This document shows positions 1-64,000 of a stretch of DNA of 64,000 bases, piece by piece (within the stretch, counting starts at the first letter, position 1; each line of letters starts with the position of its first letter). The translations under genes and the position numbers were made by a program. The notes under the pieces were generated by a model. It made no database searches. It was not told the origin of the DNA and saw only the letters and a program-made list of their open reading frames with translations. Where the stretch lies: NCBI GenBank assembly GCA_032358255.1, contig JAULBX010002667.1, positions 1-64,000 on the forward strand, written 5' to 3'. This DNA is from Heterotrichella gracilis (taxonomy: Eukaryota; Sar; Xanthophyceae; Tribonematales; Xanthonemataceae).

Positions 1-77
1 GCCACAGCCACAGCCACAGCCACAGCCACAGCCACAGCCACAGCCACAGCCACAGCCACAGCCACAGCCACAGCCAC
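1..77. repeat. (GCCACA)n hexanucleotide microsatellite
   Basis: About twelve uninterrupted copies of a six-base unit open the window, ending just before CTAG at 77-80. Each unit contains CAG, so the tract offers many AG acceptors. It lies directly upstream of the first recognisable exon (from about 81) and is most simply the end of an intron. It could instead be coding (Ala-Thr, Pro-Gln or His-Ser dipeptides, depending on frame). The left end is cut by the window edge, so its true length is unknown. Confidence 0.9.
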
Positions 78-80
78 TAG

Positions 81-3000
81 CAGCACAGCAGTAACGCCCA
101 AGCTGATCAACCCCCAGGAGTGCTTCACTCAGTACCTGCTGGTTGCGCCTTGGCAGACGCTGACTGGGCATGGTGTGTGCGCCAGGGGATGTCGGCATTC
201 CGCTCCTATTATTTCTCCCCTGGCACCCCATGTGGGCCACCGCAGGAGGCCGCGTGTAGAAAGGCAGAGCGCAAGCTGAGGCGCCAGGTAGGGTTTACGG
301 TTCAGGGTTTTAGGTTGAAGGTCCAGGGTTTAGGGTTTAGGGCTCGTGGTATAAGGGCCACAGCAGGAACACGGAGGCGGAACTGAGGTGCCAGGTAGGG
401 TTCAGGTTTTAGGGTTTTGGGGTTTAGGGGCCACCAGCAGGAGGTGATTGCAGAAGGCCGGTACGGGAGAATATTATATAATATCCCATTGCTCACAGGG
501 GTCTGACATTCAGCGCACTGGGGGTGTCATAAATATCGTGGTGTTATTGGAAACCTCCTGACAGTGTCTCATTATGCCCTCCCCCTTGTTCTCAGGCCAA
601 GGGGCAGCAGAGGTCAAATCAGGCAGTGGCTGCGGCGCCACACCCCTTTGAACCACCGGTGGGTGCCCCTTTGTATCGGTGATTCTTCTGGAAAATGATG
701 GGTATTTGCATGTGCACCACACCCGGGGAATTCGCCAGTGAGTGCCCCCTACTATTGGTGAATTCAAGGGGAGATAGCGGGCGGGAACAGGGAATGAGCC
801 GCAGTGGACAAAACCAGTGCTTTTATGCAGTTGGGGACTAGCGCAGTGTGGGGATCGGGAATTCAGGAAATGTACGGATCGGAAAATCGTCGCCTGTTTG
901 GCCAGCGCACGTCTGTCTAGGCCGGCTAAGGAAGAAGAAGCAAGAAGAAGAAAGAAAGAAAGGGAACGCACAGAGGCGTAGTTAGGGGGCCACTGGCTCG
1001 CACCAGGGCACCACACCAGCCAGAACGGCTGGCCAGGGTTAGGCCTGAGGCCTCTTTTACATTAGCCAATGCCAGCAGGCATTGCGTGCACGAGGGTTTG
1101 GCGGAGGAAGGAGAATGGGAACGCACAAAGTCGGATTTGGGGGCAAGTGGCAAAACATTTATACATTATTTTCTAATTACTATTATTACTACTATTTTTG
1201 TTGGAATTTCATATTGTTGACTATTTATTATAATTTATTATTATTCACTATTACCCCGCAGGTGCACACCCCCAGCAGGCGCTTCCCAGGGGTGCAGACC
1301 ATCATCAACCAGACAGCAGCGGCATTCAAACAGGAGGGGGAGAGTGGCCAGGCTGCCCGAGATCGCATCGTGCAGTACTTAGCCAAACACCTGCTGGGCA
1401 CGGTGCGTGCAGGGTTTAGGGTTTAGGGTTTAGCCATCAACTGCTTGGCCAAACACCTGCTGGGCAGGGTGCGTGCAGGGTTTAGGGTGAGGGTGTAAGG
1501 GCTAGGGCTTAGGTGTAGCCATCCAGTATTTGGTTAAACACCAGTGTGCGTGGAAGTTCTGGGTGTAGGGTTTGGCGTAAGGGTTTAGGGCTTTCTGGCT
1601 AGGGTTTAGGGTTTGTAGCCATCAAATACTTGGCCAAACCGGTGGTTGGTTGGGTCACAGCTGGCAACAATTCTGTAAACAATAAATACTTAAAGCGTCA
1701 GGCAAAAAATTCTCTATTTTTTCTCCGGGGACCAGCACAATCTGAACCCCAAGTATAGGTTGGTTATTCCCCCTGAATTGTGGATACACCCCTTGGAACC
1801 AACCCATTGTCCCACCACCTTTTGGCGCACAATACTGCCCGCTCAGCGCGTCTGATACCCCCCTTGTACCCCCCCCCCTCTCACCTTGATCCCTCCCCTT
1901 TTGGCCGCAGGACCCCGCCAGTTTTGACCTGCAGCACGCCTTCGCCTCCCAGCTGGTTTCCTCCCCTGTACTGTGGATGCAACCCCTGCAACTGGTCCAG
2001 AATCAACTGAACGCCACTCAGGCCATTGCCCTAGCGGGCAGTGGGATTGCAACCACTGTGGTGTGGGTGCTGCACAACTCGCACCAAGGAGGTGCGGGTT
2101 TAGGGGTTAGGGTTTAGGAACTAGGGTTTGCAAAAAAACAAAGCATGTGCCTCCGGCAGTGGGAGCATTTTTGCCGTGGTGTGGTTGCAGCACAACTCGC
2201 ACCAAGGAGGTGCGCCCTTAGGTTTTAGGTGTAGGGACTAGGGTTTGCAAAAATCCTAAACATGTGCAGTGGGATTCCCCATTGGGCAGTGGGATCACAA
2301 CTCGCACCAAGGAGGTGCGCCTTAGAGGCCGCTCTAAACGTTTTGGGGTTTAGGGTGCTGGGTGAGGGATTAGGGTTGAAAACTGTATTTGCCACACTGC
2401 GTGTGTGGATGTCAAGGCGTACGCTGCTGCCCCAGATGTTTAGGATTCCAGGAAACTCCAGGCTTTAGGGTTCAGGATTTACATTTGAGGGTTGATAACG
2501 TACCCTTAAGTACAGCACGTGTCCCACTGCAGACTTGGATTTCCCGGCATACGCAGCTTCGTTCGCAAGCATTCTCAGCTTCTCACCCCACCCCGGCGCC
2601 CTTAAGCCCCTCTGGGAAAACGGCGGCATTAAAACCCTGGCCGCCATATTCCACGAGGGCTGCACTTTTGTGGGAGGCGAAATCGTGGCAGGGCAGTTTG
2701 ATGCTGCTGCGGACGAGATGATCCTGGGTTGGACCAAGATGTTTCAAAAGGTGGCGCGCTTGCTGGATGCATGCACCACCATAGGTGAGCCAGGACCCTA
2801 GGGTTTCGGAATGCAAGCCAGGGCTGCAAACCGTAGTGTTTTGCATACAAATTTGAGCGTTTTTTGGGGTTGTCAACTGCTTTGGAGGAGCAGATCCTGG
2901 GGTGGACCAATATGTTTTGCACGGTGGCGCGTTCAATTCACATGCCCGAAACCCTTGCAGCATGAAAATGTACCCTTACTTTTTGGGCCATTTGCAACTG

Positions 3001-6000
3001 CGATAATCCGTTACGGCAAAGACATGTCATTATGTGTCTTTGCAGGCGATTGGAATGGTATGCAGTGGGAGGATAACGAGTGGGCGCAAAGGCCAGAAGA
3101 CAGGGGCTTGCTCAAGATGTATGTGAACAAGGCAGTCAGGGAGGATACGCACTGCAGGAGGGTGTGCAGGTGGGGACTAGGGTTTAGGGTTTTAGGGTTT
3201 TAGAGTTTAGGGCTGCTTCAACCTGATTGTTAAGCAGGCAGTCAGCGCGGGCACGCACTGCAGGAGGTATTAGATGGGGGTTAGGGTTTATAGACGAGGG
3301 TTTAGGGACTAGGGTTAGGGCAGCTTTAGCCCGAAAGTGAAGAGAGCAGTCGAGGAGGACTCGCACTGCAAGAGGGTTTGCAAATGAGGGTTAGGGTCTA
3401 GGGACTAGGGTTTGGGGTTTGGGTTTTGGGCATTTTTGTCCACCCTTACAGATCCTGTTAGGGTTTTCCTCACTGCGCCACCGACCATGCACACCCTTTT
3501 CAAACCTTGCGAGACTGCACCACATGCATCACAGGAGAGGCTTGTTTGCGCATGGAAGGGGCTTAATCCACCCTTCATGATGGCAACTTGAAAATCTAGA
3601 CCCTAGCGCGGTGCCCCTTCTGGACCCTAGTGTGACGGCTCCACAAACCCTAGACCCTAGCTGTGCCCCCCACACTGCAGGTTTTTCATGCAGCAGGGGG
3701 TGTACGCCACATGCGTGCGCTACATCATGTGGATGACCGCCCCCGGCAACCCCCTCACCGCCCGCCTGGCAGTCCTCCCCCTACCCTCCGCCAGGTGGCG
3801 GGAGCCCCCCATCGCCCCCATACTGGGCATGCTGCGCCGCCTGGCCATACTGCTCCCCGAGGAGGCACGGGGCCTGTTTGACACCTACCCACATTTTCTT
3901 ACATGCATCCTGCGCCTGCGCACTTTTGCGGGGAGCCACCCCGGCATCTACGCCAGTGCGGATGGCTTTTTGTCGGAGGTGGTGGGGGTTGGTGTGGTCC
4001 CCAGCTGGTTGCTGATGCAGCACCCGGATGCAATCAAGTTCATGATGCGCCCAGGTGGCGAGGGCCAGGGGGAGCAACAGGCTGGCGCAAGGTACCGCAC
4101 GTCCACTTGTAAAGCAGTGGAAACAAATATGTTATGTGGGATTTCTGCACATTTTGTAAATGTATGAGGATGCAATCAATTTTTAATGTGCCCGGGCGGC
4201 GGAGGACAGGGGGAGCAACAGGCTGGCGCAAGGTACCGTACATCGACTTTCTACTTATTCTGGAGGCATACCCAGACATGCTAACCTGGCTTCGAAGCTG
4301 GAAAGCAGATACTTACTTACTTACTTACCTATTCTGGATCTGTTGTATGTCTGGCAAGATGGATAGCACCCGCAACATCTACCCAAACTTACAAACTAGG
4401 TGTAGATAATAAAAAGAACAAAAAAACGTCCTTACTTACACATACCGATACAGCCAGAGTATCAGTGGACACTGTGATGGCAGGTATGGATCACAATCCC
4501 CCTCCTCGCAGGTTGAGTGCAATGCAGACCATCGCCGCAGTGGCCAACAGCGGTGCCCAGCACTATGTGTGCGGGGTGGACTCGCTGGTGGCGTTTGCAG
4601 GCCATGCGCTGGAAAATGACATCATCCCCTGGCTCATCCGCCAAATGCTCGTCACCCTGGGAGGTGAGCGGCGGCGGCTGGGGATGGGGATGGTAGAGCT
4701 GGGATCATGTTTTAATTGCATTTTGTGGAGGTATTGTTGCATGAGATGGAAGGCTTGTGCTTTTCCTGTGAGCAATTACTTTGTTCATGGCCAATGGATG
4801 TCCAGCTAGCGCCATTGCCATTCCATGCGTCTAGGATCGAGACCCCAACACATCTAGAGTGGCATCTGCAGCAAAATGTACGTCAATGTCTTTGTCTATC
4901 ACACACATACACGCACACTCTCTCTCTCTGAGGGTTGCCAGCTGTCGCTTTCCCCACAGCCGCCAAAGGGAACACCAAGCCTCTCAGCCGTACCCTCCCT
5001 CACTCTGTGCCTGCCTAAACCCTAAACCCTAAACATGAAAGCAGTCTTGCTTAACCGATGCCCGCCTACTGTAGATGCGTGAATTATATCCTATTTTATT
5101 CCGCTACTATTCTATTCCACTGCAGATGCTGTGACTGCGCCGGAGTCCTCATATGGCGAGATAGTGCTGATGACCCTCCTCCAGATGTACGAAGCAGGGC
5201 AAGTCGAGGAGGACGAGATGGAGGTGCGTGGAAACCCTAGGGCTAGGGTTTTAGGGTTTAGGGGATGTAATGGAGGTGGGTGGAAACCCTGACGCTAGGG
5301 TTTGAAGGGTTAAGGTCTTTAGATGTACGTTGAATGTGGCAGGTTCAAAGACTGTGAATCACCAGGCCCACTACATGGAGCTTGTGACCAAGCACAGGGA
5401 TTAGGATTTGGGATTAGGGTTTGGGGTTTAGGGTTTAGGGGTGGAGACAGGGAGACTCCTCTTGAATGCATTTTGTCTCCTCTTGGATGTAATCTTCCTC
5501 CCTTGAATGTAATTTTCCTCTCTTGAATGTAATGCCTCCCCTTGTTGCGCAGCGCCAGGTCAGCCTCCCCTTGTGCACCCTGCTGCACGACCTCCCCTCG
5601 GACGCAAAAATCTCCCATCAAATGCAATGTGTACCCCTTGCGTGAAATATTCCCCCCTTTGTATTGTGCAGCGCCGGGTCATCCTCCCCTTGTGCCTTCA
5701 GCTGCACGACCTCCCCTGTGATGCAACCCCCTCCCCTTGGCTCAGCCTGAGGTCCTGCCAGCTGTACACCCTGCGGGATGCGCTCATTGCCTGCGGGAGC
5801 GACATCTACCCGCAGCCGCCCTACCCACAAATCAAGGTACTACCTCCGATGCCAAATTCAGCACTGGCAGTACTGCGGTGTACATCTGCAGGTGATTGGT
5901 TGGTCAATCACATGCATTCCGGCTAAATAGCTGGTTTAGCAACCAGTCTTGCACATGCAGCGCCACGCAGTCCTGTGCTGATCATATCATCTATTGATCT

Positions 6001-9000
6001 TGCGCAACTTGGGGTCCTGCCAAAGTCAGGTGTGCAAATACACCAGTCATAAATCCCTCACTCGATCAGGACTGGTGACCCCCTTGATAAGTCCCTTCAC
6101 TTGACACTCCCTGCCCCTGATAAAGCCCCCTTTTGACTTTCTCTCAATCCTCCTTGTTACTGATGACACCCCCTTGACCCTTTCTCGTGTTGATCTTCCA
6201 ATTGAAACCCTAAGCCCTAAACCTTAAACCCTAAACCCTCCCCCGCTTTCCAGGCCCGCAACACCCCTTTCACCCGCATGCTGTACCGCTGCGCCTACCC
6301 CCATACCCTGGCCAAGATACCCTCCACCCACCCCTTCTACAGCGCTGGAGCAGCACTGCTGTGCCAGCTGTTGTGCTGGGCTGATGATGCGCTGTGCTTC
6401 AGGATGTACCACGATACAGATGTGGTGGAGGAGGTGTACAGGTGGGGAAGAACTCTGTTGGAAACCCTAGTGGGAACCCTAGTGAAAACCCTAGTGTGCG
6501 CCGGGCTGCAGCACAGCATGGACGTGGCAGAGGAGGTGTATAGGTCTGTACACCTCCTCGAAACCCTAGTGGAAACCCTAGTGGAAACCCTGGCGCAAAC
6601 CTTCAGGAATGGCCACATTCTGCGACCTGCTTGCTAGACACAACAAATGCAAGTATGTCTATCAAATGTAGAATATCCCGGTCTATGGCAAAAAAATTAA
6701 AATGTGAATTGCTGCCACATGCATTTGCCACTTTGGAGTTACACCCCTATTTGCTAGCGTACTGAGACTTGTTTCCGTTCTGATGCCCTCTCTGGTGTGG
6801 TCCCCAGGTCGGTGTTGGGAAGTCCAGCCAGCGAGTGGGGTGTGGTGGCTCAGCTGTGGGAGCAGCTGCGGTGCCTGTGCTGTAGGGCGCTGAAGATGAC
6901 GGAAGGTGCTGCATTTAGGGGTTAGGGGTAGGGTTCTTAGGGTGTAGGGTTTGCCGATAGGGTAACATAGTACAAGGTTTACAAGAAAATGTGGTTGACA
7001 GTCACATTGAGGGAGTAATGGGACAAGAATAGGTAGATGCACCGATCACTATCGTTTTGTGGGCAGACTAGGAACAAACCATAATCGCCATGCAGGGTCT
7101 CTAGACTAGGGGCCCATTTCCAATGATTGTGATCCGTGTCATTAGCCTAGAATAGTTGTCTTTCAAAATGAGGTTCAATATGGAATGACCATATGTGGAT
7201 AGCCCATGTATCAAGGGTTTAGGAAATGCTATTCATAATATGGATGACTTTTGGATAAGGGCCATAGGTGGGGTTGAGCATTATCCCTGTGGCATGCAGA
7301 CCAGGCCCAGGTGTGGCATATGTGCCTGTGAATTTGACTGTAACTGTAATCATGATTTGTAAATAATTATAATGCAATTGCTAGATTGGCATCCCTGTGG
7401 CATGCAGACCAGTCCAAGGCATGGCGCCTGTGCACCCTCATCGACCCCAGCCTCCCCCCCGACACCATCCAGTTTGATCGCTCCCTGGTCAAGTGCAGGG
7501 TGTCGCAGGAGCTGGCGTGGAAGGTGGGGTCAAGGGTTTAGGGTTGAAGATGTAGGGTATTGGTCTTATCGCACCCTGGGCAAGTGCAGGGTGTCGCAGG
7601 AGCTGGCGTGGAAGGTAGGGTCTAGGGTTCAGGTTGGTTGCCTTCCAGTTAGAAAACCAGTGTGCTACAGGAGTTGACGTAAAAGGTAGGGTATAGGGTT
7701 GAGGGTGTAGGGTGTAGGGTGTAGGGTTTAAGGTTTACCGGTCCCAGGTAAAGCGCAGGGTGCCGCAGAGCTGGCGTGGAAGGTAGGGCGCGGAGAAGGG
7801 AAAGGGGAGGTGACGCGCGAGATTAAGGGTTTAGGGTTTAGGGTTTAAAATTAAGGGTTCAGAGAGCACAGGCGCTAGCCAAGAGTGCTTTCAGAGCCCC
7901 AACCAGGTGTGCGGCGCATACATGTGTGGTTGGCCAACGTGCGGTACCGTGAGACACTTGTTTTCCAAAAACAGATGATAATGATTTCCCAGCTAGATGG
8001 AAATTTTGATGGTGACTGTTGTTAAATTCGTGATATTGAACTCACTGACGCGTCCTCTTGCATACCACAGCTTGACCCCCCTTCAACCCCCCACCCCTCC
8101 CCAGGCGCACCTGGTGCACCGCGCTCTCCCAGACATAGCCGCCAGCCAGGGCGCCCTCAATAGCAGAACAATCTTTACCTTATATGATGAAGCAACTGGA
8201 GCTGCGGTCCCCGCCACCCCAAGCCAGGTGACAGAAAAACCCTACACCCTAGAATGTGGAGCGTGGCAAACCCGAAGCCTGCCCAATGGTCGTGCGGTGT
8301 AACAGATCAGCCACTCTCTTTTGCTGATTCTCAGAGCTGTCTTGTTTCTTACAAACCCTAACTAGGGCCCCAGTGCTGCAGCTGGTAGAGATTGCGGATC
8401 GTCCCCAGAATGGGCCCGGCCCGGGTGGGGACTACATTGAAAAACTGAACGGGGATAATGGCGTAATGGTGGCGATGCACTGGGTAGGGTATGCCGCTGC
8501 GCCCCAAACCCTAAGGGTCTTGGCGGCCAAGCTGGAGGAGGTGATGGCCAGAGGGAGGACAGTGGAACAGGTGAGGGGGATGGGATTCGGGGTTAGGATT
8601 TAGAAAAACCTGCAGGGTTATGGCAGCCAAGCTGGAGGAGCTGGTGGCTAGTGGGAGGACATTGGATCAGGTGGGGCGTGTGGGATTACGGATAAGGGCG
8701 TTGGGAGAAACCTGCAGGCCGGGCAGCAACATGCACTGCAAGCTGCCAGATGCTTACCAGATGCGCACTCATGTCCATGGCTCGGAACAGACTCTGAAAC
8801 CTACAGCTAGGGTACAGGTTCAAGCACATGGGCCTCCATGCAACAGCGCGTGGTGTGCAGGCCAGGGAGGAGCTGGTGCTTCTCCTCCCCACACACAGCT
8901 CGATAGCGTCAGTCACCTTGCCGGAGGTGCTGGGTTCTTACCAGCTGCTGGCCGACAGGCACCCCCCCAATGAGCCTGTGTCTCGGGACCAGCACACGTT

Positions 9001-10099
9001 TGTGGAGCTGGTGAGGACAGCACGGGAGGATGGCCTGCCCGCTCCCAGGTAGGGTGTGTTTAGGGTTTTAGGGTTTAGGGTTGCTGAGGATGGCTCTGTG
9101 GAGTGGCCTGCTTGCTCCCAGGTAGGTTGGGCTTGGAATTGAGTAGGGTAGCATGTATATATGTAAGTACCGATGCCGCACATGTTTCAATATGATCCGA
9201 TGATCTATTAGACTGATGTATTTACTTGTCATTTGTGTGTTCACAGGCAGACAGGCGGGGGTGACATTGGGCTGCTGTACACCGCACCTGATGCTGCAAG
9301 GGGGGGCAGGGTGCACGTGAATTCATCGCTCCGATCGCCACACACTCGCCGGCTGTGAGCGTGGCAGCGGAAAGCAAAGGGGAGGAAACACTTGGAGACA
9401 GCAGTGTCCAAGGGGTTTCCAGTTCTGGTACTCGAACCCCTAGTATGGCAGGGGGTGGGGTGGGGGGTGAGGAGGGGTGGGTGGGGGCAGGTGGGAGTGT
9501 CAAGGGGAAGAAGAGGAGGGGCGGGTGCACCATGTGCGGCGCAGGGGCCGACGCTTCGGAAGCGGGCGTGTCGCTGCGCAAATGCAGGTAAGTACAGCAG
9601 GGGGTGGGGTGGGTGGGGATTGGGTGAGGTGACGCTGCTAGAGGGGCCGGTGGGGAGTGGGGGGAGTCACTAGTTGGGGAGCGGGGAGTCACCAGCAGCA
9701 ATGGGTGCAGAAGGAGGAGTGGGGTTATTGTCTACGCATTTATTGTTCATGATTGTTTACTGCAACATCCATTGCTAATATGAACACTCTGCTTTCAATC
9801 AAATCCATCGCCAAAATGGCAATGCTGTTTTTCCTATACAAAATCCATCGATATATACCATCTGGTAATGCTCCTCTTTCCATCAATTTTGCAGGTGCCA
9901 ACAAGAGGTGCGCTACTGTGGGAAGCGCTGCCAGGAGGTGCACTGGAAGAAGGTGCACCGGCGGGACTGCGACTTCAAGCGCAAGGGTGGGAGCGGGCAG
10001 GGGGGTGCAGCAGGGTCGGGGCAGGAGAGGGAGTCAGCAGCTGGTGGCGAGGTCGATGGTCGGCTTGCTGGGAAGCTGGGGGAACTGTCCGTTTCCTAG
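81..10099 (+). CDS. Large multi-exon protein with C-terminal MYND zinc finger (5' partial)
   Basis: At least 17 exons chain in one reading phase: about 81-287, 1262-1402, 1911-2091, 2533-2784, 3046-3161, 3694-4091, 4512-4663, 5126-5223, 5672-5836, 6254-6441, 6808-6905, 7408-7523, 8105-8227, 8382-8570, 8861-9048, 9247-about 9587 and 9895-10099. The last two build a MYND finger: CTMC, then KCRC, RYCGKRC and a final H-x3-C, ending in a Gly-rich tail and TAG. MYND fingers bind proline-rich peptides in partner proteins. The roughly 800 upstream residues are mostly helical-looking and match no family I recognise. The initiator lies left of the window. The exon at 3694 uses the AG at 3692-3693, because the earlier AG breaks phase. 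Within the exon from 9247, frame is lost between a G run at 9300-9306 and the finger, so an indel or unseen small intron lies there. Most introns carry copies of their own exon ends. Confidence 0.75.
1403..1640 (+). repeat. Tandem copies of an exon 3' end with splice donor
   Basis: The exon ending at 1402 closes with the bases coding AKHLLGT and the donor GTGCGTG. Near-copies of that junction recur downstream at about 1440-1475, 1525-1555 and 1620-1650, increasingly diverged. They are separated by TTTAGGG-rich spacers. Only the first copy is needed for the reading frame, so the others are intronic duplicates or alternative donors. Confidence 0.8.
2075..2325 (+). repeat. Triplicated exon 3' end (HNSHQG donor junction)
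   Basis: The sequence coding HNSHQG followed by GGTGCG occurs at the real exon end (to 2091), again at about 2190-2217, and again in shorter form near 2297-2321. Spacers hold TTTAGGG-like bases. All three copies keep a GT, so alternative donor use is possible. Confidence 0.8.
4311..4328. repeat. (CTTA)n tetranucleotide microsatellite
   Basis: About four copies of a CTTA unit sit in the intron between the exons ending at 4091 and starting at 4512 of the first MYND gene. It is a simple intronic microsatellite with no evident function. Confidence 0.7.
7490..7800 (+). repeat. Four copies of a KCRVSQELAWK donor junction
   Basis: The exon end coding KCRVSQELAWK (to 7523) is repeated with an identical coding portion at about 7580-7615, then in decayed form at about 7663-7690 and 7748-7786. 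Each is followed by a GT donor and most by a TTTAGGG/GTAGGG tract. The second copy is essentially unmutated, so it is either recent or functional. Confidence 0.85.
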
Positions 10100-12323
10100 G
10101 GCGTAGGGTGAAAGGTTTAGGGTTTAGAGTTTAAGGACCGGCGGGCACCCGAGACCAAATTGGTTATTGAGAGGGATGGGTGGGCGTAGGGACTTAAGAC
10201 TGCGTGCCGGCGGGTATACTTGCAGTCTAAATCTTTGATATATTAGTTCACCCCTGGTGCCTTTCCATGGGCCACTGTGACAAACAGTCCATGGTAGACC
10301 CTACGATTGGTTGTCAGTAGGATGGGCATTTCCACGTTGTCGTCAGTAGGATGAGCATTCTTGACAATGTGTAGTAGGAGCTGCAGCACAAGAGCGCTCT
10401 GACGTTTCCCTCCCCCCAGGGAGGCACTTTGACATCCCCCGTGGGCACGCACAGGGGGAGCAATCAATAGCCAATAATCAATGGGGTAGGAGGGCGTTTG
10501 AGCACGCATATGGACCTGTACTATGACCATGTATTTTCAGAGGGCAGACAGCAATTGTACCGAGGAATTTTGATGCACATGCTTGTCAAAAAAACAATTA
10601 ATCAAAGGTTTAGGGTGTAGGGTCAACTGTGGTTCCGTCTCTTTTGCATGCAGCGCTTCTTGATGGGCAACAGCTAGTGGGTCAAATACTTGTTAAATAG
10701 GCCGCTTCCTGAGTCAGACAGTATTTATCCTTTGCTAGATGTGCACATCCTTTGACAATAGGCATCTCAGAGGAGCGCATTTTGGAGGTGTGTACATAGG
10801 TATTTTATTGCATTGGATCCTTTTGTTGTAAATTACATCTAATGATTCAACTGCAAGTATGTACTGCCAGTGGCATGGCTTGGAAACATTGGGGTTACAA
10901 GGCTTGAAAGACTGCAAGGTTTATTCCTGTGCCAGTCAAAGCATGTCAGAAACTCAGACCATGCATGGGTGACTGTCCTGGATTCAACAAACCCTACGGT
11001 AGGGTAAACATTGCGTTACATTCATTCATTTCGGAAAGTCCAATGATCGACACTTAACCCGCCAGAAAGGCACAAAGTCTTGCTACCGTAGCGTTGGTAT
11101 ATATGATTGCCACATAGGACATGTTTTCTAAGGCACAGCGTCTTGTTCGCCATGCATTAGCGTGGTGTGTGCCTCCTTTGACAGGGGTTTCACGTTTCAA
11201 GACAACAGGCTTGGAGAAGGCGGCTCAGGTGTGCGTCGTATAAGGTTTTTCCATATGCATATCTCTTGAATGCGTGCTAGCTGTGCAGTGTGGCACATGT
11301 AGACATCATAATGACGAGCTATGAGACTCAGTATCCGGGGTTGTACTATCCAGGTCTTGTTTTTGTTGATACTATCTATTAGACTGAACTGCACAGTCCC
11401 AATGGCTTTGTGCTATGTTGCAGTGCACCACACCATGGTATTTCTAGGATCTGTTTATATATTTCGAATGTGCCTTCCACTCTTACTGTAACTTGGATCA
11501 CATACTGTGGAGCACAGTTGCATTGCCAATGAGGCTACTCAGTTGCAGCTTGCAGCTACTGTCACGGTGCTCGTGCTGAGGTATGACACTGCGTGACACC
11601 CTCAGCCGCACATTTCGGTCACCTAACTCTGTGTCCACTGCAGGCAACCTGAGGGGTCACTGAGCAGCAGCTCGACGCCTTTGTAAACTTTGTTCCAATT
11701 CTTCAACTGACCACAAACGCCAGTTGTGCAAGCACACCCCAGCCACACACCCAACATGTACTCCAGGACAGGCACAAGCTCCATGCAGACTGGCCAGGTC
11801 CCTTCCAACACCTGTGTGACTGGCACATCGGTTGAGGTCTTGGATGGAATTGAGTGTGGTTTGTCAAAGGCGTTAGAGGTGAGACTTATTACAGTCCCAA
11901 TCCTAAAACTTAGTTCTGAACCCTAATGTAGTTCCCTGCTGAGAGGGTGGACAGGATCACGTGCAGGATGCCGAAGATGGGGAGGCAAGACACCTTAGGC
12001 CCTGTTACTTTGACCCACATATCCCTGAACCCTATACCCTTATCCTGTGCTGAGGTGATGTTAGACCCGGTCCCAAGTGCAGGTACCAAGTGCAGGTGCC
12101 AAAGGCGCTCAAAATGAGACATCCTGAGCCCTGTAGCTTGATCTCAAACCCTTAACCATGGGCTCTAGGTGCACCAGGCTTGCGCTGCAACTCTGGCACT
12201 GATGTCTGTACATGCATGTTTACAGGATCCTTTGAACTGAGGAAGCTTTTCTGTCTGAGAAGAAATCTCCACTTGTGTATACAACGTACATGTACCAAAG
12301 CCCTCGCATCCCCTTGCATGCAG
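10100..12323. other. Region between the two MYND genes, no firm gene
   Basis: This 2.2 kb stretch has lower GC than its surroundings and short frames in all phases. A fragment at about 11650-11880 on the plus strand looks weakly coding and ends at a GTGAG donor, but it needs a frame change in the middle. It could be a 5' exon of the next gene. One telomere-like tract (about 10103-10130) sits just after the first gene's stop. I see no promoter motif, RNA gene or mobile element I can support. Confidence 0.4.
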
Positions 12324-15300
12324 CTCCCCCCTGAGCAGCGCTCCTGGCGCACCAAAACACGCCTGGAATCAGAGCGCATCTGGAAACAGCTTGAGCAGGC
12401 AGTGAAAGAGCTGCCCCAGGAGCCAAGTGTTGCACAGACCATGCATGTGCTTGCACTGGTGGTGCGGTTCATGCATGAGGGACACGGCTGGAGTTCTGAA
12501 ACAAGCGATTGGCTTGCCAAAATGGTGACGTTGCAGGGTTTGGGGTCATTACAAACATTTCTATGGAAGTATCTAGCCTGCACACTGTACAGGTGCATCT
12601 CCTTGTGTGCAAAAACGGGACGCAAGCCAAATTAGCAGCTAGTACAGACAATGCCACAGTACAAAAACGCTATCGGGACTCATGCTTTCCCAGCACTTGA
12701 ATGTCAATATTGGGAACATGCACCTGCATCAAGTTGCACACCCACGCGGCAAGGAATGGGCCGAGATCACCTAAGTATGCCCAGTGATTCCTTGACAAGT
12801 AAAACCGATGTGCTTTAGGTGTATCTCCTGGCGCGGGATGACCAGGATCGCGCCGATGAGGTAGACAAAGCGAAGTGGACTCAGGTCGACTGGGCCCAGC
12901 AACCGCTGCGAGCAGTAGCCCGCCAGTGGGCGTGCTCAGTCCTGGCCAGGTGCCTGGATCCAACCCCGCCCTTGACAGTGAACCAGATGCTAGGTGGTAT
13001 GTTCACCTCGCGCATGTCGTCCCTGCAACACTTGATAGCTTGTTCAAAGTGATGGTGTGTTTATTCAACAATAAAGTTCACATGGGTCAAGATCTGATAA
13101 AGTGTGCCAAGTTTTCAAATCTGAAATTTGAAACTAGAAATTCTGGGTCAGAATGTACTTTACTTCGTGTGAAAAGTTACGCCATGGCTGGTGCAGAGAT
13201 CAAGCAGGTATGGGAGTACATTGAAGGGCTGTCCCGGGTGACTCCACTGCCCGCTGTTGAGCTCTATGGCGTCACATGGGACCAGGTGCGGTGTTGGGAA
13301 ACCCTTGTAGGGTGTTGGTGCCTCATGTCTTTTCCAAAGTGCTGGTGGGGCCACAGCTTGCAAGCATTCCCACGAACGGCTCTCCTCTCCCTCATTTACA
13401 CACCTGTGCGTTCAGAGATGACCAGGGTAAATAGGAAACTGATCCCAGTAGTGATTACACCGCTGCTAGCGGTGGGTGGGTAGGTGTGATCAGAGTCATC
13501 ACCGATGCTACGGTGGAAATCCTACCGATGCCCACCGCTGCGCCGCCAGGGAACCTTCAGCCTTCATTTTGCACTGGGCCAAGGGCCCACCGGCATGCTG
13601 AGAGCCATGCATTGCCGCCGCCAGTAAATTCTGCATTGGTACCGCATGCCTCTCACACGCCCCAGCTGCCACAAAGAGAACTCACCTTATCTCTCACCAC
13701 AGGTGTTGTGGGTGTCCTCAGAAGCATGCTTCAAAGGCGCCCGCCAGTGTGTCATCACCGATCCCTCTGCTCCCCAGCGCATGCTGGCTGCTGCACATGT
13801 CCTCATAAAGCTCCAGCCTTACAATGGCTTCAGCTGGTTTGCGGTGACCAAGGCGCAGGAATGCTGCAACATGCCAAAGGGTGCGCAGTTAGAATAGTTA
13901 TGTGGGTGGGTAGGTGTCTGTGAGTTGCTTGCCTCCTGAAACTGTGGTCATATCTGTGCTACATGCGCAGACAAACCTAGGCACCACTCAAACCCTTACT
14001 CAGTGTTATGGCCACATGTCTTTTGTGAGCCCATTAACCATTTTTTGCCATGTGCTCTCTAGTTAAATCATGTTATGGCCACATATCTTTTGTGAGCCCA
14101 TTAACCATTTTTTGCCATGTGCTTTCTAGTTAAATCATGTTATGGCCACATGTCTTTTGTGAGCCCATTAACAATGTTTTGCCATGCGCTCTCTAGTTAA
14201 ATCATGTTATGCGGTTCAAACCATGCATGCATCCATGTAAGTATTGCAAGACCACAGACTCCCTTCTAAGGGCGTGGGATTTCTGGTCGGGTTGCACTAC
14301 TGAATCCGATTTGGCAAACGCCACACAACCAGCTCTTGTTGACAGCCCTACACAAAACCATTGCTTAGGTTTCCATTTGGCTGCAGACAACTTGGCAACC
14401 CTGGATCAAGCCATTGCCGTGTGTGAGGCACCTGGGCATATGGATGAGGTGTACCTGTGCATATGCGTGTGGGAGGCGGTGCTGGGGATGGTCGTTGGCT
14501 ATGGGAAGGACACGGAACGATGGGTGGACCCTAAACCCTAGTGCATGGACCCTATACTCTGATAGCTCCTCACACAAGGAGGAAATGCGACTACATGACA
14601 TGTTGATGCAGGCAGTGTGTATTACGGTGGTGTAGTCCTTTCACCACCTGATTCTTAATGCAACCGCTGCTGATGCAGATTTGGCTGCCGTGTAAGACCT
14701 CATGGGCTACAATGTGTACCTGCATTAATTGAAAGTGCCACTTCCCCTGGTGCAGAAGCTCCGTGCCCTGATGCGCAAGGGGGATGAGGCCCTACGCGCA
14801 CTCAAGAAGCTGGGGAACGTGTTCGAGCGCCAGGTGTTCACCCGCCAGCGGGCGGTTGCTAGGCGCAAGTTGGCGGTGGTGGAGGCGCATGCGGGCATGC
14901 TGACGGGGCGGGGTTGGTTCATATGGGTTGCACCCTAGGTTTGCATGCAATGCAGTAGCATCCTGCGGCAGCAATTTGCCAGTTAGCAGGGAATGAGGCG
15001 GAATCAGGCTGTTAACGTTGAAGATTCCCAGGTTGGTATCAGAATCATGTGCAATCGACACCCTATTGGGCCCTGGGCCACAGCTTGACACACTCGTGCC
15101 CTTAGCACCCCCAAAGCTCAACCTCTGAACCAACGTTTTAACAGATATGGTCAGTTTCAAGGTTATATCCTGATAGTCATCCTGACTGACTATTCTTTCT
15201 CTGAGGGCTATGCATCATGCTGCTTTATGCAGCCTTTAGCATTGTTTCCTTCCCTTCTCCTGCCAGTGTCACATGCAACCTGCCAGATTAAAATGAACCC

Positions 15301-15651
15301 AAAAGATTATCTTCCCAAACCGGTTTGCCCAATGAGAAGGCCTTCTTGATTCGACTAAATATTGATATACAACCTCATTACTCGTCTCTCCTTGCAAACA
15401 GAAACTGTCGCAACTACAACACAATCTGCGAGGCCCTGGAACAAGCAGAGGCCTCAGCAATCCATGACTACAACCAGCAGATGGTGTGCGAGAACTGCCA
15501 TGACACCAGCTTGGGTGCGCGGCTGTGCAAGGGCTGCCGCCAGGTGCGCTACTGCAGCAAGGCGTGCCAGAAGGAGGACTGGCCAAGCCACAAGGGGGCG
15601 TGCAGGTCGGCACAGGCGGGCAAAGGGGAGACAGGGGAGGAGGGGCGCTAG
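12324..15651 (+). CDS. MYND zinc-finger protein, second gene (5' end unresolved)
   Basis: Exons that chain in phase are 12324-12524, 12819-12993, 13197-13285, 13703-13880, 14387-about 14490 and 14756-about 14912, followed by a terminal exon from about 15402 to the TAG ending at 15651. The final exon encodes a complete MYND finger (CENC, CKGC, RYCSKAC, W-x2-H-x3-C) and a short Gly/Glu tail. The upstream part is helical with many W, L and Q residues and matches no family I know. The gene lies 2.2 kb downstream of another gene with the same C-terminal layout on the same strand, which suggests an old tandem pair, though the bodies do not look alike. No convincing initiator ATG was found. The last junction (14912 to 15402) does not agree in phase with the obvious donor and acceptor, so one of them is wrong or an exon is missing. 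Confidence 0.65.
14004..14204. repeat. 67-bp tandem repeat, three copies
   Basis: A 67-base unit beginning TGTTATGGCCACAT starts at 14004, 14071 and 14138, and a truncated fourth copy begins at 14205. Copies differ by only a few bases. The array lies in an intron of the second MYND gene and contains no exon copy, unlike most repeats in this window. Confidence 0.9.
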
Positions 15652-16461
15652 CGTTGGAGGAGGGGAGGCGCATGGTTAGCAAGTGTATCTCTCAAATATT
15701 GTTCAAAGTCTATTGTTAAAGAGGGCTAATTGTGATTGCCAGTGCCTGGCGAGGAGGGCTTTTTCGACCTTTTCATGCGTCGCAAGTAAATCTCAGATGG
15801 CAAATCTTGACCCTTAGAAAGATGGCAGAATGCAATCCAGGGCAGAAATGCCTGCCATGCGACTGTAGCTGTGCCTTTGAAAGGGCAGCTGGCTGGTACT
15901 TGGTTTAAAAAAAACCCTTCGTAGCTAAGAGGGTATTCACATACGTACTTCCTGAGCTCCCAGGTCGCTCCCAGCTTTTTCTGGGAGCCCTCCCAGATCC
16001 CTCTGGTTTGGAATCTAGGCAGCATCATATTATGTTAGACTGGGTAGCATCATAAGTCCACTGCAAGGTTGTTTCAACCTTTTTTCAGAACCAGGAGCAC
16101 CTGCCTGGGCAAAAAGCCACCTTGCTCAAAAGTACCTGTAGGGACAGATACAAACCCACCCAAGCAGAAAGGCCACATTGTTGCTTCTGAAAAGACCTGA
16201 CCACTAATTCGCAAATACTGCACAAAGTCCTGGAAACAGGTTACCACCGCACAGTGGGGACGCATACAGCAGGCGACTAGGGATGTGCCGCTGCGGAACT
16301 GTGTCAAACCCTCTCTCCATCACGGTACGCCCTGCTAGGGAATCGCTTTCGAAGCGACAATCCTTCCCTTGAGAATTTCCCCCACATTCCCCATGCGCGT
16401 GCCAGGGGGGACTAGAATAGGACTAATCTGTCCCCCTGGCGATGCCACCCCTCCCTCCCCG
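15652..16461. other. Convergent intergenic region
   Basis: These 810 bases separate the 3' ends of a plus-strand and a minus-strand gene, so both 3' UTRs should lie here. I see no open frame of note on either strand, and no RNA gene or repeat. Confidence 0.5.
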
Positions 16462-19400
16462 TTATATAGACGGCGCTATCAGTGTGTCCCCCTTGAGGTG
16501 GGGCGCCAGGGGTAGCGCGCAGTACAGGCAGCGGGGGGCGCTGGGGGCTCCGGAGGGGGACGCGCAAGGGGGTGCGGTGTAGCACCTCTTGCATGCCACG
16601 CAGCTCCAAGGGGGAAAGGGGGGGGCGAGGAGGAGGGTGGCCCCGCAGCGGGTGAGGGTGATGGGGTTGCACTGCAGCATGAAAACCCTAGCTCAGGGTC
16701 TGGGGTTCCGGTAGATGAGTTCCTATTGGCGTGCTGTGAGTGATTTGGGTAAAGTGAAAGGTGGTGTGAGCCTACAGGATGATAGACCGTACTCTAAAAT
16801 GCAGAAGTGTGGGTTGGGAGGTATGGGCTGGCTTGCCAAACAGGAGTCTTTGCTGAAAGCTACTGGCGCTGCATGGGTGTCGACACATGCAGACCTTCCC
16901 CTCTCAAACCGTAGCATAGGGTCACAAAACGCAGGGGGTATTCACTCACCTCATCATCGCACGTCGCCCCGCTGGCACTGGCCACACCCCCGGGACCAGA
17001 TATGCCCACGGGGATGCCCATGAAACTCTCCCGCTGCAAAAATTCCTCCGGGGATCCCTGGACCGGCGGCTCCACCCCGTATTTTTGGTACACCCCCGCC
17101 GCCGCCTGGCGCAGGGCGGGCCACGCCCCGCCAGCGCCCGCATTGCCCACCACCCAATCCGCCATCAACAGCTCACTCAGCTGCACCTGGGCATCACCCA
17201 TATTAAAATCCAAATTCGAATTTGAGTTTGAATTTGAATTCAAATTTGCAGTTGCGTCTTGATTTGATGGGGGTCCATTGCCAAGCGCTGCTTTCACCCC
17301 CTTGGTGAGTGAGACTAGGATGTGGCGTTGAAGCAATGCCAGCTCGTTTCTGTCCAGGGCTTGTGACCATGCCTGGTGGGGTGGCGCTGTTTCCTCCCCT
17401 TGAGGTTGATCCTGTTCACCCCCTGTGGGAGCCCCCCCCTGCACCACAACCGGGGGGGAATTCAATGGGCCACATGTTTGCGGTCATGTTAATATATTTC
17501 TTAAAACATGAAGGTGTGAAATGACATAAAATTGGGTTGTGTCATGGTGAGAAGGCGGATGGTTGCCCAGTGAGTTCTCCTGGCAACAGCACACCCAAGC
17601 AGGCACAATGTCACAGCGTCACATGCATCACATGCATCACATGCTGTCCCTATCCCATAAACAAATGTCATAGCGTCACATGCATCACATGCTCTACCTA
17701 CCAATGTGATGCGTGTAATGCATGTGACTACACGCATCACATGCTCTCCCTATCCCCCAAACAAATGTCACACCGTCACACCCACTGCCCCTTTAAAACG
17801 TCTCTCCCCATCCCCCAACCACCACCCACCTGGTCCCCCTCCCCCCTGGGGTGCATCAGGTGGCGCAGGGCGGTAGCCAGCTGCAGCCCCCTCCACCCCC
17901 TCTCCTCATCAATACCACACCACCCCTGGGCAGCAGTGCCGGCGCCCAAGTGGTCCAGGGCACCTGTGGTGCTGGCTCCGCCCTCTAACGATTCCAGGAC
18001 CGCCTGCATGAAGCGATTGTATGCGATTACTGGTGATTACCGCACGCAGGATTGTAAGTGATCACCTTGTGGCCCGCCCTCTGATTACTCCAGCACCGCC
18101 TGCGAGAAGCGATTGCATGAGATCACATGCAATCACCATACAATCACATGACCTAATTATCAAAGTACTCTATCCTGTGTCAACAATCAAGCATGAACAA
18201 CACAAGAATCTCCTTAAAGAGTCTCAATGGCAGACCCCTTCCAATCCTTCCCTCACAAACCAGAACGTCAACAACCAATCCCCACACAACGCACCGCCAG
18301 ATTCCCACTTCCCGCCGGCGCCCCCCGCAGCATCCCCACCAAATCGGCCACCGCAGCCGCAGGGGGGGCGGTGCAGGATGCCACACCATTGGCGAGGGCC
18401 AGGCAGGTGGCAGTGGTGGTGGTGGTGGTGGCGGCGGTGGTGGTTCCGCCTGGCGGTGGGGGGTCCAGGGGGTTGCGGTAGATGTGGAGGGTGGTGGGGG
18501 TGGTGCGCTCCCACGTCTGGAGGGTGCTGTGGGTGGGGGTGCGGGTGGGTGGGGGTTAGTTCACAGCTTGGTAGCTAGGGTTTTGCAAGCATAAGGCAGC
18601 GTGATGGTGCAAGCAGCAGGGTCTTGCACAGGGATGCGGGTACTGTTCTCACACAATCCATATTTTCACAGCAATCTAGATCACCTTTTATACATTAAAT
18701 CCCAGTTTCTACTTACCGCGTGTGATGCCCCCAAGCAGGTTGAGAAGCCCTCAGGAACGCAGTGCACAGCCCGGTCACCGAGCTGGCCAGGCCATACGGC
18801 GAGCACCCCGCGAATTTCGCGCTCTCCGCCACATTTCCCAGCGCCTCAGGGGGCCCCTCCGGCCCACATCTCCACATTTTGAAGGCTCCGGAGGTGTCGG
18901 CGGTGGTCAAAATGGGCACCGGGCCCCAGCCCCCCAGCAAAATGTGCGTGATTGAGAGGGCCTGGTGGGCCCTGGGGAGGGTGGTGGTTCCCCCCGCGGC
19001 CAGGATTTGGGCGAATGTGTGGGTGGGGGGGAGGGCAGGGGTGCAAAAGTGGACCGCCACCCCTGCTGCCTTGCCTGCAGCGATGTGGAGCGCGGAATGG
19101 CCTGCATTTGTCCAAAGAGGATGTCCTTACGCTGCTTGGTTACAGTAACAGCATGACACCTGCTCATCAAAGCAATGCATTGCACCGTGGTCACATTGCT
19201 GAAATGCATGCATTGAGCTAAGCAACACACCCATGCAAGCGGGTGGAAACGGATGTTTGTGAACGTACCGGGGAGGGACGCATCACCCCCTTGCGCCCAT
19301 TTCACAGTCAGGCAGTGCACGGGGCGCAAATCCGGGGGGTGCACATTCCCCACAAATTTCATCCGCATTTCACCCCCTGCACCCTCCGCCACCACCGCCC

Positions 19401-22400
19401 CCGCCTCCCCCGCCCACAGCCGCACCCCCCCATCCGCACCCCCCACAACCAGACCCAGGCTATGGGAGGGGCCGAGGGGGTGCCACGTGGCGGGTGGGCC
19501 CAGGGGGGCGGTGGGGGTGAAAGCAAGGGAGGTGACGTGGGAGGAGCAAACGGGGAGTTTGCCGATCTGCGGGAGAAGGAAGAGCCCAGGATTAGGGTTT
19601 AGGGTTTGGACAGCGCACTATGACATGCACTAAAACTCTCGCTCGAAACGAGATTGGCAGTCAAACCGTTGCAGAGAACTCCAGTGGGCTTTTCATCATC
19701 ACTGTGGCATCCAGTTCTGGCCAACAAACGCCACTACACCAAACACAACCCTAAACCCTAAACATGACCACAATGGACCATGCTCAGCGCAGACACCATA
19801 CACATAACCGGTGACTGCAATATCAAATGTAGACTTCGAAAGTGGGCACTTTTGTATGTGTAACAGTACCCACCAGTTCCAGCGCCACCTCCCCCTCGCC
19901 AGGTGTCATGCTGTAGGTGGCCGGCAGGCGGTGGCGCCACAGCCACACCCAGCCACCCTTGCACCCCAGCGCAAGAACACACACCCCACCACCACCACCC
20001 TCCACAGCCACCACCGGCGACCAAGCCACCTGCGCAGCCAAGGGGGGTATGTGGATGATCGGTCCCAGATTGAGGGGGAGTTAGGTCCCTGCATGCACAT
20101 TTAAGGTTCTGATTTTGATTCAGGGCGAACCAGGAGGTGTATGTCAATGGTGGAGAATTTGCTGAGATGAGTCAACATGAATTCCCAAGTCAACACCCTC
20201 CACATCATTTTGCCTTTGCGCCGGAGAATCAACAACTTGAGTCCCCTAAAATTGACCCTAAAAAGCAGAATTCCAAGCACCGAACTGAAGTGCTGACGCC
20301 ATCGCCACTCGCCTCGTAAACTCCCGTGGAATCACATTCTGGTATTGCGACAGCACCGCCGCAGTCACCGCATTTAGCAGTGTTTGAGCCCTAAACCCTA
20401 AACCCTACAAGCAAAATTTCCAGCGATGTGCCCGCCCCACCCGCAAACCCTAAACTCTGGACCCTAAACACCCAGATCTGCGCACCCACCTGCAGTGCCG
20501 ACGTCATCGCCACCCGCCTCATAAACTCACGTGGCGTCACCTTTTGGTATTGCGACAGCACCGCCGCAGTCACCGCCCGCCGCCTGGTGGCCTTGGGGTG
20601 GTCGCGGTTGGAGCGGGGGGGGCGCAGGGTCTGGGAGGGGAGGTCGGGGGAAGGGGCGCGGGTGCGGGCACGGGGGGTGCCTGCGTTGGAGTGGGTTCAA
20701 GGGTGGGGATTGGGGTGTTGGGTGTTGGGGGTGTTGGGTGATTTAGGGGTAGGGTAAGCTGTTGCTGTCTAGGATGCTGGGTTGGCTGTACTAGTGGTGG
20801 TTGAGCGGAAGCGGATGCCAGAGTTTGATATGTGTGGTAGTGGGTGTGCGTGTGGCATGCCACCAGCCACTTGCTAAGCCTAGGGTTCCCTTGTGATGCT
20901 CCGGGTGAATACCCTGACGAGGGTGCACAACCGGTGTTCACCCTTGCCAAAACTCTCAACCCCAAACCCTTCCGCACCGGTTTTCCCCCTTGGCAGGGAT
21001 TTCGACGAACTGAACTGAAGCCAATTGTGGTTTGGCCAGGATGATTACCTTTTGAGGACTTTGCACTTGGTACAATCGCCTTGGGGGGTTGCAGCAGTGC
21101 GTGCCTGACCAGCGCCTTCCCCTCCCTCACAAATTCCTTCCAGCTCACCCCCCACCCCTCCAGCTGGCTCTCATACACATGCACCTGTGGGGAGTGGTGT
21201 AGGGGTTTCAGGAGGGTTTTGCGAGGGCTTTAGGGACAGTGAGAGTGGCTTGAGGCCGTGAAGGGTTTAGTGTTTAGGGTTTTGGGTTTCAGGTGGGGCT
21301 GTTGAGGACGGGCTTGTCGGCAGCCTTCTGTGTGTTTCCAGCAATCAGTATATGCATAGGGTTTTGCTAGGGTTCTGAGCAAGCAGTGTGTGCATAGGGG
21401 TTTGGTAGGGTTTTGAGCAAGCAGTGCATGCATAGGGTTTTGCTAGGGTTTTGAGCAAGCAGTGCGTACACAGGATTTTGCTAGGGTTGTGAGCAAGCAG
21501 TGTGTGCATAGGGTTTTGCTAGGGTTTTGAAAGGAAGGCACAGCAAGCGGGCGCGGCTCCACACATCAGAGCACCAAATCCCTTCCACTAGGGTTTCGTG
21601 TCAAAGTCTTTGTGCGCAATCCCGCTCTGACCTGTTGCACTGGGCCCGTATTCGGTGTAGGGTTTTGGTGGATGGGGTTTAGGGTTTTTCGCGTACCATT
21701 TCCGCCCTGACTTGCTCCGCGATTATTGCATCCACCCCTTGTAGATGCTGGCCCTTGCTGTACTTGTGGAGGGCAGATGGGGGGACCTGAGGGGAGGAAA
21801 ACCCACTCCGCTCAGGTCCTATACATAAATATGAAAGAACACAATGCACAACGCATAAAAAGCATGTAGCTGTGAACGATCAAGGCTGTCAAGGTCTCCT
21901 CATTAGTGAGAGAAGACTCAAACCATGCGCAGTTCAAACATAACCTAGAACTGCAGATCAAACCCTTGGATAGTAGAACAACACCCTGATCAAAGGGCAA
22001 GGGTTTGTCTAGGGTGCCCTAACACGAGCACCAAACCCTAGGGTAGGGTTTCCCCACCTGGCGCCTCAGGTTCCTGAACCTCTCCAGGTATACCCTGGCT
22101 AGGGTTCTGAGAGCTACGGCAGGGGTTTCAAAGTCTATGTCGAGTAGTTCCTCCCCATCGGTGAGCTCAAGGGGGGTGAAGTCCTCTGGAACCACATACG
22201 GTTCAACATCCCCCTTCCTGGCGGTCTTGCCTGCACCGTGCAAAAATCACTTTGATTACATGCTCGTGTATTCAACAATTACATTACAATCACTAATTAG
22301 TTGCAATGCTGATGTATCTTGTGCTACCCAAGAGGTTTGAACCCTTGAGGGCGTTGCGGGACCCTGGTGGCTCCGTTTCCGTGGTGGCTCGCTTTCATGC

Positions 22401-25400
22401 ACCAGTAGGACGCGAATTTGGTTGAATATGGTGTGATTTATTAGGCAATTATTAGCACTAAGTGGATGCCAGTGGGCTCCTCATTCCCCTTGATGGTGGC
22501 TTGTCTGCATCATGTAAACCTGGCCTTGGTATATTATTAGCACTAACGGGATGCGACATACTGTTGATGGATATGCACTCCCAGCAACACATCCATATTA
22601 GCACCCACTGTGGTGTGAGTTGTCCTCATCCTGTGAGAATCAGTGAACGTGGAATACGACCCATTAGATATGAATTGATACCCTTCCTACCCTTGCTTCA
22701 TTTTCTCCCATCTCCCCTCACCTCCCCCCCCTCCTCCCCCCTCCCCTTGCTCCCCCAGCACATCCATCACCACCCGCAGGCAGTCCTCGCGCCAGGTGTC
22801 ATACCCTAGGGTTTGCAGCTGGTCACCGTACTCCCCCTCCTGCACAGGACATGACACCACCCCCTTGGTACAACGGATGGGTTTGGGGTTTAGACGTACA
22901 CATTCTGCGCGGTTTACTGCTTAGGGTTTACTCTTAGGGTTTTCACAAGGTCCTGCTAGTGCTGCCAACAGGGTACAGGTGTCCAGGTTAACCCTGTAGG
23001 GTTAAGTCTTTGTGGGCGTTTTTCCTGCCGCACCAGCCCTCCCATGAGGGTGCATGACAAGGGTTTAAACCCTTTAGGGTTTAGGTTGCTCGCCATTTTC
23101 AGCTTCAATTGTGCTGTCATAAGGATACAGGACAAGGGTTTAAGCCTTCAGGGTTTAGGGTTTAGTGTGCTCACCATATCCAGCTCCACCTGTGCAGCCA
23201 GGGCATCGTCAGGGGGGAGTAGGGTACTTGCATCCTGGTACCTGGGGAGGTCATCTGCAGGCACCTGCACCAGCATCACAGGTGGCATGTGAGTGGTCAG
23301 GCAATACCATTTTGTGCCCTACACACAAGGCCGCACACCCTTTTTCCTACACACAAGGCCGCACACACTGATTCCTTTTGAATGATCAATTGGACCAGCA
23401 GCCCATCCTACCCCATCCTATTGCATGCAATGACATTGGATCGACTCAGAATTTACGATCCAACTGTCCAGAGCACTGTGAACATTCTGCCCCCACCCGC
23501 CCCCACCTTCAACCCCCCATCCGCCACACACACACACACACACCTGTGACCGCATGGCAAGGAAGCGCTCCAAAAACAGCCCAGGAAAGTCATCTACATC
23601 AAGCTGTACCCCCTCCGAACCCATTTCCTCCCCATTCTCTTCACCCCCTGCACCCCTTTCCTCCCCTTGCTCCATTTCCTCCCCTTCCACTTCGCCACCT
23701 GCCCTTCTTTCCTCCCCTTGGTGCATCTCCTCCCCATCATTTTCCTGAATTGCACCCCTTTCCTCCCCTTGGGGCCTGTCGAGTTGCCCCCTTGCAGCTG
23801 CCTGCTGCTGGCTGAGGAGGTGGCTGGCTTGGCGCAGGGGCAGGGGCTGCAGGGGGTTTAAGAAGGGTTTTGAGTAGAGTTTTGGGGTCTTGTGTAGGGT
23901 TTTGAAGAGCACATGGGGTCGAAGATGCGGGGGGTTACCTAGCAAGCGAACTACTTATGTAATAAGCATGCACTGCAGCTAAAATAGTATGCCATGTCAT
24001 CAACCTATTTAGGATTTAGAGTTGTGTAGGGTATTTAGAGAATACCTCTGCCATTGCCTCCCTCCCCCATGGCCTTAGGGTTTCGGTTTCGGGTTTTGGG
24101 TTTTGTTGGGCTCTGCCATTGCCTCCCTCCTAAGATGGCCATTGGGGTTTGATTTGGGGTTACCCACCTCTGCCATGGCCTCCTTCCCCATGGGCGCCGC
24201 CAGCACCAGCCGCGCCCCCCTCCCCTGCACCACGGCCCCCCCACTCCTCCCCCCTCCCCTCCCCCCCCCAAGGTAGTTGAACCCCGGCCGCTTCCCCCGC
24301 TGCGCAAGGGGTGGGGGCGGAGGGTCCTCCCCTTTCTCCTTTTTGTAATACTCCACTTGCGCTGCCTTGATGAGCTTGTGTGCTGCTGGGCGGATGGTGT
24401 CCATGCTGACCGCCAGGGCCAGGATTTGGGGCCCAAATACGCGGTACTGGGGGGCCAAGGGGGAAAATACGTAAGTATGTGCCCCATGCTCCGGTCTCCT
24501 TACTTGATGATGCAGGCTCATTGGTAAATATTCCACCTAGTTTACTTCGTATCTCTCAAACAAATCATGTGCAATGCATGCAACCGTAACCAGGGTACTA
24601 TGACTATCCAAACAACTATGCTGATCTGATTGCTTTTAACTCCTATACTTTATCACCCTTGATTGCATGTCACCAAGGGGTGCAATGTGCCCCTACCAGG
24701 TGCGCCACCGCCCTCCGGAATGTCTCGGATTCCACCACATCGCAGCGCGCGGTGCCCCCCAGCAATGCGGCGCATCTGGGGTCTGATGCAGTCAGAAGGG
24801 TCATATACCTGGGGGCCAAAATCACACACAGGGTCACATACGATATTCCTGGAAAGGGTCATGTACGGAAAACCACGGGCCAAATACGATGGTAAACAAG
24901 ACCAAAAATCCAGTGTCCTTATGACTCTCGTCAACCCCAATTGGGCAATACGAGTAGACATCCGGACCAGATTTGGGCCTCATTTCTGGGCACCACAAAC
25001 CCTCAGCAAGGGTTTCTTTCCTGCCAAGCCTCCTCCCAACATCCCCCCAACACCCACTCTCACCCACCTCTGGCAAAGCGCCGCGGGCAGCATGCCTTGT
25101 GCTGAGTCAGCGCTCGCCAGGTCAGCACTGGGAAACTACCACCGCGCACCATCACGCGCTGCAGAGCCTCTTACAACGCAACCACACACCCATGCCGCCA
25201 ACCCCGCACACCACCCCATCTCCCCCACCCACCCACCTCTGGCAGAGCGCAGCAAAAGGAAGAGTGTCCTGTGCTGAGTCAGCGCTTGCCAGGTCAGCAC
25301 CGGGGAAGCATCACCACGCACCCCCAGGCGCTGCAGCACATGTGACCGCCTCCCCAGCATAGCCCTACACCCATGCCGCTACACCCACTATACTCCCACC

Positions 25401-28400
25401 CACACCACCCCACCACCACATCTCCCCCACCCACCCACCTCTGACACAGGGCAGCAGGCAGCGTCTCCTGTGCTGACTCAGCGCTCGCCAGGTCAGCACC
25501 AGGGAAGCAGCTGGCATCAGGCGCCCCCGAGCTGGGCCTCTTGCCTAGTTTGGCATCAGCGGAAGCTGACCCTGAAGCTGCCTTCCTGCCATGCCGCGGC
25601 TCCCGCTGCATGGGTTCGGAGGGCCTGGGTGGGGATTCGCCCTCGGGCAGGGGTTGCCACACCAGGGGCTTCACCTGCTCTGCCAGCCTGGGGAGGATAG
25701 GGTTGGGGATTAGGGTGTGAAGTCAACCCCTGTGACCTTTGTGTTTCAAAAAATCTACGCTCGGACAGGGGCAGCATGCCCGTGATGCCAAGTGAACACG
25801 TCAACGTGATTTTTGAATCCCCACCTGTCCCCGTAGCGATCCCAGACGTGGCGCATCTTCATGCGGCTCAGCTTCTCGACCTCCTTGGCGTCCAATCCCT
25901 GGGATGCCAGCGCTGGGCCGTGGGCTTCCATGAATTCCTTGATCGCGCGGTAGAAGGTGTCCAAGTCCTTGTCCTTTATGTGCTGGGACTTGCTTTCGTA
26001 AGTGGGGATGCGGTCCAGGGGGAGCTGCGGAAAAAAAATGGATGACAATCTCAGCAATTTCAGCACCAATATGTGCAAATGCCAGGAGGACTTTACTCTA
26101 TCACTGATAAATTAAAGTCCTTTTGCAACCGCATTCTGACAGCGTGGCTTCATTTAAATGTATCATTTTCAGCAGCATCAAATATGACCGCTGGAGTGAC
26201 TCCTCCTACCCACCTACATGCTGCGCAATTTGGGTGCAGCGAGTTGCTTATTGAACGGGCACAAGGTCCCACAGGCGCTGCAGAAATGCATGGAAATGAC
26301 ACAGGAATCAGCGACATCTTTTAGCAATCAGGGTCCAGGGTTCTTGGACATATCCTAGGGTTTACATTCAGGGTTTTGGGTACCTGTTTCCTCAGGTGGA
26401 AGAACCTGGTGAGCACCGCGCACGGGAGGCTCTTTATCATGCCCTTAGGGTTTAGGGTGCAGGGTTTAGGGTACGCCGTCCCCACCTGTTTCCTCAGGTG
26501 GAAAAACCTGGTGAGTACTGCGCATGGGAGGCTCTTAATCATGGCCGCCTTGTCCGACAAATCCACTGGGGGCAGGGCTGAAGGGTCAAAACCCTCTTCG
26601 ATCTTCACACGGGCAAGCAAGTGGTGCTTGCTGGTGCCTGCGGGAGGGTTTTGGTAGGGTTTTGGTAGGGTTTGAGCAGGGTTTGCATAGGGTTTGGGTA
26701 GGGTTGAGCGCATGGCAAGGGGGATGGGTTGCCACTGCAGCAATGGTTTTCAAAGGGCATGCGCAGTGGTCAGGGTGTGGGCTTTTTAGGGGGCTTGCAG
26801 CAGAGATGGGGTTTTTCAAGGGTTTCCACCCAACCCTGTTTTCAAATGTAGGGATTTGTCGCCCAACACCCACCTCCGGCCCAGCCCTTCTTGTCCTTCC
26901 TCTCCGCCCCAGGCTCCCCTTCCTCCGCCTCCCCGTCCTCCCCCTCCCCTTCCCCTCCCCTGCCACCCCCCTTAGCCCCCTTGGCCTGCTTGGCGCGCTT
27001 CTCCCCCCCTCTTGACGTGCGCTTGCGCTTGCTTTTCCCCTTGGCTGCCTTGGCAGGAGGGCTGTCCTCATCCTCTTCCTCATCTGGGTACACTGCACCA
27101 ACACGCACAAATTCAATGATGTATCATTTTGTTTAATAATGATTTCTGTTTATTACCTTATATACACTGCACCAGCACACGCACACACACAGTCATTGGC
27201 CAAGGTGTGCACACACACACACACACACATGCATGCGCACACACGCACACACGAGTAATGGTGACCCTCTCCAAAACCTGTATTACATGAAGGCTGTCGT
27301 GATAAAATCCTTCATCACCACCCGCTGCCCTAAATCTTCCTCTGAATACACAGCCCTATCAAGCAAGCCGATGATGAAAACCCTGAACCAAACCCTACAC
27401 CCTAAAGCCACCACCCACCTTCACCACTGCATCCCCCACCCGCACCACCACCCACCCCTCGCCAACCACCCTCACCCCCCACCCTTCACCTGTCGGCTCC
27501 CTCGGCACCCACTCCCCCTCCACCCACGCCACCCCACTCCGCAGCCGCCCCAGCACCACCAACTCCGCCCTCCCCGCAAGCTCTATGCTCACCCTCCCCC
27601 TGCGCACACGGCCAGGCAGAACCTCCCCCTCCCACCACGCCCCGTCATCGTTCATGTCTACTTTCTCCCCTGGCCGCCGGCTGACGCCCGTCGGCACCAC
27701 CTGTGGGGTTTTGCGGGAGGGTTCTAAGGAGGGTTTATTAGTGTTTTAGGAGGCGGATTTGCACGGTATGAGTTTAGGGCATTCCACCGGATTAGGGTTT
27801 AGGGTTTGGAGTATATGTATGCATGCGACACCACGCCCATCACCGCTCACGTCTGCTTTATCCTCTGGGCACCGATTGATACCTTCGGGCACCTGCACCA
27901 CCTACTGGCATCGATCGGTACCCAGAGGATGAGCCTATACCCTAATCCTAAACCCTAAACCCTAAATCCTAAACCTATGATAAACCTGCTCCACATACTG
28001 GCGCCAATCGGTGACCAGAGGAAGAGCAAACGTGACCCATGATGGGGCGTGGTGTCACATGCATACATATAAACCCTAAACCCTGAACCCTGCACCACCT
28101 GCTGGCATCGATTGGTACCCAGAGGAGAAAGCAAACGTGAGAAATGACAGGGCATAGTGTCACATGCATACATATAAACCCTCCCATATCACCCAGTGGA
28201 TCAAACCCCGAGAACACACATCCACCGGGAGGGTTTTAAAGGTTAATGGAGAGGTTGTATGTCTGACATTGCCATGTATCACCATCCCCATGTTGCCCAC
28301 GCACCATCCCCAGATTTGCCATGCAGCACCCTCAGATGCGCCCATGCACCAACCACACTTGCCCTGTGCAACCACCCCCATTTTCCCCAGGCATCACCCC

Positions 28401-30470
28401 CACCACTCCACCAACGCCCGAAATTGGCCATGCCCATGACACCACATTTTTCAACCCTCCATCCCATCCCATATTAGCCCCACCCACCTCAGCAGGCGGC
28501 TCTGGTCGTACCCCCGCACCCTCCCCTGTGTGCACCGTATGCCCCCCCTCTGGCACATCACCCCCCTCGCCACCGGGCACGGCCAGGCGAAACCACTCCC
28601 TCAGCTTGACATCCCCTTCCTCCCCTTCATAGAGATTATCATACTCCACCAGGCCGAAGCCAGGCTGGATTTCCACAATTTGACCGGGGAACCTGGTGAA
28701 TCCCAATGGGGAAGGGGTTTGGTGAGGGGCGGATGAAACGTGTACACGCATTAGAGGAAAGCAGCCAAGCAGCAGCATTGCATAGAAGTGGCGCAGTCCA
28801 GGTAGTAGGGATGACCAACGGTGTTGTGGTGGGGGTAGCAGATGGGTAGGGGCGGAGGCAGGACAAGTATGCAATACATGCATATAAGTAAATAGTATGA
28901 AAGATTGTGCCGCAATGCCATGCCACCAATTGAACAAGCTTGTGTGTGTCATATACAATCAACGCCATTCATGTCCTGCATTTGACTTGCATGCAACTCC
29001 ATAGATTTAAATACGAAATCTACCACGTCCACCCCCCACCGGCACCCACCAGCAGCCCTCCAGCCCCTCCTCAGCAGTGGTAGTTTCCACCCGCATACCC
29101 ACACTCACATCCGCCTCAGCCAGGGGGGTGTTATACTCTGCAGGGAGCACGCGCACCCCCCCCACCGCCGGTGGTGGCTGTGGTGGGGATGCCGGCGGCG
29201 TGGCGGCTGCAGGCGAGGAGGGGGGGGAGGGGGAGGGGGTGACGGAAGGGGACCGGGCCTTGCGCCTGCCCCCTCCCCTTAAGCGCAGTGTGCCACTCCC
29301 CCCTGGCGCCTCCAGTGGGGGGTCAGCATCACCACCACCACCACCCTCCTCGCCCTCCCCTGCTCCCTCCTGCATAATACACCACCCCTGGGTTTGGCAC
29401 CACCACCCATCACCATCTACTGTGCAGGGCGCTGCAGCAAACCGTATGCGACGCGCTCGAAACCCAACACCCTTCCCCAGGTGACGATGCTGGCGTGGCA
29501 CCGCATAGAATAGTGGTAGTGCAAGGCGCTGTGGCAGTGCTTGGTGTGCGCACCCAATGCCCTTGCACACTAAACCTAGCTGGTGTTATGTGTGCGGGTG
29601 TTGTGAAGGCAGGGTTTAGGGTTTAGGGTTTTGCCTCACCTGCCAGGTTGTTGTTGTGAGGTGCTGCAGGAGGGGAGTGAGAAGGGACCCCACCCTGCGC
29701 CACTGGGTGGCGAACCCCGCAGGGGGGGCATACAAGTGCACCTGTGGGGGCGAAAGAGGGGAGGTCATGGTGCCACCCTGGCGATGGCCTTCCAGGTGTG
29801 CTGTAGGGTTTGTAGGATTAACAAACAAGGGGAGGAGGTGTAGGAGGATACAAAGGGAGGAAATTTTGGGGGTGGGTTTGAGGGAGGGGTTGTGGGGGGA
29901 CAGTGCATGCATATGGTATGGCATGGGGGCAATGCCACACGCCATGCTGCTTTCAAAGCGCACCTTGAACCAGTGAACCAGTGCATGACGCCGTGCAACG
30001 GGGGAACACCCTTCGCTAGGGATTCAAGTAGGGTTTGGACGGGCTGGGGTCAACAACCCTAGTCCACATGGTCACCCCCCCCACCCCCCCACCCCCCACC
30101 ACCACAGCCACCCCACCTGGTGGTCCTCAGACACCACCGCCAACAGGCAACCGCCGCCAGTGTCGCACCCCGCCGGCGACCACGCAACCGCCCGCGGGCA
30201 GGCGGGCTTCCCGCCTCCCGTCAGGTCCCGCATGTGCTCCACTATGGCCCCCAGATCGCTAGCGCTGTTTTCTGGCTGGATGTTCAGGAGGCGGAAGGGC
30301 GGGGCTGGCGGCGGTAGCACGGCAAACGCCCGCGGGCCGCCTATGTTCGCTCCCGGGAGTATGGTGACGCAGGCTTCGTGGGCTATAGCGAGCAGGTTGT
30401 GTTCCGACCATGCCACCCCGTTAGGGTATGCGGCCTTGGCCAGCAAACCCTTAGAAGCCACCTCCTCCAT
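16462..30470 (-). CDS. TFIIIC delta-type subunit (GTF3C4-like) with embedded Agenet modules
   Basis: About 25 minus-strand exons span 14 kb. Starting at the ATG at 30470, exons 30117-30470 and 29640-29741 give the N-terminal WD40 signature of the TFIIIC delta subunit (PNGVAWSEHNLLAIA, then LLAVVSEDHQVHLYAPP). Later blades appear at about 20041-19880 (VAWSP ... VLALGCKGG), 19570-19265 and 19080-18740. The last exon (about 16680-16462) carries the zinc-binding end, with a CVACKRC and CLYC pair. TFIIIC recruits RNA polymerase III to tRNA genes, in the nucleus. Between the blades lie two Agenet-like stretches (about 29369-28488 and 27700-27419), a Lys-rich acidic exon (about 27090-26880), and exons at 26486-26650, 25825-26024, 25439-25687, 24697-24808, 24168-24446, 23544-23846, 23175-23264, about 22750-22839, 22058-22230 and about 21694-20493, which I do not recognise. 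A few junction phases in the Agenet part are unresolved. Two adjacent genes are less likely, because the blades need both ends. Confidence 0.65.
17213..17262 (-). repeat. Coding Asn/Ser dipeptide repeat
   Basis: AAATTC/GAATTT-rich hexamer repeats read on the minus strand as alternating Asn and Ser inside the exon at about 17465-16955 of the TFIIIC-like gene. It is an AT-rich island in GC-rich coding sequence and probably a length-variable linker. Confidence 0.7.
17600..17790. repeat. Degenerate repeat of CATGCATCACATGCT units
   Basis: Several copies of a unit running from TCACATGCATCACATGCT through CCCTATCCC to AACAAATGTCA lie in the intron between the exons near 17465 and 17830 of the TFIIIC-like gene. 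No exon sequence is included. Confidence 0.7.
20280..20590 (-). repeat. Duplicated exon end (TAAVLSQYQKVTPREF)
   Basis: The coding exon end at about 20590-20490 (TAAVLSQYQKVTPREFMRR) has a second copy at about 20365-20285, with changes such as K to N and T to I. A CCCTAAA-rich spacer separates them. The copy lies downstream in the transcript and its frame stays open over the copied part. Confidence 0.75.
21340..21529. repeat. 38-bp tandem repeat, five copies
   Basis: A 38-base unit, roughly AGCAAGCAGTGTGTGCATAG followed by GGTTTTGCTAGGGTTTTG, starts near 21340, 21378, 21416, 21454 and 21492. The second half is telomere-like. It lies in an intron of the TFIIIC-like gene. Confidence 0.85.
23522..23543. 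repeat. (CA)n microsatellite overlapping a splice donor
   Basis: The dinucleotide tract abuts the minus-strand exon 23544-23846. Read on the coding strand, the intron begins GTGTGTGTG, so the 5' splice site is part of the microsatellite. Confidence 0.75.
25066..25520 (-). repeat. Triplicated exon end (ADLASA.SAQ)
   Basis: The 3' part of the minus-strand exon ending at 25439 (coding GADLASAESAQ ... ALCQR, then GTGGGT) recurs at about 25305-25245 and 25130-25066. Spacing is about 190 bp, and each copy keeps a donor and an open frame. Only the first copy is required by the gene model. Confidence 0.85.
26385..26545 (-). repeat. Duplicated exon end (IKSLPCAVLTRFFHLRKQ)
   Basis: The exon end coding IKSLPCAVLTRFFHLRKQ (to 26486) is repeated at about 26443-26388 with the same amino-acid sequence and a GT after it. 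Only about 40 bases of TTTAGGG-like spacer lie between. Identical protein sequence despite a few base changes hints that both copies may be used. Confidence 0.85.
27190..27252. repeat. (CA)n-rich microsatellite
   Basis: CACACA tracts interrupted by GC-containing units lie in an intron of the TFIIIC-like gene, upstream (in transcript order) of the Lys-rich exon. Confidence 0.85.
27810..28180. repeat. Scattered copies of an exon start in both orientations
   Basis: The first 60-odd bases of the second Agenet-like exon (minus strand, from 27700) are copied in the preceding intron. One copy at about 27895-27815 has the same orientation. Further copies at about 27900-27940, 27985-28070 and 28090-28175 lie on the opposite strand. 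A CCCTAAA array at about 27942-27975 sits among them. Inverted copies set this locus apart from the simple tandem cases. Confidence 0.7.
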
Positions 30471-31547
30471 AGTGGGGCGTTACTTGGTGTGCGTAGGTGG
30501 TAGATGGCTGCGTGAGGGAGTGTTGACGGCCATCGTGGTGCCGCCTCCGCCAAAAATTTTCAAGCCCTATATGCATGCATTGCGAGTCATGACGGGAGTT
30601 GACCAAAAGCCCGTGAGCGTGGCACTGCCACAAGCCAATCCTTACAACTTTGTTCTACAAAACCATAGTCAGCGTCGTTCGCTACTTTATGGCAGGGATC
30701 CTCAGTTCCGAACTGGAAGTGTCACACAGTGTGGGTGCCAACCCCCGTTTAGGGTTTGCAGTAGGGCATTTTCCGCAAACGCAAGTATACTGCCCAGTGC
30801 CCCAAGCTTTGCGCACCATTCCTTTGGTTGCACTGCAGTGCACAATGTATGATAGCACACCTCTGTTGCCAATTGCGTCAACGTCAAGGCTTGTGTTGCG
30901 ACAAGTGAGGCTTAAAGTTGCGAAATGCGTATTGGTCTGTGCCAATTTTTGGGGCGAACCTCACCTCCACTTCCTGATGCGTCGTGTCGCACTGTTGCCT
31001 TGTGTTTTCACACACCTCTACACAGCAAGTAAAGGTGGAAGATTGAATTGTCTGGTATGCGATGGACTGGCAAGGGACTTGCAGCAGGCGGGGTGGTGGG
31101 CACATGCATGCATGCATTGGCAAGCACCACAGGCCACCATGTCCAGTCTCTACTACGAAAACGACAGTTTCTAGACCTGGTCCTATGTCTTACAGGAGAC
31201 TGCTGTTGGTTATGGGATCCTAAGGAGGTTCGTGTGTGTCGGGAGCAGGCCATGTGTCACGGTGCGTGCGTCTTTTGGGACCTCCAAGTTCCAGTCATAC
31301 TCGCTCGCTGGCAAGGACTGCTAATAATGCACGTTGCAACTCAACAGCCTGCAGTTGTAAGCTACATAACCTGTAGCAAGGCTTGGTGGGCGGTGCAGTG
31401 AGTCTAGTCGGTTGAGGCCTCACACACACATACACACACTTGCTAATTTGAGGGTCCACTTGTTGAGGGACACTGTCAAAGTGGATTGAAGATTTCTTGG
31501 AATTTCCACTTTGCCAAGTGTGTGTAAATCTGCTGCACCTTCTGCAG
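30471..31547. other. Divergent intergenic region, probable shared promoter
   Basis: About 1.1 kb lies between the ATG of the minus-strand TFIIIC-like gene and the first recognised exon of the plus-strand ATPase gene. Both 5' flanks should be here. A first exon of the ATPase gene with its ATG may also lie here, but none stands out. I see no clear TATA box. Confidence 0.4.
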
Positions 31548-34500
31548 GCATCGGCCCAAAGGCAGGACACCGCCCGGCAATACCACGCATGCAGCACCAG
31601 CCAGCCAGCTGGCAGCAGCGCCTTCTTTGACAGGAGGCACGAGCTGGCACGCCTCGACGCCTTGTGCGATTCCCGGCCTACCAACATCACTGTGCTGTTG
31701 GGATCCCGGGGTTGCGGCAAGAGCACCACTTTGGCCAAGTTTGCGGAGGACAGGGCCAGCATCATCTACATGGACTGCAGGGACTATGCCCTCAGCACTC
31801 CTACTGATTTTGTGAAGGTGCCTGTATCTCTTTGAGATACTTCCTTCCTTATTTCTACTTTCTTATTATTCTTATTTCACTCGAATGGTAATGAACAGTG
31901 AACACGTGATCATGCTCACGGTCTAAAATGAACACGCATTTCGTAGCAGCGCGTTGAATATTATTCTAACACGTTCACTGTTCATTACCATGCGCGCACA
32001 TGCTCACGTTCTAAAATGAACACGCATTTCACTCGAATTCACGCAACATTACAAATACAATAATAAAGCAAAATGTTTTCAATACACTATGCTTCACGTT
32101 TTACGACGCTGGAATTTTTCCGAAAATGTAACCGCTGCAGGGTGCTTTTGGATGGCTGGGAGAGTGGGCTATCGCTTGTAGCCGGGGCCCGCCAGTGGCC
32201 AGTCATCATCATTGACGAGGCCAACAGCATGATGAGGTGGAAGGGGGACACGCAGGCAACTTGCACGACCTGCTGCAGCACTTTGTCAAGCTCAGCAAGC
32301 AGCCAGGGCGCTGCCACCTGCTCATGGCCACCTCCGAGCCTGGCATCCAAGGTTGGCTGCAACAAGGTATGCATATGGTGCTTGGACACGTTTTAGGGTG
32401 TAGGGTGTAGCGTTTGCCACTGTCGCAGAAAGAGTGATGCCGAATGCTGCGTACCAGGTAGTGTGTATATCGCTTATTTCTAATCGCTAGTGCCGACTGT
32501 TGCGCTGTATCGTGCATATCCAAGCATGCATGTCACAGTTGGGGAACAAGATGATGGTGGTGGTGGGGGATGCTACTGTACATTTAGGGTGTAAACGGCT
32601 GGATACCAATACATTGATACGATTGCAAACATATGGCATGGAACTGCAGTCTGCCATCCCCTTGGTCGCTGTGCAGCTTTGCCATCCCCAATTGGCATCT
32701 CCATTTGGTACACCGAACAATTTTGAAACGTTGAAAATTCCAATGTAACACTGTCAACACTGGTTCAGCTGTCAGCTTTTCAAGTGTGTCATGGGCACAC
32801 ACGACGTTATCAGGGCTGCTGGCTACTGTCTGTGTCACTCACTGCTGACTGGCGCCTGATCCCAGGGATTGGCCCCAAGTTTTGGGAGCCCGTTGTGATT
32901 GGCGAATTTGTGGAGGCAGACGCGCGGCAGTTTCTCATGTGGGAGCTCAAAAGCCGTGGCATCAGCATTGCGGTGGAGGATGGCGTGTGGCGGAGGGTAT
33001 ACCAGGTGGGGCATTGTCTCAGGGGTAGGTCGTATGGCACCGCTTATCTGCATTGCATGTCCAACACTCTGTAATGCAACAGCAGTGTGACTAGCACAAA
33101 TGTGCCCTAGTGGGCCTCGATGATTCGGCACTATTCATCACTGTCTCTTTCCTGCATCTTCCAGTGCGGGCATGGCATGCGCTTTTCCCAATTATTGGCG
33201 TGTGTAGGGTGGTGTTCTTCAAACCTTGTGTGTCTCCATTGGAACGGCATGCATTGCTAGCCTGCAACTGACACTGCTCATTAAGAGCCCTGTGGAAACC
33301 CCCATTCTAGGGCAAACCATAACCTCAGCTTGTAGTGACCAGGATAAATAGCAGCCCTGTTACCAACTAACCACCAGTGTAGGTGTGCGGCGGCAACACT
33401 GGCAACCTTGTGCGCCTGGTAAAGAAGTTTGAAGAGGGTTCCCAGGTTGGGGAGGCAGATTTGGTGAAAGGTGGGGATACGCATTGCAATCTTGATTGCT
33501 CTTTGCATTGCGGTGAGACTTGTTGGTGGCCTCTTCCCCTATGTTTGTGGTTATCAATGCTAGTGGGGCTTGTATTGCCAAGTCACAACCTGTGATATAT
33601 GGCTCTAGTTCTTGGCTTTCTACCGGTGCTTGGGGCATTGTGCATTGTAATGCAAAGACCGTTTGCTGCACTGGGTAACACAATGTTCCCCAATGGTGCA
33701 GATTTTATTTATACAGGGTGAGGATAATAGGGTACGGTTTATACAGGGTGAGGATAATATGGTAAGCTTTATAAAGCTTTATAAAGCTGGATGGGATTGT
33801 TGACTTCCCACTGTGTCACCGGAAATCGCTCCACCCGGGAGTTGCCCATGGTCTTCGCTTGCGGCGGGCTTTCCATCAGGATCCTGTTATTCTGTTATTC
33901 TGTGTCACCCAAAAACCAAAAACCTGACACGCATTGCACGTTGCCGGCTGCAGCGCTGGAGGCTATGGTGCTGGTGCATCGGGTGCACGTGCGGTCGCAG
34001 GCGCGGGGTCTGGGCTGGACCGGCACCCAGTATGCAGAAGCTGCCCTGCAGCTGCTTGATGCACCCTTCAATGTGGTGCGGGAGGATGCCCTGCTGGCCC
34101 TGCTTGGACGCGACGTGGCAGGCTCCATGGCAACTAAAAGCCAGCAGGTATGTTATCAGGTTGTAAGAGGTTGCCCCTAAATCCTAAACCCTAAACAGTA
34201 GCCTAAACCCTCAACCCTCAACCCTAAACTGGTCTTCTGCTTGGGCGCCACGTGGCGGGGTCGATGGCAACCACAGGCCAGCAGGTACGTTATCAAGTTT
34301 CACGAGGTTGCTCCCACTTGCTTCGCCTACCGTGCGTGTGTCTTTGCTTCCCCGTCCACCCTTTTCCAGCACACAGTGATCAGCGGTATCTTGTACAGGA
34401 GGCGGCAGGGGAAGCAGTGCTGGACAGCCTCGTGGAAGGAGGCGCATTGAGTGTTCGCACGCACTCGAGCTGGGCAAGGGACATCCCCGATGAGGCCTTT

Positions 34501-34659
34501 GAAGGTGCAGGGTTTGGGGCCAAGGGTCCGGTGGTGACCACGCCATCCCCCCTGGACCTGTTCTGTATGGGCCTCATGCGGGGGGAGCTGGAGGCGTGGC
34601 GGGGCAGGGGGGGATTGTGCGCAAGAGGCTGCTGGCATGGTTTATGGTTTATGGTTTAG
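31548..34659 (+). CDS. P-loop ATPase of the archaeal-ATPase (STAND-like) family, possibly decayed
   Basis: Exon 31548-31817 gives a FFDRRHELARL start and a Walker A motif, GSRGCGKST. Exon about 32141-32369 gives Walker B in VIIIDEAN, then a LLQHFVKLSKQ ... HLLMATSEPG stretch typical of ATPases first defined in Archaea. Further exons are about 32865-33006, 33382-33444, about 33952-34147 and about 34394-34659, the last with a VVTTPSPLDLF motif. Such proteins use ATP for regulatory or chaperone-like roles; the substrate here is unknown. Two things argue for decay or error. First, the frame shifts by one base at a five-G run (32243-32247), between Walker B and the next conserved block. Second, the 31817-32141 junction does not agree in phase, so an exon is missing or lost. 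No initiator ATG was found. A last exon might extend to about 34890, where an open frame continues. Confidence 0.6.
31875..32038. repeat. Foldback element with inverted and direct repeats
   Basis: A 19-base inverted repeat has arms at 31885-31903 and 31973-31991. A roughly 32-base direct repeat (31911-31943 and 31999-32030) overlaps it. TTTCACTCGAAT occurs at both ends (31875-31886 and 32027-32038). The element lies in an intron of the ATPase gene, is AT-rich, and has no coding capacity. It looks like a short non-autonomous foldback or MITE-like insertion. Confidence 0.65.
33713..33790. repeat. Short tandem duplication (TACAGGGTGAGGATAAT) and TTTATAAAGC repeats
   Basis: A unit of about 28 bases containing TACAGGGTGAGGATAAT occurs twice, followed by three overlapping copies of CTTTATAAAG. 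It lies in an intron of the ATPase gene. Confidence 0.75.
34235..34300 (+). repeat. Copy of the ATPase exon end at 34147
   Basis: The exon end coding LGRDVAGSMATKSQQ and about 30 bases of the following intron are duplicated here with changes (coding LGRHVAGSMATTGQQ). The copies are separated by a CCCTAAA tract at about 34175-34230. It retains a GTACG donor. Confidence 0.8.
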
Positions 34660-36446
34660 GGTTTGTGGGCAAGGAGCTGCTGGCATAGTTTAGAAGTTAG
34701 GGCTTAGGGTTCGTGGACAAGACGCTGCTGGCATGGTTTAGGGCTTTGGGTTTAGGGTTTGTGGGCAAGAAGTTGCTGCTTGACTGGGCAGATGATGGGC
34801 GCCCCATACTGCTCTACTACGCGCCCCCTCATCTGCAAACTGGACGCGCCATACTGCTAGAAGCACAAGCTGCAGCAGCAATCACAGGTGCGCTTTTTAG
34901 CAGTGTGGGCTTAATAATATTGACCTGCCAGGCCATGCCAGGTGGCCCCCAAATGCCGATGTGCGCATCACTGTTTATCGCCGCTGCTATTGTGCCGTGA
35001 TTGCCCGCCAGTATGTGAGTGCCTGTATGCTTCTAGCAGTATTGTGTGAGGTGTGGTGTGGACCTCATGATCATGGGGTTTAGGGTTTTGAGCGCTAAAG
35101 ACCTCACTGCAGCCGCATGCATCACAGGTTGTGGATGTGCACTGTAGGAGCAGGCTGGAGTAGATTGAGCTTTAGCGCTTAACATTGAGAAGGTGGAGCA
35201 ACAATAACCCAGGCTGAGTCGACCTGCAGGGAGCTTGGTGCAGCAACCCAAGGAGTTTGAGCACTGGGAGCCAGGGCAGCGCTCTGCGATGTGTGGGATC
35301 GCTGGCGTGTGAAGCAGCAGCAGCTACAGCAGGCAGAGGCTAAATCCTGTTAGGTTTAGTGAAACAGCTGCATCAGAAAGAGCGCGTAGGAGCAGCTGAC
35401 GCTGTGTTCCAAACAGTGTGTTGACAAAGCCGTGTTCACAGAGTCTGTACACAGGTCAAGGTCGAGTGCCTGCCAACAGTTACTGTAGGTTGTGGCACTT
35501 CAATGCCGGCTGTGCTTTCATTCATTCTCCACCAGGAATCTCTCACATGCTGCTGTGCCCAGGCCATTTGCAAATACAGAAATTGTTACAACCAATAAAC
35601 TGGGAAGGTTTTCAACCTAGCGGGGAGCAATGGTTGGGCTGTACCCATATTTACCCAGCACCAAGGTCATGGAAAGGTACTGGTTCTACTTTTTTTAGGA
35701 ACGAAAAACGAAAGCTAGCAATGTCTAATGGTCTAGTGGGGGGTCAAGCGCTGGTGGGCTGGTTTCAGCTAAAACCCACCCACAGCAAGCATTGATGTGT
35801 GCAGTCAAAAAGGTGGCGCAGAAATCTCGTGCGCCCCCTGCCCGAAAAAGGCGGGCATAGAAAAATCATGTGCAGTGTAGCAAGAGCAATAAACTGTGCG
35901 TGTAAATACCACGAGCACCCAGCATACGCGAGAGGAATCAAATGCAGACTGCAGGGAGGCTGCATGCCTGGGTGCAATGTACCTATGGCTGAGGTGCACA
36001 TCCCAGCCGCCTAATCAATCATAGGCCTGCCAATTGCAGTCCATGGCACATGTGGTGTGCAACCAAAGGTTTCCACAGGCGCGGTCACCACAAACCCTAC
36101 AAAGAGACAATAGAGAAGGTGGCATGCCGTGCGAAGTCTGCAGCGCATTGCACCACATACCCCTTTATTCAGGCACAATATCCGATACAGGCCAATCCCG
36201 CGACCCCAGCCAACGACATATTTTGCCTGTGGCTCCGCCCGGGCTCCATCCGACCTGGGGGAGTGGCATATCAACCCCGTTCATCCTGCACACTTGCTGC
36301 CCTGCTGGGCGCGTAGCACGGGGCTGAGCTACCCCACTCCTCTGCCCCAAACCGAGCCAGGCATTACTGCTAGGAGCCCCTGACTGTACCGCCCACCTGA
36401 TCAGAGCGCGCGACGAGGCAGGCCCCGCCGGTTGCACCCCGCAAGC
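34660..36446. other. Convergent intergenic region
   Basis: About 1.8 kb separates the ATPase gene and the 3' end of BTA1. The first 120 bases hold three copies of a GTGGGCAAGGAGCTGCTGGC-type unit (about 34667, 34711 and 34761), the last running into an open frame to 35000 that may be a further ATPase exon. The rest has only short frames, with no RNA gene or mobile element that I can support. Confidence 0.45.
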
Positions 36447-39400
36447 TCACTTTGCCATGCGGGTTGCAACGTAGAAGGATGAGTACATGTTGACCCTGTC
36501 CATGTAGCCCTGGTCTGCCCGCTGCAGCTGCTGCACCTCAAAGCCTGCTGCCGCGATGATGGGCGCGTAGGGCGGGGACAACGCAGCGCTGCGCCAGATG
36601 ACCTTGCCGCCGGGCAGCACCTGGTGGGCCAGGGTGTCTGACAGGGAGCGCATGTAGCCCTCCTCCACCCAGTCCACGTGGTCCATCAGGATGACCTGCG
36701 GGGGAGGGGTTTCAGGGTTAGGGTTTGGGACTTAGGGTGTCCATGTACCCCTCCCCATGAGGAGGGGATAATGGGGATGGGTCATGTGACCTACCGCATC
36801 CTCAAGGTAGCAAACTAATAAAAGGACCCCTACTGTGGTTTTACTGCTTGTTTTAATTAGGTAATCAAATAGTACTAGCCCTATTACCCTAGGTTCGAAA
36901 GATGCCATGCCCACTACGCCACCCACCTTGGTGTACTTCCTTGCTGTAAGCGCATCCATGAAGGTGCCGCTGGTGACCTGTAGCCGGTCCACCGCCCCCG
37001 CCTTGAGCACCTCAAAGCCCTCCTTGGTGAGGTAGGAGGGGCAGTTGTCGCGCGCAAACTTGCCTGCGCAGGCGGGATTCAGGGTTTAGGGTGCCGCACA
37101 GAAATTTGAGGCGAGGTGGCAGGAGGCTGGGGGTTCAAGGTGGGGGGGAGAAGGAGGGGTCTGGTGCGGATGTTGGTGAGGAACAAAGTGGGAGAACCAG
37201 GTTGAAGTGTCGAGAAGGGAAGCCCATGCTGTGCTGCTGTATGCTGTTGGTTCGTAATCCAAGTGTGTATGCTGCTGGCGCATGATGGGCAGTCGTGTTC
37301 AATTTGCCCGTGAAGTTGAAGTAGAAGTACTTCTCCTTAGGGTTTAACGTTTAGGGTGTCGCGCACAAGCCTACCTGTGAGGCAGTTGAAGTAGAAGTAG
37401 TTGTCCTTGCGCACGTGCGAGGTCTGTGCCACCCCGTCCATGGTGCGGGCAAAGTATGAGGAGATGGTCACCCCGTCCTTCACAATGAGCTTGTATTGCT
37501 TGAAGGGAACGCCGCCGCCAAACCTGCGGGGTGGTGAGGGTGTGGGTGAGGAGGGCGGGCTAAATGCGTGCCCCAGAGTGATGTATCCACAGACAGTGCC
37601 CATGCGCAGGCAGGGGTGGTGGTCGTTGCCAGGTTACAATGTGGATTGCTGCCAGCAGGGTGCAAATGCGCCGACCATGTGCACCAATGCATCGCTGCAT
37701 CACTGCTTGTGCCATCTGGATAACATGGTCACTGAATTACATGTACCCCTCATCCAGCGTGCCAACTTTTAACCGTAAAATCCATAACCCATACCCCTAC
37801 ACCCTACAGGGACTGCACAACACAAATCTGCACCCACCCCGCCCCAACCTCCACACTAAACTGCCCACCATCACCACCACCACCGCCGCCGCCGCTATCC
37901 CCACCCCACTCACCACAGCATGAACCTGTTGAGGAACACCATGGTCAGGAAGCCCACCAGCGCCCGCACCAGCAGCCGGGGCCCGTTCTTCAGGAAGCGC
38001 ACAAGCCAGATGGACTCCCACACCTTCTTCTGCTCCTCCAGGGTGGGCGCGTAGGCCAGGCGCTGCACCGTGCGGGTCATGCCCATCATGGCCACGATCA
38101 GCTTCAGCATCCACACAACCTTGCCCTGTGGGGTGAGGCGGTGAGGGGTTAGTGGCCAGTAATAGTGAGAGGATGGAGGGAAGAATTTAATTTGCGAGAT
38201 GGCGGGAAGCGGCCCAGGCGCCCACTACCTATCACGCGCACCTGGCTGCACAACCGCTGCTCACAAATAAGGATATAATAAAGCTCCCGGCATGATGATG
38301 TGTAGATGCAACTGGCGCCATGCATCAAACGCGTCAAACCTCAAACTCAGTGCTATCCAAACCAACCGTATTCCCCATGCAACCCACCCCCCCTGCCCAC
38401 ACCAACCACGCACCATGCCCCCCTGGTAGTACAGCCCGTGCTTGAAGTAGCTGAGCCGCGTGCGCCAGAAGCTGAGGCTGGTTTGGCTGAGGAAGGGCGC
38501 CAGCTGGGTCTCAAACAGGCGCTCGATGTGCGGGTGGCGGCCCTCCCCAAACATGGCCCACACGTCCTCGTAGTCGAGTTGCCGGATGGCGACCTGCAGG
38601 GGGTGGGGTAGGGTTCAGATTTTATTGCTTTGTAGTCAAGCTGCCTGATGGCGATCTGCAGGGGGTGGGTGCGGGCGATGGCGGACGGATCGTTAAATAA
38701 AATGTGCACAGATCATCTTGGTACTTGCATGGATCTACAGCCCCACTAGCAGCGCCTCCCCCCCCACCCCTCTCACCACCACCGCCACCAGCACCGGCGC
38801 CAGCGCCCACCCACCCCTCCACCCACCTGCTTGAGCTCCAGCAGTGCCGATTGCGCAGGGTTGCAGTCCACGCTGACCACCGTCTTGGCCCCCTTGAGCG
38901 CAAGGTTGAGGGCGTTGCACCCACCCGATGTGAGCGTGAGGCACACGTCGTTGGGGTTGATGTGCAGCACCTGAGATAAACAGGGAGGAGGTGGGTCAGC
39001 ACTGCGGTTGTCATGCTACCATGCCACGCCATGCTGCGCAACCATGGGCCGCGGGCGCGCCGCTGGCAGAGCGAGGGCATGGTGGTGCAGCTCGGCAACT
39101 AGTTGGGCAGCAGGGTACGTGATCAGGGTGCAGAGGAAAGACCCTGAACAAGGGTTCTGCACCACAGGCGGGCGATTGTCCGCCAAGCTGTGAGGCATCC
39201 AGCCACCCACCCCCACCCTTCCCTGCGCACCTTCTCGTCAGGCCGTGGGTCCTCCCATGATTGCGTGTACAGGAAGGTTGGGGGGAAGAGCGGCGGCGCC
39301 TCCACCTTGTTCTCTGTGAACACGGTCTGCAGCTGGGGCACGTGGCCCAGCCACACGTAGAAGGGGGCGCGCAGGTAGGGCACGTAGGGAATGGAGCCCT

Positions 39401-41030
39401 GCAGGGGTCGGGGTTGGGGTTCAGTTGATGTGGGCCCAACAGCATATGGAGCCCCCGCCATCATCAGGGCCCATCAGGAAGTCTGCACCACCCCCGCCCC
39501 CACCGCAGAGGGGGTGGTGTGTACACGCCTGTGCGGGACGCCATTAGCCAAAAAACGGGTCCATTTACCAGCCCATGGCCACTCCCAGACGGGGTCTAGG
39601 GTTTAGGGTTTAGAGTTTACCTCGCTGTTGTACTCCCACACCCGCGACAGCGAGTGGTCCAGGTAGTTGCGGCGCTCGGGGCCCAGGTCAATGTTGTCGA
39701 CGTCGAAGATGGACCTGCGCGGGTGGAAGGGGGTGGGTGGAGGTAGAGGGGGTTGCGGGCAGGCTGGTTCTATCTACACGAGCGAGGCAGAAACTGCAGT
39801 GGGGATCACGAGGCGCAGCGGGTGACCAAGACCCTGGCCAGGTCTCTGCCCCACGTGACAGTTGCTGTTCTAGCTTGCCCCTGCCGCAGTCACCATCCCA
39901 GTTAGGTTTAGGGGTTGAAGCCCCACCTCCAGAAGAAGCGCCTGAACCAGGTCATCTGGCGCAGGGGCAGGTCGTACTTTCCAGACACAAAGAAGTCAGC
40001 CACACCCAGCAGACCCTCCTCCTTGTCAAGGTAGCTGATTGCCTTGTCCACCGCAGCGTTGAAGGGAGGGATCACTGCGAGGAAGAAAGGGGGGAGAACA
40101 CGTGAGGCGGGTGTGGGGCAGTGGGGGGTACATGCATACACATTGGGGGTGCCTGCGCCCCCCTCCCAACCCCTTTCCAACTTTCTGGGATGGCACCACA
40201 GCCACGATGATCAGGCACCCCACAGCTTGAATATGGCTTAAACATATATCTTGGTTTTCCTGGCTGTGGCACAGGACACAGGGACGCTGCACAACCCCAG
40301 GAGAGGGCAAGGAGGTGCACGTACTGGAGAGGGAGTAGGAGAAGGTCACCAGCGTTGCCTGCTCCTCTGGGGGGTGGAACTCGCAGGCGTCGCCCTCTAT
40401 CACCTTGACGTTCTTCAGCCCCTTCTCGGCGAACTTTTTGCGTGACTGCTCGCACAGCGAGTGGCACAGATCAACCACGTAGATGGCGCTGAACTTGCTC
40501 AGGTCGATGTACTCGGCCATCATCAGCACGTTCTCCTGCAAAAGCACCAGAGATCGAGGTCGGTTTGAGCCGGTTTGTGTGTTATAAACGCATACTGAGT
40601 TGCTCAGGCTGGTGGTGCAGCAATCATCCACTTACTCCTGTGCCACCGCCCAGGTCCACCCACACCATGTCGCTCTTGTTCTGCAACCGTGCAGCGCATG
40701 CAGCAAGCATAGGCTTCCTGCCCCACAGGAAGTTCTGCCTGAACTTGTCATCTGCACGCAAACAGGACCGTCAGTGGGTGCCGCAGCTTCGGCAGAAGCT
40801 GCCAGAAGTTGCAGAGTCAAAATCCGGGGCTTACAGGCGTGGGCTTGAGGGGCGTAAAAGTGCTCCAATCTGGCCGCATGATCGTCTCCCTTGGGCTTGT
40901 TGAACCAGATGGACTTGAGCACTGTGAGGTCATCCTTCACGCTGTCCAGTCTGTTGAGGTTCTTCAACGACTTGAACCTCCTGACGAGTCCATTGCCGCC
41001 GACAGGGCGAGCATCTCCCCCACCACCCAT
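36447..41030 (-). CDS. BTA1: Betaine lipid synthase (DGTS synthase), bifunctional
   Basis: Makes diacylglyceryl-trimethylhomoserine from diacylglycerol and S-adenosylmethionine, a membrane lipid that replaces phosphatidylcholine in many algae. Twelve exons with fully consistent phases are 40835-41030, 40636-40751, 40325-40535, 39927-40074, 39621-39714, 39231-39398, 38827-38970, 38414-38593, 37914-38125, 37375-37523, 36927-37063 and 36447-36695: 2004 bases, 667 aa. The N-terminal half has the SAM-binding motif VWVDLGGGTG (around residues 95-104) of a BtaB-like N-methyltransferase. The C-terminal half (LYTQSWEDPRPDE, LTSGGCNALNL, then VILMDHVDWV) is the BtaA-like 3-amino-3-carboxypropyl transferase (DUF3419). 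This is the methyltransferase-first order I recall for Chlamydomonas BTA1. The ATG at 41030 starts MGGGGDARPVGG; there is no obvious plastid signal, and the enzyme is expected at the endoplasmic reticulum. Introns carry copies of exon edges (near 38640 and 37313). Confidence 0.95.
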
Positions 41031-43205
41031 CTTGAATTCAGATCACTCGGGAAAAAACGACCCGGCTTCTCCACTCGACGCTTCCCAACGAAACACAAGG
41101 GCTGTAGATCAGACGATCCTCACTCGCATGCGCCTGTTTGTGGGTGGGAATAGCGACGCTAACGGCGCAAAGAGTTGCTAAGAACGAACACTTTCTGTCG
41201 GGCACAGAGGCTGCACTTGAAGGAAAATTTGAATGGGGGCGCATCTCTAATCGAATATGCTCTGAGCAGCTTCCCGCCATTTTGCAACAGTGCCTTTCCC
41301 ACCAGGAGTAAATCATATGATCAAGCACAGCAAGCTCAGCTTGAGCACTATGTTGTCAGTGTCACTCTACGCGCAAGTGGTGGGGAAACCATGGTGGGCA
41401 GATTGGGACATGCCGTTGTTGGACGTTCACTTCGTGTGTGGGTTGCCGCTGGGTGTCAACTTTCCCAGGCGTTATTCCTGGACACAGCTACGACAGTGTA
41501 TATGCTGTTGGCTGCAAGCTTCAGGTTCACCCACTGCCGCGGAGGCATCACCCTTGCCAGCTATGCCTTGCCATGCTAGGGGGATACTGTCTGCACATGA
41601 CTGCAACTTACTGGCATATAGACACTGAGCAGCCCTAGGCAAGGCCAGTCCTTGAAACTTCACACCCAGCTAGACAGGATGCATCGAAAGTGCTGGACCT
41701 GTCTGTGCAACTATTGACTTTCACACTGCAAGTACGCCATGCCATCCCTCAAGTATGCCATACCTCAGTCAAGTGGTTCAGTGACACTGTGAGATAAGTT
41801 TACACAACCCCACTTCTTTTTAGGGGATTCGGTGAAGCCTGTACCGTGGTTTGAGGGCAACTGTCAGGATCTGCAATGCCCATTTAGGAGGGCATTGGCG
41901 CCAAGTTTGATTGACGGTTTTGCAGATTGTTGACGCAGAACTATCAGTAGAACAGAATTTCTGTCAGGACTCCTGGATCCAACATACATGCACAAGGGTC
42001 TCTGGACGGTTCTCATCCTGTGAGCAACCATAAACAGCCGCTGCCAAGTTAGCTAGGATGGGATGGCTCCTATTTGCCAAAGCTAACACACAAAATAATA
42101 ATAATTTTAAACAACCATGCTGCCTAGATGTGCTCAGAAAACGGTTGCTGTTGTGGGCACCAAGGCTTATGTGACATAGGCCGCAACAACTCCAATCCAC
42201 ACGCCCATCAACAACAAAGAAAAAGAAAAAAGATGGGCATTTTTTGGCCCTAGCGGAGTAATATGCATGAAAACACCGGAGAGTTGCACCTCCTCCCGAC
42301 CGGCCAAAAACTGCCCCACCCACTTCACCGATAAAGCTCGAGTGAAAGGGTGAACTTCAATCAACGACACTTTCCAACACTCTTGGGTGCACTTTGAGCC
42401 TGCGTTGTTGCGTCGGTGTCCTGCTGAAACACCTGGATCAAGCGCTCTGCTTCGCCCACTTCCCACTCCACCCCCAGTTTAAACTGTGGCCAAGGGTCCC
42501 GCCCCCACTGCATCCCCTCTTCCAACCTGCAAGGTACGCCGAACCCTTCCCTGATTCACGCTCCAATCTCGACACAGTGGCACCAATGCTCAGTCGTTCT
42601 GCTAGAACGCTGCTAGCCTCCCGCCGACCCAAATTTGTCTCTTCCCCCCACTCGAGCCGAGTGCATGCAAGGGCACTGGTAGCGTGTGCCGCCATATGGA
42701 GGCGTTGTTTAGTTCATCTTATGGTTTAGAACATAATATGTGTGGAGTTTCGGTGTTTAACAAGTACACGGGGTTGCTATGAGTTGGGCTGCCAGGGGCT
42801 GCGGATAGGGCAAGCAGCGCTGGTGCTTGGTGCATGCAAGCAATACAAACCCTGTGCCCCTTGTTGCGTCACGGAACTCCCGTCGGTTTCCTTTCTACAC
42901 TCTTTTCGACTTGATCCAAGCGTGCCAACCCAACAATGCTTGCCGACGATAACGGTTGTTTAAACCTGCATTGAGGGCTCCTCGGCTATCAGTCACCCCC
43001 CATTGTCACGTGCATACAACCACCAACGCCCCCTTTCAACGCCTGCACACTGCCACACACGCTTCGCATACCCTGCATATTGCTACTGAGCCTGGTGTAG
43101 CGTCTGATCCGTTCGTGTTCTGCCCTCAGGATAGCGCTTGGGAAGTAACCCTCGCTGCCCACGACTCACGCTCGTCCAGCCCCACCCCACCCCACCACCC
43201 GCACG
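41031..43205. other. Divergent intergenic region between BTA1 and a small acidic gene
   Basis: About 2.2 kb should hold the 5' flanks of both neighbours. Several overlapping open frames exist but show no family, no consistent splice chain and no strand preference. I see no repeat, RNA gene or mobile element that I can support. Confidence 0.4.
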
Positions 43206-45434
43206 ATGAAGAAGTTCTTCAGCCGCAAGGGGAAGAAGGACCTGGAGTACGAGTACGAGGAGGAGGAAGGGTGAGTCGCACACACTTCCCTGGGCAAGGA
43301 CTCTTGCATAGGGGCTTGATTGCCGTGCCCAACCTGTGTCACTGACATGGGCCAGTTTCCCCCCTTATCCAAGCGGGCACTACTGCTTTCTATAAGCTTT
43401 ACTGTTGCTGGAAGCTGCCCGGGTTCTGGGCGGTAACAAAGACTCAACACTCGTTCTTAGCCTGGGTTTTACTGCAGCACCGCCCCACACACCGTACTCC
43501 CCCCTTATCTGCACCACACCCACCCACCCATGGTTATACCCACAGCTGCTCCCACCCACCACCACCACTTGTTTATGCCCCCCGACACCCCACCCACCCA
43601 CCCACCGCCGTTTCCACCCCTATCCCCACCCACCACCCACCGCGCCTTTCACCCCACACTGTGGGCCACAGCCACCAGGAGTGAGAAGTGTAGCGACGAA
43701 CAGTCCTAAACCCTATACCCTAGCTCGCCGCCACCTGTTCAACCCTATGTTCACACCATTGCCACCAGGAGTCGCCCTATAAGGAAACCCTCCTCCGAGG
43801 AAGGAAACCACCTCTTGAGATACTCTAAACCCTACCCCCCAACACACACATACCCAACACACATGCTAAGCTCCTCGTCGCCTGTTATCCTCCCCTGCTG
43901 CTCACACCCATACGTACCCATTGCATACATACTAAACCACCCATACCTACCCACCACATACAGACTTACCCATACTCACCCATCCATACTAACCCCCTTG
44001 CCACCAGGACCGAGAAGGCCAGCGCCGAGGAGTCCTCCGACGAGGAAACGTCATCTGAGGAAGAATCCTCCTCGGAAGAAGCCTCCGACGAGGAATCCTC
44101 GGTCGCATCCGACGAATCCGACGATGAGGAAGTAGTCCCAGCAGCCCCCGTGCCCGCGGCAGCCGCAGGCAAGAAGGGTGCAAAGGTGGCCCCCGCCACC
44201 ACCATCACCAAAACCACCTCCGCCAAGGTGGTGTCTGCGCTCCAGACCCCCCAGAAGCAGGCGGTGGTGAAGAGCTTCTCCATGGGGGCCAAGGGGGGGA
44301 GGTTCGGGGACAGCGCCTCGGCCTCACCTGAGGTTAGTAAAGCGCCTCGCGCGGAGGCGGAGGTGGGGGCGCAGGAGGATGGCTTCACGCCAAAGGTGCG
44401 GGGGGCCGCTGCGGGGGTTATGGTTTGTTAGGGTTTAGAGTTTAGCTCTAGGGTGGAGGAACGTGGACAAGGGGTGATCTGCAGGAGGAGGGCTTGACTT
44501 TTTCTTATTAAAAAATAAAAAATAAATTTGAAGTATTCTTTGATAAGCTTTTGATGAAGGTGGTGGGGGTTGGGTGCGCTGGGGGAGGCGTAGGGATTAG
44601 GACTTCCTAGTAATATTGCGTGTTGTGGGGCAAGTCCATGCATGGTACTGCATTAGGATTTTGTTTTGGTCATACTGCCTTGTGTGCTGTGAGCCATCTT
44701 ATTTCTTGGTTCAGTCAGTACCACACACCTGTGAATCGGAGGGGATGCATTGCTAGCACCCTGGTGTGCCAGCGGGTGCATGTTGTTTGTATCCAGTCAG
44801 TATTCTGCATGCCCACGTGTTGTTAACGCCTTGTTCCCCCCATTTTCAGCAGAAGTCCAGCAGCGGCCCCTTCCGCCTGATGACTGCTGAGCGCGCCGAG
44901 TCCTGGAGCCAGAGGAAGCCGCTGCCACCCTCAACAGACGACAAGGAGCTGCAGGAGGTGCGCCAGAAACCCTAAACCCTAGGTTTGAACCCTAAACCCT
45001 AATCTCCTGGAGCTGCGAGCGGTGGAGGGAAGTCCTAGGATTTATGCCGGGTTGTTGCAGCACAGCATGTTTGGATTTTTAGCTGAGTCGTACGCTGTGC
45101 ATTCCCTCCCTGTGCAGGGTTCAGGGTATACGTTTAGGGTTAAAGCCTAAGGAGACCTGAGCAACCAATGCTATCCTGAGTGGGCATCTTGCCCTTTCAG
45201 CCGTGCATGCGTGGCATTTGGATTGCTCGAAACCTGGAAGGATGGCATGTCCAGAGGCGGCCTGTGCTGGAGGCCGACGGGTAAAAAACCCTAAATTCTT
45301 CACCCTAAACCCTAAGCAAGTCGCTGACCCCTTGCTCCACGTCGTTGTTTCTGCAGGTCCAGGCAGGTGCCGAGAAGCTGGCTGTGACCCTGTCAGAGGC
45401 CGACAAGCGCCTGAAGCGCATCCTCAACTTCTAA
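43206..45434 (+). CDS. Small acidic, disordered protein of unknown function
   Basis: Four exons agree in phase: 43206-43270, 44008-44332 (or 44395), 44850-44957 and 45357-45434, giving 191 aa (212 with the longer second exon). The start, MKKFFSRKGKKD, is basic. It is followed by a Glu/Ser-rich acidic stretch (about residues 15-60), an Ala/Lys/Thr linker, and a more ordered C-terminus (FRLMTAERAESWSQRKPL ... LSEADKRLKRILNF). The two possible donors of exon 2 are both in phase, so alternative splicing is plausible. I do not recognise a domain. The composition fits a nuclear, ribosome-associated or chaperone-like protein, but that is only inference. Introns 3 and 4 contain CCCTAAA tracts. Confidence 0.65.
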
Positions 45435-46946
45435 GCAACGAAAGGGGTGGAGCAGTTGGGCAAATGCACCAGCCAGATCTGAAGTGGTTGAAGTGGTTGG
45501 GCGAACAAAAAGTTCCAACATGACGGCAGCTCGGATTGGGGGTTCAGCAGGCGTTGTTCGGTCTCTGGTGTGTTGAATACCGTAGGCGACAGCAGGTACA
45601 CACGGGTTTCTGCACCAGGGAATAGGGGTTGCACCAAGTTGAGTGCAGCCCAGCAGGATGGGGTGCGGACAGGTGACTTTCAGATTTTATTTGCAGCAAA
45701 GGGTCGTAGGGAGATGCTGAGGATGGATGCAGCCTGGTATTCTCCCGACAGCGGGTTTGATAGGATATTCATTGACAGAAGAGCTGCATGGGGCAAGGGT
45801 GTAGGGCCTTCACCTAGAGGGCTGTGTAGGGTTAAGGGTTTGGGCCTTCACGGGGGATGTTCCGGGGCGCCTTGCAAGCAGGATGGGTGCGCGTGCCAGC
45901 CAGTGCCAGCACACCACGTCTCAGTCCTGGGGTTTATTTGGGGGGATGCAGCGGTTGACATGACATTGCATTACATTGCCCACCACCTCTTAGCACAGCC
46001 ACTTGGCCACATGGGTGATATGGGGATGTGCCATTGGGCAACTAGAGCAGGGTAACTGATTGCAAGCTGGGGGGTTGTTTGGGGGGATGCAGGAGTATAT
46101 CGCTGCTTGCCCACCACCTATTAGCACAGGCTTAGGGCACAGTAGGCTATGTGCCAGTGGATGATTAGAGCAGGGTAACTGATTGCAAGCTTATGACAGG
46201 CAAGGAGCCTTTGTCTTTACGCCGACTGACAGAACGTTTGTTTTTATATTGACGTATACATAGCGCCGCAAGCTGGGTGTAGACAAGAATTTAGCCTGTG
46301 TAGCAAGCAGCAAAAAGGTTCCGAGACCGGCACACCCATATGGTGCACTCGTGAATCCAGACTTAGGTTGCCTTCTAGGTGATGATAGGCGAACTGTGTG
46401 TTGGATTTGCCCCGCAAACTTGACCCTAGACTAGGGTTTGCTTCAGCCTGATGTGATTTTATTTCTGTCGAGCACATTGCACCCAGACTTTGTTTTCAGC
46501 AATGTTGTGCAACACTTCTATTGTAATATGGACAACAAACAACAACGGAAGTGGGTTTGCTGTTCAGTGCACTGTTAGAAGTGGTCAAGGGGGAAAATGT
46601 GTCGCCATTCCTACAATGCCCCACAATGCATGCATATAAACCTCCGACAGTGACTCCTTCACATAGCGACACTAGTTAAAGCGGCCTTAAAAGCCAACGA
46701 TGATTAAAAAGAGCAGCTGATTGCTACAGTGGTTCACGTCGTCTTGTGTGCATTCTCCACCGGGTTGTTTCGAAGGGGGTTTCTGCACTGCTTTGCCAAC
46801 CGGTATTGGGTATAAAGGTGGTGTGCAAAGGTGGCTGATCCAGAGAACGAACAAAGGCTGCTGAACGTGCAAAAACTCCCTGTTTCCTCTTCTCATTCTG
46901 GTTCGTACGAGATGTAGGTTTGTAGCCCGGCCATGTCTAGTCTGGC
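45435..46946. other. Intergenic region with a 140-bp duplicated segment
   Basis: About 1.5 kb between two plus-strand genes. A segment at about 45935-46068 (GGGGATGCAG ... GCCCACCACCTCTTAGCACAG ... AACTGATTGCAAGCT) is repeated at about 46078-46192. No gene is supported. The 3' UTR of the acidic protein and the promoter of the carrier should lie here. Confidence 0.5.
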
Positions 46947-49900
46947 ATGACCCTGGCCCGACCCAAAAAGCACACCACCACTTTCGCTCGCAAGCCCCCA
47001 AAGTCGTATGCCACACCCCGTTCAAACGCTTTAACAGCAACCATGCCTGTGGAAACGGATGGCAAGCCTGGCTGGTTCACTCCCCAGAGGCTCCTGCTCC
47101 TGTTTTGCTGCATGAGCCTGCTGGTGTATATCGACAGAGGTGAGTAGGTGTTGTATGCCATGCCTTTGAGACCAGCTGCAGTAACAGAATTGTAGCTAGA
47201 CGTCTTGTATCTGGTGCACTTCACATACACAAGCAAGTGGGTGTGGTTATGGTTATGATAGACCTGTGGGGTAACAAGGGGGTGGGGTGTCCTCTTGCAG
47301 GTGCCATTGCAAGCAATGGGGTCAATGGCTCCGCGCCAGACCCTGCCACCGGAGACCCTGGCAGTGGCATACAGGTGAGAACCACACACCCACACCTCCT
47401 GGTGCACGCCGGCATATGCAACCCTCTAGGGTTTTGGGAGACAGGTACAATGTGCAGTCCTTGCGCATGTCCCCTTCAGGCCCCGCCACCCCTCTCATGG
47501 GCAGTTGCTGAACACTGCCAGTGACCCATTTGCATTCTGGCTCCATGCAGGGTTCCTTCAACATCACATTGTTCCAGGATGGCTTCCTCCCAGCGGCCTT
47601 CATGGTAAGCCGAACTAGCCCAGAACCCTCCCCTAGGGTTTGTATCCCCATGCTAGGGTTCTTTGCCCAGTATTCCCCGCTATTTGGAACCCTCCCACAG
47701 GTGGGTATCCACATGAAATCCATCTCCCAACAGTTGCCCAAGCCATGAAGATGTTGTATCATCATCATGAACTCGCCCTAAACTACTCTGAAACCACGCA
47801 GTCCACCCCAAATCTGTCCAAAAACCACATCTACAAAGCATATCCACCTCCCTTCCCACCACATCCACAGGTGGGGCTCCTTATCTCATCCCCCATTTTT
47901 GCCGAGGCCAGCAAGACGTGCAACGCCTTCCGCCTGATTGGTGTGGGGCTGTCGCTGTGGTCGGCGGCGGTGGTGGGTTGTGCGCTGGCGCCATCCTTTG
48001 GGGCCCTGGTGGCCTGCCGGATGGTGGTGGGGGTGGGAGAGGCGAGCTTTGTGGCGCTTGCGGCGCCCTTCATAGGTCAGACCACTGGCCTCTGAAACCC
48101 TGGCTTAGGTTCAAACTTCTTGATAAGGGTCTTGCACAATTGCGTATTATTGAACGGTATATGGCTGACTGATCGCTGCGGTCGTTACTGTAGAGTATAG
48201 GTTGAGTATATTGTATGTTTTGCAATGTAGCTGTATGACATGGCAGCCCTGCTCACTGTCCCTCCCCTCGTTGCATTTCAGCATTTTGGCCAGTTTAACT
48301 GATTAAAAATAGGCAGTGGAGCAATGGAAATGAGTTCACACCCATCCAATCGGCTTGCACATGTTCCCTCCCCTCCCCTCCATTCTTGCAGACGACAACG
48401 CCCCCCCTGCCGCCAAGACGCGCTGGCTGGCCACCTTCTTCCTGTGCATACCGGTAGGGTACGCGCTAGGGTACATACTGGGCGGCGTGCTGGCGGGGCC
48501 CCTGGGGTGGCGGGGCGTGTTTGGGGTTGAAGCCGCCGCCATGCTGCCCTTTGTGGCCTTCTGCTTTTTGGCCAAGGCGGTGGAGCTCAAGGGGCACAAG
48601 CCAGGTGGGGACCCTAACTGCAGGGTGCTAGGGTATATTTTGGGGCTTGCAGGGCGTTTTGGGCGTGGGGCTTGCCGCCGCCCTGCCTTTTGTTGCTTTG
48701 CTATTTTTGGCCAAGGCCCATTCTTCAGGTGGATGGGCACTCAGAAATGCCCTCGTACTTCAATTGATGTGGATAGCTACTCGCGTATCCAACCCATTTT
48801 TGGGGCTTTGGCTAAGCCCACCATTCACTCGGCTGGCGTGCAGGCGGCGCCCCCCACCGCCACCCCGACGCCCCCCACCGCTCCCGCCTGGCCACAGCCG
48901 CCGCTGCTGTGTGGGGGGACCTGAAGCAGCTTGGGTCCAGCCCCGTGTACATGCTCACGGTGTGGGGGTCTACAGTGTACACAGGTGGGGAAACCCTACT
49001 AAGAAACCCTGCAGGTACCCCTGCATGAGCCCCTACGCGTGTTCAATGGGCGGGGGGTGGTGTGTTGCCACAGGTGGGGAAACCTCAGCTGGAAACCCCG
49101 TATGAAACCCTTGAAGGCAATGTGGGCAGGTTGTATGCGTTCTACAGCCCACGCCGGGTGCTGCCACCCTCCACCTGTCACCCGGAAATCTTAGCCCCAA
49201 CCTGCTGGGGTTACCCCCGCGCACTCACCGTCCTACCCATCCACTCACTCTCATGCGCACCCACCACCGCCACAGCCCCCCCACCCCCCACAGCCGCTCA
49301 TGAAACCCCTCCCAATCGCAGGCGTTCTGGGCGGGTACGCCTACTGGGGCCCCAAGGCGGGTGCCGCCACCTTCCACCTGGCCCCCGAAACTGCCGACAC
49401 CACCTTTGGGATCATTACAGTGGGCACGGGGGTTGCAGGTACCGCTGAACCCTAACCGGACCCTAAACCATCACACAGCAGCCAGCTGCACATTACACCA
49501 GCCAGCTGCACATAACAGCGTCCACCGTTGGGGTAATCACAGTGGTTAACCTCCTACAGTCCCTGTGTTACGTTCCATTTGTTATCTTATGTTCTGCCTC
49601 TATCTATCCAAGAGCAGTACAGAAATGTTGTAGCGACCCTTTTTATATTTCCTATGATGATTTTATTTTTGTTCTGACTATGTTGGCCATTCATCCCATA
49701 TATTTTAAATGGGTGGATTTCCCTCAGGTACCCTGCTGGGTGGGGTGGTGCTGGACGCCATGGGCAGCAGCGTGAGGAACGCGCTGGTCATATGCTCGGT
49801 GGGGAGCGCGGTGGGGTGCGCATTTGTGAGCTTGGCCTTCATGGTGCCTCGGGGGCTGGCGGGATTTGTGCCCGCGTTTGCAGCTGGACAGTTGGCGCTG

Positions 49901-51060
49901 TTCTCTACCCAGGTGGGTGGGTGTGCTGTGGGGTTATGGGTGTGGGCGGGGTGGGGTGGCATGCGCTTTCTTTGGTGGAAACCCCCGTACAGGCATTCAC
50001 AAGAGCAGTTGCATGGTTGCGCATCGTGCACTGCTAAATCCTCATGGGTTTCACCGTATCCTCCTGCCCTTTGGACCGGCCCCACTCCTCACAAGCACCC
50101 GCGCAGTGCTCCGCCACTGCGGTCTCACCTGTACCCCACCCCCCACCCACCCCATCACTCCACCTGCGCAGGCCCCCACCAATGCGCTGGTGATGTGGAC
50201 CGTGCCCCCCGATCTGCGCCCCTTTGCGGTGTCGGTGAATGTGATCGCCATACACGCGCTGGGTGATGTGCCCTCGCCCTCACTCCTGGGCTGGCTGCAG
50301 GACAACGTGTTCCACAACTGGAGGTGGGTGAGGGGGTGCACGGAGGCAAGGGAAAGCCTGAAAGCGTGGCGGCCTTGAAATGTGGAAATGTAGTGTGGAC
50401 AGAGTTTAAACAGAGTAAACCAACAGAAAATCACAGGGAATGTGGCGTACTTCAATTCATTTCATGAATGTGGCGTAAACCCTCCGTCCTGCGCTGGCTG
50501 CAGGACAGTGTTACTTTGCAGGGCTCTGCTGTGCTTTTGTGACTCTGCATGCGCACCATGGCGGTAGCCACCCTAAAACCCTAAACCCTCCCCTGCTGCT
50601 ACGGTGTTCCAGCCGCCCATGCCCCGCCCATCCACCTCCCTTTTGCGCAGGCTCGCCCTGACGGGCACGGTATTATTTTCTGTAATTTTATTTCTGATCT
50701 GCTGCAGGTTCACGATGACCGCGGCCACTCTGCTGCTGCTCCTTGCAGCGCTGTTCTACACCCTGGGTATCACTTAGTTTAGGGTAAAATGTTTGTGTGA
50801 TTTTATTTCTGGTTTGCTGCAGGTTCACGATGACCGCAGCCACCCTCCTGCTGCTCCTTGCAGCGCTGTTCTACAGCCTGGGCATCACGCAAGCGCACGC
50901 CACACCAGACTACCGGGGCATGGCGCGCCAGGCGAGCGATGTGGACGAGGAGGAAGGGGATGGAGAGGAGAGGAGTGTGGGCGAGGGGGAGCAGGAAGGG
51001 GGGGAACGGGAGGGGGCGCTGCTGGAGGGGCAGAAGCGGTCTGATGAGGGGTGGGGATAG
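46947..51060 (+). CDS. Spinster-like major facilitator superfamily transporter
   Basis: Ten exons in perfect phase: 46947-47139, 47301-47374, 47551-47604, 47871-48075, 48392-48604, 48844-48984, 49322-49438, 49728-49912, 50172-50323 and 50823-51060: 1572 bases, 523 aa. MFS carriers move small solutes across a membrane using an ion gradient. Hydrophobic segments include LLLLFCCMSLLVYIDRG (helix 1), a helix ending CRMVVGVGEASF (the GVGEAS motif typical of Spinster proteins), and TFFLCIPVGYALGYILGGV. Later helices are in exons 7-10. The C-terminus is a long Glu/Gly-rich tail. The family includes sphingolipid and lysolipid carriers in animals; the substrate here is unknown. A basic N-terminus of about 35 residues precedes helix 1, and a second in-frame ATG lies at 47043. 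An alternative last exon lies at 50707-50777. Confidence 0.88.
50707..50777 (+). other. Duplicate (alternative) last exon of the MFS gene
   Basis: This is a near-copy of the start of the true last exon (50823 onward), including the CTGCAG acceptor and the bases coding FTMTAATLLLLLAALFY. It codes TLGIT and then TAG. Splicing to it in the same phase would give a transporter lacking the whole acidic tail. It precedes the full exon by 116 bases, so transcription meets it first. Confidence 0.75.
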
Positions 51061-51663
51061 GGGGTGGTTTTAGAGACAGGTCTGGCGGTACATGACTGCT
51101 GTTGTGCTGTTTTGAATGCTCTTGACACACTGTGACGATGTGACCAGGGGTGTCAGAGTTTAGGGTTTAGGGCATACGGCAGCATAGTGGGTGTTCTTTA
51201 ACTTGAGTGGAAGATATGTGGATCTTATCCTCCTCTTTCAAAGACTCTTCTCAGGGCACTTGGACTTTCTCCAATCCCTAGGGATTTTGTTTCGAATTCA
51301 AAATATTAATCCTTTAATTCATCCTCACATGATGACGTGATGCCACAAGGGAGGTATACCATTTTCAATTTCATCCCCCTGGACTGGATACCGCGGAGGT
51401 GCGTGGCACGGCGCTTTTGTAGCGACGGAACCCAAATCCTTGCCCATGAAAACAAGGTGCAGTCGCAGGAAGCAGCCATTGTTGGTTGACTGGGTAGCAT
51501 CTTCCGTTGTTGACCGCCTGTGCTGTGCTGGCATTGCCGTGGTTTTGCCTAGACCGGTCAAACCCATGTCGTGGTGGCCAGTGTTGACTATTTGACTTTC
51601 CTGCCGACTCCCACACGTAAACGCAGCAAATCGTGCACTATGCAGACCCCACACTAGTGAGCC
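51061..51663. other. Intergenic region upstream of the MYB gene
   Basis: About 600 bases hold the end of the transporter transcript, one TTTAGGG tract near 51160, and the presumed MYB promoter. Nothing else recognisable. Confidence 0.5.
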
Positions 51664-53851
51664 ATGAGCAGTAGTGACGATCTCAAGAAGGGGGCTTGGA
51701 CACCGGAGGAGGATGAGCTGCTGCGCAGGCTCATCACGATGTATGGTCCCCGCAATTGGTCAGTCATCGCCAATGGGATACCAGGGCGTTCCGGCAAGAG
51801 CTGCAGGCTGCGGTGGTGCAACCAGCTCAACCCAGACGTCAAGCGGGAGCCCTTCTCGGAGTGGGAGGACGCCGTGATCATCAAGGCCCACAAGGTGCAC
51901 GGCAACAAGTGGGCAGTGATAGCCAAGCTGCTGGTGGGGAGGACCGACAACGCGGTCAAAAACCACTGGAACTCCACCCTCAAGCGCAAGTACCAGTCCG
52001 GGGGCCTGGAGAACACGCACCTGAAGGAGAACAGGGACCTCCAGTGGCTTCTGGACAACCCAGAGCAGGGCCACCACGAGTACGACGGCTACAGCGGTGA
52101 CAGTGGCGAGGAGTACAGTCTTGACCAGGAGGACTCGATGGCCACCGGCGTGGATGCACGGCCGTCAAAGATCACGAGGAGGGGGGCTGACGGTGACGAT
52201 GTGAGCAGCAGCTTTGAGCTGTTGGGCCAGTCCCAGGGCAGCCAGCCCTACCTGGGGTCTCAGGCCATGTCCATCGATGACGATGCCATCCTCCCGGAGA
52301 TGGCGGACGACTTGGAGCTGGCAGCATCCCTGGAGCTTCTCAACTCGCTCCCAATGAGCGTGAGGGACGTTCTCCTGGAGGCTGCCAAGCTTGCTGGGTC
52401 ATCCAGGGCGCCACCGCCAGGGTCCAAGCCCTCCACACGCACCCAGCGGAACCTGTTTGCATCCAAGCCAGAGCCTCAAGAGGTAAGCAGTGTCTATCAA
52501 GTCACTTGCATGCATTCCAGCAGTATAGCCAGGTTGACAGTCAGTCTCACACAAGCACTGGCACCTTACCTCTGTCCTGGTATGCTTAAACCATCTCTGA
52601 CTGTGCTTTGCAACGAGGGCTATGGGGGGTGGCCCCAAAAACCCTTTGCTAATTATTGGATGTTTCCTTCTCAGTTGAAGGTGCTGGTGACAGACAGCAC
52701 GCAGATGTTCAGCAACGCAGGTGGCAACACAGCCACCATCTCCATGGACGTGCTGAATCACCTCATCTCCAAGAACGCAGCAGCGCAGCAGCAGCAGAGC
52801 ATCACCATCGTGCAGTCCCCCCAGAAGGCACACCCAGGTGGGAACTGCTTCACTTGTTTGGTTCACACTGACTGCTTCACCATGGTTGCCTATCTTGCCT
52901 CGGCTGTTGTGGCCCTTGACGTGTTTGCAAAACATCTTCTCTGGTCACAGTAACACTAGTTTGGGCTTGTGCTAGCTCAAACAGTGTTTGGCCACCTCTT
53001 CATTGGCTTCCCATTCCATAACCAGCACCCCATTCCTCTCCCCACAGGTGGCAAGCAGGGCGACGCAGAGGAGCCCCTGCCCTTTGTGTCCCCCTCCCCC
53101 GCCAAGGCCCACCTGCTCCACGCCAACCAGTCCCCAGGGACCATCTCCCGCCTGCTCAGCCTCACAAAGGGAGGCGGGCTCCAAGACCTGGAGCGAGCCC
53201 TGCTCATGGGGACCCTGCACCAGTCCCGCCCCGACAACGGCCTCATCAAGACCTGCGTGGCGCCGGACAGGGAGTTTGCTGACATGGCGCACACCTTCCT
53301 GGGGCCCGGGCACCTGCAAACCGGCTTCAAGAGCCCCTACCCGGTGTCCCTGGTGGGCCCCTCGCCCTCGCAGTTCCTGGTCACAGCAGGTAGGGCAACA
53401 CCACCCGCTCAAAACCCTACACCCGAAACCCTACGCTGGTTTAGCCCCGTTACAGGCGTGGCGATGTGGTCAAACGCAAGACCCTAAACGCTGCACCCTA
53501 AACCCTGAGCCCTGTTGCTGCGCTTGCAGTGAGGTCTGTGGCGCACACCAAGACCCAAAGCAAAAACCCTAAACCCTGAGGACTGTTGCTGCCCCTGCAG
53601 TGCGGCCTGTGGCGGATACAAAGAGCCCGCTGCCGCCCCTGTCTGAGGACTGGACTGCCATGCTGGAACGGCTGACCCAGGATGCCGATGGGAGGGAGGC
53701 GCTGGAGGCGGGCGCCGAGCTGGAGGGGGATGGGGACAAGGGGGGGGGCATATTCAAGGGGCTGGAGGCGGAATTTGGCTTCTCCCCCGATGCCGCACCC
53801 AGGGTGTCTGGTGCGGCGGGGTGCAGCGCAGCAGATATGGCGACTGACTGA
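51664..53851 (+). CDS. R2R3-MYB transcription factor
   Basis: Four exons in consistent phase: 51664-52482, 52675-52837, 53048-53389 and 53601-53851: 1575 bases, 524 aa. R2 spans about residues 9-57, with Trp at 12, 32 and 51. R3 follows to about 108, with Phe 64 replacing the first Trp, as usual, and Trp at 83 and 102. The [15 protein letters not shown] and [18 protein letters not shown] stretches match plant subgroup 22 (MYB44/70/73/77) best. The protein should bind DNA in the nucleus and regulate transcription; targets are unknown. The remainder is Ser/Gln/Gly-rich with acidic patches and no second domain. The ATG at 51664 directly precedes the MYB repeats. The whole DNA-binding domain sits in one exon, whereas land-plant MYBs are often interrupted. 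A decoy copy of the exon 4 acceptor lies at 53523-53555. Confidence 0.95.
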
Positions 53852-55072
53852 GGTAGGCCATAATAGAACCCTTTCTTCACTCTTTTTATTTTGCCCTAAT
53901 GAATGGTAACCCTAAACCCTAAGTGAGCCCACCTTGATCCTGTCTTCACGTTCAGTTGCAAACCCCCTGCTGAAGCTGTGGTATATACAAGTCAAGGGTG
54001 CTCACTGGCTTGTTCCCCACCCTACAGGTTCCCCCATGGTAGCACCACCACCCCTGCGCCTCCAAGTCAAGGCCGCCCCATCATCCACCCTGCGGCCGCT
54101 TGGGAGCAGGCACGCACCAGTCAGCCAGCACTGCCGCACTGTCCGCACTGAAACACTCTCAGCAGACTCTCTGCCCCGCCACACATTGCGCTGTTGTGGC
54201 CCCTCCCCCTCGCACTAATAACAGGCCCGTTGAGTTGCTCATTTCATTTTGAGGGTTGGCAAGTAGAGGACTGCGCACTGACGGCAGCAGCAGCCCACCA
54301 GCTTGAAGCACATTTCATTTCATTTATCAATACCCTGCGCCAGCCAGAAGGGGCTGCAGGCACTGACAAGAAACGTACCGTTGTTGGTTTGAACACACTG
54401 CACCTATTTTTATGACACGCCATTGTCTACACCACTTCGTATGTGGTCAAGCATGGGCCAGGGTCTGCACCCAGCCCAGTAGCACAGTTTTGAGGGAGGG
54501 TTACTAGCCGCCCTCCTGCACCCACCTTTGCTCCAATTCATTTCCAATTCCGCTTTGACTAGCACCAGCCGCTGCTCCCTGCAGCCCAGCCGTTGTTGCA
54601 ACTTGCGCTTATGTTTTCAACTGGCAATTGCAGTGCCGCAGGCCGCACACTGGACAGTTGTTTTGTTTTGTGTTTTTTTGAGCCAGCTGTATCATAGATT
54701 TTGACGTGTATCCTAGATCAGTGCCCTCCAGGGCCTGATGTGCACCTAATATCGAGCCCTGTGCGCTGGCACCAGGCGCCGCAACTGCGTTGTGAGGCCG
54801 AAAAGGCCGCCAATATGTACTGACCAGTAACGAATTTGCTTTATTTCAAAGCTGGCTGTGCTGCGCCAGTGCTGACCCTATCTGATCCGGGCAGTCACCC
54901 ACATTGAGACCTGAGCCAGAGAATGTGTAGTTGTTGATCAACTTGAGGGCTTCCAATAGACTGAACCAATGATACCAGGCAGTGGCGGTCCTTGGGATGT
55001 GCACGGGTTGCCCTACTGCAAGCAGGTCAACCAATGGCCTTGGCATGGTGACCCAATGGCATGTGGCTCGTG
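53852..55072. other. Region after the MYB gene, no firm gene
   Basis: About 1.2 kb. A plus-strand frame near 54000-54218 and a minus-strand frame at 54846-55046 are open but show no family. The latter may be the continuation, in another phase, of the minus-strand frame at 55073-55978. One CCCTAAA tract lies near 53910. Confidence 0.4.
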
Positions 55073-55978
55073 TCAGGCACTTTCAGCACCCAGGCCAGTA
55101 GTAACACCAGCACAAGACACCACCCCATGCCTGGAAAATACTTCAAAACGATGAACGCTGTCTAGTACTTGCAAACGTACTTTGGATACTTGTATAATAC
55201 AAGTTGTATTCCACCCAAACTTGGGCCAAAGCTGACCTGGCACTGCACCATGTTTGACTGCTGACCTGGCACTAGCGTTCTTATCGTTCAGGACTGCTTC
55301 ATACAGAAACGCGCAGTTGGTACTTATGCCGTTGCATTCAATGCAGAGGTGACACTGATCGAGCCACGTTGCTTCGAAAACCCTGTTGACATTAGAGCAG
55401 AGTTGCTGTGTGCACATGGCCATGGCATCCTTCACATCTGCCCAAGTCAGGCTAGCTGGTACGTGATGTGGGGCTACCCAACAGTACACTGCTTTGTGAA
55501 AGGTTGCACATGAACGTATCTTATTGAGAAACACCTCCGCAACGATATTTCCTTCACTAGCGTCATGACATGCATCGCATTGGATCTCATTGTTCTGTTT
55601 AGAGTTTGGAATGGTCTACTGTGCGCAATACGGAGCACAAAATGTGTTTATTGCATCTGTAGAGTCGAATTATGTTCCTTGGATTGTGTTGGCCGCTGCA
55701 TGAGGACTGCATGTCACCTAGCTTTTTGTGAGCCACACATATGCATGCATTCTCCTCATCACCCACTGACCAGCTTTCGGCATCCAGGCGCAAAACGCAC
55801 CAAATCGCTTGTGTGGGTACATCCTACCACCTTCTTGTGAAGCATTCGTGGTGCCCACAATGGCTAGTTCTACTGTGCCAAAGATTAGAATCTTGCACTC
55901 ATCACGACCCTCGAGGATCCTCAAAAATTCCACAATAGAAATGACTGGATTGTAACACTTGAGATCGAAATTGTACAT
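55073..55978 (-). CDS. Unrecognised minus-strand reading frame, two parts in the same phase
   Basis: Two open stretches, 55718-55978 and 55073-55534, share one reading phase and are separated by about 180 bases that could be an intron (a GTGAC donor follows the first part). The first part is hydrophobic with FLRILEGRDECKILIFGTVELAIVG. The second is Cys- and Trp-rich (WLDQCHLCIECNGI). Base composition is less GC-rich than the neighbours. I recognise no family. It may be a real gene, an old gene relic or a mobile-element remnant; the sequence does not decide. Orientation is opposite to both neighbours. Confidence 0.35.
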
Positions 55979-56037
55979 CCAGGAGGGGCAGCCTTGTTGC
56001 CCAAAACCCCAAAAGCTTGACCCTTTCTTTGCTCTGA

Positions 56038-58412
56038 AACCAAGCAGGCACCACCAGGCTTCAGTCGCAGCATGGCGGCAGCTCCAAAACCCTAGGCAGA
56101 CCCTTGAGGCACGTGACGACGTGCTCGGCCTTCAAGGAGACCCAGGGACCCACCAGGCGCGCGTTCCTTGCAGCGACACTGGCAGGTGAGGGCAGTTATC
56201 AAACCCTAAAGAAAACCCTGCACAGAACCCGAACCTGCCGCTGACCACACGCAGCACTTCAATGCCGGCCAGAACCGCCTATAAACCCTTTGCAAACCTT
56301 GCATACCTCAGGTGCAATAGTGCATAGGGCTTCCTACCACAGCAGGAGGGGCATGCGGGGCGCGCCGCAGGGTCCCACCTGCAAACCCTTCCTGGCCCAG
56401 GCGCAGCAAGGTGTGCGCAGCCACCACGCTCCAACCACAGCAACCCTGACAAAACCCTACATGCCTCGGGCGCAGCAGCCACCGCGCTTCCCACCACAGC
56501 AACCCCAAACAAACCCAAACCAAACCCTACATGCCGCAGGTGCAGCCGCCACCGCGCTCCCCACCACAACAGCGGCAGCAGCTGCGGCGGCAGGTGGTGC
56601 GTGCGACTTCATCACCGCCCCCAATGGCATGCAGTACTGCGACACGCAGGAGGGCACGGGGCCAAACCCCGTGGCAGGCGCAATGATCAGGTGGGGGATT
56701 GGGGCTTAGGGTAGGGCGAAGGATGTGACGCAGTTTGAACCAAGAGTGTACCCATGAGGGATGTAGCACAGGAACCGCTTTCAGCTACAGCGGCTATCGC
56801 CCCAGCCTGTCCCAGGTGGGATATAGTACAGTCGCCTGTCACATGCAACGCCGCTTGCATGCCCCAGGTGGGTGGTTCCGGTGGTTTAAAGACAGTGTTG
56901 GGTAACAGTTACCGTGCATGCTCCCTGTGACATGCGCCTGCCAATGGTGGCCACATGGCATGCACCACTGCCAAGTGCTACCTCCCACCCTCATATAAGT
57001 GTGGTAACTGGAGGTTTATTTTAATTGGAGGTTGGGCATTTCCTTGCGCAGGTGCCACTACAGCGGTCGCCTGGCCAGCAACAATGTCAAGTTTGACTCC
57101 AGCTACGACAGGGGGAAGCCACTCAACTTCAAGGTGATTTTTAATGCCGTTATACATTACATGTATGTTTATAACAAAATGGCAAGTGTGTTATCGCTGG
57201 CTCCCTGGTTGGGTGTCATCCAATTTGCGAGTCTGCTATCTTGTCAGCTAAGCGTGTGATTGAGTGTCACAGCATGGTCATGGCTTGAGAAACCATGGCA
57301 CGATGATTCCTACCCATGACATGAGCATCCCTCCCCTTGCAGATCGGCGTGCGTGAGGTCATCTCGGGATGGGACGTGGGCATTCTGGGGACGGAGGGCA
57401 TCCCAGCCATGAAGGTAGGGGGACCGGATTTTCCATTGTGTAATCTTATGCAACTATGCATTCACCATACTCGTTGTCAGCCACCATACTTACAGTCAGT
57501 CACCAAATTCTTTGTCAGCCACCATGCCATCACCAATACAGCATCGTCAGCCACCCATATAACTTTGTCAGCCTTCATACTCATTGCCATTAGTATGGCA
57601 GCTGACAATGTTGTGGCGTGTAGTACATCATGGCGTTGCTGTTGTACCACTATTCAAAGCATTTTACACAAGCAGTGGGGCAGGGTTGGCATGGGCATGG
57701 CAGCTGACTTCCTTTGATAACATATAAAAAACCGCAGTATTTCTGTCCACCTATTGGTAGAACTTGTGCACTACTGCTGACTGCTGCTCCCATGGCTGTG
57801 TGCACAGGAGGGAGGCAAGCGCACGCTCATCATCCCACCAGGTAAGCAACCACTGTCACCACTTTCCCTGGTCACTTTTGGGTCAAATGCACACCTTGGC
57901 GCCACATGCACCTGGCCCACATGCACATGCCGCACACATGCCAGCTAACACAACCACATGTGCACTGCATGCAGTTGCCTGTCGCCAGTGTCTGCGCATG
58001 CAGCACTAGCCCCTGCCTTGGTTCCAAACTGGCATTCATGAAGCAGGGTGCTGGATACGGCCTCACCCCTCTACCCCCGACTCTTAAAACGCCACCAGTT
58101 TGTGAATCTGGTCGCCTCATGCCTTGCTTTCCACAGCTTTTACAGGAAAGGCAATGAAAATCATATCAAAACCTGACCCCTGTACCGTGGACCTTATATG
58201 TGCCCTGGTGCAAGCCAGCGAGCGGCCCATTAGCTCCTCCTTTGTGCGTTGCCTTTCTTCCTTTCTTCCCTTCTTTCCTTACATGTGCCAACATCACACC
58301 TATTGATATCTTGCTTGCAGAGTTGGCATACGGGGAGCGTGGCGCTGGCCGCGGCCTCATCCCACCCAACGCCACCCTCATCTTCGATGTGGAGCTGCTG
58401 GGCAAGCGCTGA
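56038..58412 (+). CDS. Thylakoid-lumen FKBP-type peptidyl-prolyl isomerase (FKBP13-like)
   Basis: Catalyses cis-trans isomerisation of X-Pro bonds. Phase-consistent exons end with ...-56185, then 56540-56690, 57052-57133, 57343-57414, 57808-57841 and 58321-58412. The first exon ends in a twin-arginine signal, RRAFLAATLAG, continuing into an Ala-rich segment and GGA before the mature CDF; this is the classic Tat route into the lumen. The mature part follows FKBP13 closely: Cys-x11-Cys (CDFITAPNGMQYC), HYSGRL, FDSSYDRGKPLNF, VISGWDVGI, ELAYGERGAG and LIFDVELLGKR. The aromatic pocket residues are present. It lacks the second, C-terminal cysteine pair of Arabidopsis FKBP13: GERGAGRGLIPP replaces the Cys-containing loop. 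The initiator is unresolved. The transit exon is open only from 56038 and has no in-phase ATG, and the nearby ATG at 56074 reads into a stop, so an upstream exon is likely. Confidence 0.85.
56290..56575 (+). repeat. Four copies of the FKBP exon 2 acceptor region
   Basis: The acceptor and first bases of exon 2 (from 56540: AAACCCTACATGCCGCAG, then GTGCAGCCGCCACCGCGCTC) have decayed copies beginning near 56295, 56380 and 56450. Each has an AG and a CCACCACAGCA-type sequence. Only the last copy continues into mature coding sequence. Confidence 0.8.
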
Positions 58413-59168
58413 TGGGGGGAGGGAAGGGGAGGAAGGGAGCACTTGCCTGGCCTAGCGCCCGATGGGTGGAGGATCGGGAAGGGGTGGAAATTTTGTAGGT
58501 GTAGCCGGTGTGAATGGAAGCAGTTCTGGAGGTCAAGTGCGGTGGAACAATGGGTGGGGACTGTCATACAATGGGTGGGGACTCTCATACTATGGGTGGG
58601 GACTCTCGTAGCTACCTGCCAGCCACAGCCGGAGAGACATAGGCATTGTTGGGCAGGGTGCAACAATGGGTTTCATTCATTAAACATGCATAACGTGCCA
58701 TGGCATATTCGACACTTGTCAACTCCTTGCCCCACCCAGTAGGCTGGAATTATTTGGAGTGCAGTGTTTGTGCGGGTTAAACCAGTTGGCTGTATTGGCG
58801 ATGCTTTAGGCTATGCTTTAGCCTTGTGATCACCACATTTTTTGATGCCAAGTGGAACACAGGTGTGTTGCACTGGCTGGTCTCCTGTGGGCGTTCCCTT
58901 CCTTCTGCAAAGACCATTTTGACAAGAAAGATAATACTACAAAGGGAACGGGGACAGCAACAATTCGAATTCTGCATGAACTCATGTGCACATTCAATCA
59001 CAGCTGAAAACGCGAGGCCCTTGGTGCTATCACGCAGAAGTACGACAAGAACACCGGTCCTCATGCTGCCCCAGAACGTCATAAGCAACTCATACACTGC
59101 ACAGTAAGGCGAGGCACTCAAAGGGGCGCTCAGCTCACTCTCAAGTTGTTGGGTGAACATATGCATGC
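58413..59168. other. Intergenic region with a 22-bp tandem repeat
   Basis: This is the 3' flank of the FKBP gene and 5' flank of the F-box gene. Three copies of a unit of about 22 bases containing ATGGGTGGGGACTCTCATAC lie at about 58548-58612. A minus-strand frame (58777-59166) is open but shows no family and overlaps the F-box start region. I do not call it a gene. Confidence 0.5.
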
Positions 59169-60503
59169 ATGTCCCATCCGATGTCCATCTCCGCTCTGCC
59201 CCTCGAGCTGCTGCAGCAGGTGTTCCAAAGGGCAGACTTGGTCACCAAAGCACGTGCACAAGCCGTGTGCAAGGCCTGGAGGGACGCGCTGGACGGGCCC
59301 AGCGCGGCATGGGAGTCGCTGGTGCTTGACGCTTCTCCACCCGACCTATGGCGCGCACCAGAGTCCGCCTGGGGATACCTCATGCCCTGGCTGGGCCGCA
59401 AGCTGGCAGCCACCACCCAAGTGAGGGTGGTATTTCTTGCCCAAGGCGTGAGTGCTCATCAGCAGGTGGTGGCCGAAAAAGGGCTGTGGTGGCTGCTGGC
59501 ATCACTTTCTCGCCACCAGCTGCACCAGCTCGACTTGCGTGCCAAAGTGAGCGTTGCGGAGGTCCACTGCCTGTCAAACTTCGCAGCTTTGAGGAGTCTT
59601 GCGGTGAAGGTTGGCAGCGTAGCACCAGGCCAAACCGGGCAGGCGCACGCCTGTATCAGCGCCCTCACCACCCTCACCCACCTTGACTTATTTATGGACT
59701 TTGTGGGACGGGTACCGCTGCTGCCAGTATCCCTGGGCAGCCTCAGATTGGCAAGCGCCCCTGCAGCAGATCACTTGCAGTGGGACAGTCGCCAGCAGCC
59801 GCTCACGAGCCTCAACCACCTGTCTCTGTGGCATGTGGCGCTTGGTCCCAAGGATGGGAACACGGTAGCACTAGCCACCGGCACCTTGGTTCCAGCGCTA
59901 CGGTCACTTGATATTACTGGGATAGGGGGGGCCATCAACATTGCAGTCCACAGCTTGCCACCTGCCCTCACCCGCCTAGTTTTCCAGGGTCGAGGACTGC
60001 AGCTCTCAGGCACAAGCTTGCCTGGCCAACTGAGGCGCGTAAGGTTTCAAGACAGTGTGCGCTTCTCCCTCCCCCCCTGCTGCCTGCCAGAATCAGTAAT
60101 CTTTCTTTGCTTCGTGGCCAAGATCATTGCTCCTGACCTCCACCCAGAGCCACCCTGGAAGGCCAGCGGTTCCCAGCTGCGCCACCTGCGCATCCCCATC
60201 ACCCACCAGACAACCACGTGGCTGTCCAGCCTGTCGGAGCTCCCCCACCTGACCCAGCTGTACCTCACCTGGTGGAGTGAGCCTGAGGAGGGTGGGCGGG
60301 TGCCCTCCCATGTCTTGACTGTGCCATGGCTGCCCAACCTTGTGGATGTGAGTTGGGATTGCAAGCAGCCAATGGAGGTGCAGATCTTTACAACGCCAGG
60401 CAATAGCATCACCTACAGCCCTCACAAGGGGGTGGTGTACAGGTGGCAGAGGGGCAGGGATGGGAGGCACAGATTTACCCAATTTAAGGTTACCGCGGCC
60501 TAG
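59169..60503 (+). CDS. F-box protein with leucine-rich C-terminal region
   Basis: A single uninterrupted frame of 444 aa, the only intronless gene in the window. The N-terminus (about residues 9-45: LPLELLQQVFQRADLVTKAR ... VCKAWRDAL) is an F-box, which docks onto Skp1 in an SCF ubiquitin ligase. Downstream, repeated segments such as LRSLAVKVGS, LTHLDLFMDF, LNHLSLWHVAL, LRSLDITGIG and LTQLYLTWW are spaced like irregular leucine-rich repeats and would bind the substrate. The start ATG at 59169 (MSHPMSISALPLELL) leaves eight residues before the F-box. A second in-frame ATG four codons on is also possible. Lack of introns in such an intron-rich region suggests origin by retroposition, or a recently expanded family. 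The substrate is unknown. Confidence 0.85.
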   Translation: MSHPMSISALPLELLQQVFQRADLVTKARAQAVCKAWRDALDGPSAAWESLVLDASPPDLWRAPESAWGYLMPWLGRKLAATTQVRVVFLAQGVSAHQQVVAEKGLWWLLASLSRHQLHQLDLRAKVSVAEVHCLSNFAALRSLAVKVGSVAPGQTGQAHACISALTTLTHLDLFMDFVGRVPLLPVSLGSLRLASAPAADHLQWDSRQQPLTSLNHLSLWHVALGPKDGNTVALATGTLVPALRSLDITGIGGAINIAVHSLPPALTRLVFQGRGLQLSGTSLPGQLRRVRFQDSVRFSLPPCCLPESVIFLCFVAKIIAPDLHPEPPWKASGSQLRHLRIPITHQTTTWLSSLSELPHLTQLYLTWWSEPEEGGRVPSHVLTVPWLPNLVDVSWDCKQPMEVQIFTTPGNSITYSPHKGVVYRWQRGRDGRHRFTQFKVTAA

Positions 60504-61728
60504 ATGGGCGTGCGTATGGGCTACAATGCGTGTACATTTCACCCGCTTGGGCATTTCCATCTGCACTTCCAGCCAGCCCCCTTGCGCTTCTTTCTCACCC
60601 CCTCTCAACCCCACTGCTTTTGAACAGTCCATCAGCGGCCACTGCAGTGCCATTCCCGATATCTCTACCCCCAGGGTTTCATGGCACTTCCAAATTAGGG
60701 GCCGAGCCTGCGCATTTGCCATCAATGGTTGCCGCTTTTCTGCGCATTGCAAGCTGGGCCGCGTCAAGTCACTTCACTGAGTGACTGTTGGGCCAAAAAG
60801 ATAATGTGTGGGCGGTTAGCCGCCTCTGCAGCTACTGCGTAGCGGGTGCACATGGCAGCTGGCAGCTCTAGAGGTGTGACTATTTGTCAAGGGTCTAGGC
60901 AGCTGCCGGGCGTGTCCAAATGAATGCCATGTCGGACATATTTGTGACTGAGTCTCAAGATCTCAACCTCAAACTCCGGGGGCTTATGTTCAGCAGGGTC
61001 AATGATTAGCCTCATGCGGCACCTCCAACTTGCGTCAAGGAAAACTACTTCTAATTTAGAACTGCAAACAATTACAAGAAAGACTCAATAATGATTTGCA
61101 TTTGCTGCAGCATTCACATCATCGTCAACCAACCAGGCAGCGGAGACAATTTGCCAAACTACTCCAATGGAGGACACTGGGCGATCCTACGAAGTGCACT
61201 TCATGACCCAGTTTCAAACTTTCATGCATGCAGGGGCTGCAGTGACCTAGTGCCAGATAGCTATCAATAAACCAACCGCACACGTGCCGCATCCATGGCC
61301 GTCAAATCATTTAAAGAAAAAAACGGTCTGAAAGCATCCTAGAAATCATTACTCGCTTTTTCAGTGCCAAAATTGCTGCAATCGTCAATCTACCAAGTAG
61401 AGCCTTGAGGTTCCAACCGGGCAGGTGGCTTGGAAAGCCCAAGCAACCCAATCAGCAGAGTTGCTCAACTACACGCAATCGCATAAACAACGGCACATGC
61501 TTCCCCATCAGTGGGCCTGTAGCCAGTGGGCCCCGCTCTCACTCAGCCCTTCTCTCAACTCCCGTACCCCCCTGCTAAGCCCCCCTGCGCCAGCTCAAAC
61601 CTCCTACTTGCCATGAATGGCGATGATCACCATCTGCCATGTCAGCGCCTAAACCCCAAATCCGCCCTCCAGCGTAGCAATTCAGGCAGCGGCGGGTGGC
61701 TGCGTTGGGGCCACTAGAAACCCTAGAC
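60504..61728. other. Convergent intergenic region
   Basis: About 1.2 kb holds the 3' ends of the F-box gene and of the minus-strand kinase gene. Only short frames; no repeat, RNA gene or mobile element recognised. Confidence 0.5.
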
Positions 61729-63433
61729 CTAAACCCCAACAGCCAGCATTGCCTCCAGGCTGCCACGGGCTGCTGCGGGTGGCAGGGTTGAAGCGTGTAG
61801 TGTCATGGGCATGCAGTGCACCCCCAGGTCTGCAGTGAGCAGCCGGCACACCCCCTCCTGGTCGGATGTACTCCTGCGCACATGAGAACAAAACATTGAT
61901 TCCGAATCACAGTGCATTTGCGGACGGGCGGGTGATGAAATTACTGAATCCTGCAATGGCGTTTACAAGCAAGGCAGGGTGATAAAGCCCCAATCAGGGC
62001 AGGGCGCGTGGTGCAAACCCCCTCCAAACCCCACCCTTGGTATATGCAGCTCCCCTCAGTGAGCGGACGACTGTGGGATCAGTCCGGATCAGAGCTGCAA
62101 CATACCATCAGTGTGTATATATACCAATAGCCTCCTTTCCCGCACCTGCACAGCAGCTGGGCAGTCCCATCCCCTTGCGACCCCACCCCCTTCCCGCCGT
62201 AAATCCTCCCCTGGATGGGCCCATACCCCAAAACCCTGTGTAGGGCAGGCGCCGTCAGCTGTTGGGGGCACGAGGGGCCTGCCAGTGCATCAAATTGGGC
62301 TTGGGCCTCACACATTAAGGCCCCCACTGCCGCTGCATCTCCGGCGCTGAGGGCCACAATGGCTCTGCTGGTGATGTCTGTGTTGACAGACCCTAATAGG
62401 GTGTGAAGGCCTTGGTGGGTGGGGGTGGAGGGGTGCGGGAAGCCCGCCTGTGGGAAGGAGGGGGACATAGGGGTCAGCAACGAGTGGTAGCGGTGGGTAG
62501 CGGTGGTAGAGCGGGTGGTGTAGGCTTGACAACCCCTTATGAGTTCTGGCCTCGGTATTTTTAGCGGCATGCGTACAGCTGCCACTAAACAACTACCCAA
62601 GCACCAAGATGTGGGTCTGGAGGAGTGAAATGACACCAACATACCTGCATGGCGCCTAGTATGGCCACGGTATCCTTGCCCTCCAGAAGATCCACCAGCA
62701 CAAAGTACAGCGGTGCCCCCAACATGACCGGAACCACATGCAGCACGTCGCCATCGTAGGTCATGAGCACGGGAGTGTTGCCAAAAGCACAGGCCTGGTC
62801 CATGCGCCCGCACTGGGAGGGTGTCAGCCTCTCCCCCTCGTACGCGTGCTGCATTTCCCCCCTTACAGTCAGCTTCAGGTCGTAGGCGCGGTTGAAAGCG
62901 CGCGCCACCTGCGAGATGGGTTGATGTGCTGGTTGGAAACACCGTGGGTAAGGGTTTTCGTGCAGTGCGGGAACCTTGGGTGAGGGTTTTGGTGGTGTCG
63001 GGGGCGTGAGCCTCTACCCATTGAACGCATGCTACATCTCTTACAGTCAGCTTCAGGCTCTAGGCGAGATTGAAGGTGCGCACCTTCTGCAGGGTGTGGG
63101 GATGCGGTATGGGAACCCTGGGTAAGGTTTTTTGTGCTCGGCATCAGGCCGCACTGGGTAAGGGTTTCCATGCTTCCGGGTGGAAATATCCTTTGTGGGG
63201 TGTTCCGGGATGGTGTAGGGATCCAAGTCCTCTGAGTTCAGTACCACACACTGCAGCCAATTTTAGGGTTTTTGGTAGGGTTCCCACCCTACCAGCACAC
63301 ACACAGCCGCCGATGACGACAGCCCCTTCTTCAGAGGCAGCGTTGTCTTGTAGTTGCTGATCTCCATGCCGCCTATATGATGCTCTGTGCACAGCTTGTA
63401 CAGCACACCCGCCACGTAGGACCAGAACCCACC
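61729..63433 (-). CDS. GHMP-family sugar kinase (galactokinase-like), C-terminal part
   Basis: Four in-phase exons, 63293-63433, 62645-62908, 62146-62447 and 61729-61873, give the last 283 residues; the 5' part lies beyond the window. The ATP-binding motif GLSSSAAVCVL ends the first exon shown. The next reads VARAFNRAYDLKLT ... CGRMDQACAFG, with the family's catalytic-region residues. Motif 3, GGKGVGSQGDGTAQL, is in the third exon. GHMP kinases phosphorylate galactose, uronic acids, arabinose, mevalonate or homoserine. The motif pattern (GSQGDG and the GRMDQ segment) points to a sugar-1-kinase, but the substrate cannot be fixed. The C-terminus has no further domain. Introns upstream hold decayed copies of two exon edges (about 63010-63100 and 63535-63600). 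A short stretch near 63190-63255 could be an extra exon but is not needed. Confidence 0.8.
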
Positions 63434-64000
63434 CTGCACGCGCGCAAGAAGGTGAAACCCTCGGCAGGGTTTTTGGACATGATAGCTGTGAGTCCTGTGC
63501 ATGGGGATTCTAACGGCACATAAGATCAGAAGCTGCCCTGCACAGGCGCAAGGTTGGTGACCCCTGCGAGAGGGTATTTGGACATGGTGGCTGTGAGCCC
63601 TGTGCTGGGTATTTCAATGGGGTGCAGACTCGTGTGGACCCAGTGCAAGGGTTGATGAAGGTGACCAAGCTGTGCAACATTGGACCAGGACCCTGCACGC
63701 GACAGCAAAATGTTGGCGCCAGTAGGTCAACCCTGTGCAAGGGTTTTCAACAGGCGCATGCGCATCGAGGTGCTTGGAGCGGGAGCACTAAATGAAATTG
63801 ATTGGTTGATGCGTCCACGAGGTGTATGCATGGCGCGGGAACAACCCATCAGTACCGCCACGCCCACCCATCCACCCTTGACACCACCTATACCCACATC
63901 TGTACCCCACCTGCGCACCCAGCACTGTGGAATCCAGTGACAAGCACTGTGGCCCACCTCGCCCACGCCCACCCTAAACCCATCACCCCAACGACCCCCA
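63434..64000. other. Intron of the GHMP kinase gene running off the window
   Basis: No upstream exon could be joined with confidence. A candidate minus-strand exon end with donor lies near 63910-63950. A copy of the sequence around the 63433 acceptor lies at about 63535-63600. Confidence 0.45.

What the first reader, a model, noticed from the sequence alone, without database searches (positions are those of the whole stretch)
1..64000. Genome-wide pattern: splice junctions copied into their own introns with telomere-like spacers
In at least eight of the genes here, 25-60 bases spanning an exon edge (most often exon end plus 5' splice site, less often acceptor plus exon start) recur 1-4 times in the adjoining intron. 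Copies decay with distance. Spacers are rich in TTTAGGG or CCCTAAA. Ordinary microsatellite growth does not explain why copies are centred on splice sites. Possible mechanisms are repair of breaks near splice sites by local templated synthesis plus telomerase addition, or a process that creates intron sequence by repeating the junction. If copies are usable, each gene carries a reservoir of alternative donors. I know of introner elements and interstitial telomeric repeats, but not of this combination.
Basis: partly seen in the sequence, partly recalled or inferred. Interest (0 to 1): 0.9.

Follow-up and report, generated by a model that had tools for sequence, protein, structure and literature searches.

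The report
Telomere-repeat insertions duplicate their target DNA
In the genes of this green alga, short scraps of chromosome-end (telomere) sequence sit inside introns between two copies of the DNA they landed in, as if breaks were patched with telomere repeats while the broken ends were copied; when the break lies beside an exon, a decaying copy of the exon edge is left in the intron.

Summary
In 23 of 83 modelled introns a 30-nt exon edge recurs in the adjoining intron (p<=0.005 each); exon middles do so in 1 of 139 tests. Much of the "centring on splice sites" is survivorship: duplications inside exons are purged. Copies diverge like neutral debris, so they are not a maintained reserve of donors. 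The telomeric spacers are not incidental. Starting from arrays instead of splice sites, flanking DNA is duplicated across 32 of 82 intronic arrays (13.8% at matched array-free places). The duplication mostly abuts the array, and the array is mostly missing at the outer ends: target–array–target. The same test on 200 kb of unselected stretches of this genome repeated it: 43 of 137 arrays per flank against 5.5-6.6%. Forty-two clean events have target copies of median 45.5 nt. Best reading: short interstitial telomeric insertions made while repairing staggered breaks, known in mammals, where target duplication is the minority outcome. Whether telomerase did it is unproven. Introns mostly pre-date the insertions; one intron, 37064-37374, is a candidate for birth by this route.

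The parts
34095..34309 (+). Cleanest case in the window (gene E): target copy 1 (exon end, donor, first ~25-30 nt of intron), telomeric C-strand array 34173-34231, target copy 2; the intron after copy 2 continues without the array
   Evidence: same period 137 on both flanks, homologous intron starts, no array at either outer end
37294..37405 (-). Gene F (BTA1, homology-checked gene): array 37336-37363 between two ~42-nt copies of an exon end
   Evidence: no array at the outer ends
37064..37374 (-). Candidate for an intron born by this route: its inner copy aligns across the JOINED exons for 73 nt (34 before, 39 after the junction), and the intron start resembles the start of the next exon
   Evidence: best of 83 exon heads; shuffle p 0.015 and 0.017; no relative's genome to check absence of the intron
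26374..26542 (-). Gene D: array 26441-26475 between ~67-nt copies of exon end plus donor; the copies differ mainly at third codon positions
   Evidence: a further telomere-like stretch follows the copy's donor
50677..50888 (+). Gene H acceptor-side duplication (90% identical); 9-nt telomere-like filler 50774-50782 at the junction, not seen on either parental side
   Evidence: duplication; junction read by eye
38563..38666 (-). Gene F acceptor-side: array-like insert 38605-38624 between ~42-nt copies
9014..9126 (+). Gene A: array 9054-9086 between ~40-nt copies of exon end plus donor
5216..5295 (+). Gene A: array 5244-5267 between ~28-nt copies spanning the donor; a telomere-like stretch below the detection threshold follows the outer copy
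1372..1660 (+). Gene A: four successive copies of an exon end with telomere-like arrays at the three junctions, none seen after the last copy
   Evidence: (by eye)
2012..2334 (+). Gene A: three copies of exon end plus donor; here the array is repeated with the unit (later re-duplication)
3104..3437 (+). Gene A: three copies of exon end plus intron start with arrays after each copy
7461..7847 (+). Gene A: exon end plus donor with three further copies and arrays
24042..24134 (-). Gene C: array 24070-24106 between ~28-nt copies
53511..53627 (+). Gene I acceptor-side: array 53557-53581 between ~46-nt copies; an array also precedes the upstream copy
25016..25528 (-). Gene D: exon end plus donor in three copies WITHOUT telomeric arrays (counter-example)
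4026..4249 (+). Gene A: exon end plus donor duplicated WITHOUT telomeric array (counter-example)

Best explanation
Double-strand breaks with staggered ends (roughly 20-90 nt apart) are repaired by copying the overhangs and joining them around a short stretch of telomeric repeat. The result is target–(TTTAGGG)n–target. Inside exons this damages the protein and is lost. Inside introns, or across an exon edge when the outermost splice site keeps working, it is tolerated. The inner copy of the exon edge then decays neutrally in the intron. Shown: the target–array–target anatomy, abutment, absence of the array at most outer ends, neutral decay, and repetition on other contigs. Inferred: staggered breaks, the time order, and that telomerase (or captured telomeric DNA) supplied the repeats. 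Some units, chiefly in gene A, were later re-duplicated together with their array, and some duplications carry no array.
For: Array-first test, blind to splice sites: right flank re-found upstream for 22 of 78 intronic arrays vs 10.6% at position-matched array-free places (p=1.4e-5); left flank re-found downstream 26 of 78 vs 9.1% (p=2.5e-9); either flank 32 of 82 vs 13.8%. Of 21 window arrays with both flanks duplicated, 17 give the same period within 12 nt. Array cover is 0.93 at the junction, 0.18 after the outer left copy (n=26) and 0.13 before the outer right copy (n=22), background 0.08. Outside gene A, 16 of 16 outer downstream and 11 of 14 outer upstream ends have none. Seen from exon-edge copies: array cover in the 30 nt before the junction is 0.40 vs 0.10 in other introns at the same position and 0.14 in the same intron, 0 of 2000 permutations each, n=19. 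Replication on 200 kb of unselected stretches with the same thresholds: 43 of 137 on each flank vs 5.5% and 6.6% random (p=3.5e-21, 3.2e-18) and 7.7% at low-complexity stretches; 25 of 31 same period; no array at 31 of 43 and 30 of 43 outer ends. 42 clean events, target copies of median 45.5 nt (quartiles 36-59), insert median 35 nt, lengths uncorrelated (r=0.02). Neutral decay: differences at codon positions 1:2:3 = 37:32:73 (donor side) and 23:17:36 (acceptor side), near the 1:1:2 expected if only the exon is constrained. Precedent: mammalian ITSs inserted at breaks, target duplication in 6 of 130 rodent and 4 of 25 primate loci (PMC2246262, passages); direct duplications ascribed to staggered breaks (PMC7215372, passages).
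Against: About 3 in 10 outer ends in the sample are not free of telomere-like sequence; in gene A 6 of 10 outer downstream ends carry it. These fit re-duplication of a unit that already held an array, but also the array-first rival. 'No array' depends on a threshold: at least one outer end scored as free (5244-5267) is followed by a weaker telomere-like stretch. Several strong duplications have no array (for example 4026/4168, 25016/25197, 14004/14138), so telomeric filler is not required. In-register microhomology does not favour the end that telomerase would have to prime: 7 of 11 informative primed ends vs 12 of 14 other ends have at least one nucleotide. None of the 12 intergenic arrays shows a flanking duplication. 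Non-telomeric low-complexity intron stretches in the window also show some flanking duplication (32 of 161). The window is richer than the rest of the genome. Controls in the 200-kb sample are not intron-matched, which inflates the contrast there. On the acceptor side the junction effect is weak (n=9, 34 and 43 of 2000 permutations; array within 12 nt of the junction in 3 of 9, not significant).
Confidence: 0.68

Rival explanations
1. Arrays came first. Short telomeric arrays near intron ends stall replication or break, and the repair slips back and re-copies ~100 nt, so the array ends up in a tandemly repeated unit.
For: Gene A units in which the array recurs after each copy (2012-2334, 3104-3437). 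Interstitial telomeric repeats are known to stall forks and to be unstable (PMC6410037, passages). Arrays are enriched near donors even in 50 introns without copies (215 bases vs 96 +- 27).
Against: Predicts the array after the last copy as well; it is absent at 16 of 16 outer downstream ends outside gene A and 31 of 43 in the sample. Target length and insert length are uncorrelated.
Confidence: 0.2
2. Two unrelated things: ordinary tandem duplications that survive only in introns and across exon edges, plus telomere-like motifs kept near intron ends because G or C triplets help splicing.
For: Survivorship explains most of the exon-edge centring. Arrays cluster in the first 50 nt of introns in both orientations, and in the last 100 nt almost only as CCCTAAA (412 antisense vs 25 sense bases), where TTTAG would make a false acceptor.
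Against: Does not explain why arrays sit at the junction between copies or why this recurs in stretches chosen without regard to splice sites.
Confidence: 0.1
3. Telomeric DNA fragments, not telomerase, are captured into breaks, or microhomology-guided end joining templates the filler. (A variant of the best explanation, differing in the source of the repeats.)
For: Some inserts include non-telomeric DNA; in-register microhomology is present at both ends.
Against: No source locus was sought; nothing here separates it from telomerase.
Confidence: 0.3
4. Assembly artefact.
For: Short near-tandem copies can be mis-assembled (general knowledge).
Against: Clean copies are typically 78-97% identical (5th-95th percentile) and diverge in a codon-dependent way; the pattern recurs on other contigs.
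Confidence: 0.02

Closest known systems
Short interstitial telomeric sequences (s-ITSs) inserted at double-strand breaks, described in rodents, primates and horse (PMC2246262, PMC7215372; passages seen)
   Same: Short telomeric arrays at internal sites; break-site modifications including direct duplication of the target; absent from coding exons
   Different: [quoted passage not shown] Flanking duplication at about a third of arrays here, against 6 of 130 rodent and 4 of 25 primate loci. Strongly intronic in the window (82 of 98 arrays), whereas human ITSs are in introns about as expected by chance (31%)
Tandem genomic duplication crossing an intron-exon boundary (potato RdRp gene, PMC4974935; passages seen) and the AGGT duplication model of intron gain (PMC3443670, passages)
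   Same: A local direct duplication spans a splice site and leaves exon-derived sequence in an intron
   Different: There a new intron arose and no telomeric filler is described in the passages seen; here existing introns mostly grow, telomeric filler lies at the junction, and only one intron looks newly born
Introner elements (recalled, not compared by sequence)
   Same: Insertions with target duplications linked to introns
   Different: The inserts are telomeric repeats; no common element carrying splice sites was noticed, though none was systematically sought

Membership tests
Short ITS inserted during break repair | Short array of the telomeric repeat at a non-terminal site | tested here: met
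   98 arrays in the window, 155 in 200 kb elsewhere; exact (TTTAGGG)3 at 834 places in the 68.5-Mb genome, reversed control 0. That this alga's own telomere is TTTAGGG is not shown; it prevails in Chlorophyta (PMC7046594, passage)
Short ITS inserted during break repair | Target modified at the break, including direct duplication | tested here: met
Short ITS inserted during break repair | Empty ancestral allele in a relative | not testable with these tools
   states that this genome has no relatives here; the second target copy without an array is only a stand-in
Short ITS inserted during break repair | Nucleotides in register with the repeat at the primed 3' end | tested here: inconclusive
   present at both ends, not higher at the primed end
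Short ITS inserted during break repair | Telomerase-RNA sequence co-inserted (seen in some rodent loci) | not tested
   The telomerase RNA of this alga was not identified
Intron gain by tandem duplication (AGGT model) | Donor region resembles acceptor region, or copies of joined exons lie in the intron | tested here: inconclusive
   Exon tail vs own intron tail 0 of 83. Intron head vs next exon head 3 of 83 (p=0.0006), of which gene F intron 37064-37374 also holds a copy of the joined exons and gene J's model is doubtful. Copies crossing the joined exons: 6 of 83 vs 4.4% control, no overall excess
Introner elements | Related elements spread into many introns, supplying splice sites | not tested
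   No search with known introners or for a shared element was made
Alternative donors under selection | Copies conserved as coding sequence | tested here: not met
   pattern as expected for unconstrained copies; splice use was not tested

The most novel reading that the evidence does not exclude
In this alga, patching of staggered breaks with telomeric repeats plus duplication of 20-90 nt of target is a leading mutation that makes introns grow, and now and then makes a new one when the target is uninterrupted coding DNA (candidate: intron 37064-37374 of BTA1). The retained exon edges are dated fossils of the exon, so the history of break repair can be read from single genomes.
Probability: 0.35. 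Interest if true: 0.85.

Novelty: new variant of a known kind. Interest (0 to 1): 0.64.

Why it matters
Telomeric insertion at breaks is known from a few hundred loci per mammalian genome, where target duplication is the minority outcome. A genome in which it is frequent, recent enough to show both target copies, and embedded in genes would let one measure overhang lengths, the role of telomerase in break repair, and how introns lengthen or arise. It also makes testable the question, raised by the authors of PMC7215372, of whether telomeric repeats in introns affect splicing.

Tried and rejected
Intron birth by junction duplication as the general route: disfavoured; one candidate kept. Copies as maintained alternative donors: rejected on codon-position pattern. 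Fork-slippage of pre-existing arrays as the main route: disfavoured by missing outer arrays, kept as a rival. Telomerase priming by in-register nucleotides: inconclusive. Low-complexity DNA in general as junction: in the window such stretches show flanking duplication in 32 of 161 (either flank) vs 32 of 82 for arrays (p=0.0013), so part of the background is general. First gene-finder run over-fragmented exons and was discarded. Protein search with gene A: none of the 8000 scored candidates reached E<=0.001. Rfam and tRNA scans empty. Paper searches; I saw titles and the beginnings of abstracts, for only part of the papers found (15 of 16, 12 of 36, 15 of 61). None of what was listed reports telomeric arrays with target duplications in algal introns.

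Limits: window tests were designed after looking at the window; thresholds were then kept for the 200-kb sample. Gene models lack RNA evidence. The cluster counts include one acceptor-side cluster (63410-63620) assigned by eye and leave out one weak intron cluster (957-1151). In the 42 clean events, 13 come from loci chosen because they hold exact (TTTAGGG)3, so they inform anatomy, not frequency; 104 alignments were found and 62 were dropped because an end lay more than 10 nt from the array.
Full report
WHAT IT IS FROM. The window is C29:1-64000 of a 68.5-Mb, 903-contig genome. It reads as green-algal nuclear DNA: gene F is a betaine lipid synthase whose exons match green-algal proteins, and a tree places it beside Parachlorella, Micractinium, Picochlorum and Auxenochlorella with moderate support, 84/97. 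The species was not identified.

CHECKING THE OBSERVATION. A self-trained gene model gave 12 genes and, after curation, 83 introns. The last 30 nt of an exon recurs in the downstream intron in 17 of 83 cases at p<=0.005; the first 30 nt recurs in the upstream intron in 8 of 83; exon middles do so in 0 of 68 and 1 of 71; edges against the wrong intron in 1 of 80 and 0 of 78. This affects 23 introns in 10 genes. A masked blastn self-comparison finds 23 clusters of local duplication (none in three shuffles): 11 reach across a donor, 6 across an acceptor (one of these, 63410-63620, assigned by eye because the model misses that exon), 5 lie inside introns (one weak, left out of the tests, leaving 22), 1 is intergenic.

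WHY SPLICE SITES. Duplications inside an exon change the protein and are lost, so exon-internal windows are the wrong null. If units fall at random and only harmless places survive, 34% of viable clusters should span a splice site; 17 of 22 do (p=4e-5; within genes 46% expected, 17 of 21, p=0.0012). If intron-only and intergenic pairs fade twice as fast, because both copies are free to change, the expectation is 51% (p=0.010; within genes 63%, p=0.066). Mid-intron windows recur in 9 of 68, other intron windows in 3 of 59 to 12 of 67, exon tails in 17 of 72. So survivorship explains most of the centring; a modest true excess remains possible.

THE COPIES ARE DEBRIS. Differences between exon and copy fall at codon positions 1:2:3 as 37:32:73 on the donor side and 23:17:36 on the acceptor side. 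A constrained exon and an unconstrained copy predict about 1:1:2. That argues against both a selected reserve of donors and an assembly artefact.

THE TELOMERIC LINK. The telomeric heptamer class is at least eight times commoner than any same-composition class, and exact TTTAGGG is absent from exons. Arrays gather in the first 50 nt of introns in both orientations (622 bases against 236 +- 48 after rotation; in 50 introns without copies 215 against 96 +- 27) and near acceptors almost only as CCCTAAA (412 against 25 bases in the last 100 nt), where the other orientation would add a false AG. For 19 donor-side copies, the 30 nt before the junction are 40% telomeric, against 10% at the same place in other introns and 14% in the same intron (0 of 2000 permutations each). 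On the acceptor side the effect is weak (n=9; 0.18 against 0.05 and 0.09; 34 and 43 of 2000).

ARRAY-FIRST TEST. To avoid selecting on splice sites, I took every array and asked whether its flank is duplicated across it. Of 82 intronic arrays 32 are (13.8% at matched places). Outside gene A it is 20 of 55 against 11.2%, in gene A 12 of 27 against 22.1%. The duplication mostly begins and ends within a few nucleotides of the array; where both flanks are duplicated the period agrees in 17 of 21. The array is at the junction but mostly not at the outer ends. In intron 34148-34398 about 30 nt of intron start are shared by both copies; after the first copy comes about 50 nt of array and then the exon copy, while after the second copy the intron simply continues. 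In gene H the junction carries a 9-nt telomere-like filler that I see on neither parental side (by eye).

REPLICATION. Twenty stretches of 10 kb, chosen by round coordinates on other contigs, hold 155 arrays. Of 137 testable, 43 have the right flank duplicated upstream (random 5.5%, low-complexity 73 of 943) and 43 the left flank downstream (random 6.6%, low-complexity 72 of 930). Both flanks are duplicated in 31, with the same period in 25; 31 of 43 and 30 of 43 outer ends are free of arrays. These controls are not intron-matched. A stricter alignment over window, sample and 30 seed loci kept 42 of 104 events; target copies have median 45.5 nt, quartiles 36 to 59, and inserts median 35 nt, uncorrelated. 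Among the youngest, L021 at 1497 (35-nt target, 97% identical) shows three telomeric units between two target copies and none just outside.

DO INTRONS ARISE THIS WAY? Mostly not. In 17 of 19 donor-side copies the sequence after the copy fits the intron start better than the next exon, and in 9 of 9 acceptor-side copies the sequence before it fits the intron end better than the previous exon; some margins are small and gene J is nearly a tie. Copies crossing the joined exons are not in excess overall (6 of 83 against 4.4%). The exception is intron 37064-37374 in the homology-checked BTA1 gene: a stretch in it aligns to the two exons joined, 34 nt before and 39 nt after the junction, and the intron start resembles the start of the next exon (p about 0.015 each, best of 83). 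That is what insertion into uninterrupted coding DNA would leave. Gene J's 129-nt intron looks similar, but its first exon model is doubtful.

MECHANISM. Target–array–target is what staggered-break repair gives if both overhangs are filled and joined around telomeric DNA. The stagger, the order of steps and the enzyme are inferred. In-register microhomology occurs at both ends and does not single out the end that telomerase would prime. Some gene A units were re-duplicated with their array. Some duplications carry no array.

KNOWN OR NEW. Insertion of telomeric repeats at breaks, sometimes with target duplication, is documented in mammals (PMC2246262: 6 of 130 rodent and 4 of 25 primate loci; PMC7215372: staggered breaks proposed). 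A duplication across an intron-exon boundary is documented in potato (PMC4974935). The combination at this density and inside genes did not appear in the listings of the ten paper searches named under Tried and rejected. I file it as a new variant of short interstitial telomeric insertion, with the empty-allele and telomerase criteria untested or open.

Noticed in passing
50708-50778: The inner copy of gene H's last exon keeps its acceptor and reads in frame to a TAG supplied by the telomere-like filler, so an alternative, shorter last exon is conceivable (by eye).
   Followed up: no
last 100 nt of introns: Telomere-like arrays near acceptors are almost only in the CCCTAAA orientation (412 vs 25 bases), which avoids a false AG; selection by splicing on insert orientation is a likely cause.
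   Followed up: partly
window, intergenic: None of 12 intergenic arrays has a flanking duplication against 32 of 82 intronic ones (p=0.007); unexplained.
   Followed up: no
1-10100: Gene A (MYND finger) holds 10 of the 23 affected introns and had no hit among the candidates scored in the protein search; it may be a hot spot or simply fast-evolving.
   Followed up: partly
L041 (G000:C11:60001-70000): A second hot spot: many arrays with target duplications and several re-duplicated units within 10 kb.
   Followed up: no
56143-56587: Gene J: a 225-nt-offset local repeat and an intron made largely of exon-like copies; its first exon may be mis-modelled.
   Followed up: partly
23621-23773: 51-bp tandem repeat, three copies, inside a gene C coding exon and a multiple of three long; the kind of exon-internal duplication that selection can tolerate.
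   Followed up: no
14004-14211: Three 67-bp tandem copies, 95% alike, in an intron of gene B without telomeric motif.
   Followed up: no
1-77: Perfect GCCACA hexamer repeat at the contig start.
   Followed up: no
window against genome: The window is richer than average: 12 loci of at least 4 units (<=3 mismatches) in 64 kb against 11 in 200 kb elsewhere, with 13 of 20 stretches having none.
   Followed up: partly
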